Below, piece after piece: positions 1-64,000 of a DNA stretch of 64,000 nucleotides. Source of the DNA: an uncultured Psychroserpens sp. (lineage in GTDB: Bacteria; Bacteroidota; Bacteroidia; Flavobacteriales; Flavobacteriaceae). The notes beneath the pieces are model-generated. The model saw only the letters and a list, made by a program, of their open reading frames with translations. It did not search any database and was not told where the DNA came from. The translations under genes were made by a program, and so were the position numbers. Location: assembly GCA_947488655.1 (NCBI GenBank), contig CANKZZ010000002.1, positions 62,001 to 126,000 of the forward strand, given 5' to 3'. Numbering within the stretch: the first letter of the stretch is position 1; each line of letters starts with the position of its first letter.

Positions 1-2
1 TC

Positions 3-71
3 ATAGAAAGAGGTTTGCTACACATGAAAATTGTAAAATCAGACCGTTACGATTATGAACCACATTTTTAA
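3..71 (+). CDS. C-terminal fragment of an unidentified protein
   Basis: An open frame runs in from the left edge and stops at a TAA overlapping the start of pnuC; its last residues read ...DRYDYEPHF. The composition looks like a natural protein C-terminus. A second frame ending in a TGA at 56-58 is also open, so the frame choice is uncertain. Too little is visible to assign a family. If real, it is translationally coupled to the transporter that follows. Confidence 0.35.
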   Translation: MERGLLHMKIVKSDRYDYEPHF

Positions 72-693
72 TTTCTTTTTTGGTCAATATTTTGACTACT
101 CTACTACAGATATTATTCTAGAAATAACAGCTGTTGTTTTTGGATTTCTCTCGGTTTTGTTCTCTAAACAAAACAAAATTTGGGTGTTTCCTACAGGTAT
201 GATAAGCACTGCTATTTTTGTTTATTTATTAGTAAAATGGGAGTTGCTAGGTGATATGATGATAAACGTTTACTATTTTATAATGAGCGTTTATGGTTGG
301 TATATCTGGACAAGAAAAGTTGATGATTCTCATATGACACCAATTACTAGAACGACCTTAAAAGAGAAAAAAATAAGTGTATTAATATTTATTGCAACTT
401 TGATTTTTGTCTATGTAGTTTATCAAGCTTTTGATAAATGGACAAGTTGGGTAGCTTACGTTGATACGATTACTACAGCCATATTTTTTGTTGGTATGTG
501 GTTGATGGCAAGACGAAAATTAGAAAATTGGATATATTGGATTGTTGGCGATATTATTTCTGTACCACTTTATTTTTATAAAGGATTTACTTTTACCAGT
601 TTTCAGTATTTAGGATTCACATTTATTGCCATTTTTGGCTATTTAGCATGGAAGAAAAACTTAAACAAATCACAGACAACTCAAACTGCATAA
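55..693 (+). CDS. pnuC: PnuC-family vitamin transporter (nicotinamide riboside or thiamine)
   Basis: This 212-residue inner-membrane protein has about seven hydrophobic segments and the tryptophan/tyrosine-rich YGWYIWTRK stretch near residue 80 typical of PnuC carriers, which move an unphosphorylated vitamin by facilitated diffusion and rely on intracellular phosphorylation for trapping. The next gene, overlapping by 46 bases, encodes a NadR-like P-loop kinase, which fits nicotinamide riboside uptake. However, a TPP riboswitch and TonB receptor lie 2.5 kb downstream, and PnuC relatives in Bacteroidota thiamine regulons (PnuT) carry thiamine instead. Family is clear; substrate is open. Confidence 0.85.
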   Translation: MNHIFNFFFGQYFDYSTTDIILEITAVVFGFLSVLFSKQNKIWVFPTGMISTAIFVYLLVKWELLGDMMINVYYFIMSVYGWYIWTRKVDDSHMTPITRTTLKEKKISVLIFIATLIFVYVVYQAFDKWTSWVAYVDTITTAIFFVGMWLMARRKLENWIYWIVGDIISVPLYFYKGFTFTSFQYLGFTFIAIFGYLAWKKNLNKSQTTQTA

Positions 694-1211
694 AAGTAGT
701 TTTGTATGGTCCTGAGTCTACAGGTAAGTCTTCACTTGCAATAGAATTGGCAAATTGGTATAACACAGTTTATGTTAAAGAGTTTTCTCGTTTATATGCG
801 CAAAAAAAAGTAGAGCAAAATCAAAAACTCACTAAAAATGATGTGTTACCAATAGCTATTGGTCAAATGTTTGAGGAAAACAGGCAAATAAAAAAAGCAA
901 ATAATCTATTGATTTGCGATACAGATTTACTCGAAACAAAAGTGTACTCACAGCATTATTATAATGGATTTTGCCCACAAGTTGTAGAAAAATATGCAAA
1001 AGAAAATACTTACGATTTATATTTTTTAACTTATATTGACACGGTTTGGGAAGATGATGGCATACGAGACCAACCCAATAACAGGCAGCAACTTTTTGAT
1101 AGTTTTGAGGACGCTTTAAAAGATTTTAAAAAACCTTACGTTATAGTAAAAGGTAGTTTTGAAGAGCGATTAGAATTTTGCAAAACCCAAATTGATAACC
1201 TATTAAAATAA
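648..1211 (+). CDS. NadR-like AAA P-loop kinase
   Basis: The 187-residue protein has a Walker A motif GPESTGKS at residues 21-28, and its overall layout matches the ribosylnicotinamide kinase domain of NadR (AAA_28 type) without the nucleotidyltransferase half. In that family the enzyme phosphorylates nicotinamide riboside to NMN, trapping it after PnuC transport. The start overlaps the pnuC 3' end by 46 bases, indicating one transcript. The substrate could instead be another PnuC cargo, since TPP-related genes are close by. Confidence 0.75.
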   Translation: MEEKLKQITDNSNCIKVVLYGPESTGKSSLAIELANWYNTVYVKEFSRLYAQKKVEQNQKLTKNDVLPIAIGQMFEENRQIKKANNLLICDTDLLETKVYSQHYYNGFCPQVVEKYAKENTYDLYFLTYIDTVWEDDGIRDQPNNRQQLFDSFEDALKDFKKPYVIVKGSFEERLEFCKTQIDNLLK

Positions 1212-1216
1212 AGACA

Positions 1217-2773
1217 TTGAATTTTTCTCAAAAAGATATACAACAAATAGAAAATAAGGGCTTAACAGTAAGTGATGTTGAGCAGCAAATACGACTTTTT
1301 GAAAACGGATTGCCTTTTGCTAATCTGGTTTCTGAAGCAACCATAAATAATGGAATACTTAGATTATCAAAAACTGAAATAGAACGTTATATCTCAAAAT
1401 TTGACGATAAAAAAAATGATAAATCTATTTTAAAATTTGTTCCTGCATCTGGTGCTGCAACAAGGATGTTCAAATTTTTATTTACATTTTTAGACGAATA
1501 TAATATTGAGAAAGGAAGTATTAACTCTTATATCAATAAAACAAAAAATAAAGATTTATCAATCTTTTTTATAGGTTTAGAAAAGTTCCCCTTTTATCAT
1601 ATTGTGGTTAATAGACTAAAAGATACTTATCCAGATTTTGAAGAGAGCTCAATTAATGAGCAAGGTCTTAGATTTGTGCAAATGATGCTAGATAGCAATA
1701 AGCTAGATTATGGTAATTCTCCAAAAGGATTATTACCTTTTCATCAATATAAAGAACAAAAGATTTCTACAGCTTTTGAAGAGCATTTATACGAATCTGC
1801 ATTGTACTCATCTAGTAAGAAATCTGCTAAATTGCATTTTACAATTTCTGAAAAACATAAACATAAGTTTGACGAAGAGTTTGCAAGAATTGAAAAAAAA
1901 GTAGAAGAAATAACAAAATCAAAATTTGATATTTCATTCTCGTATCAAAAAGAATCTACAGATACTATTGCAGTTACCTCAAAAAATAAGCCTTTTAGAG
2001 AAGATGATAGCTCACTTCACTTTAGACCATCTGGTCATGGTGCATTAATAGAAAATTTAAACGACTTAGATGCCGATGTTATCTTTATAAAAAATATAGA
2101 TAATGTGGTTACTTATAAATACAAAGAAGAAGTTGCTAAGTATAAAAAAGTATTAGCAGGTATTTTATTAGAGGTTCAAGAAAAAGCTTTCAATTATCTT
2201 ACAATTCTAGAAAATGGCGAGGTTTCCGAAGAAAAAAGTATTGAAATAGGTGAGTTTTTAGTCAATAGATTAAATGTAAAAATTAACGCAGAGTTTGAGA
2301 AATACTCACGTAAATATCAAATTGAGTATTTAGCAGAAAAGTTAAATCGTCCAATTCGTGTTTGCGGTATGGTAAAAAACGAAGGAGAACCTGGAGGAGG
2401 TCCCTTTTGGATTAAAGATGAAAGTGGGAACATCTCGTTGCAAATCATTGAGTCTGCACAAATAAATAAAAAGAGTAAAATTCAAAAAGAAATTCTAAAA
2501 GGAGCCACACATTTTAATCCGGTAGATTTAGTTTGTGGTATTAAAAATCATAAAGGCGAAAAATACGATTTAAAAAAGTTTATAGATCATAAAGCTGCTT
2601 TTATAACCATGAAAACAAAAACAGGTAAAGATTTAAAAGCACTTGAGCTTCCTGGTTTATGGAACGGGAGTATGGCAAACTGGAACACAATTTTTGTTGA
2701 GGTGCCTTTAATTACTTTTAACCCGGTAAAAACAGTAAATGATTTACTTAAAGCACCACATCAAATTAAGTAA
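1217..2773 (+). CDS. DUF4301 family protein
   Basis: This 518-residue cytosolic protein matches DUF4301, a family largely confined to Bacteroidota. The conserved PASGAATRM motif is at residues 76-84. The motif recalls nucleotide-sugar or nucleotidyltransferase-like phosphate binding, but the function is unknown. It starts at a TTG codon five bases after the kinase gene stops; no ATG nearby would keep the conserved N-terminus. The position in the pnuC-kinase operon suggests a role connected to vitamin or nucleotide salvage, which is inference. Confidence 0.8.
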   Translation: MNFSQKDIQQIENKGLTVSDVEQQIRLFENGLPFANLVSEATINNGILRLSKTEIERYISKFDDKKNDKSILKFVPASGAATRMFKFLFTFLDEYNIEKGSINSYINKTKNKDLSIFFIGLEKFPFYHIVVNRLKDTYPDFEESSINEQGLRFVQMMLDSNKLDYGNSPKGLLPFHQYKEQKISTAFEEHLYESALYSSSKKSAKLHFTISEKHKHKFDEEFARIEKKVEEITKSKFDISFSYQKESTDTIAVTSKNKPFREDDSSLHFRPSGHGALIENLNDLDADVIFIKNIDNVVTYKYKEEVAKYKKVLAGILLEVQEKAFNYLTILENGEVSEEKSIEIGEFLVNRLNVKINAEFEKYSRKYQIEYLAEKLNRPIRVCGMVKNEGEPGGGPFWIKDESGNISLQIIESAQINKKSKIQKEILKGATHFNPVDLVCGIKNHKGEKYDLKKFIDHKAAFITMKTKTGKDLKALELPGLWNGSMANWNTIFVEVPLITFNPVKTVNDLLKAPHQIK

Positions 2774-2774
2774 A

Positions 2775-3182
2775 ATGTTTGATGAGGCTGCCATATTAAA
2801 TGAGTTAGAATTTAAATTTGTAAGAAGCTCTGGTGCAGGAGGACAGCATGTTAATAAAACCTCTTCTAAGGTAGAACTTACCTTTAATTTGGAAGCATCA
2901 CAATTTTTAAGTGAAGCTCAAAAAGAATTATTAAAGAGCAATCTACAAACAAGGCTTACAAAAGATAACGTACTTATTTTACAATGTGGTGAGAGTAGGA
3001 GCCAACATAAAAATAAGTCTCTAATTATTAAGCGATTTTTAGAATTAATTGAAGCTAATTTAATTGAAGAGAAAGATCGTATACCCACAAAAATACCAAG
3101 AGCTGTAGTTAGAAAACGTCTATCTAACAAACGTAAAAATTCAGAAAAAAAATCTAACAGAAAACCTCCACCAATAGATTAA
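2775..3182 (+). CDS. arfB: Alternative ribosome-rescue factor ArfB (peptidyl-tRNA hydrolase)
   Basis: The 135-residue protein has the class I release-factor signature GAGGQHVNKTS, with the catalytic GGQ at residues 22-24, and a short lysine/arginine-rich tail (KRLSNKRKN...) of the kind ArfB inserts into the empty mRNA channel of stalled ribosomes. It lacks the codon-recognition domains of RF1/RF2, and the length is normal for ArfB (YaeJ). I chose the ATG at 2775, one base after the DUF4301 stop, because the open frame upstream lies inside DUF4301 and would add a non-conserved leader. Confidence 0.9.
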   Translation: MFDEAAILNELEFKFVRSSGAGGQHVNKTSSKVELTFNLEASQFLSEAQKELLKSNLQTRLTKDNVLILQCGESRSQHKNKSLIIKRFLELIEANLIEEKDRIPTKIPRAVVRKRLSNKRKNSEKKSNRKPPPID

Positions 3183-3227
3183 TTAAAATATTTAATGTTT
3201 AATAATGCTCAAATGATAAATGTATTT

Positions 3228-3235
3228 TATCTTTG
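3228..3235 (+). promoter_or_regulatory. -7 promoter box (TATCTTTG) of the riboswitch transcript
   Basis: TATCTTTG fits the Bacteroidota -7 consensus TAnnTTTG and lies 15 bases before the first conserved riboswitch bases, so transcription would begin just ahead of the aptamer. No clear TTG -33 box is visible. Confidence 0.5.
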
Positions 3236-3249
3236 CAGCGTTCTCAAAA

Positions 3250-3316
3250 AAGGGGTGCCTATTTTCGGCTGAGATCATACCCATTGAACCTAGAACAGGT
3301 AATGCTGTTTAGGAAT
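3250..3316 (+). ncRNA. TPP riboswitch (THI element)
   Basis: The conserved aptamer blocks appear in order: GGGGTGCC (3252-3259), GGCTGAGA (3267-3274), ACCC then TTGAACCT (3279-3291), and CAGGTAATGCTG (3296-3307) followed by AGG. They form the classic two-armed thiamine-pyrophosphate aptamer. It sits in the 5' leader of the TonB receptor gene, leaving about 130 bases for the expression platform. Binding of TPP is expected to lower expression of the receptor. Confidence 0.95.
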
Positions 3317-3320
3317 TTTG

Positions 3321-3445
3321 AATACTAATTACCAAATACTTTGTGGTTATACCAACACAGTAATTTGCTAATTAGTATTTGTAAACTAATTATTAACTAT
3401 TAAGAATAATTACCTCTTTTTATTCGATTATAAATTCATAATCGT
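3321..3445 (+). promoter_or_regulatory. Probable expression platform of the TPP riboswitch
   Basis: Two inverted repeats fill the leader between aptamer and start codon. AATACTAATTA (3321-3331) pairs with TAATTAGTATT (3369-3379). CGATTAT (3425-3431) pairs with ATAATCG (3438-3444), ending one base before the ATG at 3446. No T-tract terminator follows, so control of translation initiation through the start-proximal hairpin seems more likely than termination. This is inference from base complementarity. Confidence 0.45.
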
Positions 3446-5635
3446 ATGAAACACAATTTTCTTTTTATAGTACTACTGGTACTATCGTTTAATGCATTTG
3501 CACAAGATAACACAAAACAACAAGATTCTACTAAAACAGAAAAACTAGACGAAGTTTTAGTTAAAGCAGTTAGAGTAGAGGCAACGTCTCCAATTACACA
3601 CTCTAATGTCACCAAAAAGCAATTGGCAAAACGAAATTTAGGACAAGATATTCCTGTTTTATTAAACTATTTACCATCGGTTGTGACAACTACAGATGCT
3701 GGAGCTGGTGTTGGTTACACAGGTATTCGTGTTCGTGGTATTAATGCACAATCTACCAATGTGACTATTAACGGTATTCCTTATAACGATGCCGAATCTT
3801 TAGGGACTTTTTGGGTTAATTTAGGTGACTTCGCATCATCTGTAGAAAGTTTACAATTACAACGTGGTGTTGGTACATCTACAAATGGTTCTGGTGCTTT
3901 TGGAGCCAGTATCAACGTGTTAACAGATGCGGTTTCAAAAGAGTCTAATGGAGAAATTTCTAACTACTTTGGTAGCTACAATACACGTAAACATACTGTA
4001 AAATTTAGTACAGGTTTATTAAATGAACATATTGAAATTGCAGGTCGTTTATCAAATATATCTTCAGATGGTTATATAGATAGAGCACGTACAGATCTAA
4101 AATCGTACTTTTTACAAGGGTCTTATGTAGATGATAACACGTTAATAAAAGCTATAACTTTTGGCGGACAAGAAGTGACCTATCAAGCCTGGAATGGTAT
4201 TGATGCAGACCAATTAATTGAGGATAGAACATTTAATCCATCTGGTATGTATACAGATGCAGATGGCAACACACGTTTTTATGATAACGAAGTTGATAAC
4301 TACAATCAAGATCATTATCAATTGCATTGGAATCAAAAATATAATAACAGATGGTCAACTAACTTGGGTTTAAATTATACCTACGGAAGAGGTTATTTTG
4401 AGCAATATAAGGAAGACGAGGATTTTGCAGATTACGATTTAACACCAATCACTATTGGAGGAGAAACTGTTGAAACCACAGATTTAATTAGACGTCGTTG
4501 GTTAGACAATGATTTCTATGTATTAAATGCCAGCGCAAATTATAAAAATAATGAGGTTGATGTGCTCTTCGGAAGTTCATACAGCTTCTACGATGGAGAC
4601 CATTTTGGTGAAATTATATGGTCTGAATTTGCCAGTGATAGTGAAATTAGAGATCGTTATTATGAAGGAAACGGAAAGAAAACAGATTTAAGTTTTTTCA
4701 CGAAAGCAACATATAGATTAAATGACAAAGTAAGTTTATATGGCGATTTACAATTGCGTACAGTTGGATATGAAACTTCTGGATTAAACTCAGATAGACT
4801 ACCGTTTAACGTAGATGAAAATTACACATTTTTTAATCCTAAAGCAGGAATAACTTATACTCTAAACACTAATAACAGTTTGTATTTCTCATATGCGAGA
4901 GCAAATAGAGAGCCAAATCGTAGCGATTTTGAGAACAATGCAACTGTAAAACCAGAGCAACTTAACGACTTTGAATTAGGATGGAGACACAACACTCAAA
5001 AATTTAGATTAAATGTAAATGGCTATTACATGTTGTATAACGAACAGTTAGTTTTAACAGGTCAAATTGATACTACAGGAGATCCAATTAGAGCAAATAA
5101 TGGAGACAGTTATCGTTTAGGTTTGGAGGTTGATGCAGCAGTTGCGCTAACAGATAAATTCTCTATACAACCTAATTTTACATTAAGTTCTAATAAAAAT
5201 AGAGAAACGTTTGAGTCTGTCAACGGAGTCCTTTTAGATTTAGGTAAAACAGATATTTCTTTTTCTCCAGAAATTGTCGCAGCCAATGCCTTTGTCTTTC
5301 AACCAAAAGAAGGATTTCAAATATCATTACTAAGCAAATTTGTTGGCGAGCAATTTATGGGAAATACCGAAAATCCAGATTCTAAATTAGACAGTTATTT
5401 CGTTAATGATTTTAATATTACTTACGAATGGAAACCAAAATCGATATTTAAATCTATTGTGTTTTCAGGATTAGTAAATAATATTTTTAACGAAAAATAT
5501 TTATCTAACGGTTACTTTGGTTCATTTGATTTTTCTGATGATACTAGCCCAACAGGCACAACAACAGGATATTTTGCAGGATTTTACCCTCAAGCAACGA
5601 CTAACTTTTTATTAGGTGCTACTTTGAAGTTTTAG
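3446..5635 (+). CDS. TonB-dependent outer-membrane receptor, probably for thiamine
   Basis: The 729-residue protein has a signal peptide (residues 1-20, cleavage after FNAFAQ), a plug domain with the usual IRVRGINAQ and GVGTSTNGSGAFG signatures, and a long beta-barrel ending in the aromatic terminus TLKF. TonB receptors use proton-motive force via TonB-ExbBD to import scarce ligands across the outer membrane. The TPP riboswitch in its leader argues strongly for thiamine or a thiamine precursor as ligand. There is no N-terminal carboxypeptidase-like domain, and the gene is monocistronic, closed by a terminator. Confidence 0.9.
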   Translation: MKHNFLFIVLLVLSFNAFAQDNTKQQDSTKTEKLDEVLVKAVRVEATSPITHSNVTKKQLAKRNLGQDIPVLLNYLPSVVTTTDAGAGVGYTGIRVRGINAQSTNVTINGIPYNDAESLGTFWVNLGDFASSVESLQLQRGVGTSTNGSGAFGASINVLTDAVSKESNGEISNYFGSYNTRKHTVKFSTGLLNEHIEIAGRLSNISSDGYIDRARTDLKSYFLQGSYVDDNTLIKAITFGGQEVTYQAWNGIDADQLIEDRTFNPSGMYTDADGNTRFYDNEVDNYNQDHYQLHWNQKYNNRWSTNLGLNYTYGRGYFEQYKEDEDFADYDLTPITIGGETVETTDLIRRRWLDNDFYVLNASANYKNNEVDVLFGSSYSFYDGDHFGEIIWSEFASDSEIRDRYYEGNGKKTDLSFFTKATYRLNDKVSLYGDLQLRTVGYETSGLNSDRLPFNVDENYTFFNPKAGITYTLNTNNSLYFSYARANREPNRSDFENNATVKPEQLNDFELGWRHNTQKFRLNVNGYYMLYNEQLVLTGQIDTTGDPIRANNGDSYRLGLEVDAAVALTDKFSIQPNFTLSSNKNRETFESVNGVLLDLGKTDISFSPEIVAANAFVFQPKEGFQISLLSKFVGEQFMGNTENPDSKLDSYFVNDFNITYEWKPKSIFKSIVFSGLVNNIFNEKYLSNGYFGSFDFSDDTSPTGTTTGYFAGFYPQATTNFLLGATLKF

Positions 5636-5638
5636 TAC

Positions 5639-5658
5639 ATTCCTGCAGAAGCAGGAAT
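5639..5658. repeat. REP-like hairpin (ATTCCTGC / GCAGGAAT)
   Basis: Eight bases ATTCCTGC (5639-5646) are repeated inverted at 5651-5658 around an AGAA loop, immediately downstream of the TonB receptor stop. It resembles short dispersed intergenic hairpins I recall from flavobacterial genomes; the repeat status must be checked genome-wide. Confidence 0.5.
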
Positions 5659-5684
5659 CTCTAATTGAGAAATTTGAATTTAAA

Positions 5685-5718
5685 AAACTCCCAAATCAAC
5701 AGACTTGGGAGTTTTTTT
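5685..5718. terminator. Bidirectional intrinsic terminator
   Basis: AAACTCCCAA (5685-5694) pairs with TTGGGAGTTT (5705-5714), with a T run on the plus side and A run on the other. It can end both the TonB receptor transcript and the convergent lipoprotein gene. Confidence 0.8.
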
Positions 5719-5740
5719 GAGTTACATTTCCGAAGTAATT

Positions 5741-6169
5741 TTAATTACTTATCACAATAGTATTGCCTGAAACGTTAACACGGTATTCTTTAAGACCACA
5801 AGGTAATTGTGAGCCAAGCGCTTGACCAGTAAATAGATTATATTTGTTTTCATCTACACAGCTACAAGTCACCTCAATACCGTCTCGTTGCATAAAAGAG
5901 CAATTTTGTTGAGCATGATTAGGATCTGCAGCATCCCAAGCTCTATATTGGTCATTTCCAATGTTTATGATGTAAAATCCAGCATTACCACCTTGGTTAG
6001 AAATTAACACAACTCCACTTGTAAATAAAAGATTATTAAATTCTGGGAGGTTTAAATTTATGGTAGCATTTACGCCAACATCAATTAAAAAATTACAGTT
6101 ATTTATAGTGTCATCATCTTTACAATTACTTAAAAATAAGAGCGGTAAAATGAATAATATTTTTTTCAT
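5741..6169 (-). CDS. Hypothetical lipoprotein, about 142 residues
   Basis: The protein begins MKKILFILPLLFLSNC, a lipoprotein signal with the acylated cysteine at residue 16, followed by an acidic KDDD stretch. Several cysteines (NNCNF, QNCSF, CSCVD, LPCG) may form disulfides or bind metal; the C-terminal part (TCSCVDENKYN) has a faint resemblance to Rieske-like iron-sulfur folds in flavobacterial lipoproteins, but a full C-x-H pair is not evident. I used the ATG at 6169; a longer frame exists upstream but runs through the repeat hairpins at 6243-6260 and lacks a signal peptide at its start. Confidence 0.7.
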   Translation of the reverse strand: MKKILFILPLLFLSNCKDDDTINNCNFLIDVGVNATINLNLPEFNNLLFTSGVVLISNQGGNAGFYIINIGNDQYRAWDAADPNHAQQNCSFMQRDGIEVTCSCVDENKYNLFTGQALGSQLPCGLKEYRVNVSGNTIVISN

Positions 6170-6228
6170 AGGAGCGTTAATTTTTTGTTGCAATTTACAA
6201 TATTTTAAATGTTGAATTAAATATTTTG

Positions 6229-6236
6229 TATCTTTG
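6229..6236 (+). promoter_or_regulatory. -7 promoter box for greA
   Basis: TATCTTTG matches the TAnnTTTG consensus, about 108 bases before the greA ATG. If used, the transcript begins near 6243 and carries the palindromes at 6243-6291 in its 5' leader. Confidence 0.45.
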
Positions 6237-6242
6237 TATTGA

Positions 6243-6291
6243 ATCTCGTCACTGCGGGATTTTTTCATTAGTCCCGAAACTTGTTTCGGGA
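6243..6291. repeat. Pair of REP-like hairpins upstream of greA
   Basis: ATCTCG (6243-6248) can pair with CGGGAT (6255-6260) with one G-T wobble. TCCCGAAAC (6272-6280) is repeated inverted as GTTTCGGGA (6283-6291) with only two bases between. They are locally richer in G+C than their surroundings. The form is that of dispersed palindromic repeats. Confidence 0.5.
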
Positions 6292-6343
6292 TATTTTGAA
6301 TATGGCTATCACTAGTTATTATTTAATATTAAACGAAAAGATT

Positions 6344-6817
6344 ATGAGTAAAGTATCTTATTATACTCCTGAGGGATTAAAAAAGTTAAGAGACGAACTA
6401 AGACAATTAAAAGACGTTGAGCGTCCTAAAGCTTCACAAGCAATTGCAGAGGCTAGAGATAAAGGTGATTTGAGTGAAAATGCTGAGTATGATGCTGCTA
6501 AGGAAGCACAAGGGATGTTAGAGATGAAAATTTCTAAATTAGAAGAAACAATGGCAGGAGCAAGGGTGATTGACGAGTCTCAAATGGATACGTCTAAAGC
6601 TTTGGTATTATCTACAGTTAAAATAAAAAATCAAACCAATGGTATGGAAATGACTTATACTTTAGTTGCAGATGGTGAAGCAGATCTAGCATCTGGTAAA
6701 TTGTCTGTAAATTCTCCTATAGGTAAAGGACTTTTAGGAAAGTCTGTTGGTGAGGTTGCAGAAGTGCAAGTGCCAAATGGTATAATGAAATTTGATGTTT
6801 TAGAAATTTCTAGATAA
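6344..6817 (+). CDS. greA: Transcription elongation factor GreA
   Basis: This 157-residue protein has the standard GreA layout: an N-terminal coiled coil carrying the acidic tip around DLSENAEYDAAKEAQ (residues 42-56), then the C-terminal FKBP-like globular domain ending in MKFDVLEISR. GreA inserts its coiled coil into the RNA polymerase secondary channel and stimulates cleavage of backtracked RNA. I chose the ATG at 6344 (MSKVSYYTPEG), the usual GreA start; an in-frame start 63 bases upstream would add a leader translated through the repeat region. A terminator follows at 6861. Confidence 0.95.
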   Translation: MSKVSYYTPEGLKKLRDELRQLKDVERPKASQAIAEARDKGDLSENAEYDAAKEAQGMLEMKISKLEETMAGARVIDESQMDTSKALVLSTVKIKNQTNGMEMTYTLVADGEADLASGKLSVNSPIGKGLLGKSVGEVAEVQVPNGIMKFDVLEISR

Positions 6818-6860
6818 ATAAGTTCTGCGCTTGCAGTAATATTATTAATATAAGTCTAAA

Positions 6861-6890
6861 AGATTCCTTCAAAAGAGGAATCTTTTTATA
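6861..6890 (+). terminator. Intrinsic terminator after greA
   Basis: AAAGATTCCT (6861-6870) pairs with AGGAATCTTT (6878-6887), followed by T residues. Confidence 0.8.
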
Positions 6891-6917
6891 TTTACATAGA
6901 CTCTAAAAACAAAAGCT

Positions 6918-7307
6918 ATGGCTACGATATTTACTAAAATTATAAATGGAGAAATCCCATGTTTTAAAGTTGCAGAAACCGAAGATTATCTTGCTTTTCT
7001 AGACATTAATCCAAATGCAAAAGGTCATACGCTTTGTATTCCTAAAAAAGAGGTAGATAAAATTTTTGATTTAGATGAAGCAACTTTTCATGGCTTAATG
7101 GAGTTTTCTAGACAAGTTGCAATAGCTCTAGAAAAAGCTGTGGCTTGCGAGCGTGTTGGGATGACAGTAATTGGTTTAGAAGTACCACATGCACATGTAC
7201 ATTTAATCCCGTTAAACTCAATGGACGATGCGAGGTTTATTAACAAAACTCAACTAGAAAAAGAAGAGTTTGAAACTATAGCTGCTAGGATTGCCTCGTT
7301 TATATAA
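6918..7307 (+). CDS. HIT-family nucleotide hydrolase
   Basis: This 129-residue cytosolic protein belongs to the histidine-triad superfamily. The HAHVH motif at residues 91-95 is the catalytic triad region, and the N-terminal FTKIINGEIPC is typical of the HINT branch. Such enzymes hydrolyse purine nucleotide phosphoramidates or related AMP conjugates. Pairing with greA upstream is frequent in Bacteroidota genomes as I recall. It converges directly, with no gap, on the minus-strand zinc-ribbon gene. Confidence 0.9.
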   Translation: MATIFTKIINGEIPCFKVAETEDYLAFLDINPNAKGHTLCIPKKEVDKIFDLDEATFHGLMEFSRQVAIALEKAVACERVGMTVIGLEVPHAHVHLIPLNSMDDARFINKTQLEKEEFETIAARIASFI

Positions 7308-7664
7308 TTAAAAATTTATAACTCCAAAAGCAAATAGTAAGACACCAATAAGTATTATAAGATCTACAATTATAAAAATCCAAGCTAATTTTTTAAGTTT
7401 AAGAGATTTGGGTTTTGGTGTTGCTGCTCGTTTTTGATAATTAACAACTTGCTCAATTTCGTTAGTCCATCGCACAGGAAAAATATCTGTATTACAGGTT
7501 ATACAATGCATTTCATTAATAGTCTCTTCTGTTACTGCTTTATAAAATTGATTTTCTATAAAACGCTGTTTAAACGTAAGCTCTAAACCTTCATTAGAGT
7601 AACATTCTGGACAATTATTACTAAGCTGTACTTCTTTTAATGTAAAATAATTTTGCTGTTTCAT
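7308..7664 (-). CDS. Small zinc-ribbon membrane protein
   Basis: The 118-residue protein has two cysteine pairs, CPEC (about residues 18-21) and CITC (about 54-57), spaced as in a zinc ribbon, followed by a basic stretch and one C-terminal transmembrane helix (about residues 92-116). The ribbon should face the cytoplasm. I do not recognise a named family. It lies just 9 bases downstream of the histidine kinase gene on the same strand and is likely co-transcribed with it. Confidence 0.65.
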   Translation of the reverse strand: MKQQNYFTLKEVQLSNNCPECYSNEGLELTFKQRFIENQFYKAVTEETINEMHCITCNTDIFPVRWTNEIEQVVNYQKRAATPKPKSLKLKKLAWIFIIVDLIILIGVLLFAFGVINF

Positions 7665-7673
7665 GACCTGTGA

Positions 7674-8879
7674 TTAAGCGATTAATTTCAATGAAATTTG
7701 CATGGTTGTTCCTTTTCCAATTTCCGAAGAAAGTACTTTTATTTTTCCGTTATGGTAATCTTCTATAATACGTTTTGCTAAAGATAATCCTAATCCCCAA
7801 CCTCTCTTTTTTGTGGTATATCCAGGTTGAAATACCGAGTTAAAGCTTTGTTTAGAAATTCCTTTTCCGGTATCTTCTACGGTAATTTTTACATATTTAT
7901 CGTCATTGGTAATGACAAGTTTTAAGTGACCTCTACCTTTCATTGCGTCAATAGCATTCTTCACTAAATTTTCAATAGTCCAGCTAAACAGTTGTTTATT
8001 TAGGTTTACATATAGTGTTTTGTCTGGCACTAAAATTTCAAACTCAATTAATTTAGATGATCGCGCTTTTAAATACTCATAAGATTCTACAGTTTCTTGC
8101 ACAATATCACATCGCTTTAATGTTGGTAAAGAGCCAATTTTGCTAAAACGATCTGTAATGGTTTGTAGTCTTGTAATGTCTTTTTCAATTTCAATTAAAT
8201 AGTCTGGGTTGACGTTTTCGCTTCTTAAAATTTCTGTCCATCCTACTAGAGACGATAATGGTGTGCCAATTTGATGCGCAGTTTCTTTTGCCATACCTGT
8301 CCACAATTTGTTTTGATCTGCGGTTTTTGCACTTTTATAAAAAAAGTAGGCTACAGCAGCAAAAAGTATGATTATTAATAATAAGGTTAAAGGGTAATAT
8401 TTTAATTTGTTGAGTAGTGGCGAGTTTCCGTAGTAAAGAATTTTATCATAACCTTCAATCTTAATAGGCTCGTTTTCTTGACTGTATTTTATAATTAATG
8501 TTTTATGATTGTTAGCTACATTTATAGAATCTTTTTTTAGCTGTAATACATTGTTTTCTACATTACCACTAATATTTCTATAAATAACAACTGTAGAATC
8601 CAACTCTGTTAGAATCATTGGAGTTGTGTTATTATTGTCTAAAATCTCGAACGCTAAATCTAATTCGCCAAAGATATCATCGCTTTGGTTCTTTTCAGAT
8701 TCTGCAATTGCTCTTTGCAGGTCACGTTGGGCAGATGACCATATTTGCATTTTACTGCGCTCCTCTGCCTTAAAATTTTGAAAAAATACGTACGTATTCC
8801 ATAATATAAGAGAGATGATAATAAAGGAAGCCACAATGATAATCCATCGTGTCATATTACGGTTTATGGTTAATGCCAT
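7674..8879 (-). CDS. Membrane sensor histidine kinase without an adjacent response regulator
   Basis: This 401-residue kinase has a transmembrane helix at residues 11-32, a periplasmic sensor region of about 130 residues, a second helix at 164-182, then the H-box AHQIGTPLSSL with the phospho-accepting His202. An HATPase_c domain follows with the N box ENLVKNAIDA, G1 box DTGKGI and G2 box GWGLGLSLAK. The H-box form AHQIGTPL is a flavobacterial variant of HE(I/L)(R/K)TPL. No HAMP domain and no response regulator gene lie nearby, so its partner is encoded elsewhere. It also contains one TTCTTCGGAA motif near its 3' end. Confidence 0.9.
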   Translation of the reverse strand: MALTINRNMTRWIIIVASFIIISLILWNTYVFFQNFKAEERSKMQIWSSAQRDLQRAIAESEKNQSDDIFGELDLAFEILDNNNTTPMILTELDSTVVIYRNISGNVENNVLQLKKDSINVANNHKTLIIKYSQENEPIKIEGYDKILYYGNSPLLNKLKYYPLTLLLIIILFAAVAYFFYKSAKTADQNKLWTGMAKETAHQIGTPLSSLVGWTEILRSENVNPDYLIEIEKDITRLQTITDRFSKIGSLPTLKRCDIVQETVESYEYLKARSSKLIEFEILVPDKTLYVNLNKQLFSWTIENLVKNAIDAMKGRGHLKLVITNDDKYVKITVEDTGKGISKQSFNSVFQPGYTTKKRGWGLGLSLAKRIIEDYHNGKIKVLSSEIGKGTTMQISLKLIA

Positions 8880-9028
8880 TAATTGCTGTTTTGAATTTTA
8901 AATATAAACGATTTATGTTAATAATATTGTCTTCATAGAAGGCGAATTCATTTTTATAGCGTTTACAATAGTGTTACATTTGCATTTCAATATCTTGAAA
9001 CGGTTGTATTTAACCAAAAATCAAACAC

Positions 9029-9898
9029 ATGGCATCATTTAATCCAAAAGACATTTCTACTGGCAAGTTACATGGTTACTTATTAAGTGCTGTAGCTCCT
9101 AGACCAATAGCTTTTGCAAGTACAATAGATGCTAATGGAAATCCTAATTTATCGCCTTTTAGTTTTTTTAATGTGTTTAGTGCTAATCCGCCAATTATGA
9201 TTTTTTCTCCTGCGCGTCGTGTAAGAGATAATACAACAAAGCATACATTAGAAAATGTTGAGCTTACAAAAGAAGTCGTAATTAATGTGGTTAATTATGA
9301 CATTGTACACCAAATGTCTTTGAGTAGTACAGAGTATGCTCAAGGCGTAAACGAGTTTGAAAAAACTGGGTTAACAATGCTTTCTTCGGAAATTGTAAAA
9401 CCTTTTAGAGTTGCAGAGTCTCCAGTTCAATTTGAATGTAAAGTAAATGAGATTGTACATTTAGGTACCGAAGGTGGAGCAGGAAACCTAGTTATATGCG
9501 AAGTCGTTAAACTTCATATTGCAGATGAGGTTTTAGACGAAAATGATGTTATTGACCAAAATAAATTAGACTTGGTGGCAAGAGCAGGTGGAAGTTATTA
9601 CAGTAGAGCTAATAGAGGCTTTTTTGAAATCCCAAAACCTTTATCAACCTTAGGGATTGGTGTAGATAATATGCCTGCCGAAGTTAAAAACAGTATGATT
9701 TTAACGGGTAACGATTTAGGAATGTTAGGTAATGTTGAGGTATTACCAAGTAAGATAGATATTGATAAGTTTTTAAACGACATAAGTGAGAATTACCCAA
9801 ATATTAAGGAGATGTCTCATAGAGAAAAACATAAAATTGCCAGAAACTATTTGAGTTTTGGTGATGTAGATAGTGCATGGAAAATGTTGCTATCATAA
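9029..9898 (+). CDS. Flavin reductase-like FMN-binding split-barrel protein
   Basis: The 289-residue protein has the N-terminal signature of flavin reductase-like proteins: APRPIAFASTID, then NLSPFSFFNVFSANPPI, which form the FMN-binding split barrel. Relatives reduce flavins with NAD(P)H for partner monooxygenases or act as stand-alone flavoproteins. The C-terminal 90 residues extend beyond the barrel, as is usual in the Bacteroidota branch. The partner oxygenase is not visible here, so the physiological substrate remains unknown. The gene is followed closely by the DUF3127 gene on the same strand. Confidence 0.85.
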   Translation: MASFNPKDISTGKLHGYLLSAVAPRPIAFASTIDANGNPNLSPFSFFNVFSANPPIMIFSPARRVRDNTTKHTLENVELTKEVVINVVNYDIVHQMSLSSTEYAQGVNEFEKTGLTMLSSEIVKPFRVAESPVQFECKVNEIVHLGTEGGAGNLVICEVVKLHIADEVLDENDVIDQNKLDLVARAGGSYYSRANRGFFEIPKPLSTLGIGVDNMPAEVKNSMILTGNDLGMLGNVEVLPSKIDIDKFLNDISENYPNIKEMSHREKHKIARNYLSFGDVDSAWKMLLS

Positions 9899-9936
9899 CT
9901 ATAATGAATCTATAATTAAATATAAGTAATACAAAA

Positions 9937-10308
9937 ATGGAAGTACAAGGAAAAATCAAGATGATTGGAGAAACTCAAACTTTTGGAAGTAACGGGTTTA
10001 GAAAGAGAGAATTAGTAGTAACTACAGAGGAGCAATACCCACAACATATTTTAGTAGAATTTGTTCAAGATAAAACAGATTTATTAAATAGCTACCAAGT
10101 TGGTCAGGCTGTTAAAGTAAATATCAATTTAAGAGGAAGAGAATGGGTTAACCCTCAAGGAGAAACTAAATATTTTAACTCTGTACAAGGATGGAGAATT
10201 GAAGCTGCTCAACCAGCTGGTAACAATGCACCACCTGTAGCTCCAACAGAGGCTTTTGAGCCAGCAACAAATTTAAACGAAGAAGATCATGACGATTTAC
10301 CGTTTTAA
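9937..10308 (+). CDS. DUF3127 protein with an SSB-like C-terminal tip
   Basis: This 123-residue protein is a DUF3127 member, predicted to have an OB-like beta-barrel in residues 1-90 (MEVQGKIKMIGETQTFG..., LRGREWVNPQGE). A flexible proline/alanine-rich linker then ends in the acidic tip EEDHDDLPF. The last residues closely resemble the DDDIPF tip by which single-stranded DNA-binding protein recruits RecQ, RecO, PriA, PolIII chi and others. A nucleic-acid-binding role is therefore plausible but unproven. It lies 38 bases after the flavin reductase gene and is closed by a terminator. Confidence 0.85.
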   Translation: MEVQGKIKMIGETQTFGSNGFRKRELVVTTEEQYPQHILVEFVQDKTDLLNSYQVGQAVKVNINLRGREWVNPQGETKYFNSVQGWRIEAAQPAGNNAPPVAPTEAFEPATNLNEEDHDDLPF

Positions 10309-10325
10309 TCTAAATACATTAATTG

Positions 10326-10348
10326 TACACTGAGCTCGTTGAGGTGTA
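10326..10348. repeat. Imperfect REP-like hairpin (TACAC ... GTGTA)
   Basis: TACAC and GTGTA flank GAGCTC, itself palindromic. The pattern recalls the family of short flavobacterial intergenic palindromes with ends CACTGAG. Its repeat status is from memory and unverified. Confidence 0.35.
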
Positions 10349-10360
10349 TCGTTAAATTTA

Positions 10361-10397
10361 TAAAAGCCTCGATGTTAATTGAGGCTTTTATGTTTTT
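10361..10397 (+). terminator. Intrinsic terminator after DUF3127
   Basis: TAAAAGCCTC (10361-10370) pairs with GAGGCTTTTA (10381-10390), followed by TGTTTTTT. Confidence 0.75.
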
Positions 10398-10422
10398 TAG
10401 AATTAAAAATTAAATTTTATAA

Positions 10423-11046
10423 ATGCATTTACTTTCAAATGACATCGTATTTCCAGATGTGAGATTAACTTCTAAAGAAGGTATACTCGCAATTGGTGGA
10501 GATTTATCTGTAGAGCGATTATTACTGGCTTATAAAAGCGGAATTTTCCCTTGGTTTGATGATGAAGACCCATTAATGTGGTGGTCGCCAGATCCTCGAT
10601 TTGTTCTTTTTCCGGAGCAATTAAAAGTATCTAAAAGTATGAAACAGGTGCTTAGAAATACCAATTTTGAATTCACAGTAAATAAGGATTTTATTGGTGT
10701 GATTAATCAGTGTTCTACAATAAAAAGAGAAGGTCAAAATGGCACGTGGATTACAGATAATATGATATCTGCCTACATAAAATTGCATGAGTTAGGTTAT
10801 GCAAAATCTGTTGAGGTATGGCTAGATAATGAACTCGTTGGAGGCTTATATGGCATTGATGTTAACAATGGTGTGTTTTGTGGAGAAAGCATGTTTAGTT
10901 TAGTAAGTAATGCGAGTAAAGTTGGTTTTATCACGTTTGTTCAAAACTCAAATTATAAACTAATAGATTGTCAAGTGTATACAAATCATCTTGAAAGTTT
11001 GGGTGCTCAAGATATCTCTAGAGAAGAATTTTTAACATATTTATAA
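10423..11046 (+). CDS. aat: Leucyl/phenylalanyl-tRNA-protein transferase
   Basis: At 207 residues the protein is standard for Aat. Family hallmarks include GILAIGGDLS, the substrate-pocket stretch GIFPWFDDEDPLMWWSPDPR (residues about 40-60), GTWIT and GGLYGI...GESMFS. The enzyme attaches Leu or Phe from charged tRNA to proteins with N-terminal Lys or Arg, creating N-degrons that are read by ClpS and degraded by ClpAP. It converges on tag with two bases between the genes. Confidence 0.95.
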   Translation: MHLLSNDIVFPDVRLTSKEGILAIGGDLSVERLLLAYKSGIFPWFDDEDPLMWWSPDPRFVLFPEQLKVSKSMKQVLRNTNFEFTVNKDFIGVINQCSTIKREGQNGTWITDNMISAYIKLHELGYAKSVEVWLDNELVGGLYGIDVNNGVFCGESMFSLVSNASKVGFITFVQNSNYKLIDCQVYTNHLESLGAQDISREEFLTYL

Positions 11047-11048
11047 AA

Positions 11049-11612
11049 TTAAACTTCATTATACCTAAAGCAATTTACTTCATGATCGTTTACCATTCCT
11101 GTGGCTTGCATATGTGCGTAGATTACGGTAGAGCCAACAAATTTAAAGCCACGCTTTTTTAAATCTTTACTAATAACATCACTCAAAGGAGTATTTGCTG
11201 GAGCCTCTTTATAATTATTAATCTTATTTTTTATGGGTTTATCATCTACAAAACCCCAAATGTATTTTGAAAAAGACCCAAATTCTTTTTGAATTTCCAT
11301 AAATGCCAGAGCATTGGTGATGGTAGCATTTACTTTTAATTTATTTCTAATAATGCCTTCGTTTTGGAGTAGGCTATCAATTTTTTTTTGGTTGTAAGTG
11401 GCAATCTTTTTGTAATCAAAATGATCAAATGCTTTTCTAAAGTTTTCGCGCTTTTTAAGAATTGTAATCCAACTTAAACCAGCTTGAAACGTTTCTAAAA
11501 TAAGAAATTCAAATAGTGTGTCGTCATCCTTAACAGGAACTCCCCATTCTTCATCATGATAAGCTTCGTACAGCGCATCCCCTTTACACCAACCGCATTT
11601 ATGTTTTTCCAT
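11049..11612 (-). CDS. tag: DNA-3-methyladenine glycosylase I
   Basis: This 187-residue base-excision enzyme removes 3-methyladenine from alkylated DNA. The zinc-snap ligands are visible: Cys6 and His19 near the N-terminus (CGWCKGD, AYHDEEWG) and the His/Cys pair in DHEVNCF near the C-terminus. ETFQAGLSWITIL is the family's core helix region containing the substrate-contacting glutamate. The gene is alone on this strand and runs tail-to-tail into aat. Confidence 0.95.
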   Translation of the reverse strand: MEKHKCGWCKGDALYEAYHDEEWGVPVKDDDTLFEFLILETFQAGLSWITILKKRENFRKAFDHFDYKKIATYNQKKIDSLLQNEGIIRNKLKVNATITNALAFMEIQKEFGSFSKYIWGFVDDKPIKNKINNYKEAPANTPLSDVISKDLKKRGFKFVGSTVIYAHMQATGMVNDHEVNCFRYNEV

Positions 11613-11759
11613 ACTAATACTATTATTTACTTACTGTTTTTAAAAATAGTAAGTTTTTAGTTAATGCTTCGTCTTAGAGAATAATATAAACAAGCAATTT
11701 TTATGATTAATATCATTTTCTTCGGAAATGAAAATACTTAAATTGCAACCTGCAATACT

Positions 11760-12380
11760 ATGAACATTTTGGAAGATACATCAATAAAGCAAATCATTAC
11801 AGCAAGTTTAAAAAAAGCAATCTCATATCAAGATTATCGAGATTTGGTACAACAATTAGTAATAAACAAATCTACGACCGGTAATGAAAAAACCGAAGCT
11901 CTAGTTAATTACACTATGCTTAACGACAGGAGAATGAAACGATGGGATAAGACGCTTAAAATTTCGGAAGAGATGAAAGAACAGGCTTCAAATTTTAACG
12001 GTAATGTAACTTGGTTAGTTATAACAGAGAGTTGGTGTGGTGATGCTGCACATGTAATACCAGCACTTAATAAAATAGCAGAGTTGTCTCCAAATATTAA
12101 TTTAAAATTGGTTTTTAGAGATGATAATGAAGCTTTAATGGATCATTTTTTAACTAATGGTGGTCGTGCTATTGCAAAATTAATCATGATAGATAATCTC
12201 ACTAATAAAGTCATTAATACTTATGGTCCTAGACCAACTAAAGCTACTGCGTTAGTTAATGATTTTAAAGCTAAGCATGGTGTTTTAACACCAGAGTTTA
12301 AAGAAGATTTACAAATTTGGTATAATAAAGATAAGGGTCAAAACATTATGAGTGATGCCTTAAACTTATTAAATATTTAA
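11760..12380 (+). CDS. Thioredoxin-like protein with a WCGDA active-site variant
   Basis: The 206-residue cytosolic protein belongs to the thioredoxin_9-type family. The segment VTWLVITESWCGDAAHVIPAL (residues 83-103) aligns with the thioredoxin active site, but the second cysteine is missing: it reads WCGDA, not WCGPC. It therefore cannot perform the usual two-cysteine disulfide exchange and may act by a monothiol mechanism or as a binding protein. A long helical N-terminus precedes the fold. A TTCTTCGGAA motif lies 33 bases upstream of the start. Confidence 0.8.
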   Translation: MNILEDTSIKQIITASLKKAISYQDYRDLVQQLVINKSTTGNEKTEALVNYTMLNDRRMKRWDKTLKISEEMKEQASNFNGNVTWLVITESWCGDAAHVIPALNKIAELSPNINLKLVFRDDNEALMDHFLTNGGRAIAKLIMIDNLTNKVINTYGPRPTKATALVNDFKAKHGVLTPEFKEDLQIWYNKDKGQNIMSDALNLLNI

Positions 12381-12383
12381 ACC

Positions 12384-13133
12384 TTATTTACTTTTAAAAT
12401 AGTAAGTGATAGACCCAATTTGACGTTTACGATTAGCAGTACTAAAGATAGCAGTATTGGCATAATCTAGAGCAGCGTCTATTAAGCATTGATTTTTACT
12501 GGACGATGATGAGTTAATATAAGTGTCTGTTACCTGACCTTGACCATTAACTGTGATGTTAACAACGATTTTACCTCCAGTTTCACATAAATATACAGGA
12601 GGAGGTAATTTTACTTTTTGTCTATTTTTTAACGAAAACGACACACTACTATTAGCATTACTTATACTATTTGTTTCAGATTTTTTTTGAGTGTGCATTG
12701 CTAGAACGTCGTTAGCTTTATTAAAGCGTTCTCGCTCTTTATCATCTAATGCATATTGTTTTGAAGTGTTAGACGGTGTTGTAGCTGTTAATACATCTTC
12801 AGAGTTTTGAGAAACATCCTCAAAAGAATTTTCATCTAATTTTTGATCATCATAAGTTGGCGCATTACTCATTGATTTAAAATTGCGCATCATTTCTTTA
12901 AACTCTTGGTCTTCATTAAAAGCCTCATTGGTGTTGGCTTGCTCGCTTGCTTCTAGCTCTTTAAGCTCTTGTTGTGCTTTTATCTCCTCTTGGGTTTGAG
13001 GTTCTATTTCATAATAACTTTCTGTAATAAAATCTGCTTTTTGTGAGATACTTAAACCAAACATAGCAAGCACAATTGTACCTGTAATTAAGGATGTAAA
13101 TAGAAGTGCTTTATGTTTTTCAACAAAGTTCAA
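12384..13133 (-). CDS. TonB-like energy transducer protein
   Basis: This 249-residue protein has one N-terminal transmembrane helix (residues 9-29), a long acidic/glutamine-rich periplasmic linker, and a C-terminal TonB-type domain. That domain contains GGKIVVNITVNGQGQVTDTYI and ends FSTANRKRQIGSITYYFKSK. Such proteins span the periplasm to energise outer-membrane receptors, although the branch with this architecture is often only annotated as energy transducer. It is the last gene of the minus-strand envelope run and lacks exbBD neighbours. Confidence 0.75.
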   Translation of the reverse strand: MNFVEKHKALLFTSLITGTIVLAMFGLSISQKADFITESYYEIEPQTQEEIKAQQELKELEASEQANTNEAFNEDQEFKEMMRNFKSMSNAPTYDDQKLDENSFEDVSQNSEDVLTATTPSNTSKQYALDDKERERFNKANDVLAMHTQKKSETNSISNANSSVSFSLKNRQKVKLPPPVYLCETGGKIVVNITVNGQGQVTDTYINSSSSSKNQCLIDAALDYANTAIFSTANRKRQIGSITYYFKSK

Positions 13134-13202
13134 GTAGGCAAAATTTTAATTAGAGTAAGTTATGTATGTTACTATATATACGTTCAATATAACAAAATTG
13201 GA

Positions 13203-13742
13203 TTAAAACAACATAAACTCCAAAAAAATGGCAAAGCTAGAGAGCTTGTTTTCTTGTCTAAAACCAAAACGCTTTCTACTAAAATCAAACCCAATTAACC
13301 ACGAATTTTTAAAGTCGTCATCATAAAAACGGTAGCCAATACCAGCTTTATACATACTGCCTTTTTCAAACGATTTTCCTAAATTAACTAGCGCACCATA
13401 ACCACCTCTTATAAAAACTTGATCGTCAAAATCTAGAATGTTATAAGTAAAATCTAAATAAACAGGTAAGAAGTTTAATCGTTGATCTATATAATAATCA
13501 TATTCTAAGTTTAACCCAATACTAGATCTCAAATCAAATTGGTAACCAATTGTGTTATTGATAAAAATACCGTTGAGATTAATAAATGTATCACCATAAT
13601 CATTAGCAATGGTGTAATCTTCATTGGTAGTTAGTGTGGCAGATAGTGATGCTTTATAAAATAAGCCATTTGTTTTTTCATCAGCCTGAGCTTGTATTGC
13701 AGTAAAAAAAAATAGAAATAGTAGAGTAGAGAATTGCTTCAT
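13203..13742 (-). CDS. Outer-membrane beta-barrel protein
   Basis: The 179-residue protein has a signal peptide (MKQFSTLLFLFFFTAIQAQA) and then alternating hydrophobic/aromatic strands ending in FAIFLEFMLF, a typical outer-membrane barrel terminus. The size suggests eight strands. No enzyme or receptor motif is visible. It follows truB on the same strand by 36 bases and may be co-transcribed with it. Confidence 0.7.
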   Translation of the reverse strand: MKQFSTLLFLFFFTAIQAQADEKTNGLFYKASLSATLTTNEDYTIANDYGDTFINLNGIFINNTIGYQFDLRSSIGLNLEYDYYIDQRLNFLPVYLDFTYNILDFDDQVFIRGGYGALVNLGKSFEKGSMYKAGIGYRFYDDDFKNSWLIGFDFSRKRFGFRQENKLSSFAIFLEFMLF

Positions 13743-13778
13743 AATTAGTTGAGTTTAGAAGCAAAATATTATCAATAA

Positions 13779-14474
13779 TTATTCCGAAGAAAGAGAACTT
13801 ATAAAATCTTCTGGAGAAACAGCATTATTAACATCGAACTCACCAATTTTTGTGCGCCTAAGTACAGATAGATGGGCTCCAGAGTTCAAGGCTTTCCCAA
13901 AATCGTGAGCTAAAGAACGTATGTAAGTCCCTTTACTGCACACGACTCGAAATTCTACATTTAAACCCTCAATTTTAGTGATTTCAAATGCCGAAATGCT
14001 CACTTTTCTAGATTTGATCTCAACATCTTCTCCAGCACGAGCGTACTCATACAATCGTTTTCCGTCTTTTTTTAATGCCGAAAATACTGGTGGAAATTGA
14101 TCAATTTCTCCAATAAACTGTTGCGTGGCATTATGTATATTTTCTTCGGAAATATGCTCGGTTGGAAATCTTTGGTCTATTTCAGATTCTAAATCATAAG
14201 AAGGTGTTGTACTACCCAAAACGAAAGTGCCTGTGTATTCTTTATCCTGACCTTGAAACGTATTGATTTGTTTGGTCATTTTACCTGTGCAGATAATTAA
14301 TAGACCTGTTGCTAGAGGATCAAGCGTACCTGCATGACCAACTTTAATTTTTTTGATGTTAAAGGCTTGCCTTATTTCCCAGCGTAATTTATTGACAGCC
14401 TGAAATGATGTCCACGTTAAGGGTTTATCTATAAGTAAAACTTGACCAGCTTGAAAATCTTCGGCAGTTATCAT
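13779..14474 (-). CDS. truB: tRNA pseudouridine(55) synthase TruB
   Basis: This 231-residue protein has the TruB catalytic motif GHAGTLDPLATG, with catalytic Asp52, and the N-terminal LIDKPLTWTSFQAV segment. It isomerises U55 to pseudouridine in the T loop of almost all tRNAs. The length fits short TruB forms without a PUA extension. It starts one base after the uppP stop, a tight coupling typical of Bacteroidota. Two TTCTTCGGAA motifs lie inside it, one forming its last codons (SLSSE). Confidence 0.95.
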   Translation of the reverse strand: MITAEDFQAGQVLLIDKPLTWTSFQAVNKLRWEIRQAFNIKKIKVGHAGTLDPLATGLLIICTGKMTKQINTFQGQDKEYTGTFVLGSTTPSYDLESEIDQRFPTEHISEENIHNATQQFIGEIDQFPPVFSALKKDGKRLYEYARAGEDVEIKSRKVSISAFEITKIEGLNVEFRVVCSKGTYIRSLAHDFGKALNSGAHLSVLRRTKIGEFDVNNAVSPEDFISSLSSE

Positions 14475-14475
14475 A

Positions 14476-15273
14476 TTATTTATTTAGTAGCGCAAAAGTA
14501 ATTGCAATGATGCCTACAATCACACAGTAGATTGCAAAGTAAGATAGTTTACTCTTTTTAACTAAAGCAATCATCCAGGTGCAAGCAAATAATCCTGCAA
14601 CAAATGCAGCAATAAAACCAATACCTAAACTTGTAAAATTAGCACTATCATATGTTATTTCTCCACCTAAAATGTCTTTGGCGATTTTTCCGAAGATAAG
14701 AGGCACAACCATTAAAAATGAAAAACGAGCAGCTTTAGTTTTATCGTTACCTAACAGTACAGATGTAGATATTGTAGCTCCAGAGCGAGAAATACCTGGG
14801 AGCATTGCAATTGCTTGAGAAACACCAATGATAAATGCATTAGAGAAGGTCACTTTTTTATTGGTGTCTTTTGCTCTGTCTGCTAAAAATAGAAGTGCAG
14901 CAGTAACTAAAAGCATACAACCAACAAGTAGTATATTACCACCAAATAATTGCTCTAATTGTTCTTCAAAAAAGAGCCCAACAATAACAGCAGGAATCAT
15001 AGATAATGCAATTTTAGAAACAAATTGTAAATCATCGTTCCATTCAAATTTTAGAACACCTTTAAGAAGGTCTAAAATATCTTTTCTAAATACTACGATT
15101 GTGCTTAATGCAGTTGCAAAATGTAAAACAACGGTAAATAATAAACTTTCCTTTGGTAGAGAATCATCGCCTAATATGGCTTTTCCTAATTCTAAATGAC
15201 CACTAGATGATACTGGTAAAAACTCAGTAAGACCTTGTATAATTCCTAATATAATTGAATCGATGATATCCAT
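14476..15273 (-). CDS. uppP: Undecaprenyl-diphosphatase
   Basis: The 265-residue integral membrane protein has the UppP (BacA) signatures QGLTEFLPVSSSGH (residues 13-26) and PGISRSGATI near residue 155. It dephosphorylates undecaprenyl diphosphate to recycle the lipid carrier for peptidoglycan and other cell-wall polymers, and its overexpression gives bacitracin resistance. Seven to eight transmembrane helices are visible. It is embedded between DUF3098 and truB in the ftsX operon. Confidence 0.95.
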   Translation of the reverse strand: MDIIDSIILGIIQGLTEFLPVSSSGHLELGKAILGDDSLPKESLLFTVVLHFATALSTIVVFRKDILDLLKGVLKFEWNDDLQFVSKIALSMIPAVIVGLFFEEQLEQLFGGNILLVGCMLLVTAALLFLADRAKDTNKKVTFSNAFIIGVSQAIAMLPGISRSGATISTSVLLGNDKTKAARFSFLMVVPLIFGKIAKDILGGEITYDSANFTSLGIGFIAAFVAGLFACTWMIALVKKSKLSYFAIYCVIVGIIAITFALLNK

Positions 15274-15340
15274 GAGGCAAATATCAACTAACCAATATCA
15301 ATTTCCAAATAAGAGAATTGGAAACTGTAAATTTTGAAAA

Positions 15341-15610
15341 TTAAGATTTGGTTTTAGACGCTTTATTTGGATTCAATAATATCGCATATACTTGTATGCC
15401 AAAGCCAAGTAATACAAGTGTTGGTGCTAATCTAATACGTGTCCAGCTAAAAATTGATGGGTCAAATACGTTAGGGTCGTCACTGCCACCACCAGACATT
15501 AAAATAAAACCAAGTACAATTGATGCTAAACCAATAAGCATAAATTTGTAATTCTTTTTTCCGAAGATAAATTCGTTTTTTGATGCGTTTTTACGTTTTT
15601 GTTCTCCCAT
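15341..15610 (-). CDS. DUF3098 small membrane protein
   Basis: The 89-residue protein has two transmembrane helices (about residues 23-40 and 62-80) separated by a loop with GGGSDDPNVFDPSIFSWTR, typical of DUF3098. The family is found in Bacteroidota next to ftsX and uppP, which hints at a role in cell division or envelope synthesis; its function is not known. Start ATG is unambiguous and follows the upstream lipoprotein gene by nine bases. Confidence 0.85.
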   Translation of the reverse strand: MGEQKRKNASKNEFIFGKKNYKFMLIGLASIVLGFILMSGGGSDDPNVFDPSIFSWTRIRLAPTLVLLGFGIQVYAILLNPNKASKTKS

Positions 15611-15619
15611 GATTTTAAA

Positions 15620-15997
15620 TTAATCCTCTGTGTTATTTGTAGTAGAGGGAAATTCTGTAAAAATAATGTCATCTCCAATTGCTAATTGTGCAATATGCTC
15701 TGACGTACCATAAAATAATTTTGGTAAGTGCAAAGTAACAGTTTTATTTAAAACTTTTGCGTTAAGAGAATCTAAATTTAATCCGTTTTCTAATCCACGA
15801 TTAATGTAATAAAAATCTGTACCTGCATCATGAAACACAATATCGTAAGATGAGCCCTCTGTTATTTTAATAATTTTTGCTGTAATAATTTCACAGTCTT
15901 CAGGCTTGGGATTGTTAATAATACAAGAGTGAAATGACAATGAAATTATAAATGCAATTATGATAATTAAAGAAAACCAGAGTTTGCGTTTATTCAT
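15620..15997 (-). CDS. Hypothetical lipoprotein or membrane-anchored protein
   Basis: About 125 residues. From the internal ATG at 15997 the protein begins MNKRKLWFSLIIIIAFIISL and has a cysteine in FHSCIIN at a plausible lipidation site. The rest is a small beta-rich domain (EIITAKIIKITEGSSYDIVFHDAG). A start 30 bases upstream is possible but adds a polar leader before the signal. I do not recognise the family. It lies within the ftsX-uppP run and is probably co-transcribed. Confidence 0.6.
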   Translation of the reverse strand: MNKRKLWFSLIIIIAFIISLSFHSCIINNPKPEDCEIITAKIIKITEGSSYDIVFHDAGTDFYYINRGLENGLNLDSLNAKVLNKTVTLHLPKLFYGTSEHIAQLAIGDDIIFTEFPSTTNNTED

Positions 15998-16051
15998 TAT
16001 TTTGAGGGATTGGTTGCAAACAACCAAACGAAAAAAAACAAAATATATTGC

Positions 16052-16711
16052 CTAAGATTTCTTTTTAGATTTAGAGGCATTAAAAGACATTTTGTCTATT
16101 AAATTTTGTAACGATTGACGTTGTTGATCTGTATCATAAGATAAAATGATAGAAAAACTAAATCCGTTAATTATGGTAGTCATATATTCTTGTCTAAAAG
16201 AAATGCCCATATAATCACCAGTAACCGTCATAACATCAAAAGTTTGATCTCCAATAGTTCTTGTCGTGTAGTTATCTTCAAACTCATAATCTACTACAGT
16301 TTGTGACATTAATTTTCTGGCTTCGTCTAAATAATCGCTACCTCGTTTTACCCTTGGGTACATTTTTGTGTTTTCGGCAAGTACTACTATAGAGTAGTTA
16401 TATTCTATAGATTGCTCTAAGGGATGTCTATATGCCGAAAAGAGATTAGCAGTATTAACCTCTGTGGCCTTAATTGCTGCTTTAACATTATCATTGGTTA
16501 TTAACTCTGCTCCATATTGAGCAGTTTCATTCATTTGTTCTTGTGTTTGTATATTCCAAGACTCATCAAAATCTAACCTAAATTTAAAATAATCATTAGT
16601 GTAAATACCATTTTCTATAGTACCATAATCAAAATTTTCGGGCATTTTTTTGTCTTCATTGCAACTTATAAAACATACAATGGTTACGAGTAAAATGATA
16701 TTTTTAAACAT
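16052..16711 (-). CDS. Hypothetical lipoprotein
   Basis: The 219-residue protein has a lipoprotein signal MFKNIILLVTIVCFISC with cysteine at residue 17. The mature part starts with an acidic spacer and resembles the PsbP-like or serine-rich single-domain lipoproteins that have FKFRLDFDESWNIQ and a C-terminal FSIILSYDTDQQ repeat, as in families describing a foldable stress-related envelope protein. Function unknown. It lies 12 bases after ftsX in the same operon. Confidence 0.6.
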   Translation of the reverse strand: MFKNIILLVTIVCFISCNEDKKMPENFDYGTIENGIYTNDYFKFRLDFDESWNIQTQEQMNETAQYGAELITNDNVKAAIKATEVNTANLFSAYRHPLEQSIEYNYSIVVLAENTKMYPRVKRGSDYLDEARKLMSQTVVDYEFEDNYTTRTIGDQTFDVMTVTGDYMGISFRQEYMTTIINGFSFSIILSYDTDQQRQSLQNLIDKMSFNASKSKKKS

Positions 16712-16723
16712 ATAGAAGTTGAT

Positions 16724-17602
16724 TTAATAATAGAGTTGATCTGTCTTTAAATTTAAGAAGCGTTGCGTGGCAATAAACGTACTAATCCATGTAATTAAGA
16801 TGCCAAGAATAAAAATACCACCAAATAACACACCTATAAGTAAGGGATTTTGTAGAAGCTCTAACTCTGGGAAATTATCATTTAAATAATATAAAACAAC
16901 TCCCATACCTAATAGCGCAACTATAGCTCCAATAACACCTAATTGTATGCTCTTTGCAACAAAAGGTTTTCTAATAAACCGTTTAGTCGCACCAACCATT
17001 TGCATAGTTTTTATAATAAAACGTTTAGAGTACACTGCCAATCTTATAGAGCTGTTAATTAATAAAACAGCAATTAAGGTAAATATGGCACTTAAAATTA
17101 ACACCCAAAGTGTAATTTTTTTGACATTTTCATTCATGATTTCTACCAAATCATTATCGTATTTAATGTCTTCAACAAAGGCCTTATTAGACAACTCTGC
17201 AGTAATGCCATCTAAAGTTTCATTGGTAACATAATCTGCATTTAAATAAACATCAATAGAGTTTTGTAAAGGATTTGTACCTAAAAACTCCATAAAATCT
17301 TCTCCAATATCAGATTTTACAACCTGTGCAGCTTCCTCCTTAGAAACATATTTGGCTTCTTTGGTATAATCTGCCATAGCCAAACTTTTTTTAAGTTGAT
17401 TAACCTCAACCTCTTTAGCAGAGTCACTTAAATAAATAGTAACCACAACTTGCTCTCTAAAATGGTCTGCCAGTTTTTTAGCATTTAACACTAATAACCC
17501 CAAGCAACCCAATAAAAATAAGACTAAAGCAATACTTATTACAACAGAAAAGTATGAAGAAATTAATTTTCGTTTTTGATATTGATCAAAAGATGATGCC
17601 AT
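16724..17602 (-). CDS. ftsX: Cell division protein FtsX
   Basis: This 292-residue protein has the FtsX layout: a transmembrane helix at about residues 18-40, an extracytoplasmic domain (REQVVVTIYLSDSAKEVEV to about 165), then three further helices with the FtsX signature MQMVGATKRFIRKPF. With the ATPase FtsE it forms an ABC-type complex that activates peptidoglycan hydrolases at the septum. ftsE is not adjacent here, as is common in Bacteroidota. It is the first gene of the minus-strand envelope run, divergent from leuS. Confidence 0.9.
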   Translation of the reverse strand: MASSFDQYQKRKLISSYFSVVISIALVLFLLGCLGLLVLNAKKLADHFREQVVVTIYLSDSAKEVEVNQLKKSLAMADYTKEAKYVSKEEAAQVVKSDIGEDFMEFLGTNPLQNSIDVYLNADYVTNETLDGITAELSNKAFVEDIKYDNDLVEIMNENVKKITLWVLILSAIFTLIAVLLINSSIRLAVYSKRFIIKTMQMVGATKRFIRKPFVAKSIQLGVIGAIVALLGMGVVLYYLNDNFPELELLQNPLLIGVLFGGIFILGILITWISTFIATQRFLNLKTDQLYY

Positions 17603-17693
17603 AAAATGTATAGATTAATGCTGTAAAAATATAAAAGAATTTGTTTGTTTAATGATTACAACGCTTAAACTTTTAATTGTGTTGTAATACCTT

Positions 17694-17714
17694 TAAATTT
17701 GCGGTCTAAATTTG
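17694..17714 (+). promoter_or_regulatory. Two overlapping -7-like boxes upstream of leuS
   Basis: TAAATTTG occurs at 17694-17701 and again at 17707-17714, both matching TAnnTTTG. The first leaves a short leader before the ATG at 17725; the second would leave almost none. Which is used cannot be told from sequence. Confidence 0.4.
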
Positions 17715-17724
17715 CAATTATACC

Positions 17725-20577
17725 ATGAGTTATCATTTTAATGAGATAGAAGCCAAGTGGCAAAAATATTGGGCAGAAAACAACACATTTAAAGCTGTTA
17801 ACGATAGCGATAAACCCAAATATTATGTGTTAGATATGTTTCCTTATCCATCTGGAGCAGGATTACACGTTGGGCATCCATTAGGTTATATTGCAAGCGA
17901 TATTTATGCACGTTACAAGCGTCATAAAGGGTTTAATGTATTGCATCCTCAAGGGTATGATAGTTTTGGTTTACCTGCAGAGCAATATGCAATTCAAACT
18001 GGTCAACATCCAGCAATTACTACAGAAACCAATATAAAAACCTATCGTCGTCAATTAGACCAAATCGGTTTTTCATTTGATTGGAGTAGAGAAGTACGTA
18101 CTTCAAATCCAGAATATTACAAATGGACACAATGGATTTTTATCCAACTTTTTGAATCTTGGTATAATAATGCTACAAACAAAGCAGAATCTATTGACAC
18201 TTTAATTTCTATATTTTCTTCGGAAGGTAGCGCAGAGGTTAACGCAGAGTGTGATGAAGATATTACTATTTTTTCTTCGGAAGAATGGAACAGTTTTTCT
18301 TCGGAAAAACAACAAGACATCTTATTAAAATACAGGTTAACATATTTAGCAGAAACCGAAGTTAATTGGTGTCCAGCATTAGGAACCGTTTTAGCAAACG
18401 ACGAAATAGTCAATGGTGTTTCAGAGCGTGGAGGACATCCTGTAATGCGTAAAAAAATGACACAATGGAGCATGCGAATTTCTGCCTATGCAGAACGTTT
18501 ACTTCAAGGATTAAACACTATTGATTGGACAGACTCGCTTAAGGAAAGTCAGCGTAACTGGATTGGGAAATCGGTTGGAGCTTCGGTAACGTTTAATGTA
18601 ATTCCTGCTGTCACTCAGAGCGCTAGCGAAGAGTCTCATTTAATCGAGGTTTTCACTACACGACCTGATACTATCTTTGGTGTTAGTTTCATGACCTTAG
18701 CTCCAGAGCACGAACTCGTGTCACGAATCGTGACTGATGAGCAAAAAGCCGACGTTGAAGCTTATATCACAGCTACAGCAAAACGTAGTGAACGTGATCG
18801 TATGGCAGATGTAAAAACAATTTCGGGAGCTTTTACAGGTGCTTATGCAGAACATCCATTTACTAAAGAACCCATTCCAATCTGGATTGGAGATTACGTT
18901 TTAGCTGGCTACGGAACAGGAGCAGTAATGTCTGTACCATGTGGAGACCAACGAGATTATGATTTTGCTAAGCACTTTAATATTCCTATTCCTAACATTT
19001 TTGAAGGCGTAGATATTAGTGAAGAGGCTTATGGAGCAAAAGACAATGTAAGAATAGCAAACAGTGAATTTCTAAACGGATTAAACTATAAAAAAGCGAG
19101 TAAAACTGCTATTTACGAACTAGAAAAACTTGGTCAAGGTGTAGGTAAAACAAACTATAGATTGCGAGATGCTGTCTTTTCTAGACAACGATATTGGGGA
19201 GAACCATTCCCAGTGTATTATGTGAATGGAATGCCACAAATGATTGATAAACAACATTTGCCAATCGTACTGCCAGAAGTTGAAAAATACCTTCCAACCG
19301 AAGAAGGCGAGCCACCTTTAGGTCGCGCAGATGTTTGGGCTTGGTGTACAGAAAGTAATGCGGTTGTAAGTAATGATAAAATAAATAATACAACAATACA
19401 TCCTTTAGAACTCAACACCATGCCAGGTTGGGCAGGAAGCTCATGGTATTTCTTTAGATATATGGAAGATGCTGCCAATAGAGGAGACAATTTTGCAAGT
19501 GAAGACGCACTCAACTATTGGGAAAACGTCGATTTATATATTGGAGGAAGCGAGCATGCAACAGGACATTTACTCTACTCACGTTTTTGGGTAAAGTTTA
19601 TGAAAGATCGCGGTTTTGTAAATGTTGATGAACCTTTTAAAAAGTTGATTAACCAAGGGATGATACTTGGGACTAGTGCTTTTGTTTACAGAGAAGATGG
19701 AACAAATAACTATTTATCTAAAGGGTTAATTGAAGGTAAGAATGTTCACCCAATCCACGTGAAAGTAGAATATGTGAATTCTTCAGATGAATTGGATATT
19801 GAAGGATTAAAAAAAGATAGTGAGTTTGGTGATGATTTTAACAATGCAGAGTTTCGTTTAGAAGATGGTGTTTACAAAGTTGGTCGCGAAGTCGAAAAAA
19901 TGTCTAAATCCAAATACAACGTAGTTAATCCTGATGCGATTTGTGAGCAATATGGAGCAGACAGCCTACGTCTTTACGAAATGTTTTTAGGACCATTAGA
20001 GCAAGCTAAACCTTGGAATACTGCTGGTATTACTGGAGTTCACGGTTTCCTAAAAAAACTATGGAAATTGTATGTTGATGACAACGGTTTAAAAGTTAAT
20101 GATGCTGAGCCAACAGCAGTTAATTTAAAGACTTTGCACAAAACCATCAAAAAAGTAGAAGACGATATTGAGAACTTCTCGTTCAATACATCAGTGTCTA
20201 CATTTATGATTGCGTCAAATGAATTCACTGCTCAAAAATGTACGAGTAAAGCAATTTTAGAACCATTTTTAATTTTATTATCGCCTTACGCACCACATAT
20301 TGCTGAAGAATTATGGAGTAGACTTGGAAATGACGAATCCATCTCAACAGCAACATTCCCTGAGTTTGAAGAAAAATATCTAATAGAGAGTAGTAAAAAT
20401 TATCCGATTTCTTTTAACGGTAAAATGCGTTTTACCTTAGAGTTACCAATGGATATGAGCAAAGATGATATTGAAAAAATAGTCATGGCTCACGAAAAAA
20501 CAATTGCACAATTAGAAGGTCGTACACCTAAAAAAGTGATTGTGGTTCCTGGTAAAATTGTAAATATTGTAGGATAA
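17725..20577 (+). CDS. leuS: Leucyl-tRNA synthetase
   Basis: The 950-residue class Ia synthetase carries HVGH (residues 48-51, the HIGH motif), KMSKS (725-729), and the CP1 editing domain with TTRPDT. It charges tRNA-Leu and hydrolyses mischarged norvaline or isoleucine. Two stretches are odd. Residues about 160-195 hold a polar insertion with three FSSE tripeptide copies, each encoded by TTCTTCGGAA. Residues about 293-305 (IPAVTQSASEESH) are encoded by a palindromic GC-rich segment resembling a REP element, just before the editing core. Both keep the frame, so the enzyme is probably functional. Confidence 0.97.
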   Translation: MSYHFNEIEAKWQKYWAENNTFKAVNDSDKPKYYVLDMFPYPSGAGLHVGHPLGYIASDIYARYKRHKGFNVLHPQGYDSFGLPAEQYAIQTGQHPAITTETNIKTYRRQLDQIGFSFDWSREVRTSNPEYYKWTQWIFIQLFESWYNNATNKAESIDTLISIFSSEGSAEVNAECDEDITIFSSEEWNSFSSEKQQDILLKYRLTYLAETEVNWCPALGTVLANDEIVNGVSERGGHPVMRKKMTQWSMRISAYAERLLQGLNTIDWTDSLKESQRNWIGKSVGASVTFNVIPAVTQSASEESHLIEVFTTRPDTIFGVSFMTLAPEHELVSRIVTDEQKADVEAYITATAKRSERDRMADVKTISGAFTGAYAEHPFTKEPIPIWIGDYVLAGYGTGAVMSVPCGDQRDYDFAKHFNIPIPNIFEGVDISEEAYGAKDNVRIANSEFLNGLNYKKASKTAIYELEKLGQGVGKTNYRLRDAVFSRQRYWGEPFPVYYVNGMPQMIDKQHLPIVLPEVEKYLPTEEGEPPLGRADVWAWCTESNAVVSNDKINNTTIHPLELNTMPGWAGSSWYFFRYMEDAANRGDNFASEDALNYWENVDLYIGGSEHATGHLLYSRFWVKFMKDRGFVNVDEPFKKLINQGMILGTSAFVYREDGTNNYLSKGLIEGKNVHPIHVKVEYVNSSDELDIEGLKKDSEFGDDFNNAEFRLEDGVYKVGREVEKMSKSKYNVVNPDAICEQYGADSLRLYEMFLGPLEQAKPWNTAGITGVHGFLKKLWKLYVDDNGLKVNDAEPTAVNLKTLHKTIKKVEDDIENFSFNTSVSTFMIASNEFTAQKCTSKAILEPFLILLSPYAPHIAEELWSRLGNDESISTATFPEFEEKYLIESSKNYPISFNGKMRFTLELPMDMSKDDIEKIVMAHEKTIAQLEGRTPKKVIVVPGKIVNIVG
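18602..18640. repeat. REP-like palindromic segment inside leuS
   Basis: The segment contains CGCTAGCG, a perfect 8-base palindrome, flanked by ACTC (18612-18615) and GAGT (18631-18634), and starts with TTCCTGC as does the intergenic hairpin at 5639. It is richer in G+C than the gene around it and encodes residues without obvious counterpart in other LeuRS sequences I know. Confidence 0.45.
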
Positions 20578-20638
20578 AATAGTATTTAGTCACTAGTTAT
20601 TAATTGGCAGTAACTGTTTTGTTTTAAAGTTATTATGT

Positions 20639-20938
20639 ATGAAAAGAGTTGTGTTTATTTTAATTCTCCTTTTAAGTTTTGCTTGTTCTACTTCGGAAAA
20701 GCAAACTGTAGAATTATCTTGCGGACAATGTAAATTTGGTCTCACTTCACAAGAAGGCTGCGATTTGGCAGTACGCATTAACGACAAAGCATATTTTGTA
20801 GATGGCGCAAATATTGACGATTTTGGCGATGCTCATGACGAAAATACAGGTTTTTGCGAAGTGATTAGAACTGCAGAAGTATCTGGAGATATAGAAAAAA
20901 ATAGATTTAAAATAGAAACTATAAAACTTAAAGATTAA
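20639..20938 (+). CDS. DUF6370-type cysteine-containing lipoprotein
   Basis: The 99-residue protein begins MKRVVFILILLLSFAC, a lipoprotein signal with the lipidated cysteine at 16. The mature part holds CGQCKFGL, GCDLAV and GFCEVIRTA. This cysteine arrangement is characteristic of DUF6370; it could bind a metal or form disulfides, but the function is unknown. The stop overlaps the start of the next gene by one base (TAATG), so the two are co-translated. Confidence 0.7.
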   Translation: MKRVVFILILLLSFACSTSEKQTVELSCGQCKFGLTSQEGCDLAVRINDKAYFVDGANIDDFGDAHDENTGFCEVIRTAEVSGDIEKNRFKIETIKLKD

Positions 20939-21303
20939 TGCGCTTTGCTCCAGGGAAATATGACAAAGTTATTCTGTTTTTTTTCGCAGTTTTTTCAATT
21001 GGATTATTTTTTAATTGGGTTTTTGAAGAGCAATTTGATGAGAAAGTGTGGCACTCTAATCCGTCGAGGCGTTACAAAATGGCTGATGACATAATTGACG
21101 ATGAAATTTTTATAGGAAAATCTAAGCAAGACATCATCGAAGTTTTAGGAGAACCTGTAGACCCATTACAATCTGAAAAAGATATTTTAAATTATAAAAT
21201 TGGGACGCCTCCTAGTTTTAGAGAGCTCAAACGAGAAGAACTGATTATTGTATTTGAAAACAACGTAGCCAACGAAGTGTTTAGGGTAAGAATGGAGGAT
21301 TAA
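20938..21303 (+). CDS. BamE/SmpA-like small membrane-anchored protein
   Basis: The 121-residue protein has one N-terminal transmembrane segment (about residues 10-26). The following domain has FIGKSKQDIIEVLGEPVD, the pattern of the BamE/SmpA fold (a GMSxxxVxxLLGxP-type motif), then a strand pair ending LIIVFENNVANEVFRVRM. It is shorter than true BamE and has no lipobox. It is probably coupled to the DUF6370 lipoprotein gene. Function is unknown. Confidence 0.6.
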   Translation: MRFAPGKYDKVILFFFAVFSIGLFFNWVFEEQFDEKVWHSNPSRRYKMADDIIDDEIFIGKSKQDIIEVLGEPVDPLQSEKDILNYKIGTPPSFRELKREELIIVFENNVANEVFRVRMED

Positions 21304-21434
21304 ACTGACAATTTTTCTTATTATCAAATTGGCTTACTTTTTGCTATCTTAGTATTAAAACCAAACCTTATTTTAAATGGTAGTTGAGTTATTATTTTAA
21401 ATCTATTTGGTTAAACAATTAAATTCTAAAAATT

Positions 21435-22139
21435 ATGAACGGAATGATGGGATATTACATATTAATTGGTGCCATTGCATTGGTAAGCTGGTTAGTAAGT
21501 AGTCAATTAAAAAGAAAATTTGCAAAGTACTCTAAAGTGCAATTGCGAAATGGTATGAGTGGTCGGGAAATTGCTGAGAAAATGCTTGCAGATAATGGTA
21601 TTAGTGATGTTGAGGTGATTTCTGTAGCTGGTCAATTGACAGATCATTACAACCCAAAAAATAAAACGGTAAATTTAAGTGAGGCAGTTTACAATCAACG
21701 TAATGCAGCTGCTGCAGCTGTAGCAGCACATGAGGTTGGTCATGCAGTACAACATGCTCAAGCATATAGTGCGTTAGGTATGCGATCTGCATTAGTGCCC
21801 ATTGTAAGTGTAACTTCTGGGATGTCTCAATGGCTGGTTATTGGTGGTTTAATTCTTGGAGCTGCTGCTGGTGTAGGTTTAGGATACTGGGTTTCTATTG
21901 CAGGATTAGTATTTATGGGTTTTGCTACCTTATTTAGCTTTATTACTTTGCCTGTAGAATATGATGCTAGTAATCGAGCATTAGCTTGGTTAAAAAATAA
22001 AAACATGGTAACTCCAGAGGAGTATGCAGGATCTGAAGATGCTCTTAAATGGGCAGCTAGAACATATCTTGTTGCAGCTTTAGGTGCTTTGGCCTCTTTA
22101 TTATATTGGGCTATGCAAGTATTTGGAGGTCGCGATTAA
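21435..22139 (+). CDS. Zinc metallopeptidase (membrane, Zn_peptidase_2)
   Basis: The 234-residue protein has HEVGH with His99, Glu100 and His103, the zincin zinc-binding motif, flanked by AAAAAVAA. Hydrophobic helices lie at 5-22, about 118-175 and 208-229. This is the YugP-type neutral zinc metallopeptidase family of the inner membrane; substrates are unknown. A strong TTCCGAAGAA copy lies 3 bases past its stop, and a hairpin terminator follows. Confidence 0.85.
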   Translation: MNGMMGYYILIGAIALVSWLVSSQLKRKFAKYSKVQLRNGMSGREIAEKMLADNGISDVEVISVAGQLTDHYNPKNKTVNLSEAVYNQRNAAAAAVAAHEVGHAVQHAQAYSALGMRSALVPIVSVTSGMSQWLVIGGLILGAAAGVGLGYWVSIAGLVFMGFATLFSFITLPVEYDASNRALAWLKNKNMVTPEEYAGSEDALKWAARTYLVAALGALASLLYWAMQVFGGRD

Positions 22140-22163
22140 TATTTCCGAAGAAAAAAAGAATAG

Positions 22164-22206
22164 AAACCGAATGGCAATTTTTAATACGTTATTCGGTTTT
22201 GTTTTA
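22164..22206 (+). terminator. Intrinsic terminator after the metallopeptidase gene
   Basis: AAACCGAAT (22164-22172) pairs with ATTCGGTTT (22191-22199), followed by TGTTTTA. The loop is long, so confidence is moderate. Confidence 0.55.
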
Positions 22207-22239
22207 TTACTTTAGATTAAACTAAATCAATTATTACTT

Positions 22240-22965
22240 ATGGAAAATTCTAATTTTAATCAATTTGAAAGTATTGATAACAAGATGTTAGTAAGCAGAC
22301 TCGCAGTTTCAGATCGAACTGCATTTTATAAAAAGACTTATGCACATGTTGCAGGTGGAGTTTTGGTTTTTATTTTGTTTGAGTGGTTGTTGCTACAAAG
22401 CGATACAATTGTAGAATTTGCTTTATCAATGACTCAAGGAATGCGCTGGTTGTTAATGCTTGGCGGTTTTATGTTAGTAACTACGTATGCCGAAAGAATG
22501 ACTATGAAAACTCAAGATAAAACAAAGCAGTATTTGGCTTATGGTTTATACATATTTGCTCAGGCATTTATTTTTGTACCAATGATTTATATTGCTGCAA
22601 TTTATATGGAAACAGGACCAGAAATGTTAAAACAAGCAGCAATTGTAACTCTAGCTTTGTTTACTGGATTAACTGCTGTTGTTTTTGTAACTAAAAAGGA
22701 TTTCTCTTTTATGAAAACGGGACTCACCATCGGATTTTTTATCGCGCTTGGTTTAATTGTGGCTGGCTCATTATTTGGGTTTAATCTTGGCTTATGGTTT
22801 TCGGTTGGGATGTGTTTATTAGCAGGAGGTTCAATTTTATACCAAACATCAAATTTAATTAATAAATATACAGAAGATGATTATATACCAGCATCACTAG
22901 GCTTATTTGCATCGTTGATGTTGCTTTTTTGGTATGTTTTACAAATTTTTATGTCTAGAGACTAA
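22240..22965 (+). CDS. Bax inhibitor-1 family membrane protein
   Basis: The 241-residue protein has seven transmembrane segments and the family's signature near the start (VSDRTAFYKKTYAHVAGG, LFEWLLL). It belongs to the Bax inhibitor-1/YbhL/YccA (TMBIM) superfamily of membrane channels or regulators, for which calcium leak and protease-regulation roles are known in other organisms; none is proven for bacteria like this one. Single-gene unit, closed by a strong terminator at 23011. Confidence 0.85.
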   Translation: MENSNFNQFESIDNKMLVSRLAVSDRTAFYKKTYAHVAGGVLVFILFEWLLLQSDTIVEFALSMTQGMRWLLMLGGFMLVTTYAERMTMKTQDKTKQYLAYGLYIFAQAFIFVPMIYIAAIYMETGPEMLKQAAIVTLALFTGLTAVVFVTKKDFSFMKTGLTIGFFIALGLIVAGSLFGFNLGLWFSVGMCLLAGGSILYQTSNLINKYTEDDYIPASLGLFASLMLLFWYVLQIFMSRD

Positions 22966-23010
22966 AACTACACTATCTTATTTTATAACAAATAGTTATA
23001 TAAATGTTAG

Positions 23011-23045
23011 AAAAAGCACCCTAAAAAAAGGGTGCTTTTTCTGTT
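23011..23045 (+). terminator. Strong intrinsic terminator
   Basis: AAAAAGCACCC (23011-23021) pairs with GGGTGCTTTTT (23030-23040), continuing CTGTTTTT. Confidence 0.85.
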
Positions 23046-23139
23046 TTTATAGGTATATGTGCTTAATGATTAATTAGTTACATATCTTATTAATCATGAT
23101 AATATAACTATAATTTTAATCACGAGAGTTTACGCTTAA

Positions 23140-23157
23140 ATGTTGTAGAGATCTACA
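23140..23157 (+). promoter_or_regulatory. Candidate operator 1 of the island (ATGTTGTAGAG...CTAC)
   Basis: ATGTTGTAGAG is followed by AT and CTACACC, with a perfect inverted repeat TGTAGA-GA-TCTACA. It lies 118 bases before the ATG at 23258. Similar elements occur at 26428 and 28814. The site is a candidate for binding by the response regulator at 23826, which is inference. Confidence 0.45.
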
Positions 23158-23179
23158 CCAACTTTGTAACATCATTAAA

Positions 23180-23191
23180 TTGTTGCAACAA
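23180..23191. promoter_or_regulatory. Palindrome TTGTTGCAACAA
   Basis: A perfect 12-base palindrome in the leader region of the 23258 gene; possible second regulatory site. No family assignment is possible. Confidence 0.3.
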
Positions 23192-23257
23192 AGAATGACA
23201 GGTAGATGTCGAAAAACCTAATAACGAGTAGACAATCAATTAATAAAATTTAATATT

Positions 23258-23767
23258 ATGGCTAAAATAAGTGTAACAAATATTACAGTAAATGTAAATG
23301 AGTATGCAGCTGCATACAAAGCAAATGGTCTTGGTGATATACCAGCAGGAACAACAGTAAGTGATGTTGTAGGTAATATAGATAAAAAACTTAAAAAAGA
23401 TCTTGCTGCAAGTTGGCCTTCAGCTTTTGAGCCTTATGCAAGTTATCAAACAGATAATGCGATAATGGCACCTTGGAAAAATAATGTTGGTGGTCAAGCA
23501 CCAAAATGTGTAACCGATGCAATCACTCAAGACTTCTCTAGCTGGGAACTGCCTGTAGATAAAGCTACTATTACAGGGATGGCAAAACAAATTACACAAG
23601 AAATTGCCAACAATGGTGGTTTAACTGGTACATTTTATGGTAAACACCAATTAGGTGGAGCAGAAACAATTTATTGGGGAGTTGCCTTTACAACAGCTCC
23701 AGTTATAAATAACCCTGAAGAAATGGGAGTTATTTATGCGTTTTCTGCTGTATTAGGATTAAACTAA
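23258..23767 (+). CDS. Unrecognised soluble protein, 169 residues
   Basis: I do not recognise this family. The protein has no signal peptide or membrane segment; residues 36-60 are predicted helical (VSDVVGNIDKKLKKDLAASWPSAFEP), and the C-terminal part has many glycines and ends EMGVIYAFSAVLGLN. It has one cysteine (PKCVTD). The leader is long (about 290 bases after the previous gene) and holds a candidate operator at 23140 and a palindrome at 23180. It lies convergently to the response regulator gene. Its control element links it to the two-component island, so it could be an output or sensing partner. Confidence 0.75.
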   Translation: MAKISVTNITVNVNEYAAAYKANGLGDIPAGTTVSDVVGNIDKKLKKDLAASWPSAFEPYASYQTDNAIMAPWKNNVGGQAPKCVTDAITQDFSSWELPVDKATITGMAKQITQEIANNGGLTGTFYGKHQLGGAETIYWGVAFTTAPVINNPEEMGVIYAFSAVLGLN

Positions 23768-23789
23768 TATTTAAAGAAGTAAAAGCGAA

Positions 23790-23821
23790 AACTGAATCAA
23801 TTAAATTGATTCAGTTTTTTT
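23790..23821. terminator. Bidirectional intrinsic terminator
   Basis: AACTGAATCAA (23790-23800) pairs with TTGATTCAGTT (23806-23816) and T runs follow on the plus side. It ends the 23258 gene; the convergent response regulator stops at 23826. Confidence 0.7.
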
Positions 23822-23825
23822 ATGT

Positions 23826-24503
23826 TTAGAATTGTTCTTCGAGATTCACTAACTTATTCTGTATAGCATAAACGACTAAACCAGCGAGGTTTTTAGATTC
23901 GGTCTTTAGAAGTAAATTATTGCGATGGCCATCTACAGTTCTTGGGCTAATAAATAGTTTTTCTCCAATTTCATTAGTTGTAAATTGTTTGCAAATTAAC
24001 TCTAACACTTCCTTTTCTCGCTTTGTGAAATAAGTCATATCAAAGTTTGATTTCTTACCTTGATCATTTTTATTCAATAAGCCTTCATGTATAAATTTCA
24101 TGACTTGAGAATCATAATAAAAACCTTTATCTGCAACTTCGTAAATGGTAGTTAGCATGAGTTTTGGTGTGCTATTTTTAGCTAAATAGGCAACAGCTCC
24201 AATTGAAATCATATTGATGATAAAAGGTTTGCTAAAATAACTGGTCAATGCAATAATTTTAATATCTGGGAATTCTTTACGTATGAGTTTGGTGGTTTCT
24301 ACACCATTGAGTCCAGGCATCTTTAGGTCTGTAATAACAATTTCAGGCCTAAGTTGTGCACTTCTCAATTGCGTCATAAGATCATTACCATCTTCGGCAT
24401 CAAAAAAAATATCAATATTTTTTTCTTTGCTTAAAATAGATATAAGACCCTGTCTAAATAACAGCTCATCATCTGCAATTGCTAATGTAATTTTAGTATC
24501 CAT
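23826..24503 (-). CDS. NarL/LuxR-type response regulator
   Basis: This 225-residue regulator has a receiver domain with acidic pocket ADDE (residues 10-13), phospho-acceptor Asp59 in ITDLKMPG, and a C-terminal LuxR-type helix-turn-helix with LTKREKEVLELICK and ISPRTVDGHRNNLL. It should bind direct or inverted repeats as a dimer. It overlaps the kinase gene by 11 bases, so the two form one unit. The inverted GTAG/CTAC elements upstream of three nearby genes are plausible targets. Confidence 0.9.
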   Translation of the reverse strand: MDTKITLAIADDELLFRQGLISILSKEKNIDIFFDAEDGNDLMTQLRSAQLRPEIVITDLKMPGLNGVETTKLIRKEFPDIKIIALTSYFSKPFIINMISIGAVAYLAKNSTPKLMLTTIYEVADKGFYYDSQVMKFIHEGLLNKNDQGKKSNFDMTYFTKREKEVLELICKQFTTNEIGEKLFISPRTVDGHRNNLLLKTESKNLAGLVVYAIQNKLVNLEEQF

Positions 24504-25299
24504 AAGAGTGACAGTTTATAGTAAAAATGCTTCCTGTTTTTTTAGAGCTCTCAACAAAAAGTTGACCATTTAAAATGGCAACTCTACTCTTAATATTTTG
24601 TAATCCAATTCCTGATTTCTTTTTATGTTCGGTAATATCAAATCCCACGCCATTATCCTTAAAGATAAGTTCAAAACCTAGTTTGTTTTTTTTTAATTCC
24701 ATTTCTAATTGATCTGCTTTACCGTGAGTTAGAGCATTATTTATAAGTTCTTGTGCTATTCTAAATACATGTAGTTCGTTACTTTTATTCAGGTGTTCTA
24801 AAGTGTCTATTGCGTGGTTTATTTTAATAGAAGTGTTTGATGTAAACTCTTCAAATAACTCTTCTAACGCCACTTTTAGTCCAAACTTATCTAAAATTGG
24901 AGGCATTAACTCATGTGCAATTTTACGAGCGCTTTCTAAGGTACGTGTTGTAATATCTAATATATGATTTAAAGCTTCTTTCTGTTCTATATTAATTGAC
25001 TCATCGTCTAATAAAACATTAGTTGTTAAACTCACTACATTGAGTTTAGAACTAATGGCATCGTGCAAATCTTGGGCAATACGATTACGCTCTTTTTCTT
25101 GTACATTGATAGTGGTTTGTAATATTTTTTTTTGATGATCTAATTTAATATTGACCTTTTCAACTTCTTTCTCTATAATTTTTTTTCTAGAATAATAGAA
25201 AAATAGAATAAGCCCTAGAGTAACTAACACTAGAAAAATCAAACTATAAACAAGAGCGCCTATGATTTGTTCGTGACTGGCAAAAATGTTTTCTTCCAT
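24493..25299 (-). CDS. HisKA_3 sensor histidine kinase with a minimal sensor
   Basis: The 268-residue protein has a single membrane helix at about residues 12-35, a coiled-coil linker, and a HisKA_3 dimerisation domain with the phospho-accepting His79 in RIAQDLHDAISSKLN. An HATPase_c domain follows with INNALTHGKA and GIGLQNIKSRV. Almost no extracytoplasmic sensor is present. The gene overlaps the preceding 7-TM protein by 40 bases, which suggests the sensor function is carried by that partner protein. It pairs with the LuxR-type regulator downstream. Confidence 0.9.
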   Translation of the reverse strand: MEENIFASHEQIIGALVYSLIFLVLVTLGLILFFYYSRKKIIEKEVEKVNIKLDHQKKILQTTINVQEKERNRIAQDLHDAISSKLNVVSLTTNVLLDDESINIEQKEALNHILDITTRTLESARKIAHELMPPILDKFGLKVALEELFEEFTSNTSIKINHAIDTLEHLNKSNELHVFRIAQELINNALTHGKADQLEMELKKNKLGFELIFKDNGVGFDITEHKKKSGIGLQNIKSRVAILNGQLFVESSKKTGSIFTINCHSYGY

Positions 25300-25904
25300 T
25301 CTATTAAAATTAATACTAAATATAATACATAGAGAACCTTATTAATTAACCATATTTTCGTTATCGTGTTACCGTGATTTCCAGATAGGTAATTGCCTAA
25401 GAAAAAAATTAAAGTACTAGTCGTTATATATACTAATATACCCGAATTGATAATCATGTATTCTCCTTCTTTACTCAATGAATTATACAAATGAATTATA
25501 GAATAAATGATTATTGGAAAAGAAGTTATGAAAATTTCAAATAAGTTAAACTGTTTAATTAATGATGGGTTATTAATATATTGAATGAGCAGCACCAATA
25601 GCACAAAGTACAGTATAAATACGACAATTTTTCTTTGTATTTTAGAAAATAAAGTTTTGTAAAACAGGGTCAAAAAGACAAATTGCAAGATAAAATAAAT
25701 GTGAGAATAATGTAAATTGGCTTTACTATAGTGAGCTAAGTAAGCAGTCACGACCATTACTATTGCGCAAATACATAGATAGATTGCTAAGTAAAAGAGA
25801 GCTATATTTTTTTTGTTAAAAATATAGCTCCATATATAAAGAACTGCGTTTAAAACAATTAAAAATAACCCAGTAAAATGCATGAAGTTATCAAATTGTT
25901 CCAT
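25260..25904 (-). CDS. Seven-helix membrane protein, probable sensor partner
   Basis: This 214-residue protein has seven predicted transmembrane helices at about residues 10-30, 35-55, 65-90, 93-110, 120-142, 150-172 and 180-200 with short loops. I do not recognise a named family, although the layout recalls the 7TM part of 7TMR-DISM receptors. Its 3' end overlaps the kinase gene by 40 bases, implying a stable association. No catalytic motif is visible. It may sense membrane state or a small ligand. Confidence 0.65.
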   Translation of the reverse strand: MEQFDNFMHFTGLFLIVLNAVLYIWSYIFNKKNIALFYLAIYLCICAIVMVVTAYLAHYSKANLHYSHIYFILQFVFLTLFYKTLFSKIQRKIVVFILYFVLLVLLIQYINNPSLIKQFNLFEIFITSFPIIIYSIIHLYNSLSKEGEYMIINSGILVYITTSTLIFFLGNYLSGNHGNTITKIWLINKVLYVLYLVLILIEWKKTFLPVTNKS

Positions 25905-25913
25905 TTATTATGT

Positions 25914-26330
25914 TTATTTAGAAAATATAGCGGTTGCTTTATGATTTAATTCACTTCCTGGGTCACAATTACTCGGGCAAGGCTTAGTGAAATCATAGAC
26001 TTGACTTACTCCAGCAGCGGTTTCTACCATATCTTTATAATTAACACCATCTGTAGTAGTTGTACCAACTAGTAATAGATGATCTTCTGAAGGGCTTTTA
26101 TCGTCTGTACCTAAATAAGCTCTAATGTTAACTTCATGACCTTGAGATACTGCTTGGATTTTCCCGTTAGCATCTGTGGTAAATTTAACATTCATTTCAT
26201 TAAAACAAGCAATTAAATCGCCAATAGGAACTAAAAAAGCCTTTGCATGACTTTTATTATTGTCTTGCCATCTCTTTGTCCAATTTTTAGCTTCTTTAAC
26301 TGTTCTAGTTGCGGGTGTTGTTGAACTCAT
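25914..26330 (-). CDS. Unrecognised soluble protein at the head of the kinase operon
   Basis: The 138-residue protein has no signal peptide; the first 25 residues are polar (SSTTPATRTVKEAKNWTKRW). The central part contains PIGDLIACFNEMNVKF and DHLLLVGTTT, and the C-terminus has KPCPSNCDPGSE with a closely spaced cysteine pair. I do not recognise the family. It starts the operon that continues with the 7-TM protein, kinase and regulator, spaced 9 bases, and faces the tail-collar genes divergently across a shared control region. Confidence 0.7.
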   Translation of the reverse strand: MSSTTPATRTVKEAKNWTKRWQDNNKSHAKAFLVPIGDLIACFNEMNVKFTTDANGKIQAVSQGHEVNIRAYLGTDDKSPSEDHLLLVGTTTTDGVNYKDMVETAAGVSQVYDFTKPCPSNCDPGSELNHKATAIFSK

Positions 26331-26427
26331 AATTTCTAATTTTTGTTGGTTAATAGACTATAAAGCTACTCAATTAGATTCTAAATAAATTATTGATTTT
26401 TAAAATCAGGTATTTCTACGTGTTTTT

Positions 26428-26446
26428 ATGTTGTAGTGGTTCTGCG
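26428..26446 (+). promoter_or_regulatory. Candidate operator 2 of the island (ATGTTGTAGTG...CTGCG)
   Basis: ATGTTGTAGTG then GTT then CTGCG lies exactly 85 bases upstream of the tail-collar gene start at 26513 and about 100 bases from the divergent start at 26330. It shares its first half with operators 1 and 3. Confidence 0.45.
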
Positions 26447-26512
26447 TTTAAATATTTAGAGGTTTAGAGCCAAATTTGAACACTATTAACCAATTTAAAA
26501 AATTAGACTATT

Positions 26513-27061
26513 ATGAATCCATTTATGGCACAAATTATTTTGTTCGCTGGCAATTTTGCTCCCAGAGGATGGGCATTTTGCAATGGGCAATTATTACAAA
26601 TTTCGCAATTTTCGGCGTTGTTCTCTCTATTAGGAACAACCTATGGAGGTGACGGTAGAACAACTTTCGCTTTGCCAGATTTAAGAGGAAGATCGCCTAG
26701 AGGTATTGGTCTTGGGCCAGGACTTCATGATATTACTTTAGGAGAAAGAGCAGGTAAGGAGCAAACGATTATTACTGTAGCAAATATGCCATCACATAGT
26801 CATGATGGAAGCGGTTTGAGTATCTCATTGGCTTGTAATGAAGACGATGGTGATAATAATGAGCCATCAGGACGTAATATTGGTATTGCTGGATCAGGAA
26901 CACCATTTAACTCAGCAGCTAACGATGCGTCTTTTGGTGGAGGTACAGTTTCTGGAAATACGGGACCACAAGGTAATAATCAAGCTGTAGACATACAAAA
27001 CCCGTTTTTAGGAATCAATTACATTATTGCTCTTCAAGGTCTTTTTCCACCAAGAAGCTAA
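26513..27061 (+). CDS. Phage tail-collar domain protein, first of a tandem pair
   Basis: The 182-residue protein belongs to the tail-collar (Phage_Collar) family, known from microcystin-dependent proteins such as MdpB. Signatures are NFAPRGWAFCNGQLL near residue 13-27, TYGGDGRTTFALPDLRGR and the C-terminal NPFLGINYIIALQG. Bacterial members without phage neighbours occur in cyanobacteria and Bacteroidota with unknown function. There is no signal peptide. It is 49 bases from its paralogue, which shares the CNEDDGDNNEPSGRNIGIA stretch. An operator-like element sits 85 bases upstream. Confidence 0.85.
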   Translation: MNPFMAQIILFAGNFAPRGWAFCNGQLLQISQFSALFSLLGTTYGGDGRTTFALPDLRGRSPRGIGLGPGLHDITLGERAGKEQTIITVANMPSHSHDGSGLSISLACNEDDGDNNEPSGRNIGIAGSGTPFNSAANDASFGGGTVSGNTGPQGNNQAVDIQNPFLGINYIIALQGLFPPRS

Positions 27062-27110
27062 ATTAAAAACAAATTAAAATTATTAATCAACTTTTAAAAA
27101 TTATAATATT

Positions 27111-27662
27111 ATGGATGAGGCATATATAGGAACAGTAATTATGTTTGGAGGAAATTTTGCTCCCAGAGGATGGGCACTTTGTAGTGGGCAATTATTGCCA
27201 ATTGCTAATTATAACGCATTATTTTCAATTTTAGGAACAACTTATGGAGGAGATGGTAGAACGACGTTTGCTTTACCAGATTTAAGAGGACGCGTACCAA
27301 AACACCCTGGTAATGGTCCAGGATTGCAACCTGTTACTCTGGGAGAAATAGCAGGACGTGAAAACGTGACTCTAACTACAGGTCAATTACCTTCTCATAG
27401 TCATGATGGAAGCACATTATCAGCAACATTATCTTGTAATGAAGATGATGGAGATAACAATGAGCCATCTGGACGTAATATTGGTATTGCTGAATCTGGA
27501 ACACCATACAATTCTTCGGCTAATGATGCAACTTTTGGAGGAGGAGCAGTTTCTGGAAACACAGGTCTTCAAGGAGGTAACCAGGCATTTGATATTCAAA
27601 ACCCATTTTTGGGAACTAATTATATCATTTGTATGGAAGGTCCATATCCACCAAGAAGCTAA
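27111..27662 (+). CDS. Phage tail-collar domain protein, second of a tandem pair
   Basis: This 183-residue paralogue of the preceding protein keeps the same length, the collar signature (NFAPRGWALCSGQLLPI, TYGGDGRTTFALPDLRGR) and the NEDDGDNNEPSGRN stretch. The tandem arrangement indicates a local duplication, with divergence highest in residues 65-85. It has no visible promoter element of its own and is probably co-transcribed with the first copy. No structural phage genes are near, so this is not a prophage remnant. Confidence 0.85.
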   Translation: MDEAYIGTVIMFGGNFAPRGWALCSGQLLPIANYNALFSILGTTYGGDGRTTFALPDLRGRVPKHPGNGPGLQPVTLGEIAGRENVTLTTGQLPSHSHDGSTLSATLSCNEDDGDNNEPSGRNIGIAESGTPYNSSANDATFGGGAVSGNTGLQGGNQAFDIQNPFLGTNYIICMEGPYPPRS

Positions 27663-27752
27663 TTGATGTTCGTCGTCGAAAAACACAATAATACCTTAGG
27701 TACTGAATTCATATTCAATACCTTCGGTTTTTAATTTAAAAAACAAATTATT

Positions 27753-28724
27753 ATGAAAACAAAATTACTTTTATTCACTTTTTTATTGCCTTTAGTAATG
27801 TTTGCTCAAACTGGAAATGGTTTTGAGGGACTTGCTGGAGTTACTTTTGATGGTGGCGCTTGTCGCTATTTTGATACAGATGCCATAACGGTTCATGAAT
27901 TAGAAAATTACGCTTCTCCATGTGGTACCATATTTGTTAAAGAAGATAGTTCTGGAAGCACATTAGGGTATAGTATTGTACTAGATCCAACCACACCTAA
28001 TGGACCTGCAGGTTTTACAGATGGTGATGCTTTTGGTGTGGCTACAGCAGCACATTTTATCAATGAACTTATTTCTGTCCCAGAGGGATCTCAAGGTTTC
28101 TTCATTGAAGATACTGATGGGACTATTACCATGAGTTTTGATTTGGTAGATCTTGCGGGAACAACTAACCCACAATTTAGCATGCAATACATATTAGAAG
28201 GCACATCCTGGGAAGCAAATGATTTTTTAAAAATTACGATTCAATTTACAGAGTGCGCTAGCACACCACTAACATTAATCGACACTTCTGGACTTGATAT
28301 TGATGATATAGTACCAAGTATTGAAGATAGTTGGATTACTTTAAATGCTGATTTATCGTCAAATGTTGGATGTAAGGCACAGCTAGTAATTGAATTTTCA
28401 TCAAATTCTGCAGCTGAAGAATTAGGGCTTGATGCTATTTTATTTACTGCAGGTATGACATTGTCAAACGATACTTTTGCTTTAGATAATTCAATTTCAA
28501 TATTTCCCAATCCATCTAAAGGTGTTTTTACAATTAAAAATAACGGAACCTCTTTAGAGACAGTACAAGTGTCTGATATTAATGGTCGTACGATTTCTAA
28601 AATTGATATGAATGGTATAACTACTGATACATTAATTGATTTAACAGGTGCTCTATCTGGTGTTTATTTCGTAACCATTACATCTAATAATGAGTCGGTA
28701 ACAAAGAGGCTAATTATAGAATAA
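27753..28724 (+). CDS. T9SS-exported protein, paralogue A
   Basis: The 323-residue protein has a signal peptide (MKTKLLLFTFLLPLVMFAQ) and a C-terminal type IX sorting domain from about residue 247 (SIFPNPSKGVFTIKN ... LIIE), so it is exported across the outer membrane by the gliding/Por secretion system. The cargo domain (residues 20-240) has no recognised family; it has conserved cysteines at GACRYFD, ASPCGTIF, TECAS and VGCKAQ that could form two disulfides. It is a paralogue of the gene at 28899. An operator-like element is not seen here, and the sequence GTCGAAAAAC at 27675 is shared with the 23258 leader. Confidence 0.85.
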   Translation: MKTKLLLFTFLLPLVMFAQTGNGFEGLAGVTFDGGACRYFDTDAITVHELENYASPCGTIFVKEDSSGSTLGYSIVLDPTTPNGPAGFTDGDAFGVATAAHFINELISVPEGSQGFFIEDTDGTITMSFDLVDLAGTTNPQFSMQYILEGTSWEANDFLKITIQFTECASTPLTLIDTSGLDIDDIVPSIEDSWITLNADLSSNVGCKAQLVIEFSSNSAAEELGLDAILFTAGMTLSNDTFALDNSISIFPNPSKGVFTIKNNGTSLETVQVSDINGRTISKIDMNGITTDTLIDLTGALSGVYFVTITSNNESVTKRLIIE

Positions 28725-28813
28725 GTTATGTTATTCTAACCCAAATCTATTATAATAAATCTGCTAAATTGTTTAAACAGTTAAATAAAACTGTATTTAA
28801 CATTATAACTTGA

Positions 28814-28832
28814 ATGTCGTAGAGTAACTACG
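28814..28832 (+). promoter_or_regulatory. Candidate operator 3 of the island (ATGTCGTAGAG...CTACG)
   Basis: ATGTCGTAGAG then TAA then CTACG includes a perfect inverted repeat TCGTAG-AGTAA-CTACGA (28817-28833). It lies exactly 85 bases before the start of the second T9SS paralogue, the same distance as operator 2 to its gene. Confidence 0.5.
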
Positions 28833-28898
28833 AAGTATCTAATTTAATGAACGTTAGTACAGGGGTTTTAACAACTATTAATTTAAATTTTAGCTATT

Positions 28899-29885
28899 AT
28901 GAAAACAAAATTACGCTTATTAGCATTTATGACGAGTGCTTTATTTTTGGGGATTACAAGTAATGCCCAAATAGGAAATGGCTTTGAAGGTCCCACTGGA
29001 ATCACTTTTGATGGTGGTGTTTGTCGCTATTATGACGCAGATAATATTACAGTTCATGAAATTGAAAATTACAATGCGCCATGTGGGACAATTGTGGTTA
29101 AAGAAGTTAGCTCAGGCACTACTTTAGGTTATAGTATTGTTTTAGATCCAACAACAGGAAATGGACCACTTGGCTTTTCAGATGGTGATGCCTTTGGTGT
29201 TGCATCTGCTACATTTCTTTCAAGCGAAGGAGGTTTTGTCGCTCCAGAAGGATCACAAGCTTTCTTTATGGAAGATACTGATGGGACCGTGACTATGAGT
29301 TTTGATTTGGTAGATTTAGCAGGGACAACTAATCCTCAATTTTCAATGCAATATCAATTGGAAGACACAGGTTATGAAGCAGAGGATTTTTTGAGAATTA
29401 CTATTAAATTTACGGGTTGTACAGATGCTCCAATAACATTAATTGACACTGAAGGACTCGATATTGATGATTTGGGTATTGAGGATAGCTGGATTACTTT
29501 AAGTGCAGATTTAACATCAAATATTGGATGTAAAGCAGAATTAGTAATTGAATTTTCATCAAATTCTGCAGCAGAAGAATTAGCTATAGATGCTATTTCA
29601 TTTTCTGCAGGTACAACATTATCAACGCCAAACTTTGATTTAAATAATTCAGTTTCAGTTTATCCAAATCCTTCAAATGGTTTTGTAACTATAAAGAATT
29701 CTGGTGTTATTTTAGAGAGCGCTACCGTAACAGATATTAATGGTCGCGTAATTAAATCTTACGATTTGAATGGAACAACTTCAGACAAAGAACTTAATCT
29801 TAGTTCTGTTTTGTCTTCAGGAATGTACTTTATGACAATTTCTTCGAAAACTGCATCTACAGTAAAAAAGATTATCATTAATTAG
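28899..29885 (+). CDS. T9SS-exported protein, paralogue B
   Basis: The 328-residue protein has a signal peptide (MKTKLRLLAFMTSALFLGITSNAQ) and the same cargo domain as its neighbour, with VCRYYD, NAPCGTIV, GCTDAP and IGCKAEL cysteines. It ends with a type IX sorting domain (SVYPNPSNGFVTIKN ... IIIN). The two proteins are clear paralogues with DNA-level similarity, pointing to a local duplication. An inverted repeat operator candidate lies 85 bases upstream. It is followed by a strong terminator at 29907. Confidence 0.85.
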   Translation: MKTKLRLLAFMTSALFLGITSNAQIGNGFEGPTGITFDGGVCRYYDADNITVHEIENYNAPCGTIVVKEVSSGTTLGYSIVLDPTTGNGPLGFSDGDAFGVASATFLSSEGGFVAPEGSQAFFMEDTDGTVTMSFDLVDLAGTTNPQFSMQYQLEDTGYEAEDFLRITIKFTGCTDAPITLIDTEGLDIDDLGIEDSWITLSADLTSNIGCKAELVIEFSSNSAAEELAIDAISFSAGTTLSTPNFDLNNSVSVYPNPSNGFVTIKNSGVILESATVTDINGRVIKSYDLNGTTSDKELNLSSVLSSGMYFMTISSKTASTVKKIIIN

Positions 29886-29906
29886 ACAAATAAATTATTA
29901 CAAAAG

Positions 29907-29939
29907 AAAACTCCTAAATCACATTAGGAGTTTTTTTTT
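29907..29939 (+). terminator. Intrinsic terminator after paralogue B
   Basis: AAAACTCCTAA (29907-29917) pairs with TTAGGAGTTTT (29924-29934), with nine T residues in total. Confidence 0.85.
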
Positions 29940-29999
29940 GTTTTTGTTAGTTTGAGTGATACCGTTTTTAACGGAATTGTTTTAAGAGCATTTTACAGT

Positions 30000-30470
30000 T
30001 TATATCTTAATCTGTCTATCAATTTGCTGATTCAAAGAAATAAAAGTCTCTGTCCTCGAAACTCCAGTAATAGATTGAATGTCTCTATTGAGAACGTGCA
30101 TTAAATGTTCATTATCTTTACATAAGATTTTGCAAAAAATACTCCAGTTACCTGTTGTGTAGTGACATTCTAGAACTTCAGGAATTTTTTGTAATTGTTT
30201 TACAGCTTCAGGATTGCTAATGGCTTTGTCTAAGTATATACCAATAAATGCCATGGTAGTATACCCTAAAACTTTTGGGTTGATAACAAATTTTGATCCA
30301 GAGATTAAACCAGATTTTTCTAGTTTTCTTAATCGTTGATGTATTGCAGCTCCAGATATACCAACACCTCTTGCTATTTCTAGAATTGGTGTTCGCGCAT
30401 CTTGCATTAAAGCTCTTAGAATTTTTTTATCAATTCCGTCTATTTGTATGTTGTGATTAACTATTTTCAT
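30000..30470 (-). CDS. Lrp/AsnC family transcriptional regulator
   Basis: The 156-residue protein has the AsnC-type winged helix at residues 13-60 (DGIDKKILRALMQDARTPI, GISGAAIHQRLRKLEKSGLI) and a C-terminal RAM effector domain (TTMAFIGIYLDKAI, HYTTGNWSIFCK). These regulators respond to amino acids as octamers. It lies directly downstream of the saccharopine dehydrogenase-like gene, and both are on the minus strand. Lysine or another amino acid is a plausible effector, which is inference from this context. Confidence 0.9.
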   Translation of the reverse strand: MKIVNHNIQIDGIDKKILRALMQDARTPILEIARGVGISGAAIHQRLRKLEKSGLISGSKFVINPKVLGYTTMAFIGIYLDKAISNPEAVKQLQKIPEVLECHYTTGNWSIFCKILCKDNEHLMHVLNRDIQSITGVSRTETFISLNQQIDRQIKI

Positions 30471-30513
30471 TGTAAAGACTTAGTTTTGAGTCTGGCACAT
30501 TTCCGAAGAAAAC

Positions 30514-31878
30514 TTAAATATTTAAAGGGTTGTAGCCCAAATAAGTAACATCTTTCTCTTTAAATTTGATACCAAAGTCTTCTAGCTCTTTTAAAATTGG
30601 ACCATAGACTTCTTTTGTGATAGGTATTTGAACACCTGGTGTTGTAATTTTCTCATTTAAAATTGCCATAGTAGCAATTGCTACAGGTAATCCAACCGTT
30701 TTTGCCATTGCTGTATAGGTTTGGTCATCTCCAATGGTTACCATGGTTGAGTCTATTTGATGCATCTCACCATTGAGTTCGTACCCAAATTTATGATACA
30801 TTACAATCATGTCTTTATCATGCTCTTCTAGGGTCCAACTATCCATCAATATTTTTTGAAGAATTTGGGCTGGAGTTGCATTTTTGAGTTCGACCATTTT
30901 AGTTTTATTAAAAATGTCTAGCTCTTCTAGCTTGTCCCAAACTATATCGTCTTGATCTATTTTTAAGGCGTGTCTAAATTTTAGTTCTACCGAGTCTGTT
31001 GGACTATAAGGGAGAAATGCATTTACAAAATCTCTATAGCTCATATTTTCACTGTCGTCTATTGTGTAGCTATCATCTGTCATGCCCAATTGCACAAACA
31101 TATTCCATGCACGACTAAAGCCAACGCGACGTATTGTGCCTCTATAGAGGGTTTTAATATTGTCTAGACCATAAACAGATTGGTATTTTAAGGAGTCTCT
31201 ATTGGCATAGGCTTCAAAACGACCATAGCCTTCAATTTCTAGAAATTCTGTTCGTCTAAATAGTCTATTGTATGGTATATATTTATAAGCGTTTTCCTGA
31301 AGAAATTTTGCTGCACTCCCTTGACCTGCAACAACTACATTTCTGGGATTCCATGTAAATTTGTAGTTCCAAAGGTTGTCATCACTTTCTGGAGCAACGA
31401 GTCCGCCAGTAAAGGATTCAAATAGTACCATTTTACCACCTTTATCTCTAATTTGATCAATGACTTGCATAGCACTCATATGATCGATGCCTGGATCTAC
31501 ACCAATTTCGTTCATGAAAACAAGCCCTTTATCTGTAACTATCTTGTTAAGCTTTTGCATATCTTCACTTACATAAGATGCAGTAACCATATTCTTTCCA
31601 TAGGCTACACAATCTTTGGCAACTTCTAGATGAAATCTTGCAGGTAGCATAGATACTACTATATCTGCATTTTCTATGGCTGTTTGTCTTGAGGTTTTGT
31701 TAAAAACATCTAAAGTAATAGCATTTGCATTTTCGTGCCCACCAATTAATTTTCTTGCATTGCTAATATTAATATCTCCAACTATGATATGTAGTTGTTC
31801 TTCTATAGATTTATCTAATAAATATTTTATAAGGTAAGAGGTTGATTTTCCTGAACCAATAACTAAAATCTTTCGCAT
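30514..31878 (-). CDS. Saccharopine dehydrogenase family protein
   Basis: About 454 residues from the ATG at 31878. The N-terminal Rossmann fold begins KILVIGSGKSTSYLIKYLL, and the middle contains FMNEIGVDPGIDHMSA, a saccharopine reductase (LYS9-like) landmark; VAGQGSAAK and the C-terminal catalytic/dimerisation domain follow. In fungi this enzyme class makes saccharopine; bacterial relatives act in lysine breakdown or related amino-acid chemistry. The upstream ATG (27 bases further) adds a short non-conserved leader. The neighbouring Lrp-type regulator fits amino-acid control. Confidence 0.85.
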   Translation of the reverse strand: MRKILVIGSGKSTSYLIKYLLDKSIEEQLHIIVGDINISNARKLIGGHENANAITLDVFNKTSRQTAIENADIVVSMLPARFHLEVAKDCVAYGKNMVTASYVSEDMQKLNKIVTDKGLVFMNEIGVDPGIDHMSAMQVIDQIRDKGGKMVLFESFTGGLVAPESDDNLWNYKFTWNPRNVVVAGQGSAAKFLQENAYKYIPYNRLFRRTEFLEIEGYGRFEAYANRDSLKYQSVYGLDNIKTLYRGTIRRVGFSRAWNMFVQLGMTDDSYTIDDSENMSYRDFVNAFLPYSPTDSVELKFRHALKIDQDDIVWDKLEELDIFNKTKMVELKNATPAQILQKILMDSWTLEEHDKDMIVMYHKFGYELNGEMHQIDSTMVTIGDDQTYTAMAKTVGLPVAIATMAILNEKITTPGVQIPITKEVYGPILKELEDFGIKFKEKDVTYLGYNPLNI

Positions 31879-31957
31879 AGTGGGTTGAGTTGAGTAAATT
31901 TGCAATTACGAATTTACTAAATACAGCGGGTTATAAAAACCTAAATCTAATTTATAT

Positions 31958-32353
31958 ATGAACAAACGAATTCTTGTTTTGGGTAGCGTATTAGGTATAA
32001 TAGCTATTATATTAGGAGCATTTGGTGCTCACGGGTTAAAATCTTTAATTACAGCAGATGCTATACAAACTTTTGAAACCGGTGTGCGATACCAAATGTA
32101 TCATGCATTATTTTTATTATTTGTAGGTGGATTCTCAATAATTTCAGAAAAAACAAAACACCTTATCTTTTATTTCGTTTTAATTGGTGTCGTTCTTTTC
32201 TCTGGCTCTATTTATGGGTTGTCTACAAATGACTTAACCAGTTTTAATTTTAAAACTATTGGTTTTATTACACCAATAGGAGGATTATTATTAATAATTG
32301 CCTGGATTGTATTGTTGATAAACTTTTTGAAATTAGATAGGGATAAATCCTAA
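31958..32353 (+). CDS. DUF423 small membrane protein
   Basis: The 131-residue protein has four predicted transmembrane helices and the DUF423 motif LGAFGAHGLK near residues 20-30, plus TGVRYQMYHALFLL. The family is widespread, inner-membrane, and of unknown function. It stands upstream of pckA by about 60 bases on the same strand; a pckA promoter lies in between, so co-transcription is not required. Confidence 0.85.
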   Translation: MNKRILVLGSVLGIIAIILGAFGAHGLKSLITADAIQTFETGVRYQMYHALFLLFVGGFSIISEKTKHLIFYFVLIGVVLFSGSIYGLSTNDLTSFNFKTIGFITPIGGLLLIIAWIVLLINFLKLDRDKS

Positions 32354-32380
32354 AATAGGAGGCTACTTTAAAATATTGTT

Positions 32381-32388
32381 TAATTTTG
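32381..32388 (+). promoter_or_regulatory. -7 promoter box for pckA
   Basis: TAATTTTG fits TAnnTTTG and lies 25 bases before the ATG chosen for pckA, leaving a short leader. Confidence 0.45.
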
Positions 32389-32412
32389 CAGTCTAAACAA
32401 CATAAACAAATT

Positions 32413-34029
32413 ATGGTAAACCATACACAAAACACGAAAACGATTTCGCTAGAAACTTATGGTATTAAAAATGCTAAAGTTAACTATCAATTATCTCCAG
32501 ATGAACTCCAGAAAATTACTATTGATAAAGGTCAAGGTGTAGAGTCATCTTCGGGTGCATTGGCAGTTAATACTGGTGAGTTTACAGGGCGTTCTCCACA
32601 AGACAGATTTATTGTAAAAGATGATGTTACAAAAGATCGCGTTTGGTGGGGAAATATCAACATACCGTTTGATACAGACAAATTTCAAAAGTTATATGAT
32701 AAGGTGACAGACTATTTATCTGAAAAAGAGATTTACGTAAGAGATAGTTATGCTTGTGCAGATGATAATTACAAATTGAATATTCGTGTAATAAACGAGT
32801 ACCCATGGAGTAATATGTTTGCTTACAATATGTTTTTACGACCTACTGAAGAAGAGTTAAAAGATTTTACTCCAGAGTGGACAATTGTAAATGCACCTGG
32901 CTTTATGGCAGATCCTGAGGTTGATGGAACAAGGCAACACAATTTTGCTATCTTAGATTTTACTCGTAAAATTGCTCTTATTGGAGGAACAGGATATACA
33001 GGAGAAATCAAAAAAGGAATATTTTCTGCCCTTAACTTTATTCTACCGGTATTTAAAAACACATTACCTATGCACTGTAGTGCAAATGTGGGTAAAGATG
33101 GAGATACTGCTATCTTTTTTGGTTTATCTGGTACAGGTAAAACAACATTGTCTACAGATCCAGATCGTAGTTTAATTGGTGATGACGAGCATGGTTGGAC
33201 CAAGGAAAACACAGTATTTAATTTTGAAGGAGGCTGTTATGCTAAAGTAATAAATTTATCTCAAGAGCAAGAGCCAGAAATTTATGAAGCCATTAAAAAA
33301 GGGGCAATTCTTGAGAATGTAATCATGAATGATAAAGGAGAAGTACAATTTGAAGATACTTCTATAACTCAAAATACAAGAGTTAGTTACCCAATTCATC
33401 ATATCGAAAATATAAGACAACCATCTATTGGAGAAAACCCTAAAAACATTTTCTTTTTAACTGCAGATGCTTTTGGTGTATTACCTCCAATTTCTAAATT
33501 AACGCCTAACCAAGCTGCATATCATTTTATTTCTGGATATACAGCTAAAGTAGCAGGAACAGAAGCTGGTGTAGTAGAACCGGTACCTAGTTTTTCTGCT
33601 TGTTTTGGTGCGCCTTTTATGCCATTACATCCTACTAAATATGCAGAGATGCTAAGTAAAAAAATGAAGGATGCTGGAGTAAATGTTTGGCTTGTTAATA
33701 CAGGTTGGACAGGAGGTCCTTATGGTGTAGGAACTCGTATGAAACTTAAATATACAAGAGCCATGATTAATGCAGTGCTAAATGGAGATTTAGGTGCTTA
33801 TAATTATGAAGATTATCATATACACTCTGTTTTTGGAGTAGCGCAACCAAGAGTGTGTCCAGGTGTGCCTAAAGAAGTATTAAGTCCAAGAACAACTTGG
33901 AATGATGATGAAGCTTATTATAAAACAGCGTTTAAATTATCAAATGCTTTTAGAGAGAACTTTAAGAAATTTCAAGATGATGCTAATGAAGATATTCGTA
34001 GAGGAGGTCCTCAACGTTATGCACATTAA
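32413..34029 (+). CDS. pckA: ATP-dependent phosphoenolpyruvate carboxykinase
   Basis: The enzyme (about 538 residues from the ATG at 32413) converts oxaloacetate and ATP to phosphoenolpyruvate, CO2 and ADP, the entry step of gluconeogenesis. The P-loop FGLSGTGKTTLS, the metal-binding IGDDEHGW and FEGGCYAK stretches are all present, as are TGRSPQD and KVAGTEAGV. This length is normal for the ATP-dependent class. An open frame upstream of the ATG lacks conservation and would start inside the -7 promoter box. A strong palindromic terminator follows. Confidence 0.97.
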   Translation: MVNHTQNTKTISLETYGIKNAKVNYQLSPDELQKITIDKGQGVESSSGALAVNTGEFTGRSPQDRFIVKDDVTKDRVWWGNINIPFDTDKFQKLYDKVTDYLSEKEIYVRDSYACADDNYKLNIRVINEYPWSNMFAYNMFLRPTEEELKDFTPEWTIVNAPGFMADPEVDGTRQHNFAILDFTRKIALIGGTGYTGEIKKGIFSALNFILPVFKNTLPMHCSANVGKDGDTAIFFGLSGTGKTTLSTDPDRSLIGDDEHGWTKENTVFNFEGGCYAKVINLSQEQEPEIYEAIKKGAILENVIMNDKGEVQFEDTSITQNTRVSYPIHHIENIRQPSIGENPKNIFFLTADAFGVLPPISKLTPNQAAYHFISGYTAKVAGTEAGVVEPVPSFSACFGAPFMPLHPTKYAEMLSKKMKDAGVNVWLVNTGWTGGPYGVGTRMKLKYTRAMINAVLNGDLGAYNYEDYHIHSVFGVAQPRVCPGVPKEVLSPRTTWNDDEAYYKTAFKLSNAFRENFKKFQDDANEDIRRGGPQRYAH

Positions 34030-34050
34030 ATAGTGAATACATTAAATATA

Positions 34051-34086
34051 AAAAAAAGCGATTTCAAATTTGAAATCGCTTTTTTT
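34051..34086. terminator. Bidirectional intrinsic terminator
   Basis: AGCGATTTCAAA (34057-34068) pairs perfectly with TTTGAAATCGCT (34069-34080), with A and T runs on each side. It ends both pckA and the convergent hemD gene. Confidence 0.9.
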
Positions 34087-34106
34087 ATATATGATATAAT
34101 TGTAAT

Positions 34107-34859
34107 TTATTTACTTTTATTAACCTTATCTATGTACTTTTTTAATGCCATAGTCATAGATGGTGTTTCTGGAGTAGGAGCAGCTATATCAACTCTTAAA
34201 CCATGAGATTCTACTGCTTTTATAGTAGTGTTCCCAAACACAGCAATACGAGTATCGTTTTGTTTAAACTCTGGAAAGTTGTGAAATAAAGATTCTATAC
34301 CAGACGGACTAAAGAACACTAAAATGTCATAATACACATTGGCAAGATCTGATAAATCGCTAATAACAGTTTTGTAAAAAACAGACTGTTTCCATTTAAC
34401 ACCTAAACCATTTAATATCTCTGGCACCTCAGGCTTCAATTTATCTGTTGTTGGTAATAAAAACGATTCGTCCTTATATTTCTTAATTAAAGGCGATAAA
34501 TCAGAGAAGGTACGTTTACCAACATAGATTTTACGTTTTCTATACACAACATATTTTTGAAGATAATAAGCTACAGCCTCAGATTGACAAAAATATTTCA
34601 TAGAATCTGGCACTTTAAAACGCATTTCATCTGCAACTCTAAAAAAATGGTCAACAGAGTTTCTACTCGTTAGAATAATTGCGGTATAATTTGCAAGATC
34701 AACTTTTTGTTGTCTTATATCTTTGGCCTCTACACCTTCAACATGAATAAATGGTCTGAAATCTATTTTGACCTTTTGTCTTTCTTGAAGATCAAAGTAA
34801 GGCGAATTTTCTATTTTAGGCTCTGGTTGAGATACTAAAATCGTTTTCACTTTCGTCAT
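34107..34859 (-). CDS. hemD: Uroporphyrinogen-III synthase
   Basis: The 250-residue protein has the two-lobed HemD layout: ILVSQPEP at the start, YTAIILTSRNSVDHFF near residue 60, YDILVFFSPSGIESLF near residue 180, and FGNTTIKAVESHGL with PTPETPSMTMALKKY at the end. The fold converts hydroxymethylbilane to uroporphyrinogen III in heme synthesis. Similarity within this family is always low, so the assignment relies on the pattern of these blocks. It lies downstream of DUF4271 on the same strand, a common Bacteroidota arrangement. Confidence 0.85.
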   Translation of the reverse strand: MTKVKTILVSQPEPKIENSPYFDLQERQKVKIDFRPFIHVEGVEAKDIRQQKVDLANYTAIILTSRNSVDHFFRVADEMRFKVPDSMKYFCQSEAVAYYLQKYVVYRKRKIYVGKRTFSDLSPLIKKYKDESFLLPTTDKLKPEVPEILNGLGVKWKQSVFYKTVISDLSDLANVYYDILVFFSPSGIESLFHNFPEFKQNDTRIAVFGNTTIKAVESHGLRVDIAAPTPETPSMTMALKKYIDKVNKSK

Positions 34860-34874
34860 ATTCCTTAAAGTGTT

Positions 34875-35528
34875 TTAAGCGTTGAAATCTATAATTAACT
34901 TATATAAAATCAGATAGGGTCCGATTTCAAGTGCGCAAAGATACAAAATAAAATAGAATATGTTATTTAATAATAATTTTTGATGATTCTTAAATGAAGT
35001 TATAAACCCAATTAGGTTAATTAAAATAAGTAATCCTATAATGATATAAACTAATTTCTTGGTAGGATCTAGTGTGTAAATTAAAATACAATTAAGAGGA
35101 AATAATATTAAACCAGTATAGTTTTTAAAGGTTGTTTTTTGAAATAAATAAGAGTCGATAATCTCATCAATGTCAAATAAACTAGCAATTAAGCGCTCTA
35201 AGAGTACTTTTATTAAAAACAAAACGCCAATTCCAAAAAGTAATTTAAAAAATTGACTGAGGTTAAATTCGGCTGGGTTGACCAACGTAGTATATCCAAT
35301 AAACGCAAAAATAGATATTGATAATATGCCATTAAAAAATAATAAAGCATCAAATCCATCAATAAATTTTTGATCTCTAGCGTAAATTTTTAGATATTTT
35401 GAATTACCAATTACAGCTAAAAAATCTTTAAATCTATGAGCAAATAAAAACTTAGATACAGTAATGCATCCTAGACTCAATACTAGAAAAATAGTAAACC
35501 AATCATTTGATATTGCATCTCTAAGCAT
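34875..35528 (-). CDS. DUF4271 membrane protein
   Basis: The 217-residue protein has about six transmembrane helices and matches DUF4271, a Bacteroidota family commonly next to hemD. Hydrophobic stretches occur at residues 12-28, 65-82, 92-112, 145-165 and 168-215. The conserved motif LFAHRFKDF near residue 30 is typical. Function is unknown; a link with heme or membrane biogenesis is only suggested by location. It starts about 165 bases from the divergent glycosyltransferase. Confidence 0.8.
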   Translation of the reverse strand: MLRDAISNDWFTIFLVLSLGCITVSKFLFAHRFKDFLAVIGNSKYLKIYARDQKFIDGFDALLFFNGILSISIFAFIGYTTLVNPAEFNLSQFFKLLFGIGVLFLIKVLLERLIASLFDIDEIIDSYLFQKTTFKNYTGLILFPLNCILIYTLDPTKKLVYIIIGLLILINLIGFITSFKNHQKLLLNNIFYFILYLCALEIGPYLILYKLIIDFNA

Positions 35529-35648
35529 GTTACAAAACTATGAAGAATTTTTGATGAATTTATACCTTATACCAAGCATATAAATAACATTACTGTAAGA
35601 TTAACATTGTTTATGATTTTTACTGTTAATTTTAAATGATAAAACACT

Positions 35649-35656
35649 TATTTTTG
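35649..35656 (+). promoter_or_regulatory. -7 promoter box for the glycosyltransferase-pyrC operon
   Basis: TATTTTTG matches TAnnTTTG, 38 bases before the ATG at 35694. Confidence 0.4.
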
Positions 35657-35693
35657 TCAACAACTAACACTATATAAGCTTTAATATTAGTCT

Positions 35694-36419
35694 ATGCGAG
35701 ATGCTATCGTCATCATACCAACTTATAATGAAATAGAAAACATTGAAGCTATAATCAAATCTGTTTTTTCTCAAGATAAAGCATTTGATATTTTAATAGT
35801 AGATGATAACTCTCCAGATGGTACCTCAAAAAAAGTAAACCAGTTACAAGGAGAATTTGCAAATCAATTGCATATACTAAATAGACCAAAAAAAACAGGA
35901 TTAGGTACAGCGTATATAGAAGGGTTTAAATGGTGTTTAAGTAAAGACTATACTTATATTTTTGAGATGGATGCAGATTTTTCTCATAGCCCAAATGATT
36001 TAATAAATCTCTATAATGCTTGCGTAAATAATGGAGCAGATATGTCTATAGGTTCTCGCTACATTAATAATAGAGTTAATGTTGTAAACTGGGATATGAA
36101 GAGGTTGTTAATGTCCTATTTTGCCTCAAAGTATGTTAAGTTTATTACTAGAATGAAAATTGATGATACTACAGCAGGTTTTGTTTGCTATCATAGGAGA
36201 GTTCTAGAAACAATAAATTTAGAAAAAATAAAATTTGTAGGTTATGCATTTCAGATAGAAATGAAATTTAATGCACACCTAAAAAAGTTTAAAATTATAG
36301 AAGTTCCTATTATTTTTACAGATAGAACTAAAGGAAAATCTAAAATGAGTGGAGGGATTATTTCTGAAGCCATTTTTGGTGTTATTAATATGAAATTTAA
36401 AAGTTTATTTAAAAACTAA
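35694..36419 (+). CDS. Polyprenol monophosphate mannose/glucose synthase-like glycosyltransferase
   Basis: The 241-residue GT2-family protein resembles dolichol-phosphate mannosyltransferase DPM1: IIPTYNEIENIEAI at the start, VDDNSPDGT near residue 38, MDADFSHSP (DxD metal site) near residue 92, and the acceptor-loop DRTKGKSKMS near the end. It lacks C-terminal membrane helices, so it is the short, soluble or peripheral form. It should transfer a sugar from a GDP- or UDP-sugar to a polyprenyl phosphate. It overlaps functionally with pyrC only by operon position. Confidence 0.85.
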   Translation: MRDAIVIIPTYNEIENIEAIIKSVFSQDKAFDILIVDDNSPDGTSKKVNQLQGEFANQLHILNRPKKTGLGTAYIEGFKWCLSKDYTYIFEMDADFSHSPNDLINLYNACVNNGADMSIGSRYINNRVNVVNWDMKRLLMSYFASKYVKFITRMKIDDTTAGFVCYHRRVLETINLEKIKFVGYAFQIEMKFNAHLKKFKIIEVPIIFTDRTKGKSKMSGGIISEAIFGVINMKFKSLFKN

Positions 36420-36420
36420 G

Positions 36421-37767
36421 ATGCAACATAAGACGATACTTATTAAAAATGCTAAAATTGTAAACGAAGGAAAGGTTACAGAAGGCGATATTTTAATTGA
36501 AGGAGAATATATAAAAGAAGTTTCAGACTCTATTAGTGCTAAATCAGCAGATGTTGTCGTTATTGATGCCGAAGGTAATTATGTCTTTCCTGGAGTAATT
36601 GATGATCAGGTTCATTTTAGAGAACCAGGCTTAACTCATAAAGGTAATATAGAATCTGAGTCTAGAGCAGCTATAGCTGGCGGAATTACTTCATTTATAG
36701 AAATGCCCAATACAAATCCGCAAACAACTACAGTAGAAAAATTAGAAGAAAAATTTGAAATAGCATCAAAGACATCTTACGCTAACTATTCATTTATGTT
36801 TGGTGGAACTAATGATAATTTAGACGAAATTTTAAAAGTAGACCCTAAAACAGTAGCAGGATTAAAATTATTTCTAGGGTCATCAACAGGAAATATGTTG
36901 GTAGATGACCCAAAAGTTATAGAAAATATTTTTAAAAGTACAGATATGGTTATATCTGTTCACTGTGAAGATGAGGCTACAATAAGGGAAAATCTAAAAG
37001 AGCATATTGATGAGTTTGGAGAAGATATTCCTATAGAGAAACATCCAATTATTAGAAGCGAAGAAGCTTGTTATTTATCATCTTCAAAAGCGATAGAATT
37101 AGCAAAAAAAACAGGAGCAAGACTTCATGTTTTTCATCTGTCTACTGGTAAAGAAACCAGTTTATTTAGTAATAAAATACCATTAAAAGATAAAAAAATC
37201 ACTGCTGAGGTGTGTATACATCATCTTTGGTTTAGTGATGAAGATTATGAGAAAAAAGGTACACATATAAAGTGGAATCCTGCTGTGAAAACAGCAAAAG
37301 ATAGAGACCAACTCTGGAAAGCCCTTTTAGATGATAGAATAGATGTTATTGCTACAGATCATGCACCTCATACCTTAGAAGAAAAAAATAACAACTATAC
37401 AAAAGCGCCTTCTGGCGGACCATTAGTACAGCATGCATTGGTTGCTATGATAGAAATGTTTCATAAAGAAAAAATATCTCTACCAAAAATTGCACAAAAA
37501 ATGGCTCATAATCCTGCAATTTTATTTCAGGTTGAAAAACGTGGATACATAAAACAAGGGTATTTTGCCGACTTGGTTATTGTAGATATCAATAACCCTT
37601 GGACGGTTAATAAAGATAATATACTCTACAAATGTGGTTGGTCTCCTTTTGAGGGTACCACATTTAAATCGAGAATAACACACACTTTTTTAAATGGAAC
37701 TTTAGTTTACAATAATTTTAAAATTCTTGATGTAAAAGCAGGTAAGCGATTAACCTTTAATAGATGA
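36421..37767 (+). CDS. pyrC: Dihydroorotase (amidohydrolase superfamily)
   Basis: The 448-residue enzyme catalyses the reversible cyclisation of carbamoyl aspartate to dihydroorotate in pyrimidine synthesis. Family landmarks are VIDDQVHFREPG, MPNTNPQTT, HCEDEATI, FHLSTGKE and ATDHAPHTLEEK, the last holding the catalytic aspartate. In place of the usual HxH metal-binding pair it reads QVH, so the first histidine ligand is Gln. This may be a feature of the Bacteroidota branch. It starts one base after the glycosyltransferase and overlaps the DUF4296 gene by four bases. Confidence 0.9.
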   Translation: MQHKTILIKNAKIVNEGKVTEGDILIEGEYIKEVSDSISAKSADVVVIDAEGNYVFPGVIDDQVHFREPGLTHKGNIESESRAAIAGGITSFIEMPNTNPQTTTVEKLEEKFEIASKTSYANYSFMFGGTNDNLDEILKVDPKTVAGLKLFLGSSTGNMLVDDPKVIENIFKSTDMVISVHCEDEATIRENLKEHIDEFGEDIPIEKHPIIRSEEACYLSSSKAIELAKKTGARLHVFHLSTGKETSLFSNKIPLKDKKITAEVCIHHLWFSDEDYEKKGTHIKWNPAVKTAKDRDQLWKALLDDRIDVIATDHAPHTLEEKNNNYTKAPSGGPLVQHALVAMIEMFHKEKISLPKIAQKMAHNPAILFQVEKRGYIKQGYFADLVIVDINNPWTVNKDNILYKCGWSPFEGTTFKSRITHTFLNGTLVYNNFKILDVKAGKRLTFNR

Positions 37768-38207
37768 GACACCTTGTAATCTATTTATTAATTTTATTGA
37801 CATTTGGGTGTGGTAAAGATGCGAAACCAGAAAAACCAGATGATCTTATTTCTAAAGATAAAATGGTAGATGTTCTTTATGATACTTTTGTTTTAAATAC
37901 AGCAAAAGGGACCAGTAAAAGTATATTAGAAAACCATGGGATTTACCCAGAGAACTATATCTTTAAAAAACACAATATAGATAGTCTACAATTTGCTCTT
38001 AGTAATGAATATTATGGTTTTCATGTAGAAGAATATGAATCTATAATAGCTAGAGTAGAAGATAGGTTTAATAACGATAAAGACAGGTTTCAAACTAAAA
38101 TAGATATGGACGTAAAAGAGGTTCAGCGAAAAAAGGATTCTATTAAAAGATTAAGTGATTCTATCAAAACTTATAAATCTAGAAAAATTCAAGAAGCTAA
38201 AAATTAG
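37764..38207 (+). CDS. DUF4296 lipoprotein
   Basis: The 147-residue protein has the lipoprotein signal MRHLVIYLLILLTFGC, with cysteine at residue 16, and a coiled mature region matching DUF4296: LISKDKMVDVLYDTFVLNTA and NHGIYPENYIFKKHNID. The C-terminus is a long basic coiled coil. It overlaps the pyrC end by four bases, so it is coupled to it. Function is unknown. Confidence 0.8.
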   Translation: MRHLVIYLLILLTFGCGKDAKPEKPDDLISKDKMVDVLYDTFVLNTAKGTSKSILENHGIYPENYIFKKHNIDSLQFALSNEYYGFHVEEYESIIARVEDRFNNDKDRFQTKIDMDVKEVQRKKDSIKRLSDSIKTYKSRKIQEAKN

Positions 38208-38213
38208 ACAAGC

Positions 38214-39230
38214 CTATTTACAATCTTTCTTATAATACGCTGTTACTTTACTTATTGAATCATCAATAGAGGTAAAATTAAAATCTAAATATTGTTTAAT
38301 TTTAGTATTGTCAAAAACTGTTTTGCTAGATAATGATTTTGCCATTTGTTTAGAGAGTTTTCTACGTTTACCAAAAAGTTTATGGTTTAACCAATCTAAT
38401 CGCCATGCCATAGATAATAAAAAATTAGAAGCCTCCTTTTTTGGAGGTTTTACTTTTAGCGCACTAGCCACTTTATTTAAAAATGTTTTATATGGTAAAT
38501 TCTTAGAAACTAAAATAAAACGTTCATTTTTAATCTCACTTGTCATTAAAGAAATCATAACTTCTACAACATCCCAAACATCTACGTAGCCAGATGTTCC
38601 ATTTGGGTAATACTTGATGCCTTTATCAATTTGTCTAATTAAACTAGCGCTTCCTCCACTTTTCCAAAAACCAGGACCTAATATAATTCCTGGGTTTACT
38701 ACAACTGCGTCAACACCTTCTTGAGTGCCTCTCCAAACTTCCATTTCTGCACCATATTTTGTAATTGCATAAACACTGTTATCAAGTTCTTGATTCCATT
38801 CTGTCTTCTCGGTTATCAAAGTATCTTCATGAGGTTCGTTACCAATTGTAGCAATAGAACTTACATAACATAATTTTAAAATGTCATTAGAGATACACAA
38901 ATTAACAATATTGGCAGTGCCTTTAATATTTACTGTTCTAAGTTCATGATATTTATTAGGCTCAAAACTTATAAATGCTGCACAATGGTAAACGTAAGTA
39001 ATATTTAAAAACGCCTGTTCTAGGGCAGGTACATCATTAATGTTTGCCTCTATCCATTCTATTTTATTATAGAGAGACGCAACATCATTAGTATAATATG
39101 CAAACACTTTTTTTACAAATTCTAACTTGTGAGGTCGTCTATATATTGCTCTAACAGTAGCGCCATTACTCACTAATTTATATAATAAATGAGAACCAAC
39201 TAAACCTGTACCACCTGTAACTAAAATCAT
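38214..39230 (-). CDS. NAD-dependent epimerase/dehydratase family protein
   Basis: About 338 residues from the ATG at 39230. The N-terminal Rossmann motif is [13 protein letters not shown] and the catalytic tyrosine/lysine pair is in [10 protein letters not shown], as in extended short-chain dehydrogenases that act on nucleotide sugars or sterol-like substrates. [14 protein letters not shown] resembles hopanoid-associated or ketoreductase-like branches. Substrate unknown. I chose the ATG where the glycine-rich motif follows directly; the longer frame overlaps the tyrS promoter region. It is convergent with DUF4296. Confidence 0.8.
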
Positions 39231-39284
39231 ATTAACAAAAATAGTCTTTTTTGTTATTCGCTTTTCTCTTTTGATTGATAAACA

Positions 39285-39292
39285 TATCTTTG
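39285..39292 (+). promoter_or_regulatory. -7 promoter box for tyrS
   Basis: TATCTTTG fits TAnnTTTG and lies 27 bases before the chosen tyrS start. No clear -33 TTG at usual spacing is seen. Confidence 0.45.
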
Positions 39293-39318
39293 TCACACTT
39301 AAGAATAATACTTATAAA

Positions 39319-40623
39319 ATGAACTATAATTTAGTAGAAGAATTAACGTGGCGAGGAATGATACATGATATCATGCCAGGAACAGAGGAGCAATTGCAAA
39401 AAGAAATAACCACAGCTTATATTGGGTTTGATCCAACATCAGATTCTTTACATATAGGTAGTTTGGTTCCTATTATATTATTAATGCATTTAGAAAAAGC
39501 AGGACATAAACCCATTGCTTTAGTTGGAGGTGCAACAGGCATGATTGGAGATCCTTCTGGCAAAAGTGATGAGCGTAATTTATTAGATGAAGCAGCTTTA
39601 AATCATAATGTAGCAGGAATAAAGAAAACACTAGCTAGATTTTTAGATTTTTCTTCGGAAGCAAAAAATGCACCAATTCTAGTTAATAATTATGATTGGA
39701 TGAAAGAGTTTTCATTCATAGAATTTGCTAGAGATGTTGGTAAACGTATCACAGTAAACTACATGATGGCAAAAGACTCTGTTAAAAAACGTTTAAGTGG
39801 AGAAGAGGGTAGCGTTGGTATGTCATTTACAGAGTTTACCTACCAGCTTATACAAGGTTATGACTTTCATCATTTATACAAATCTCATAATTGTTTATTA
39901 CAAATGGGAGGTAGCGATCAATGGGGAAATATTACCACAGGTACAGAGCTTGTAAGACGTATGAATGTTGGAGAAGAGGCCAAAGCTTACGCTATGACTT
40001 GTCCTTTAATTACCAAAGCAGATGGTTCTAAATTTGGTAAAAGTGAAGGTGGTAACGTTTGGTTAGATGCTGAAAAAACATCGGTTTACAAATTTTACCA
40101 ATTTTGGTTAAATACTAGCGATGAAGATGCAGCAAGTTATATTAAGATTTTTACATTTTTAGATAAAAATACTATTGATGCTCTAATAGCAGAGCATAAT
40201 GAGAATAGAGGTTTTAATAAATTACAAAAGCAATTAGCCGAAGAGGTAACTAAGCTAGTTCACTCACAAGAAGAATTTGAAAACGCAAAAAAGGCATCAA
40301 ATATCTTATTTAGTAAAACATTTAAAGCCGATATTAAAACCTTAGATGAGACAACATTTTTAGATGTTTTTGAAGGTGTACCATTAGCCGAAATATCTAA
40401 AGAAGACCTATCTCAGCTAGACATGATTGGTGCTTTAGCAGCCCAAACAAATTTTTTAGCCTCTAATAGCGAAGCACGTCGTGCATTAAAAGAAAATGCA
40501 GTATCAGTAAACAAAGAAAAAGTAAAAGAAGATTATCAGCTCTCTGAAGATGATTTAATCAATGGTAAATATATTATTCTTAATAAAGGAAAGAAGAATA
40601 CTTATATAATTAAAGTATCTTAA
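39319..40623 (+). CDS. tyrS: Tyrosyl-tRNA synthetase
   Basis: About 434 residues from the ATG at 39319. The class I signatures are DSLHIGSL (HIGH motif), the tyrosine-binding [11 protein letters not shown], and KFGKS (KMSKS motif) with SEGGNVWLD. The C-terminal S4-like RNA-binding domain ([15 protein letters not shown]...) recognises tRNA-Tyr. The in-frame open region before this ATG overlaps the divergent epimerase start and the promoter. One TTCTTCGGAA encodes FSSE in this gene, as in leuS. Confidence 0.97.
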
Positions 40624-40668
40624 AATACTCGATTAAACAGTAAAGTTTTAAAATAGCTATAAAAAGAA

Positions 40669-40695
40669 AAACGTCCCGTAAAATACGGGACGTTT
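40669..40695. terminator. Bidirectional hairpin terminator
   Basis: AAACGTCCCGTA (40669-40680) pairs with TACGGGACGTTT (40684-40695). On the minus strand it is followed by T-rich sequence, so it serves the YHS gene best; it also lies after tyrS. Confidence 0.75.
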
Positions 40696-40753
40696 AACAT
40701 TAACCAATCAACTATTATTAGAAGCTAATCTCTCTTTTTCATAGAACTCTAAA

Positions 40754-41203
40754 CTATTTTAGATTCATAGCTTCCCAATTTTTGTCGGCTTTTATTTGTA
40801 AACCTTTCACATTACTTTCTTGCCATGACGTTAATGTATTGTTAAACCAAGCATTGTAAAAGAGGTAAAGCTTATCATCTCTTATCTCAAAGGTTTTTGG
40901 GTTAATATCTACCTTTTTATTATTCACAGCGATGGCATATGCACAATAGCCACCATATTGCGGTATGTATTTATCTGGATTATTAATAAAAGTCTCTAAA
41001 TTTTTATTAGAAGCAAATTTGTATTTTACACCAAAGTGCATGGTAGTAAACTCTTTTTTGCCCTCTATAGCTTCATTATCAAAATATGCAACCACATCAT
41101 ACCCTTTGGCGATGTAATCATTTTTTGTATTATAATCAACGGTTTGTGCAGATGCAATTAAGATTCCGAAGAAGAAAATTGTACTCAATAGTTTAGTTCT
41201 CAT
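40754..41203 (-). CDS. YHS domain-containing exported protein
   Basis: The 149-residue protein has a signal peptide (MRTKLLSTIFFFGILIASAQ) and a YHS-type domain: GYDVVAYFDNEAIEGKKEFTT, YKFASNKNLETFINNPDKY and PQYGGYCAYAIA. Known YHS domains bind metal, often through a conserved cysteine, and are found in copper or heme-linked proteins. The mature protein is probably periplasmic. The gene ends at a bidirectional hairpin. Confidence 0.8.
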   Translation of the reverse strand: MRTKLLSTIFFFGILIASAQTVDYNTKNDYIAKGYDVVAYFDNEAIEGKKEFTTMHFGVKYKFASNKNLETFINNPDKYIPQYGGYCAYAIAVNNKKVDINPKTFEIRDDKLYLFYNAWFNNTLTSWQESNVKGLQIKADKNWEAMNLK

Positions 41204-41233
41204 TTTAGTGTAGTCGAGAAAAAACCTAAATAA

Positions 41234-42214
41234 TTACATTACCATGAGATTACAACCTCTAATATCACTAGCATCAAATCTGCCAATAATTTCAAAAGCA
41301 CCATTATTATAGACACGTCCTAAATCTTGCGTTGCAATAAAAGAGCAAGAATTAACATTAGCCAAGTCAATAACATTTATGCCACCAGTTTTATTAATTT
41401 TTTGAATGGTGAGAGCGTCTTCAGGATCGCGAGTGAGAATTCGCATCCAATTTGGGCATTTAAATAGTCCATCTCCAAGTGAGTAAGCTTGGCTTAAAAG
41501 CTCTGTCATCCCATATTCGCTATGAATTTTTGAAACGCCAAAACCAGATTTTAAAACCGCATGTAACTCCTCTCTAACCATTTCTTTTCGTCTACCTTTC
41601 ATTCCGCCAGTTTCCATAACAATAGTGTTATTTAAACTAAACTGATGTAGCTCCACCAAATCTAAAAGCGCAAAAGACACGCCTATGAGTAAGACTTTCT
41701 TCTCTTCGGAAGCTAAAGCACACAATTTTGTTTTAAGTGTGTCGAGATTATTAAGGTAAAATCCGCTATCAGGCTGTTGAGATTGTTTAATCATATCATC
41801 AACCATATAGATTAATGACGAGCCTTTGCGTTCTAAATAATTTGGCAATAAGGCAAGAATAGTGTAATCTTCAATGTTTCCGTAGAAATGTTGAAACCCT
41901 TTTCTAAAACTCTGCTCGTAAATACTAACATTTGTCACGTAATGTTTACTGGTAATTGCACCTGTTGTGCCACTACTAGAAAACGTTTCTTCAATTTGAG
42001 ATTGAGAACTAATAACGTTATGACTTTTAAAAAACTGAATAGGTAAAAACGGTATCTCCTCAACGGTTTTTACATCACTAGGGTGTTTATATAATAAATC
42101 GCAAAAGGAGCGATAAACTGGGTTGTTTTCAAACTGAAATTTGAAGACTTCCAAAGCTAGCGTGTTAAATTCATTTTCCGAAGAAATTGAAAAAATAGCG
42201 TCTGTGTTTATCAT
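41234..42214 (-). CDS. LuxE/PaaK-family acyl-protein synthetase-like protein
   Basis: About 326 residues from the ATG at 42214. It resembles the LuxE acyl-protein synthetase family, which activates fatty acids as acyl-AMP and transfers them to a protein thiol: FSSSGTTGAITSKHYV is the AMP-binding loop, with SEYGMTELLSQAY and GRFDASDIRGCNLMVM near the end. No luxCD or other partners lie near, so bioluminescence is not implied. The long open frame upstream of this ATG lies in the leader/terminator region and lacks conservation. Two TTCCGAAGAA-type motifs lie inside it. Confidence 0.75.
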   Translation of the reverse strand: MINTDAIFSISSENEFNTLALEVFKFQFENNPVYRSFCDLLYKHPSDVKTVEEIPFLPIQFFKSHNVISSQSQIEETFSSSGTTGAITSKHYVTNVSIYEQSFRKGFQHFYGNIEDYTILALLPNYLERKGSSLIYMVDDMIKQSQQPDSGFYLNNLDTLKTKLCALASEEKKVLLIGVSFALLDLVELHQFSLNNTIVMETGGMKGRRKEMVREELHAVLKSGFGVSKIHSEYGMTELLSQAYSLGDGLFKCPNWMRILTRDPEDALTIQKINKTGGINVIDLANVNSCSFIATQDLGRVYNNGAFEIIGRFDASDIRGCNLMVM

Positions 42215-42227
42215 AGCTGCAAAAATA

Positions 42228-42258
42228 AAAAAAAGCGTTGTCATAACTGACAACGCTT
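42228..42258 (-). terminator. Intrinsic terminator of the large T9SS gene
   Basis: AAGCGTTGTCA (42233-42243) pairs with TGACAACGCTT (42248-42258). On the minus strand a run of T residues follows, just before the LuxE-like gene. Confidence 0.85.
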
Positions 42259-42282
42259 CTTTATTACTTTATTTAAAAGTGA

Positions 42283-44034
42283 TTACTTGATTACTAATTT
42301 TTTAGTAACCGAAGCATCATTTTGAGAAATCTTTACGATGTAAACACCAGCATTTAATGCAGATACATTAATACGGTTGTTAGTTAAAGTCTCGTTGATT
42401 ACTTGTTTTCCTAAGATGTCATAAACAGACACAGAAATATCATCATCATTAGTTCCAACTACATTTACAAATCCTGTAGATGTTGGGTTAGGATATACTG
42501 AGAATGTGTTTGCATTAACATCATCAAGAGATAATGTAGCGCCTGCAACATCATCTACGTATCTAGGTAGTACTTGGTAAGTCCCATTAAACTCTGCACC
42601 TAATCCAATTACAGATGACATTGTTGTTGGTATGTTTGCTCCAACTAAGTTTTCATCTGCAAAAGAAACTCTTGCAATTGTAACATCTGCACCATCTGCA
42701 ATGTTGTAGTTTGTGTTATTAGCAAATAACCCAGTATCTTCAAACATTACTCCAGTAATTTGAATTAATTCACTCTCGTAAGATTCTCCTGCAGCTAAAA
42801 ATTGTGCAGCAGTTACAACCTCTGGAGTTATTGTATTACCAGTAGAAGATGCTCCAGCTAAATCTGCAACAGGTACAAATTGTAAAACTCCAGAGAATTC
42901 TCCTAATTGACCTTGTAAACCTGTAAGACCATCACCAATGTTAAATGCTCCTGTTAAAGTACCACTATTATCATCGATTAAAATTCCTCCAGTTGCATCT
43001 TGGATGTACTTTTGGTTTCTGTTATTATCTGTAACGATATATGAAATAACAGCTTCTCCTGTTAATTCATAAGCTTGTCCAATAGTTCCTGCTCTTAACT
43101 CTGCAATTGTAGCAACAGTGTTTGATGCTAAGATGCTAAAAGAAACCATATCAGAATCTATTAAACCACCATTAACTAACTCTACAGTAACATCGTAAGA
43201 TTGACCATCTACTGTTGTAACAGAGAAAGGACTCGTTACGTTTGTTGTAGTTGTACCGTTAACTGTAATATCTACAGTTTCTCCACCTTCTAAGTTAGCA
43301 GTCGTAAATTCTACATCAACAGATGTAGTTCCTGGTGCAAATTCAGATGCATTAGCAGGAGATGTAATTGCAATACTTGGTGTTGCAACAAAGCCATCAA
43401 CAACTCTAATGTTATCAATAGCGATATCTTCATCACCAGAGTTTAAGCTCATTTCAATTTTAAAAGTAATACTTGAGTTACCAGCAAGAGCAACACTCTC
43501 TACGTACTCAGTAAAAGTAGAAGTTATTTCTGCTCCATCACCAACACCATCAAAATCTGTGTCAATTCTTGGTATATTGTTAGATCCTGCAGCTTCACTT
43601 CTAATCCAGATTAAGTTTTGATCTGCACCACCATCTACAGAGTAAGTGATGTTTACAAAATCGGCATCATCCCAATCTTGGTTAGTACCATCATCATCTT
43701 CAGCCAATAAAATTGCAAAATCAACACTAGATAATCCAGTTACATCAATTGCTATAGTAGAAAGAGAAACAGGTAATGTTGCACCTTCTCCATCAATATC
43801 TTGAGCAGCAAAAATAAACAGGCCATCAACACCATTAACTTCGTAAGTTGATGCTATATCACTTCCATCAGTTCTTAAGAAGAAATCTCCAAAACCATCC
43901 GAAAATTCTGCTTCAGTAGTCGTGTAATTTGTTCCGTTAGTAGGTGTTTCAAAGCTTTCTTGGTATAACGTCGTTTGTGCAAACGAAGACAAGCCAATCA
44001 AAGCAGTTAAACATAAAAAGTAAAGTTTTTTCAT
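42283..44034 (-). CDS. T9SS-exported protein with DUF5689-like domains
   Basis: The 583-residue protein has a signal peptide (MKKLYFLCLTALIGLSSFAQ), an N-terminal jelly-roll-like domain (SFETPTNGTNYTTTEAEF to about residue 215), an Ig-like segment (about 217-300), and an OB-like region matching DUF5689 (TIAELRAGTIGQAYELTGEAV to about 500). It ends with a type IX sorting domain (SVYPNPTSTGFVNV ... KKLVIK). It is exported and probably cell-surface attached or released. The domain mix is common in flavobacterial surface proteins, some of which bind nucleic acid or sugar. Confidence 0.8.
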   Translation of the reverse strand: MKKLYFLCLTALIGLSSFAQTTLYQESFETPTNGTNYTTTEAEFSDGFGDFFLRTDGSDIASTYEVNGVDGLFIFAAQDIDGEGATLPVSLSTIAIDVTGLSSVDFAILLAEDDDGTNQDWDDADFVNITYSVDGGADQNLIWIRSEAAGSNNIPRIDTDFDGVGDGAEITSTFTEYVESVALAGNSSITFKIEMSLNSGDEDIAIDNIRVVDGFVATPSIAITSPANASEFAPGTTSVDVEFTTANLEGGETVDITVNGTTTTNVTSPFSVTTVDGQSYDVTVELVNGGLIDSDMVSFSILASNTVATIAELRAGTIGQAYELTGEAVISYIVTDNNRNQKYIQDATGGILIDDNSGTLTGAFNIGDGLTGLQGQLGEFSGVLQFVPVADLAGASSTGNTITPEVVTAAQFLAAGESYESELIQITGVMFEDTGLFANNTNYNIADGADVTIARVSFADENLVGANIPTTMSSVIGLGAEFNGTYQVLPRYVDDVAGATLSLDDVNANTFSVYPNPTSTGFVNVVGTNDDDISVSVYDILGKQVINETLTNNRINVSALNAGVYIVKISQNDASVTKKLVIK

Positions 44035-44278
44035 AATTATTGTGTTTTAAGTTGTTTTAAAAAATAACCGAACAAATATAAGTAGAATTTGATCTTTAAA
44101 CGAATAATTTTTTAGCTATATGGCTATTTAACAATAGTATAACATTGAATTTTAAAAGCCCTTAAAATCAATTCAATAAAGATTGGTCAGGTTAACTTAA
44201 TGTTATTAATTCAAGTGCTTATATTAGGTTTTGTTAATAATCTTATCTTTACAACACAAAGGATTTCAATAAATAGAG

Positions 44279-44962
44279 ATGAAAAAAAAGGATATAAAAA
44301 TTTTATTAGTTGATGACGAGCCAGACATATTAGAAATTGTTGGGTATAACCTATCAAATGAAGGTTATCAAGTTATAACTGCCGAGAATGGTATTGAAGG
44401 TGTCAAAAAAGCTAAAAAATATAAGCCTCAACTTATCATCTTAGATGTTATGATGCCAGAAATGGATGGTATTGAAGCTTGTGAACAAATTAGAAAATTA
44501 CCAGATCTAAGTAATACTATAGTAACATTTCTAACTGCACGTGGTGAAGATTACTCTCAAATGGCTGGTTTTGATGCTGGTGCAGATGATTACATTACCA
44601 AACCTATAAAGCCTAAAGTTTTGGTGAGTAAGGTTAAAGCACTTTTGAGACGATTAAAAGATGATGAAAAAACAGACGATATTTTAAAAATTGGAAACTT
44701 AATTATTAATAGAGAAGAGTATAAAATTATTATTAAAGGCGAAGAATTACTTTTACCTAGAAAAGAATTTGAATTATTATCTTTGTTAGCAACCAAGCCA
44801 AATAAAGTGTTTAAAAGAGAAGAAATTCTTGATAGAGTTTGGGGAAATGAAGTTATTGTAGGTGGACGTACTATTGATGTTCATATTAGAAAACTTCGAG
44901 AAAAAATTGGAGATAAAAAGTTTAAAACCATTAAAGGAGTTGGATATAAGTTTGTAGACTAA
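44279..44962 (+). CDS. OmpR/PhoB-type response regulator
   Basis: The 227-residue protein has a receiver domain with the acidic pair VDDEPD (residues 11-16) and phospho-acceptor Asp56 in IILDVMMPEMDG. A winged-helix OmpR-type output domain (residues 130-227) includes VGGRTIDVHIRKLREKIG. It overlaps the kinase gene at TAATG. The pair resembles PhoB-PhoR, but no phosphate-transport genes are near, so the signal is unassigned. Confidence 0.9.
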   Translation: MKKKDIKILLVDDEPDILEIVGYNLSNEGYQVITAENGIEGVKKAKKYKPQLIILDVMMPEMDGIEACEQIRKLPDLSNTIVTFLTARGEDYSQMAGFDAGADDYITKPIKPKVLVSKVKALLRRLKDDEKTDDILKIGNLIINREEYKIIIKGEELLLPRKEFELLSLLATKPNKVFKREEILDRVWGNEVIVGGRTIDVHIRKLREKIGDKKFKTIKGVGYKFVD

Positions 44963-46005
44963 TGCAAAATAAATTAAAAAAAACGTACAAGTTTGCTTTT
45001 AAAACATCATTGTACATTACTATTTTTTTAACGCTCTTATCGAGTGTTTTTTTGTATTTGTTACATTCTATAGATATTGTCTATCTTTTATTATTTGCAA
45101 TCTTTACATATATAGTTTCGTTCATAGTTATACAATACCGAGTAGAGCGCTTTATTTACAGGAGAGTAAAAAAAATATATGATGACTTAACGCTCTTAGA
45201 ATCTGCGTCACTACGCAAGCAGCCTATTACAACAGATATGGCAACTCTTACCGAAGAGATAGATAAATATGCTAAGGATAAAAAATTAGAAATTGAAACT
45301 TTAATTGTTAGAGAAGAATACCGAAAAGAATTTTTAGGTAATGTCTCTCATGAGTTAAAAACGCCCTTATTTACAGTACAAGGTTATTTAGAAACCTTAT
45401 TAGATGGAGCTATTCATGACGAAAAAGTGAGTGAGAAATATCTCAACAGAGCCAACAAAGGCTTAGAGCGTCTTATCTATATTGTTAATGATTTAGACAT
45501 GATTACCAAATTAGAGGTTGGTGATTTACAATTAAACATTGCAGAGTTTGATATAGTAGAATTGGTAGAAAGTGTTTTTGACTTACTAGAGATGAAAGCT
45601 GCTAAGAAAAAAATCTCTTTAATTTTTGATATAGATTATAATGAGCCAATAATGGTTTTTGCTGATAAAGAACGCATACAGCAAGTTCTTTCAAACCTTA
45701 TTGTAAACTCTATAAAGTATGGCGAGAGTAATGGTACCACAGAGGTTAGCATAGAAAATTTAATAAAAAACAAGGTTATTGTAAGGGTTACAGATAATGG
45801 AGAAGGCATCTCTAAAAGTAATATCCCAAGATTGTTTGAGCGATTTTATCGTGTAGATAAGAGTGGGTCTCGTAAGGTTGGTGGCTCAGGTTTAGGACTA
45901 TCTATTGTAAAACATATTATAGAAGCACATGACGAAAGAATTTATATAGAAAGTGAGCTTGGAGTAGGTAGTGAGTTTTCGTTTACTCTAGAAAAGGTTA
46001 AATAA
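44962..46005 (+). CDS. PhoR-like sensor histidine kinase
   Basis: The 347-residue protein has two N-terminal transmembrane helices (about 17-34 and 38-58) with almost no loop between, then a HAMP-like linker, HisKA with His130 in GNVSHELKTPL, and HATPase_c with IVNSIKYGES, DNGEGI and GGSGLGLSIVKHI. The short sensor suggests detection inside the membrane or of a partner protein. It shares a start overlap with the OmpR-type regulator and its 3' end overlaps the convergent glycosyltransferase by 18 bases. Confidence 0.9.
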   Translation: MQNKLKKTYKFAFKTSLYITIFLTLLSSVFLYLLHSIDIVYLLLFAIFTYIVSFIVIQYRVERFIYRRVKKIYDDLTLLESASLRKQPITTDMATLTEEIDKYAKDKKLEIETLIVREEYRKEFLGNVSHELKTPLFTVQGYLETLLDGAIHDEKVSEKYLNRANKGLERLIYIVNDLDMITKLEVGDLQLNIAEFDIVELVESVFDLLEMKAAKKKISLIFDIDYNEPIMVFADKERIQQVLSNLIVNSIKYGESNGTTEVSIENLIKNKVIVRVTDNGEGISKSNIPRLFERFYRVDKSGSRKVGGSGLGLSIVKHIIEAHDERIYIESELGVGSEFSFTLEKVK

Positions 46006-47034
46006 TTTCTTATAATTTACCTCATAATCCATTGCGCTCAAACCTTTATATTTAGAAGTGTCTTCAATTTTATCTATAGTAAATTCATCCTGTTTACAAC
46101 TAGCAGCTATGCCCAAAGTTGTTAAACGCTCAGCAAGGTACTCTTGCTCAAATTGTCCAGGAGTTGGCACAAAAAAAGCGTCTTTACTTAATTTAGTTAA
46201 ATCCATAAGCGTTGTATAACCAGATCGAGACACTATTATTTTACTCGCGTTAATTGCGTTTTCTAATTGAGAGCTAGTCATAAAATTATAAATAAGCATA
46301 TTATTTTCTTCGCAAACTTGCTGTTCATCTTCAATAACACCTTTAATAAAAATAACCTTACCATTATAATTTTTAAATTCTATGAGCAACTTTTTCTCAA
46401 AAAGAGATCGTTGAGGTTCTGGACCAGAAAGTAAAACCATAACATCGTATTTAACAGTAAGCTCTTTTTTAGAAAACCTGCTTAAAGGACCTATATATTT
46501 TATTGGTATATCATAAAGCATAGTATGTCCTAACTTACCACTTAGATTAGTTTGTCCCAAATTGTCTGGTACCCAACATTCATTAAATTGCTTGATAATA
46601 TTTTGGTGTAGTTTGGTGCTAAGCCATGTTGTATTACCGCTTAAGACCTGTAGTTGATGCGTTATAAATACACAAGGCAAATTTTTATTGTGTACACCTA
46701 ATCTATTATCAGAAATTATACCATCAATATTATATGCTGTAATAATTTGAGCAATAGCTTTCTTCTCTGCTTTTATTGCTTTAGCTAATTTTGGAGAGCT
46801 TTGGAGCATTTTTAATTTAAAATGTTTCCCTTTTTTAGGATAAGTAATTTTGTATGAAGGCAGCTCTACGCAATCTAAATCTGGAAATTCTTTCTTAAGT
46901 AAAGATAATGCTGTGCCATCACTGGCAATAATAGGTACAAAATCATGATTAATTAAAGCATGAATAATCGGAATGCATCTTGTTGCATGACCCAATCCCC
47001 AATTTAAAGGAGCTATAAGTATTCTTTTTTTCAA
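45988..47034 (-). CDS. MurG/GT28-type glycosyltransferase
   Basis: The 348-residue protein has the GT-B fold signature of the GT28/MurG-like group: ILIAPLNWGLGHATRCIPII at the start, VFITHQLQVL near residue 125, and the C-terminal donor-binding segment with NASKIIVSRSGYTTLMDL and PTPGQFEQEYLAERL. Substrate is not evident. Bacteroidota glycosyltransferases of this type are often annotated only by fold. It converges on the kinase gene and is transcribed alone. Confidence 0.8.
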   Translation of the reverse strand: MKKRILIAPLNWGLGHATRCIPIIHALINHDFVPIIASDGTALSLLKKEFPDLDCVELPSYKITYPKKGKHFKLKMLQSSPKLAKAIKAEKKAIAQIITAYNIDGIISDNRLGVHNKNLPCVFITHQLQVLSGNTTWLSTKLHQNIIKQFNECWVPDNLGQTNLSGKLGHTMLYDIPIKYIGPLSRFSKKELTVKYDVMVLLSGPEPQRSLFEKKLLIEFKNYNGKVIFIKGVIEDEQQVCEENNMLIYNFMTSSQLENAINASKIIVSRSGYTTLMDLTKLSKDAFFVPTPGQFEQEYLAERLTTLGIAASCKQDEFTIDKIEDTSKYKGLSAMDYEVNYKKLFNLF

Positions 47035-47131
47035 ATTTGTACCATTTTAGCGAATTCAAAGATAAAGCTTAAAATGTTTCCTTAATTTTACCGCATATTT
47101 AGTAAAATTAACAAATTGTTAAACATAAGTA

Positions 47132-47806
47132 GTGGGAAGTAAAAATAAGCTTAAGCGATTTAAAGAAAATGAAACATTCGCTAACGTGTTTCAGCCAACG
47201 AGAGAAGAATTAGTTGATTCAGTTTACAAATTAAAAGGAAACTGGAAATCTAGCGTATTCAAAAATAATAATCCGTTGGTGTTAGAACTAGGTTGTGGTC
47301 GTGGAGAATACTCAGTAGAATTGGCTAGAAAATTTCCGAAGAAAAACTTTATAGGCATAGATATTAAAGGTGCTCGTTTTTGGCGTGGAGCAAAAACAGC
47401 AATTGAAGAAAATATCTCTAATGTTGCATTTATACGTACGCAAATAGAATTAGTAGACGTTGTGTTTGCAGAAAATGAAGTAGATGAGATTTGGATTACC
47501 TTCCCAGATCCACAAATTAAATATAAGCGAACAAAACATAGAATGACCAATTCTCAATTTTTAAAACGCTACAAAACTATTTTAAACCCAGAAGGTTTTG
47601 TAAATTTAAAAACAGATAGCGAATTTATGCATGGCTATACGCTTGGCCTTTTACATGGAGAAGGTCATGAAGTTTTGTATGCAAATCATAATGTATACAA
47701 GCAAGAGGGTAGCCCAGAGGAAGTAACCAGTATACAAACATATTATGAGTCTCAATATTTAGAACAAAATAAGCCTATAACCTACATAAAGTTTAAAATT
47801 AAGTAG
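47132..47806 (+). CDS. trmB: tRNA (guanine-N7)-methyltransferase
   Basis: The 224-residue enzyme methylates G46 of tRNA. Landmarks are LELGCGRGEYSVELA (SAM-binding loop), FIGIDIKGARFW and the catalytic/substrate motif FPDPQIKYKRTKHRM. It starts at a GTG codon; there is no ATG giving a full-length N-terminus. One TTCCGAAGAA copy lies within it. LysE follows after two bases. Confidence 0.95.
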   Translation: MGSKNKLKRFKENETFANVFQPTREELVDSVYKLKGNWKSSVFKNNNPLVLELGCGRGEYSVELARKFPKKNFIGIDIKGARFWRGAKTAIEENISNVAFIRTQIELVDVVFAENEVDEIWITFPDPQIKYKRTKHRMTNSQFLKRYKTILNPEGFVNLKTDSEFMHGYTLGLLHGEGHEVLYANHNVYKQEGSPEEVTSIQTYYESQYLEQNKPITYIKFKIK

Positions 47807-47808
47807 AA

Positions 47809-48438
47809 TTGAACATTACTGTCATTTTTTTTCTAGGTCTTATAATTGCGCTCATTGGTGTAGTACCTCCCGGACTTTTAAATATGACAGCTGCCAAAGT
47901 AAGTTTAAAAGAGGGCTACAGTAGAGGTATAATATTTTCTGTTGGAGTATGCCTAATTGTGTTTTTACAAACTTACATAGCAGCTATGTTAGCACGCTAT
48001 TTGAGTAATCATCCTCACACTGTAGAGATCTTGAGACAAGTAGCATTTGTAATATTTGTACTCATAACAATCTACTTTTTATTTATTTCAAAATCTAACC
48101 CAAAACCAGATGTAGAGCCACATGCCAAAAGTAAGCCGAGTCGTTTTTTTCAAGGCATGTTTTTGTCTGCAATAAATGTTTTCCCAGTACCATATCAAGC
48201 TTACATGACTATTACTATTGCAGGTTTTGGTTGGTTTTCGTTTGATGCTATGAGCATTTTAACTTATTGCTCTGGTGCTGCAACTGGGACGTTTGTTATG
48301 CTTTACGTATATATTTTCTTTTTTGATAAAATCAAAAATAAAAACTTAACGTCTCAAAAAAACATGAATTATTCAATAGGAGCATTAACTGGTATAGTGG
48401 CTATCATAACCTTAATTAATATTATAATGGGCATGTAG
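47809..48438 (+). CDS. LysE-family transporter
   Basis: The 209-residue inner-membrane protein has about six transmembrane helices and the LysE/RhtB signature GVVPPGLLNMTAAKVSLKEGY near residue 17. The family exports amino acids such as lysine, threonine and homoserine. The substrate is open. It begins at a TTG codon two bases after trmB, and the next gene starts directly after its stop, so the three genes are probably one transcript. Confidence 0.85.
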   Translation: MNITVIFFLGLIIALIGVVPPGLLNMTAAKVSLKEGYSRGIIFSVGVCLIVFLQTYIAAMLARYLSNHPHTVEILRQVAFVIFVLITIYFLFISKSNPKPDVEPHAKSKPSRFFQGMFLSAINVFPVPYQAYMTITIAGFGWFSFDAMSILTYCSGAATGTFVMLYVYIFFFDKIKNKNLTSQKNMNYSIGALTGIVAIITLINIIMGM

Positions 48439-48768
48439 ATGAAACCAGAAACCCTAAGTTTTTTTGATCGTGTATATGAGGTTGCTAAATTAATTCCCTT
48501 CGGAAAAGTAACGAGCTATGGAGCAATAGCTAATTATTTGGGAGCTAAGCGCAGCGCAAGGATGGTTGGTTATGCAATGAATGGGTCACACGGTAAAGAT
48601 ATTCCTGCCCATCGAGTCGTAAATAGAAAAGGGTTACTCACAGGTAAACATCACTTTGATGGTACAAATCTCATGCAACAATTGTTAGAAAGCGAAGGTG
48701 TAGTTGTAATAGACAATCAAATACAAGATTTAGAAACTGTTTATTGGGATCCTAACAAAGAATTATAG
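48439..48768 (+). CDS. Alkyltransferase-like protein (MGMT family without the active cysteine)
   Basis: The 109-residue protein matches the DNA-binding domain of O6-alkylguanine alkyltransferase: FGKVTSYGAIANYLGAKRSARMVGYAM with the arginine-finger segment. Where MGMT has PCHRV the sequence here has PAHRV (residues 56-60), so the acceptor cysteine is replaced by Ala57. Proteins of this kind (ATL) bind alkylated guanine and route it to nucleotide excision repair. It begins immediately after the LysE stop. Confidence 0.9.
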   Translation: MKPETLSFFDRVYEVAKLIPFGKVTSYGAIANYLGAKRSARMVGYAMNGSHGKDIPAHRVVNRKGLLTGKHHFDGTNLMQQLLESEGVVVIDNQIQDLETVYWDPNKEL

Positions 48769-48850
48769 TCGCATATATAGATAATTTATATCTCAAATCG
48801 TACCATAATAAATTACAATACCAACACTTTAAACTTCAAGCTTTATTAAG

Positions 48851-48858
48851 TATCTTTG
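48851..48858 (+). promoter_or_regulatory. -7 promoter box for the mrp-nfu operon
   Basis: TATCTTTG fits TAnnTTTG and lies 50 bases before the mrp start. Confidence 0.45.
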
Positions 48859-48907
48859 CGTTTAGAATGATTCTGAATAGAATTTATTTCAGAATTTAAA
48901 AAAGATT

Positions 48908-50044
48908 ATGAAATTAAATAAGAAAGATATACTCAAAGCGCTCGAAACCATTTCTGCTCCTGGAGAAGGACAAAACATGGTAGAGAGTGGAGCAGTAACC
49001 AATGTTGTAACATTTGCAGATGAGGTTATTGTAGACATAACAATTACGAATCCAAGCTTACAAGCCAAAAAGAAAACCGAAGTTGAAATCATGCAAACCA
49101 TTCATAAAATGGTGTATGAAAAAGCTAAAATAAAAGTTAACGTTAAAGTAGATGCGCCAGCAAAGTCTGCTCCTAACGTTATTAAGGGTAAAGATATACC
49201 TGGCATTAAAAATATTATCGCAGTGGCATCTGGTAAAGGTGGTGTAGGTAAATCTACAGTAACCGCAAATCTTGCAGTAACTTTGGCAAAAATGGGCTTT
49301 AAAGTTGGTGTTTTAGATGCAGATATTTACGGTCCTTCAATGCCAATAATGTTTGACGTAGAGTTAGAGCGACCACTAGCAGTTACTGTAGAAGGTAAAT
49401 CTAAAATGCGTCCTGTAGAAAATTACGGAGTAAAAATGTTATCAATAGGCTTTTTTACAAAACCAGATCAAGCAGTAGTTTGGAGAGGACCAATGGCAGC
49501 AAAAGCATTAAACCAAATGATTTTTGATGCACATTGGGGAGAATTAGACTTTATGCTCATAGACTTACCTCCAGGAACAGGCGATATACATTTAAGTATC
49601 ATGCAATCTTTACCAATAACAGGAGCTGTTGTAGTTAGTACACCTCAAAACGTTGCACTTGCAGATGCTAAAAAAGGTGTCGCTATGTTTCAACAAGAAA
49701 GTATTAACGTACCTGTCTTAGGTATTATAGAAAATATGGCCTATTTTACTCCAAAGGAGCTTCCAGATAATAAATATTATATCTTCGGAAAACAAGGCGC
49801 TAAAAATCTTGCCGAAGATATTGGTGTACGCTTTTTAGGAGAAATACCTTTAGTACAAAGTATTAGAGAAGCGGGAGATGTTGGTCGACCTGCTGCATTA
49901 CAAACAGCTACAGAGCTAGAACAAGCATTTGAAAAACTTACACAGAATGTCGTAGAAGAAGTTGTAAGTCGTAACGAAAACTTACCAGCAACTGAAGCAA
50001 TTAAAATAACGACTATGGCTGGATGTTCAGCAATAAAAAAATAA
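48908..50044 (+). CDS. mrp: Iron-sulfur cluster carrier protein Mrp/ApbC
   Basis: The 378-residue protein has an N-terminal MIP18/DUF59-like domain (residues 1-80), then a deviant Walker A P-loop in SGKGGVGKSTVTANLA (residues 108-123), DADIYGPSMP and IDLPPGTGD, typical of the Mrp/NBP35 ATPases that carry or deliver Fe-S clusters. Its C-terminal part shows only one cysteine (GCSAIKK), so the CxxC seen in some members is absent or displaced. The nfu gene follows after three bases, supporting a shared job in Fe-S assembly. Confidence 0.95.
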   Translation: MKLNKKDILKALETISAPGEGQNMVESGAVTNVVTFADEVIVDITITNPSLQAKKKTEVEIMQTIHKMVYEKAKIKVNVKVDAPAKSAPNVIKGKDIPGIKNIIAVASGKGGVGKSTVTANLAVTLAKMGFKVGVLDADIYGPSMPIMFDVELERPLAVTVEGKSKMRPVENYGVKMLSIGFFTKPDQAVVWRGPMAAKALNQMIFDAHWGELDFMLIDLPPGTGDIHLSIMQSLPITGAVVVSTPQNVALADAKKGVAMFQQESINVPVLGIIENMAYFTPKELPDNKYYIFGKQGAKNLAEDIGVRFLGEIPLVQSIREAGDVGRPAALQTATELEQAFEKLTQNVVEEVVSRNENLPATEAIKITTMAGCSAIKK

Positions 50045-50047
50045 TAG

Positions 50048-50290
50048 ATGAGTACAGAAGAACTTAGAGTAAATGTCGAAAAAGCATTAGATGAAATTCG
50101 TCCTTTTTTACAAAGTGATGGAGGCGATATTTCATTGCTTTCAATAGAAAACGATACATTAGTTAAAGTGCAGTTACAAGGCGCTTGTGTTGGTTGCAGT
50201 GTTAACCAAATGACATTAAAATCTGGTGTAGAGATGACCATTAAAAAATACGCACCTCAAATTGAACAGGTCATTAATATAGAAGCTTAA
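50048..50290 (+). CDS. NifU-like Fe-S scaffold (Nfu domain)
   Basis: The 80-residue protein is a stand-alone NifU C-terminal (Nfu) domain with CVGC (Cys47, Cys50), which binds a 4Fe-4S cluster for transfer to target proteins. The N-terminal helix VEKALDEIRPFLQSDGGDI is characteristic. It is in an operon with mrp and just upstream of the ferredoxin reductase and ferredoxin genes, forming an Fe-S/redox group. Confidence 0.9.
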   Translation: MSTEELRVNVEKALDEIRPFLQSDGGDISLLSIENDTLVKVQLQGACVGCSVNQMTLKSGVEMTIKKYAPQIEQVINIEA

Positions 50291-50293
50291 TAA

Positions 50294-50307
50294 ATGATAA
50301 TTATCAT
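50294..50307 (+). promoter_or_regulatory. Palindrome ATGATAATTATCAT, Fur-like operator candidate
   Basis: A perfect 14-base palindrome, AT-rich with the GATAAT element of Fur boxes, sits 22 bases upstream of the -7 box of the ferredoxin reductase gene and would overlap its -33 region. Iron control is suggested by the Fe-S genes on both sides; this is inference. Confidence 0.4.
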
Positions 50308-50328
50308 ATAAAATTAAGCTATCTCAAT

Positions 50329-50336
50329 TAATTTTG
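50329..50336 (+). promoter_or_regulatory. -7 promoter box for the ferredoxin reductase operon
   Basis: TAATTTTG fits TAnnTTTG and lies 21 bases before the start at 50357. Confidence 0.45.
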
Positions 50337-50356
50337 CTTTTTCGAAATTATAATTC

Positions 50357-51418
50357 ATGATTACAACAGATATACTCATAATTGGAGCTGGACCCACAGG
50401 ACTTTTTACTGTATTTGAAGCTGGACTTCTTAAATTAAAATGCCATTTAATTGATGCATTGCCTCAAGCTGGTGGTCAATGTTCAGAAATATATCCCAAA
50501 AAACCTATTTACGATATTCCTGCATATCCAGAAATTTTAGCAGGTGATTTAACCAATAAATTATTAGAACAATGCAAACAATTTGAGCCTGGTTTTACAC
50601 TAGGTGAGCGAGCAGAGACTATAGATAAGCAAGAAGATGGTTCTTTTATTGTTACTACAAATAAAAGCACAAAACATCACGCACCTGTAGTTGCTATTGC
50701 AGGAGGTTTAGGGAGTTTTGAACCACGTAAGCCTTTGATTCATAATATTACAGATTTTGAAGATAAAGGAGTTGAGTATATTATTAAAGATCCAGAGATT
50801 TATAGGGATAAACAAGTAGTGATTGCAGGAGGAGGAGATTCGGCATTAGACTGGAGTATCTTTTTAAGTGATGTAGCTAGCAAAGTTACTTTAATACATA
50901 GACGAAATGAGTTTAGAGGTCATCTAGATTCCGTAGAAAAAGTACAAGAATTAAAAAATAAAGGTAAAATAAATTTAATTACACCTGCTGAGGTTATTGG
51001 TATTGTTGGAGATGATAAAGTAAATGCAGTAGTAGTAAAACAAGCACAGCATATCGAAAAGGAGTTTGAGTTAGAATGTGATCATTTTATACCGCTTTTT
51101 GGTTTATCTCCAAAATTAGGTCCTATTGCAGATTGGGGTTTAGAGATTGAAAAAAATGCCATTGTGGTTAATAATTCATTAGACTATCAAACTAATATTC
51201 CTGGTATTTTTGCTATTGGCGATGTAAACACATATCCTGGAAAGCTAAAGTTAATTTTATGTGGTTTTCATGAAGCAACATTAATGTGCCAGGCAGCTTA
51301 CCAAATCATCAATCCTGGTAAGCGATATGTTTTAAAATATACAACAGTTGCTGGTGTTAACGGTTTTGATGGTACAAGAAAAGAGGCACCTAAAGCAGTT
51401 GTAAAGAAAATAGAATAG
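50357..51418 (+). CDS. Ferredoxin-NADP reductase, thioredoxin reductase-like
   Basis: The 353-residue flavoprotein has an FAD-binding Rossmann motif IIGAGPTGLFTVFEAG (residues 7-22), PQAGGQCSEIYP, and an NADP-binding motif VVIAGGGDSALDW near residue 155. It lacks the redox CxxC of thioredoxin reductases, as in the TrxR-like ferredoxin reductases (YumC type). A GTG start for the next gene overlaps its stop, and that gene encodes a 2Fe-2S ferredoxin, so they likely work as a pair. Confidence 0.9.
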   Translation: MITTDILIIGAGPTGLFTVFEAGLLKLKCHLIDALPQAGGQCSEIYPKKPIYDIPAYPEILAGDLTNKLLEQCKQFEPGFTLGERAETIDKQEDGSFIVTTNKSTKHHAPVVAIAGGLGSFEPRKPLIHNITDFEDKGVEYIIKDPEIYRDKQVVIAGGGDSALDWSIFLSDVASKVTLIHRRNEFRGHLDSVEKVQELKNKGKINLITPAEVIGIVGDDKVNAVVVKQAQHIEKEFELECDHFIPLFGLSPKLGPIADWGLEIEKNAIVVNNSLDYQTNIPGIFAIGDVNTYPGKLKLILCGFHEATLMCQAAYQIINPGKRYVLKYTTVAGVNGFDGTRKEAPKAVVKKIE

Positions 51419-51750
51419 TGGATCAAGACATAAACATAAAAATAACCGATAGAGATGGTGTAACACATAATGTAGCAGCACCTACAGATATGGCTATGAA
51501 CCTAATGGAAGTTGTTCGTTCTTTTGAGTTGGCTCCAGAGGGTACTATTGGTGTTTGTGGTGGCATGGCAATGTGTGCATCTTGTCAATGTTATGTTGTG
51601 AGTGACACTGAACTGCCAGAAATGCAGGATGATGAAGAAGCTATGTTGAGCGAAGCATTTTACGTTAAAGACAATTCTCGTTTAGGTTGTCAAATTCAAA
51701 TGACACCAGAAATGGAAGGCTTAGAGGTAGAACTTGCGCCAGAATCTTAA
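51418..51750 (+). CDS. Adrenodoxin-type [2Fe-2S] ferredoxin
   Basis: The 110-residue protein starts at GTG, overlapping the reductase stop by one base. Cluster-ligand cysteines are Cys47, Cys53, Cys56 and Cys91 in GVCGGMAMCASCQC and LGCQI, the ISC/adrenodoxin pattern. It shuttles electrons for Fe-S assembly or oxygenases. Pairing with a TrxR-like reductase forms a two-component electron supply. The gene is last in the operon. Confidence 0.93.
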   Translation: MDQDINIKITDRDGVTHNVAAPTDMAMNLMEVVRSFELAPEGTIGVCGGMAMCASCQCYVVSDTELPEMQDDEEAMLSEAFYVKDNSRLGCQIQMTPEMEGLEVELAPES

Positions 51751-51785
51751 CAGCGATTTTTTTAAACTTTTAGTAACTAATAGTT

Positions 51786-52682
51786 TTAGTTCGTTTTGTA
51801 GTCTATCAATTTTCTTGGACCTTCTAGAAGTACTCTTACAATTTTCAAAGTTCCATCATCGGTTGTAGCAATCTGCCATTTAATGAGTGAAATCTCACCG
51901 TTTTCAATTTCGATTCCTGTTATACTTCTTGGGTGTACACAACTCCCGTCATTAAAAAATGCAATATCTCCAGGCTCAGGAAAACGTGGTCTGTGTGTAT
52001 GACCAACAATGGTGATGAGGTTATTATTATCTGTAATCCATTTTTTGGTACGTCGTTCTATTTTTATAAGTTCTTTATAGTTTTTTGCAGGACTTGTAGG
52101 ATCTGCAATACCCATAACATTTAAGGGTTTCCAGAGTACTCTAACCATAAATCTACTCCATTTCCAAAAAAGGTAGTTCCACCAATCTGCTTGATGACCA
52201 TGTGTAAGAAATAATTGTTGACCAGTTTTTGAGTGTTGTAAAATAACACCTTCATGATATTTTATGTCGCAAAATAAATCAACATCCTCTCCTGTTTTAG
52301 GGTCGAAAAAGGTTGATAAATTTTTCTCTACATATTTAGGGTCGCGATATACCATATCATGATTTCCCCAAATCATATGCAATCGGTCTTGCTCATGAAA
52401 TAGCTTCATCAACATGTAAACATTTTTATGAGCGTTTAAAATAGACTCAAACGAAAGGTTTTCCCAGAGTTCATCACCATCACCAAGTTCTATGTAGCTA
52501 AAACCTTCGGCATAATAGTTTTTTAGTGCATGAAAGTATATATTACGATTATTAGCGAAATCATCTGCAAAACTATTATCGCCTCTATGACAATCACTAA
52601 ATAATATGTATTTACTAGAATCGTCAAAATTGACTATTTTAGCTTCATTGTAGGCTCGATCTAATCTCGATTTTGATGACAT
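51786..52682 (-). CDS. Metallophosphoesterase (calcineurin-like)
   Basis: The 298-residue protein has all the metal-binding motifs of the family: FSDCHRGDN (D-x-H), LGDGDEL, WGNHDM, THGHQADWW and GHTHRPRF. The size and spacing resemble UDP-2,3-diacylglucosamine hydrolase-like (LpxH) or YbbF-type phosphoesterases, but LpxH proper has a different length, so substrate is unclear. Long acidic and tryptophan-rich segments near the centre suggest membrane-surface contact. Confidence 0.85.
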   Translation of the reverse strand: MSSKSRLDRAYNEAKIVNFDDSSKYILFSDCHRGDNSFADDFANNRNIYFHALKNYYAEGFSYIELGDGDELWENLSFESILNAHKNVYMLMKLFHEQDRLHMIWGNHDMVYRDPKYVEKNLSTFFDPKTGEDVDLFCDIKYHEGVILQHSKTGQQLFLTHGHQADWWNYLFWKWSRFMVRVLWKPLNVMGIADPTSPAKNYKELIKIERRTKKWITDNNNLITIVGHTHRPRFPEPGDIAFFNDGSCVHPRSITGIEIENGEISLIKWQIATTDDGTLKIVRVLLEGPRKLIDYKTN

Positions 52683-52730
52683 ATAAAAACTTTCAACTAA
52701 AATAAGTAGAAATTATTCAAGTTTCAATTC

Positions 52731-53426
52731 TCATTCAATCTTTTGGAGAGTAATTGGTAGTAAGCGCTCTACAAATTTTGTATATGCTAACTCAGATGGA
52801 TGTAAACCATCTATAGCTACTAAGTTTGGGTGTTCTAAACCTTGACGTGTAATGTCTGTAATATTTAAAAAAGTTATGTCTTCTTGTTGACAATAGCTCT
52901 CTATAAAGTCATTATACATATTAATCTCTTCGGAAGTTGTCTCAGGATTTCCATTATTTTGACCAAAAGTTGTAAAAGCATAATCAGGTATAGAAAGCAC
53001 TATTAAATTGCTTTTATCTCCTCCAATGGCATTAATAGCCATTTGTAATAGTTGAGGAAATTCAGCTTCAAAAACTAAAAAATCTATATTTTGATATTGA
53101 TTATTAACACCTATTAAAAGCGTTGCTAAGTCGTAGTCGGTTTGTAATGATTGGTCTTCTAAAGTATTAATTAAGTTTGTTGTAGTCCAGCCAGTTTGTG
53201 CAATTACATTTATATTAATTGTCTTGTTAATACTATCGTTTAAGGCGCTTTTTAATTGTTCTGGAAATCTACATGTATCGCATACACTTTGTCCTATAGT
53301 ATAACTATCTCCTAAATTTAAAATTTTAATAGGATCATCAAAAGAGGTTATTACATTGTCGTCATTTACACTGCACGATAAAAATGATATTATTTGTATT
53401 AAGAGAAAAATAATTGTTTTATTCAT
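52731..53426 (-). CDS. SGNH/GDSL-type lipoprotein hydrolase
   Basis: The 231-residue lipoprotein has signal MNKTIIFLLIQIISFLSC, lipidated at Cys18, and SGNH blocks: LGDSYTIGQSV with the nucleophile serine, LLIGVNNQYQ, and DGLHPSELAY with the catalytic Asp-His near the C-terminus. It should remove acetyl or acyl groups from sugars or lipids at the outside surface. The natural substrate is unknown. Confidence 0.85.
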   Translation of the reverse strand: MNKTIIFLLIQIISFLSCSVNDDNVITSFDDPIKILNLGDSYTIGQSVCDTCRFPEQLKSALNDSINKTININVIAQTGWTTTNLINTLEDQSLQTDYDLATLLIGVNNQYQNIDFLVFEAEFPQLLQMAINAIGGDKSNLIVLSIPDYAFTTFGQNNGNPETTSEEINMYNDFIESYCQQEDITFLNITDITRQGLEHPNLVAIDGLHPSELAYTKFVERLLPITLQKIE

Positions 53427-53467
53427 AGTATAAAATATACGCAGAACGAGCTAAAATGGTTTGTAAT

Positions 53468-53499
53468 AAAAAAGCTTCTCTAATTAGAGAAGCTTTTTT
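53468..53499. terminator. Bidirectional palindromic terminator
   Basis: AAAAAAGCTTCTCTAA (53468-53483) is followed directly by its complement (53484-53499). It stands after the minus-strand acyl-CoA dehydrogenase gene. Confidence 0.85.
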
Positions 53500-53505
53500 A
53501 TTTCT

Positions 53506-54684
53506 TTATTTAAAGGCATTAAGACCTGTAATGTCTAATCCAGTAATGAGCAAATGAATATCGTGTGTGCCTTCGTAAGTAACAACACTTTCAAGGTTCA
53601 TCATGTGCCTCATGATAGAGTATTCTCCACTAATTCCCATTCCGCCTAACATTTGCCTAGCGTCGCGAGCAATCTTTAAAGCCATGTCTACATTATTACG
53701 TTTTGCCATTGAGATTTGTGCAGAAGTTGCAGTGCCATTTTCTCGCATTACACCAAGCCTCCAAGCCAATAATTGTGCTTTAGTAATTTCGGTAATCATC
53801 TCTGCTAATTTTTTCTGTTGCAATTGAAACTGTCCAATAGGCTTACCAAATTGCATACGTTCTTTACTATAACGTAAAGCAGTATCATAACAATCCATTG
53901 CAGCACCAATTGCTCCCCAAGCAATACCAAAACGAGCAGAGTCTAAGCAACCAAGAGGTGCTCCTAAACCAGATTTATTAGGCAACAAATTTTCTTTAGG
54001 AACTTTAACATTATCAAAAATGAGCTCACCAGTTGCAGAGGCTCTTAATGACCATTTATTGTGAGTTTCAGGTGTTGTAAAACCTTCCATACCACGTTCA
54101 ACAATAAGACCATGAATACGTCCTTCTTCATTTTTAGCCCATACCACAGCAATTTGGCAAAAAGGTGAATTAGAGATCCACATTTTAGCACCATTTAAAA
54201 GATAATGGTCACCCATATCTTTAAAATTAGTTACCATGCCTCCAGGATTACTTCCATGATCTGGCTCTGTCAAACCAAATGACCCTATCCATTCTCCACT
54301 TGCTAATTTTGGAAGATATTTTTTTCGTTGCTCTTCGCTACCATATTTCCAAATTGGATACATTACTAAAGAAGATTGAACCGATGCAGTACTTCTAACG
54401 CCTGAATCTCCACGCTCAATTTCCTGCATAATCAATCCATAAGAAATTTGGTCTAATCCAGCACCACCATATTCTTCAGGTATGTATGGTCCAAAAGCAC
54501 CAATTTCAGCCAAACCACCAATTATAGATTTTGGGAATTCTGCTTTTTGTGCTGCCTCTTCAATAATAGGTGAGACATCACGTTTTACCCATTCTCTAGC
54601 TGCATCACGTACTAATTTATGTTCATCTGTAAGTAATTCATCAAGATTGTAATAATCTGGTGCTTCGAATAAATCTGGCTTCAT
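53506..54684 (-). CDS. Acyl-CoA dehydrogenase (glutaryl-CoA dehydrogenase-like)
   Basis: About 392 residues from the ATG at 54684. The protein shows the acyl-CoA dehydrogenase signatures FGLTEPDHGSNPGGM, WISNSPF, the FAD-contact SLRASATGEL, and the catalytic base region VTYEGTHDIH. Similarity is closest to glutaryl-CoA dehydrogenases, which oxidise and decarboxylate glutaryl-CoA in lysine and tryptophan breakdown. The saccharopine-like enzyme at 30514 is far away, so a shared pathway is only a suggestion. It is monocistronic. Confidence 0.9.
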   Translation of the reverse strand: MKPDLFEAPDYYNLDELLTDEHKLVRDAAREWVKRDVSPIIEEAAQKAEFPKSIIGGLAEIGAFGPYIPEEYGGAGLDQISYGLIMQEIERGDSGVRSTASVQSSLVMYPIWKYGSEEQRKKYLPKLASGEWIGSFGLTEPDHGSNPGGMVTNFKDMGDHYLLNGAKMWISNSPFCQIAVVWAKNEEGRIHGLIVERGMEGFTTPETHNKWSLRASATGELIFDNVKVPKENLLPNKSGLGAPLGCLDSARFGIAWGAIGAAMDCYDTALRYSKERMQFGKPIGQFQLQQKKLAEMITEITKAQLLAWRLGVMRENGTATSAQISMAKRNNVDMALKIARDARQMLGGMGISGEYSIMRHMMNLESVVTYEGTHDIHLLITGLDITGLNAFK

Positions 54685-54739
54685 TTTATATGATATTTTG
54701 TTTGATAACAAAAATAACGAAAACGTTTGCAGTGCACAA

Positions 54740-55453
54740 TTACATTTTCAAATAAAATGCTTTTGTTAGATTTATATAGTCATCGGTATATTTATGACGT
54801 TCGGTTTCTATAATTAATTGAGTAGTTTCAATTTTTGTTTCAGTAAATGAAAACTCTAATAAACTCCTCTTTATGTTTGACGTAATGGTGCCTTTAACTC
54901 TTGTTTTTTTCTTCGGAAATAGGCCAACTCGTAAAGCTAATTCTATAAAACGTATTTCTTCATTAAATGGGATTATTACCGTAAATATTCCATTTTCAGA
55001 AAGTAAAGCTACTACACTTTCTAACAAATGCTCAAAGGGCATTGCATCTTGAAATCTTGCTAAATCTCGCTGTGTATTCTCGGTTTTATAGTCTTCAGAA
55101 TAAAAAGGTGGATTGCAAATGATTAAATCATATTTATCATCAATTTCATCTGCAAACTCATCAAGAGAAGCGTGATAGCAAAACAAGCGATCATTCCATA
55201 TAGATTGTTCAAAATTTTCTACACATTGCTCATAAGCATTATCGTCTATTTCTAATGCTTCAATTATTTGTGCATTGCTTCGTTGTGCCAACATTAAAGC
55301 TAAAATACCAGTGCCTGCTCCAATATCTAAAATAGAATGTGGATTGGTGGTTATAGAGGTCCAGGCTCCTAACAAAACTGCATCTGTGCCAATTTTCATT
55401 GCACATTGATCTTGATGTATTGAGAAGTTTTTAAATTGAAAAGGTTTATGCAT
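54740..55453 (-). CDS. trmN6: tRNA1(Val) adenine-37 N6-methyltransferase
   Basis: The 237-residue enzyme has the SAM motif LDIGAGTGILALML near residue 42, ALEIDDNAYEQC, and the N6-adenine methyltransferase motif NPPF followed by YSEDYKTEN. It methylates A37 of tRNA1-Val. The N-terminal FKNFSIHQDQCAMKIGTDAVLLGAW is the signature of this branch. It lies six bases after rimM, consistent with a shared transcript. Confidence 0.9.
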   Translation of the reverse strand: MHKPFQFKNFSIHQDQCAMKIGTDAVLLGAWTSITTNPHSILDIGAGTGILALMLAQRSNAQIIEALEIDDNAYEQCVENFEQSIWNDRLFCYHASLDEFADEIDDKYDLIICNPPFYSEDYKTENTQRDLARFQDAMPFEHLLESVVALLSENGIFTVIIPFNEEIRFIELALRVGLFPKKKTRVKGTITSNIKRSLLEFSFTETKIETTQLIIETERHKYTDDYINLTKAFYLKM

Positions 55454-55459
55454 TGTATA

Positions 55460-55990
55460 TTATTCTTCTAAATACAAATCAATTAAACCTTCTGGTGTAT
55501 TTACAAAAATGATTTTATTTTCTTTATCTACTTTAGAAATAAATTCGTCATTCATAGGTATAAGAATTTCAATTCCTTCTCGATCAATTTCAAAGAGAGA
55601 TTGAGCAGTAGAGTCATTAACACCTGTGATATTACCTACGTGCCCAAAATTTTTGTCTTCAACCTTAAAACCGATTATTTCATGAAAATAAAATTTATCA
55701 TCATCTAGTTTAGGTAAAAATTCTAAAGGTAAGTATAGTTCACTTTTCATTAGAGAATCTGCATCTTCCTCTGTATCAACATCCTCAAATTTAACTCTCA
55801 ATAATTCAGACTTATGTAGTTGAGAAGATTCTATAAAAAAAGGTAAGAGAGTATCTCTTACTTCTATAAAAACAGAGTCTAAGTTTTCGTAAAGCTCAGG
55901 TTCATCGGTATCTAGTTTAACTAATAACTCGCCTTTAAAACTATATTTTTTAACAATTTTTCCTAGAAAAAAACAGTCACTTTTTTGCAT
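55460..55990 (-). CDS. rimM: 16S rRNA processing protein RimM
   Basis: The 176-residue protein has the N-terminal RimM beta-barrel (FLGKIVKKYSFKGELLVK) and the C-terminal PRC-barrel (YFHEIIGFKVEDKNFGHVGNI). It binds ribosomal protein S19 and helps mature the 30S head. rpsP lies directly upstream, but a palindromic terminator separates the two, so rimM depends on read-through or its own promoter. Confidence 0.95.
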   Translation of the reverse strand: MQKSDCFFLGKIVKKYSFKGELLVKLDTDEPELYENLDSVFIEVRDTLLPFFIESSQLHKSELLRVKFEDVDTEEDADSLMKSELYLPLEFLPKLDDDKFYFHEIIGFKVEDKNFGHVGNITGVNDSTAQSLFEIDREGIEILIPMNDEFISKVDKENKIIFVNTPEGLIDLYLEE

Positions 55991-56059
55991 GACATATATA
56001 TTTATAAATCACACCATGGTGCAATTTTAATTGTAATTACTACTTCTTATAAAACTAAA

Positions 56060-56087
56060 AAACTCCGATACAATTGTATCGGAGTTT
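56060..56087 (-). terminator. Palindromic terminator between rpsP and rimM
   Basis: AAACTCCGATACAA (56060-56073) is followed directly by TTGTATCGGAGTTT (56074-56087). On the minus strand it is followed by a T-rich run, so it can end the rpsP transcript before rimM. Confidence 0.8.
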
Positions 56088-56108
56088 AAAAGTATAAAAA
56101 ATAATTTT

Positions 56109-56624
56109 CTATTCTTCTTCGTTAGAAGCTTTAGCTTCTTCACCAGTAGCATCAGTCGCTTCTGTTTCTTCAACTACAGGAGCTGCAGCTGCAATTCTAG
56201 CTTCATTAACTGCTTTTTCTGCTGCTAATGCATCAGCCTTAGCTTTTGCTTGAACGTCAGATAAGCCAGCTTCTTTAGCTTCTACTTTCTCTGCTTTTTG
56301 TTGTAACCAAGCATTAAATTTCTCTTCAGCTTGCTCTTCAGTTAAAGCACCTTTAGTAACACCTCCAGCTAAATGATTTTTTAACAAAGCTCCTTTATAA
56401 GATAAAATTGCTCTTGCTGTATCAGTTGGTTGTGCACCATTCTGTAACCATTGTACTGCTCCATCAACATCTAATTCTACTGTTGCTGGGTTAGTGTTTG
56501 GATTGTAAGCACCTATTTTCTCTAAGTATTTACCATCTCTTTTTGCTCGTGCATCTGCTGCAACGATCCAATAATAAGGTTTCCCTTTTTTACCGTGTCT
56601 TTGTAATCTAATTTTTACAGGCAT
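56109..56624 (-). CDS. rpsP: 30S ribosomal protein S16 with a long C-terminal extension
   Basis: About 171 residues from the ATG at 56624. The core S16 domain (residues 1-80) begins [20 protein letters not shown], with [10 protein letters not shown] and [12 protein letters not shown]. An alanine- and glutamate-rich tail of about 90 residues, ending [10 protein letters not shown], is a common Bacteroidota feature of unknown role. The frame can be extended upstream through the leader hairpin, but that lacks conservation. A promoter and hairpin leader lie upstream. Confidence 0.95.
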
Positions 56625-56667
56625 ATTTTTAATTAATTTGCGAGGTTCGCGACCTCTATTATTAATG
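56625..56667 (-). ncRNA. Hairpin leader of rpsP (possible ribosomal-protein leader)
   Basis: GAGGT (56642-56646) pairs with ACCTC (56652-56656) around TCGCG in the leader between the rpsP promoter and its start. A leader class for S16 in Flavobacteria has been proposed from comparative genomics, as I recall; membership needs a covariance search. S16 would then repress its own synthesis. Confidence 0.45.
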
Positions 56668-56672
56668 AGGCG

Positions 56673-56701
56673 CAAAGATAATACAATAATTTAATTCTCA
56701 A
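56673..56701 (-). promoter_or_regulatory. Promoter of rpsP: TTG-N18-TATCTTTG
   Basis: On the minus strand TTG (56699-56701) and TATCTTTG (56673-56680) are separated by 18 bases, close to the usual flavobacterial -33/-7 spacing. This is the best full promoter match in the window. Confidence 0.6.
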
Positions 56702-56800
56702 CATTTTATTTGTAATTAAGTAATATTGAAAATTTATTATACTTTTGGGAGCACTAAAACGTTATTCTTGTTTACATAAAATATATTATAAATTATTAAC

Positions 56801-57490
56801 ATGAAAAAATTAGCCTTAATTCTTATAACCCTTGCAACTGTGTTTAGTTGTGGAGAAGAGCTTCAATTTAATTCGCCTGCAATACAGGGAAATTATAATG
56901 GTAATCTTTGGAAAGCATCTTCTTTTGCAGCAGATATTGATTTTGGTGGGTTTTTAGTACAAGGAAGTAATAACATTGAGACTGTACAATTAATAACACA
57001 AGATGATACTGCTGGAATTTATAATTTAGGAGGAGATAGTCCAAGTGTTGCTATTGTTAAAGATGTTAATGGTGATGTGTATTCTTCTGGGAATGATCCA
57101 GACCCAGATTTTACTTTGTATCCAGCAGAAGGTCAAATTATTATAGAAAGTGTTTCTAATACAACACCTAGAACAATCACAGGAACTTTTTGGTTTTATG
57201 CATTTTCTAGCGATGGTACGCAAACAGTAAATTTTAATGAGGGTGTTTTTCATAAGGTACCTATCGTAGGAGGTTTAGTAGCATTAGATGGAGGGAGTAG
57301 TTGTTTGCAGGCTACACAGCAAGCTAATATAGCGCAAGCAGCATTTAATGCAACAGATACGACAATGCCAGATTATACAGATGCATGTAATGCCTATAGA
57401 TTAGCATTAATAGATAAAATAGATATTTGCGGTGATCCAGATGGTAGTCAACAAGCTATTATTGAGAGCCTAGGTACTTGTATACCTTAA
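56801..57490 (+). CDS. DUF6252-type lipoprotein
   Basis: The 229-residue protein has lipoprotein signal MKKLALILITLATVFSC with Cys17. The mature N-terminal half (GNYNGNLWKASSFAADID and TITGTFWFYAFSS) resembles DUF6252. The C-terminal part is a small alpha-helical region with three cysteines (SSCLQA, DACNAY, IDICGDPD, LGTCIP). Function is unknown; it is probably anchored at the outer membrane. A terminator closes it. Confidence 0.7.
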   Translation: MKKLALILITLATVFSCGEELQFNSPAIQGNYNGNLWKASSFAADIDFGGFLVQGSNNIETVQLITQDDTAGIYNLGGDSPSVAIVKDVNGDVYSSGNDPDPDFTLYPAEGQIIIESVSNTTPRTITGTFWFYAFSSDGTQTVNFNEGVFHKVPIVGGLVALDGGSSCLQATQQANIAQAAFNATDTTMPDYTDACNAYRLALIDKIDICGDPDGSQQAIIESLGTCIP

Positions 57491-57510
57491 TAAATATCCA
57501 CATAAGTTAA

Positions 57511-57539
57511 AAAAAGCAGCCTAATGGCTGCTTTTTTTG
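57511..57539 (+). terminator. Intrinsic terminator after the DUF6252 lipoprotein
   Basis: AAAAAGCAGCC (57511-57521) pairs with GGCTGCTTTTT (57526-57536) around TAAT, then further T residues. Confidence 0.85.
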
Positions 57540-57678
57540 TTAAAGAGCTCTAAGGTTATGTTAAAAACGTTAATTTGTTAGATTTTTCCTATTTTATTTG
57601 TTATATTAAAAATAGTTGGATGTGAAACAATACGCATCAAAAAATAAAGTATTGAAATTTAAAAATGATAAGAGAGAT

Positions 57679-58128
57679 ATGAAGTATTCAGAAGAAATTT
57701 CAAATAAATTAAATGAGTTATTAGTAAAAAACTATGACGCAGAAAAAGGTTATTTAAACGCTATAGATAATGTTGATAGTGATAGATTAAAAATGTATTT
57801 CAAGAGACGTGCAACAGAGCGTAGCGAATTTGCCAAAGAACTAAGAACCGAAATATTACAGTATGGAGAAATACCAGAAGATTCGGGTAGTTTTAAGGGA
57901 GCAATGCATCGTAATTGGATGTCTTTAAAATCAACTTTTACTTCTAATAATGAAGAGTCAATCCTCGAAGAAGCAATTAAAGGAGAAGAGGCCAGTTTAG
58001 AAGAGTATAATGACTTAATTAAAGAACGTCATTTACCACCTACAATTGATGCATTATTATTAAAGCATAAAAATGCAATCCAATCGGCAATTAATACCGA
58101 AAAAGTTCACGAAGAATTAATTTCATAA
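57679..58128 (+). CDS. DUF2383 four-helix-bundle protein (PA2169 family)
   Basis: About 149 residues from the ATG at 57679. Pattern: MKYSEEISNKLNELLVKNYDAEKGY, ERSEFAKELRTEI, ILEEAIKGEEASLEEYNDLI, typical of ferritin-like four-helix DUF2383 proteins. Many are stress-induced; function unknown. An earlier TTG/GTG start would add 21 residues before the conserved block. It is closed by a terminator. Confidence 0.85.
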   Translation: MKYSEEISNKLNELLVKNYDAEKGYLNAIDNVDSDRLKMYFKRRATERSEFAKELRTEILQYGEIPEDSGSFKGAMHRNWMSLKSTFTSNNEESILEEAIKGEEASLEEYNDLIKERHLPPTIDALLLKHKNAIQSAINTEKVHEELIS

Positions 58129-58148
58129 ATCAATTAATTCATCGTAGA

Positions 58149-58179
58149 AAAAAGTCAGCTGTAAAGCTGACTTTTTTTT
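58149..58179 (+). terminator. Intrinsic terminator after the DUF2383 gene
   Basis: AAAAAGTCAGCT (58149-58160) pairs with AGCTGACTTTTT (58165-58176) around GTAA; T residues continue. Confidence 0.85.
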
Positions 58180-58359
58180 GTTTAAAACTGTTTATAACTT
58201 CACTTTATAAAAAAGGACTTTCTTCGTAATTTTATACGCTACTTTTTATGTAAATTATGTCATTAGAAATTTTGTAATAAAAATGTTTTCTAGACTTTTC
58301 AATAATTAGTAACGTATTGTGCCACTGCACTTAAATAGAATTATAAAAGCCCAAATAGT

Positions 58360-61300
58360 ATGTATTTAATCTTTGATACCGAAACGACCGGATTACCAAA
58401 ACGTTGGGATGCTCCAATTACAGATGTCGATAATTGGCCTAGATGTATACAAATAGCATGGCAATTACATGATGAAATGGGTAATTGCATTGATCATCAA
58501 GATTATTTGGTGAAACCAGATGGATTTAATATACCATATGACGCTGAAAAAATTCATGGTATTTCTACTGAGTTAGCTCAAGAGCAAGGTGTTTCTTTAC
58601 AAGAGGTCTTGTCAAAATTTAATAGCGCACTTTCAAAAACCAAATTTGTCGTTGGACAAAATGTAAAATTCGATCTCAATATTATGGGAGCAGAGTTTGT
58701 TAGAGAGGGTGTTAACAATCAACTTCAAGAATTACCAGTATTAGATACTTGTACTGAGCATACTGCATCACTATGTCAAATTCCTGGTGGTCGCTACGGA
58801 AAGTTTAAACTACCAACTTTAACAGAATTACATCAATTTTTATTTAATAAACCATTTGCAGAAGCGCATAATGCGACAGCAGATGTAGAAGCAACAACAA
58901 GATGTTTTTTTGAACTCATACGCTTAGGAGAGTATACTAAAGAGCAATTGGATGTTGAGCCAGATTATTTTAAAAATTTTAACGAGAAGAATCCGCAAAC
59001 GATTCAACTCATTGGTTTAAAACATATAAATCTTAAAAAGGAAAGCGCAAAAATAAATGAGCGCCTCCAAAAATTGCAATCAGTTGATATTTCCGAAGAG
59101 GAAATAAAAGAAAACATTGCAGATTTAAAAGATGTTGATTTTGTACACTTACATAATCATTCTCAGTTTTCGGTTTTACAATCAACTATAAGCATTACAG
59201 ATTTGGTTGCTGTAGCTGCCGAACATAAAATGCCTGCTGTGGCATTAACAGATCATGCTAATATGATGGGAGCTTTTCATTTTGTAAAAGCTGTAAATAA
59301 TCACAATAAAGGTGTAAAAGCTAAAATTGAAGAAGCTCAAGAAAAAGGAGAAACTTTAGATTTAAAAGAAATCAAACCAATTTTAGGTTGTGAGTTTTTT
59401 GTTTGTGAGGATCATACTAATAAATCTAGAAAAGATAACGGATATCAAATTGTATTAATTGCAAAGAATAAAAACGGTTATCACAACTTGGCTAAATTAT
59501 CATCCCATGCCTTTGTAGATGGCTTTTATTATTTGCCAAGAATTGACAAAAAATTAATTCAGCAATATAAAGAAGACTTAATTTGTCTCACAGGTAATCT
59601 CTATGGAGAGGTCCCAAGTAAAGTTTTAAATGTTGGAGAAAACCAAGCAGAAGAGGCCTTATTATGGTGGAAACAAGAATTTGGTGATGACTTGTATATA
59701 GAATTAATGCGTCATAATCAAGAGGATGAAAATCGTGTTAACCCTGTATTAATTGAGTTTTCTAAAAAACACGATATCAAATTAATTGCCTCTAATAATA
59801 CTTACTATTGTAAAAAAGAAGATGCAAATGCACATGATATTTTATTGTGTGTAAAAGATGGTGAAAAGCAGGCTACTCCAATAGGTCGCGGTAGAGGTTA
59901 TCGTTATGGGATGCCAAATAAGGAGTATTATTTTAAGTCGTCTGATGAGATGAAATCCTTATTTAAGGATGTGCCAGATGCCATATCAAATATTCAAGAG
60001 GTAGTTGATAAGGTAGAAGCATTTCAATTAGCTAGAGATGTATTATTGCCTGCATTTGATATTCCAGATGAGTTTAAAGATGCTGCAGACTTAGCAGATG
60101 GTGGTAAGCGTGGTGAAAATGCATTTTTAAAACACATAACCTTTGAAGGTGCCAAAAAAAGGTATGGAGAAAACTTAAGTGATGAGGTGATTGAGCGCCT
60201 AGACTTTGAGTTAAGCGTTATTGAAAACACAGGTTATCCTGGTTACTTTTTAATTGTTGAAGACTTTATTAGAGAGGCTCGTAATATGGATGTTTCTGTA
60301 GGTCCTGGTCGTGGGTCTGCAGCAGGATCTGTAGTAGCTTATTGTCTTTGGATTACAAACATCGATCCACTCAAGTACGATTTGCTTTTTGAGCGTTTCC
60401 TAAATCCAGATCGTGTTAGTATGCCAGATATTGATATCGATTTTGATGATGAAGGTCGTAGTCGTGTCATGGATTACGTAATAAATAAATACGGTTCTAA
60501 TCAAGTAGCTCAAATTATAACTTACGGTACGATGGCAGCAAAGTCGTCTATTAGAGATACAGCAAGGGTACTTGATTTGCCTTTGTTTGAAGCAGATCGT
60601 ATTGCTAAGTTAATTCCAACCATGTCAAAATTGAATAAGATTTTTGGCCTATCGGAAAAAGAACTTGGTAATAAATTTAGGGCAGAAGATTTAGAAAAAG
60701 TCAACGAACTTTTAAATATCGCAGATGGTGAAGGTCTAGATGCTGAAACTGTAAATCTGGCAAGGTCACTTGAAGGTTCTGTTCGTAATACAGGAATACA
60801 TGCGTGTGGTGTAATTATTACACCAGATGATATAACCAAATTCGTTCCTGTTGCTTTAGCTAAGGATTCCGATTTATATGTCACTCAGTTTGATAACTCA
60901 GTGGTTGAAGATGCAGGTTTGCTTAAAATGGATTTTTTAGGATTAAAAACCTTAACCCTAATTAAAGATACCGTTAAAATTGTAAAAGCAAAACATGATA
61001 TTCTTTTAGATCCAGATACGTTTCCTTTAGATGACGAAAAAACATATGAACTCTTCCAAAAAGGTGAAACTGTTGGTGTGTTTCAATATGAATCTCCAGG
61101 AATGCAAAAGCACCTTAAAGAATTAAAACCTACGGTTTTTGAAGATTTAATTGCAATGAATGCTTTATATCGTCCAGGTCCAATGGAATATATACCAAGT
61201 TTTACAAGACGTAAACATGGTGATGAAGATATTGAGTACGATTTACCAGCAATGGAAGAATATCTCAAAGAAACCTATGGGATTACAGTCTACCAAGAGC

Positions 61301-62748
61301 AAGTAATGCTCTTGTCTCAAAAATTGGCAGATTTTACCAAAGGTGAAGCCGATGTTTTGAGAAAGGCAATGGGTAAAAAGCAAATTGCAGTTTTAGATAA
61401 AATGAAACCAAAATTTATTGAGCAAGCAAGTGCCAAAGGTCATGACGCCAAAATATTAGAAAAGGTTTGGAAAGATTGGGAAGCCTTTGCAAGTTATGCC
61501 TTCAACAAATCGCACTCAACATGTTATGCTTGGATTGCTTACCAAACTGCGTATTTAAAAGCACATTATCCTGCAGAGTATATGGCAGCAGTATTGTCTA
61601 ATAATATGAATGACATCAAGCAAGTAACATTTTTTATGGAAGAATGTAAACGAATGCGAATGGATGTTTTAGGTCCAGATGTTAATGAGTCTTATTATAA
61701 GTTTTCAGTAAATCAAGATGGTGCAGTACGCTTTGGGATGGGAGCCATTAAAGGTGTTGGTCATGGTGCTGTAAAAACTATTGTTGCCAACCGAAAAGAA
61801 AAAGGTCACTACAAATCTATTTTTGATTTAGCAAAGCGTATAGATTTACGTGCAGCCAATAAAAAAGCATTTGAAAATTTAGCGCTCGCAGGCGGTTTTG
61901 ATGGATTTGGTGATACGCATCGTGCACAATATTTTCAAGATGAAGGAGACGGAATAACGTTTTTAGAAAAAGCAATAAAATATGGCGCAAAACATCAAGA
62001 AAACGAAAATTCTGCTCAAGTAAGTTTGTTTGGAGCTGCTAGCGATGTTCAAATAGAAGAGCCAGTTGTTCCTCCTGCCGAAGAATGGGGAACTATGAAA
62101 AAACTAGCTCAAGAAAAAGAGGTAGTAGGTGTTTATATCTCTGGTCATCCTCTAGATGATTTTAAAGTAGAGATGAAAACATTTTGCAGTGGTAATTTGG
62201 CATTTTTTAATGAAATGGAAAATTATGTTAACCGTGAAATTACATTTGGAGGTGTAGTTACAGATGTGCAACATCGTGTGAGTAAACAAGGTAAAGGTTG
62301 GGCGATTTTTATGGTTGAGGATTATACAGATAATTATGAGTTTAGAATTTTTGGAGAAGAATACCTTAAATACAGGCATTTTTTAGTTAAAAACAGTTTC
62401 GTATATATAAAATCGTTTGTAAGAGAGGGCTGGACAAATAGAGAAACTGGTAAAAAAAGTGATCCAAGACTTCAGTTTAATAGTTTTCAACTATTGCATG
62501 ACGTTATGGATACTTATGCAAAAAAACTATCCATCCAATTAAATATTAAGGATTTAGAAGAAGAAAAAATTTCAGTATTACAGGATTTATTCAGATTACA
62601 TCATGGTGAGAAAGCACTAACGTTTGTTGTTTATGATAATGCCGAAAAGATAAAACTCAATATGCCAAGCCGAAAACAGAAAATTAAAATCTCCCAAGAA
62701 CTATTAAACGAATTAGAAACTAATGATGTAATGTACAAACTAAATTAA
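58360..62748 (+). CDS. dnaE: DNA polymerase III alpha subunit with fused proofreading exonuclease
   Basis: The 1462-residue protein starts with a DnaQ-type DEDDh exonuclease domain (residues 1-190): FDTETTG, NVKFDLN and HNATADVEATT give the metal-binding acidic residues. The PHP domain follows (HLHNHSQFSV, LTDHANMMGAFHF), then the Pol III palm with PDIDIDFDDEGRS, the fingers (RNTGIHACGVII), helix-hairpin-helix and OB-fold regions. The fusion provides replication and proofreading in one chain and makes the protein longer than the E. coli 1160-residue DnaE. The arrangement is typical for Flavobacteriia. One CTTCGGAA variant lies inside it. Confidence 0.97.
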   Translation: MYLIFDTETTGLPKRWDAPITDVDNWPRCIQIAWQLHDEMGNCIDHQDYLVKPDGFNIPYDAEKIHGISTELAQEQGVSLQEVLSKFNSALSKTKFVVGQNVKFDLNIMGAEFVREGVNNQLQELPVLDTCTEHTASLCQIPGGRYGKFKLPTLTELHQFLFNKPFAEAHNATADVEATTRCFFELIRLGEYTKEQLDVEPDYFKNFNEKNPQTIQLIGLKHINLKKESAKINERLQKLQSVDISEEEIKENIADLKDVDFVHLHNHSQFSVLQSTISITDLVAVAAEHKMPAVALTDHANMMGAFHFVKAVNNHNKGVKAKIEEAQEKGETLDLKEIKPILGCEFFVCEDHTNKSRKDNGYQIVLIAKNKNGYHNLAKLSSHAFVDGFYYLPRIDKKLIQQYKEDLICLTGNLYGEVPSKVLNVGENQAEEALLWWKQEFGDDLYIELMRHNQEDENRVNPVLIEFSKKHDIKLIASNNTYYCKKEDANAHDILLCVKDGEKQATPIGRGRGYRYGMPNKEYYFKSSDEMKSLFKDVPDAISNIQEVVDKVEAFQLARDVLLPAFDIPDEFKDAADLADGGKRGENAFLKHITFEGAKKRYGENLSDEVIERLDFELSVIENTGYPGYFLIVEDFIREARNMDVSVGPGRGSAAGSVVAYCLWITNIDPLKYDLLFERFLNPDRVSMPDIDIDFDDEGRSRVMDYVINKYGSNQVAQIITYGTMAAKSSIRDTARVLDLPLFEADRIAKLIPTMSKLNKIFGLSEKELGNKFRAEDLEKVNELLNIADGEGLDAETVNLARSLEGSVRNTGIHACGVIITPDDITKFVPVALAKDSDLYVTQFDNSVVEDAGLLKMDFLGLKTLTLIKDTVKIVKAKHDILLDPDTFPLDDEKTYELFQKGETVGVFQYESPGMQKHLKELKPTVFEDLIAMNALYRPGPMEYIPSFTRRKHGDEDIEYDLPAMEEYLKETYGITVYQEQVMLLSQKLADFTKGEADVLRKAMGKKQIAVLDKMKPKFIEQASAKGHDAKILEKVWKDWEAFASYAFNKSHSTCYAWIAYQTAYLKAHYPAEYMAAVLSNNMNDIKQVTFFMEECKRMRMDVLGPDVNESYYKFSVNQDGAVRFGMGAIKGVGHGAVKTIVANRKEKGHYKSIFDLAKRIDLRAANKKAFENLALAGGFDGFGDTHRAQYFQDEGDGITFLEKAIKYGAKHQENENSAQVSLFGAASDVQIEEPVVPPAEEWGTMKKLAQEKEVVGVYISGHPLDDFKVEMKTFCSGNLAFFNEMENYVNREITFGGVVTDVQHRVSKQGKGWAIFMVEDYTDNYEFRIFGEEYLKYRHFLVKNSFVYIKSFVREGWTNRETGKKSDPRLQFNSFQLLHDVMDTYAKKLSIQLNIKDLEEEKISVLQDLFRLHHGEKALTFVVYDNAEKIKLNMPSRKQKIKISQELLNELETNDVMYKLN

Positions 62749-62845
62749 GACTAACGTATATAAAAATTTAAACTATATACAATCAATCAATAACCTCATA
62801 ATCAAAACAAATACTGCCTGTGTAAGGTTTGGTAAAAATTTTGAC

Positions 62846-62853
62846 TAATTTTG
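62846..62853 (+). promoter_or_regulatory. -7 promoter box for trxA
   Basis: TAATTTTG fits TAnnTTTG and lies 41 bases before the trxA start. Confidence 0.45.
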
Positions 62854-62893
62854 TGTAAATTAAAATGAAGTTAAACAATTAGAATATATAATT

Positions 62894-63211
62894 ATGGCAT
62901 TAGAAATAACAGATGCAAATTTCGAGGAAGTAGTACTAAAAAGTGATAAGCCAGTAATGGTAGATTTCTGGGCTGCTTGGTGTGGACCATGTAGAATGGT
63001 TGGGCCAATCATTGATGAAATCAGTACAGAGTACGATGGTAAAGCAGTTGTAGGTAAAGTAGATGTTGATGCAAATCAAGAATTCGCAGCAAAATACGGT
63101 GTTAGAAACATTCCTACGGTTTTAGTGTTTCAAAATGGAGAAGTTGTAGGTCGTCAAGTAGGTGTAGCACCTAAAAACGCTTATTCTGAAGCAATCGACG
63201 CTTTATTATAA
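62894..63211 (+). CDS. trxA: Thioredoxin
   Basis: The 105-residue protein has the classic active site WCGPC (Cys30, Cys33) in FWAAWCGPCRMVGPI, followed by VDVDANQEFAAKYGVRNIPT, the cis-proline region. It reduces disulfides in cytosolic proteins, ribonucleotide reductase among them. Terminator follows. Confidence 0.97.
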   Translation: MALEITDANFEEVVLKSDKPVMVDFWAAWCGPCRMVGPIIDEISTEYDGKAVVGKVDVDANQEFAAKYGVRNIPTVLVFQNGEVVGRQVGVAPKNAYSEAIDALL

Positions 63212-63234
63212 AATATAATTCATAAAGAATTGAT

Positions 63235-63268
63235 AAAAGGTTTGCCAGTATGGCAAACCTTTTTTTAT
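63235..63268 (+). terminator. Intrinsic terminator after trxA
   Basis: AAAAGGTTTGCCA (63235-63247) pairs with TGGCAAACCTTTT (63251-63263), then more T residues. Confidence 0.85.
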
Positions 63269-63302
63269 TTTTAACTAATATTAAGATATAAGATATATAA
63301 AC

Positions 63303-63845
63303 ATGAGTAAGCAAGCAAAAACGCAAGACTTAATTGATAGTAAATTATTAGAAGAGCGCAAAGTATTTCTTTGGGGTATGGTAGATGATAAATCGGCAAA
63401 ACACGTTATAGATCGTCTATTGTATTTAGACTCTCTAGAAACAAAAGATATTCATCTATACATAAATAGTCCTGGAGGTTATGTAACATCGGGATTTGCA
63501 ATGTATGACTGCATCAAATCATTAAACAGTGATGTGTCAACCATATGCACAGGATTAGCTGCATCAATGGGATCAATATTGTTGTCTGTAGGTACAAAAG
63601 GAAAACGTTTCATACAACCGCACGCTAGAGTTATGATACATCAACCAAGTGGAGGTGCTCGTGGTCAAGCAAGTGATATAGAAATTACAGCACAAGAAAT
63701 TTTAAAAACAAAAGAGCTTAGTGCTAAAATATTGGCAGATAATTGCGGGCAAGATTTTGATAAAGTCATGAAAGATTTTAATCGTGATCACTGGATGGGA
63801 GCAGAAGAATCTAAAGCCTACGGAATCGTCGACGATATAATCTAA
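63303..63845 (+). CDS. clpP: ClpP-type serine protease
   Basis: The 180-residue protein has Ser88 in LAASMGSILL, His113 in MIHQPSGG and a DFNRDHWMGAEE segment that supplies the aspartate, matching the ClpP catalytic triad. The length is short, without a visible propeptide, and the N-terminal half (INSPGGYVTSGFAMYD) is standard. It could be a second ClpP paralogue beside a classical one elsewhere in the genome, which is not seen here. A DUF58 gene follows, with a TTCTTCGGAA motif between them. Confidence 0.9.
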   Translation: MSKQAKTQDLIDSKLLEERKVFLWGMVDDKSAKHVIDRLLYLDSLETKDIHLYINSPGGYVTSGFAMYDCIKSLNSDVSTICTGLAASMGSILLSVGTKGKRFIQPHARVMIHQPSGGARGQASDIEITAQEILKTKELSAKILADNCGQDFDKVMKDFNRDHWMGAEESKAYGIVDDII

Positions 63846-63872
63846 TTTTTTTCTTCGGAAATTTTAAAACCC

Positions 63873-64000
63873 ATGAACCTACAAGCAGAACTTAATAAAG
63901 CAGGAGGCTTTAAAAACTTAGAGCTACTTGCCAAGCAAGTAGTAGAAGGTTTTATTGCAGGAATGCATAAAAGTCCATTTCATGGGTTTTCTGCAGAGTT
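63873..64000 (+). CDS. DUF58 domain protein, N-terminal fragment
   Basis: The gene runs off the right edge after 42 codons. The visible part reads [19 protein letters not shown] and then [21 protein letters not shown], the start of DUF58 proteins of Bacteroidota, which are usually found beside MoxR-type AAA ATPases and von Willebrand A-domain proteins. The rest of that cluster is expected beyond the window. Confidence 0.8.

Follow-up and report, generated by a model that had tools for sequence, protein, structure and literature searches.

The word TTCTTCGGAA, built on the octamer core CTTCGGAA, is strongly over-represented throughout the genome of an uncultured Psychroserpens sp. (the source genome, G000) and is conserved at orthologous sites in motif-rich relatives, where the DNA and not the protein is what is kept. 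In its full form, TTTTCT[T>A/G]CGGAAAT, it probably acts as a DNA-uptake-type self-recognition signal of Flavobacteriaceae. This reading fits best because the word has no polarity and an even density, is depleted in one conjugative element, and is accompanied by a competence gene set. An uptake-type signal was one of three examples offered by the original prediction; the other two, nucleoid and repair-related sites, are less well supported.

In the window, the whole stretch of 64,000 nucleotides that was analyzed (G+C 32.4%), exact matching recovers 17 copies of TTCTTCGGAA, nine on the forward strand and eight on the reverse, reproducing every coordinate and the strand split originally reported. 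The core CTTCGGAA occurs 27 times, i.e. ten times beyond the decamers, where about ten had been estimated. Dinucleotide-preserving shuffling (100 shuffles) yields a mean of 0.12 decamers (largest value 1) and 1.07 octamers (largest value 4), in agreement with the composition-based figures of well under one and about one, and the motif ranks top among the octamers and decamers of the window under an order-2 Markov model. As the original prediction had read, copies fall within genes in different reading frames as well as between genes, four decamers (11718, 22143, 30501, and 63851) lying outside ORFs of at least 100 aa. The copies are listed below with their state in relatives (G numbers), followed by one gene of the window that is a lead only.

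2224..2233, reverse strand: TTCTTCGGAA, in ORF 1217-2773; intact in G006
4567..4574, forward strand: CTTCGGAA core only, in TonB-receptor ORF 3446-5635; intact in G006, not in G005
5728..5735, reverse strand: CTTCGGAA core only, between ORFs
7722..7731, reverse strand: TTCTTCGGAA, in ORF 7674-8879; intact in G006 and G009
9382..9391, forward strand: TTCTTCGGAA, in ORF 9029-9898; intact in G006 and G009
11718..11727, forward strand: TTCTTCGGAA, between ORFs
13782..13791, reverse strand: TTCTTCGGAA, at the 3' end of ORF 13779-14474; intact in 5/5 relatives aligned there
14142..14151, forward strand: TTCTTCGGAA, in ORF 13779-14474; intact in 5/8 relatives
14688..14695, reverse strand: CTTCGGAA core only, in ORF 14476-15273
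15559..15566, reverse strand: CTTCGGAA core only, in called gene 15341-15610
18216..18225, forward strand: TTCTTCGGAA, first of three copies in leuS (ORF 17725-20577); intact in G006 and G009
18273..18282, forward strand: TTCTTCGGAA, second of three copies in leuS; intact in G006 and G009
18297..18306, forward strand: TTCTTCGGAA, third of three copies in leuS; intact in G006, G005, G001, and G020
20691..20698, forward strand: CTTCGGAA core only, in called gene 20639-20938
22143..22152, reverse strand: TTCTTCGGAA, between ORFs
30501..30510, reverse strand: TTCTTCGGAA, between ORFs
39651..39660, forward strand: TTCTTCGGAA, in tyrosyl-type tRNA synthetase ORF 39271-40623; intact in G006 and G009
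41164..41173, reverse strand: TTCTTCGGAA, in YHS-domain ORF 40754-41203; lost in G006, which has lost two sites in all
41704..41711, forward strand: CTTCGGAA core only, in LuxE-like ORF 41234-42253
42176..42185, reverse strand: TTCTTCGGAA, in LuxE-like ORF 41234-42253
47334..47343, reverse strand: TTCTTCGGAA, in methyltransferase ORF 47132-47806; intact in G006 and G009
48498..48505, forward strand: CTTCGGAA core only, in ORF 48439-48768
49783..49790, forward strand: CTTCGGAA core only, in Mrp/NUBPL-type ATPase ORF 48908-50044
52928..52935, forward strand: CTTCGGAA core only, in ORF 52731-53426
54909..54918, forward strand: TTCTTCGGAA, in ORF 54740-55453; lost in G006, intact in G005
59091..59098, reverse strand: CTTCGGAA core only, in ORF 58360-62748
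63851..63860, forward strand: TTCTTCGGAA, just 3' of ORF 63303-63845
42283..44034, reverse strand: DUF5689 type IX secreted protein with sorting tail; candidate link to the motif, a lead only

Across the genome the decamer occurs 603 times (318 + 285), as against 12 (5 + 7) for the reversed-word control. The Markov check proposed earlier, applied to a 464 kb sample of the source genome, did not place the motif at its expected frequency: 173 octamers are present, against an expectation of 3.4 at order 2 and of 32.4 at order 4, the motif being already built into the latter model. The core has a density of 0.37 per kb, equivalent to a copy every 2.7 kb. The refined motif consists of a T-rich flank, CT[T>A/G]CGGAA, and a further A. 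Its loosest position is base three of the core, where A and G are tolerated.

Selection acts on the DNA itself, as the original prediction had suggested, because the word exceeds its expectation under synonymous shuffling and is conserved in orthologs beyond the conservation of the peptides. The sampled genes hold 143 copies, compared with a mean of 7.3 (maximum 14) in 30 synonymous-codon shuffles within genes. A few peptides (SSE, SEE, and FFG) do recur at motif sites, which would be expected if codon use or repeated peptides produced the word as a side effect, but this explanation is almost certainly wrong given the shuffling result, the differing reading frames, and the copies between ORFs. 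In G006, a relative at 81% identity, 20/22 orthologous copies are intact, against 0.206 for any octamer (binomial tail 3e-12, with copies taken as independent), and where the peptides are equal all 16/16 are intact, against 0.291 for other octamers. The motif-rich G009 retains 11/17 orthologous copies (tail 2e-4). Loss of copies in close relatives had been named as an outcome that would speak against selection: the word is kept in these two motif-rich genomes, is partly lost in P. algicola (G005; 146 motif copies in its genome), with 7/20 orthologous copies intact, and is largely lost in five motif-poor relatives, with 17/62 intact.

The form of the word could also suggest an RNA hairpin, TTTC-TTCG-GAAA, closed by a cUUCGg tetraloop in which the loosest position would be the free base of UNCG. 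The core CTTCGG and the tolerance of A or G at its third base agree with such a structure, as does an excess of pairing over shuffles at positions -1/6 and -2/7 (z 4.8 and 3.1), although the same pair excess arises when genuine sites are mixed with chance ones. At 186 selected sites of the source genome, a non-T base is found with A in 57 cases and T with a non-A base in none; the corresponding figures for 281 sites in G006 are 96 and 5. Position 7 therefore stays A whatever its partner, and it is the base, not the pair, that is kept. With the 143 genic copies about equally oriented to transcription (78 sense, 65 antisense), the hairpin is highly improbable.

The arrangement of the copies on the chromosome bears on two further alternatives. 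The strand skew relative to replication, which the original prediction had marked for testing, is absent in G006, where 119 copies are leading and 126 lagging, and no link to GC skew was found in the source genome (42+42 copies in positive-skew stretches, 10+15 in negative, and 34+30 in flat ones). The complete chromosome of G006 shows an even density, with a mean of 12.25 and a variance of 15.4 over 20 evenly spaced stretches of 20 kb, among which no gradient or cluster of copies was found. A 90 kb region of G006, which contains a single conjugative element with TraG, TraM, T4CP, RteC, and ParB genes, has 11 copies against an expectation of about 55; the limits of the region were set after the counts were known.

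Such a pattern recalls Chi, an octamer at which an AddAB/RecBCD-type nuclease would stop and load RecA, the word being kept in core DNA and thinned in acquired DNA. The flavobacterial word shares the octamer core, the retention in core genes, and a spacing near that of E. coli Chi, which occurs once per 5 kb (PMC8022716); its thinning around the conjugative element parallels that of Chi in recently acquired genes (PMC8022716), and depletion in mobile DNA is equally expected of Chi. E. coli Chi, however, is confined almost entirely to the leading strand, and polarity has served as a search criterion (PMC8022716); a Chi-like recombination or repair signal, the main alternative to the uptake reading, is unlikely here because strand polarity is absent. 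A site for a nucleoid or chromosome-organizing protein, evenly spread for packaging or segregation, would account for the even density along G006 and for genic and intergenic copies on both strands; it is quite unlikely, as the 20 stretches lack the gradient or cluster of segregation or terminus sites and copy number varies about 18-fold (53 to 970) within the genus, which would be odd for a housekeeping role.

All 22/22 congeners exceed their own control, with 53-970 copies against 15-39, the smallest excess being that of G014 (53 vs 32). Among sampled Flavobacteriaceae, 40/397 genomes are enriched, spread over 25/237 genera. Of nine enriched genomes sampled outside the genus, three (G285, G122, and G322) likewise have this core as their top octamer, and a different octamer leads in the other six; one enriched genome of another genus, G144, has 3 copies vs 1.9 in 40 kb. 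A short fixed word on DNA, patchy over genera, might be the target of a methyltransferase or restriction system that enriched it, yet restriction is expected to deplete its own target word and the strict word is not palindromic, so that this origin is very unlikely. Highly iterated words have been linked to methyltransferases in cyanobacteria (PMC4390886).

The uptake-type reading is accompanied by a candidate machinery. The source genome encodes ComEC and DprA, and a gene for a DUF5689/choice-of-anchor-J lipoprotein adjoins one for a CarboxypepD_reg outer-membrane-type protein; the pair resembles in domain content RA0C_RS04920/04915 of R. anatipestifer, which are essential for its transformation (PMC8459023). 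These candidate competence genes are of the same kinds as those of the Riemerella natural transformation machine (PMC8459023, PMC7965970). R. columbina favours its own DNA, and the account of this preference in PMC7965970 gives the signal behind it as not known; the k-mer list published there (Table 3), ranked by raw count, is A/T-rich and provides no established uptake word. In Psychroserpens itself, no report of uptake or transformation was found among the open PubMed Central papers listed.

In the proposed mechanism, a surface receptor of a Riemerella-type machine, comprising the DUF5689 lipoprotein and a TonB-receptor-like outer-membrane barrel followed by ComEC, DprA, and RecA, would prefer word-bearing fragments. 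Uptake and recombination would then favour kin fragments over foreign ones, a bias that would raise and maintain the word along the lines proposed for Haemophilus and Neisseria. More tentatively, Flavobacteriaceae may possess sequence-selective uptake that does not need type IV pili: a Bacteroidota-specific machine of DUF5689 lipoprotein and TonB-like barrel, perhaps with type IX secreted DUF5689 proteins like that of the window, could read CTTCGGAA. If the uptake reading is true, one nearly invariant word in at least 25 genera would therefore be a common exchange tag among marine flavobacteria and not a species barrier. A word working in uptake would allow self-recognition to be tested directly in a machine that lacks the usual pilus, would help in finding the receptor, and could serve as a practical tag in studies of marine flavobacteria.

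ComEC, DprA, and DUF5689 are present in most relatives, enriched or not, and therefore do not explain the presence or absence of the motif. A second DUF5689 gene goes with a higher motif number inside the genus; across the family the association was not upheld (14/40 enriched genomes vs 86/357 others, p = 0.18). G345, with 155 copies and 99% completeness, is absent among the DUF5689 matches listed, and P. algicola has a DUF5689 version despite its low copy number.

To our knowledge, the only experimentally established uptake words come from two families that use type IV pili, Neisseriaceae and Pasteurellaceae, and no comparable word was found for Bacteroidota among the open PubMed Central papers listed. 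The Pasteurellaceae USS (e.g. of Haemophilus influenzae), with a strict core of about 9 bases and an A/T-rich flank, resembles the flavobacterial word in this form and in its occurrence on both strands, whereas the core differs, the phylum is unrelated, and the uptake machinery is of another type. Position bias inside genes is not significant here (chi-square 12.0, 9 df), unlike that of Pasteurellaceae motifs, which lean to gene ends (PMC2346458). The Neisseriaceae DUS, read by the minor pilin ComP, is likewise a non-palindromic word of 10-12 bases with hundreds to thousands of copies, common to many species of the family and varying by genome (PMC3630211). The flavobacterial word is a different one, in Bacteroidota, with no clear dialects found. 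A pilin of the ComP type, carried on a standard pilus, is an unlikely reader because the source genome has no match over the cut-off to the pilus/secretion ATPase (type IV pilus motor, PF00437); of the eight genomes tested, G006, G285, and G322 likewise gave none, and the motif-rich G009 gave the only match. At 603 decamers in 3.6 Mb, the word is also sparser than the DUS, of which N. meningitidis carries about 1,900 copies (PMC3630211).

The excess reported for the window is real: the decamer TTCTTCGGAA and its octamer core CTTCGGAA occur 17 and 27 times, respectively, at the positions of the original prediction, against 0.12 and 1.07 in shuffled sequence, and they are its top-ranking words. 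Across the 3.6 Mb of the parent genome (G000, 20 contigs), the decamer is present 603 times, divided between the strands as 318 and 285, while the reversed word used as control occurs 12 times. The proposed Markov comparison, run on a 464-kb sample of this genome (the window and 20 further stretches, L081-L100), gave 173 copies of CTTCGGAA for a trinucleotide expectation of 3.4, with one copy per 2.7 kb and near-random spacing. The congener G006 carries 245 copies in the 400 kb sampled vs 6.3 expected. Among sites matching CTDCGGAA, the core with a looser third base, the upstream flank is T-rich, with T at -3 in 81%, and the base directly 3' of the core is A in 69%. At the third core base A and G are also accepted, a tolerance seen best in G006 (CTGCGGAA, 80 vs 5.2; CTACGGAA, 62 vs 5.7), and the remaining positions are nearly strict. 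Only this base is counted as loose because many single-mismatch words are common anyway; for the same reason, the single-mismatch spectrum was rejected as a sign of tolerance at several positions. A separate word, CTCCCCAA / TTGGGGAG, is over-represented in the 464-kb sample, with 30 copies where the order-2 model expects 2.8 and the order-4 model 6.8.

Most copies in this sample, 143 of 173, lie within called genes (78 in the coding sense and 65 against it), and 30 are intergenic; genes were called with our own hexamer-based script (375 genes, 89% coding). When synonymous codons were shuffled within each gene, 7.3 copies remained, with a maximum of 14 over 30 shuffles, vs the 143 observed. 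Two of three control words stayed at expectation (AAGGCTTC, 11 vs 9.6; TTCCTGAA, 28 vs 27.7), and the third, CATCTGTA, picked as being itself over-represented, showed a twofold excess (77 vs 36). Selection on DNA had been predicted to leave copies in place in related species, and the window was compared with the syntenic region of eight of 22 congeners, three with and five without the DUF5689 version of the locus at 42283-44034, leaving out genes below 60% protein identity or 70% coverage. This expectation held in part: copies are kept intact in G006 (20 of 22), in P. damuponensis (G009, name inferred; 11 of 17) and to a lesser degree in G005 (7 of 20), and are largely lost in G002 (1/11), G001 (4/15), G012 (4/13), G007 (5/10) and G020 (3/13), the background for any octamer being 0.14-0.22 across the eight congeners. 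At sites where the encoded peptide is equal, all 16 copies are intact in G006 vs 0.291 for other octamers, and 9 of 11 in G009 vs 0.317. Copies are also gained, since 13 of 33 aligned G006 copies are absent from the window. In motif-poor congeners, conservation exceeds background weakly if at all (tails 0.016 to 0.86).

All 22 congeners exceed their own control, with 53-970 copies. A binding site for a nucleoid protein is a possible explanation for such a word, but an 18-fold variation in copy number within one genus would be unexpected for it. Enrichment, taken as a decamer count of 100 or more that is also no less than 3 times that of the reversed word, was found in 40 of 397 Flavobacteriaceae genomes sampled (G000 included), representing 25 of 237 genera; most non-enriched genomes of the family lie near control, and 23 genomes from other families of the order contain 0-68 copies. 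Nine enriched genomes from other genera were sampled at 40-60 kb for octamer rank: CTTCGGAA is the top octamer in three (G285, G122, G322), ranks 4 and 9 in G107 and G242, and is low or unranked in four (G298, G144, G300, G345). In the inspected stretches of G285 and G322, flanks differ between copies, and the motif is therefore a word rather than a dispersed repeat. A search for dialects in ten genomes at 40 kb, nine of them carrying a relative of either the whole DUF5689 protein of the window or its front half and one (G029) added as motif-rich, revealed no clear second word. As a dialect in G144, CTGCGGAA was rejected, 12 of its 19 copies belonging to one tandem repeat:

L285 13936-16551 (G144): tandem array, period 237 bases, 12 copies, CTGCGGAA in each.

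Strand polarity is absent in G006, a single contig whose replichores were assigned from the GC skew of sampled stretches (119 leading, 126 lagging copies). A Chi-type site has several features in common with the motif, but its polarity sets it apart from this non-polar layout. Copy density is even along the 20 sampled stretches of G006, and the location of copies within genes shows no significant bias (chi-square 12.0, 9 df). The outlier is L149, with 2 copies. The region G006:C1 3.40-3.49 Mb holds 11 copies in 90 kb vs about 55 expected at the mean density of the sampled stretches (12.25 per 20 kb), a count for a single element whose limits were set after the counts were seen; allowing any third base raises it to 20, and the preceding 40 kb hold 15. 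Its genes, from 27 proteins scanned (7 + 20), include TraG and T4CP ATPases, TraM, DUF4138, RteC, ParB and metal efflux, a content that points to an integrative conjugative element and adjacent cargo genes. Besides the metal-efflux cargo, the stretches covering this region (L298, L149, L299, L300, L301) hold a multicopper oxidase and a beta-lactamase fold family gene. L145, a second motif-poor stretch of G006 (5 copies), showed ordinary genes in three proteins scanned.

The word and its evolutionary behaviour are direct observations. Non-polar, DNA-level conservation across the family, together with loss from some lineages and a low count in one acquired element, is the pattern that uptake bias produces. 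In such a mechanism, cells would take up DNA, a surface protein would read the word, and uptake bias would maintain it. We describe the motif as a word that putatively works like an uptake sequence rather than as a DUS.

Candidate parts of the corresponding machinery are recognizable. ComEC was found in 52 of 57 genomes searched, G000 among them, and DprA in all nine tested, with a partial match in G075. One region of G000 encodes three neighbouring proteins of interest:

G000 C1:465-469 kb: lipoprotein with DUF5689 and choice-of-anchor-J domains, adjoining the 958-residue protein.
G000 C1:465-469 kb: 958-residue protein, next to the DUF5689 lipoprotein, matching CarboxypepD_reg and, weakly, Plug.
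G000 C1:465-469 kb: predicted exonuclease/endonuclease, beside this pair.

PMC8459023 describes RA0C_RS04920 and RA0C_RS04915 as essential for R. anatipestifer transformation and lists Psychroserpens homologues. The G000 pair resembles the Riemerella proteins described there in its domain content. PF00437 (pilus/secretion ATPase) gave no match above cut-off in seven of eight genomes tested, including G000, G006, G285 and G322; the one full match is in G009 (G009:C19:26142-27251, E = 3.7e-125). An uptake-type word is a known kind of element; what is new, as far as literature searches reach, is its phylum, the word itself and a pilus motor apparently missing from G000. Within genus g50, G075 has no DUF5689 match, the partial DprA match and 13 copies, and G300 has three DUF5689 matches and 178 copies, a single suggestive case.

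Among the proteins of the window are some with type IX secretion sorting domains, and one that carries such a tail was considered as the receptor:

42283-44034: type IX secreted protein built of a front domain, an Ig-like region, DUF5689 and a type IX sorting tail; synteny conserved.

Of eight relatives examined, five that are motif-poor encode at this place a different type IX secreted protein, about 700 residues long and of other architecture, which has only the sorting tail in common with it. Over the window, G001, G002, G005, G006, G007, G009, G012 and G020, the locus encodes a surface protein with exchangeable front modules and a similar sorting tail; by eye, the versions are one front with DUF5689, a lamin-tail-like front with DUF5689 (G006), and the ~700-residue form without DUF5689. 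Within the genus, copy number is 146-970 in the eight genomes with two DUF5689 matches and 53-220 in the fifteen with one (Mann-Whitney one-sided p = 2e-5, kinship ignored). On a poorly resolved leuS tree the two-DUF5689 label is clustered (3 changes; none of 500 shuffles that low), so kinship alone may explain this association. Relatives of the protein are also encoded in motif-free genera (G031, G114, G337 and others). Family-wide 2 x 2 tables, tallied by hand, gave no association of enrichment with a second DUF5689 gene (p = 0.18) or with DUF5689 presence as such (38/40 enriched, 319/357 others, p = 0.40). Tree clustering, motif-free genera and the family-wide test set this candidate back, and the protein is a putative receptor as a lead only. 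An association of the front domain with enrichment (16/40 vs 37/357, p = 7e-6) was set aside as post hoc, ignoring kinship and mixing unlike architectures. Sequence searches of solved structures returned sorting-domain matches only, or none convincing, and a single-sequence AlphaFold model of the DUF5689 domain was discarded (mean pLDDT 32.8).

The nearest named records to the window's LeuS are from Psychroserpens, Olleya and Lacinutrix, with identity up to 88%. The LeuS sequences of G005, G009 and G020 are identical to those of P. algicola, P. damuponensis and P. jangbogonensis, respectively, which makes Psychroserpens the likely genus of the group. Across 80 LeuS loci, the highest-scoring word is CGCTTTCGCGAAAGCG; in L045 (uncultured Dokdonia sp., NZ_CANMDS010000002.1), eleven sites within 23 kb carry it or a near variant (for example 1592-1603, 5195-5206, 9968-9979 and 14456-14467). 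Seven of these sites fall in gaps between ORFs of 120 aa or more, and the word resembles a paired terminator-type repeat. The related words CTCGATAC, TATCGAGA, TCACTCGA and ATCGAGAA, over-represented in L002 (Olleya), L010 (Mangrovimonas), L035 (Flaviramulus), L049 (Wocania) and L080 (Hyunsoonleella), are perhaps an intergenic palindromic repeat of several genera.
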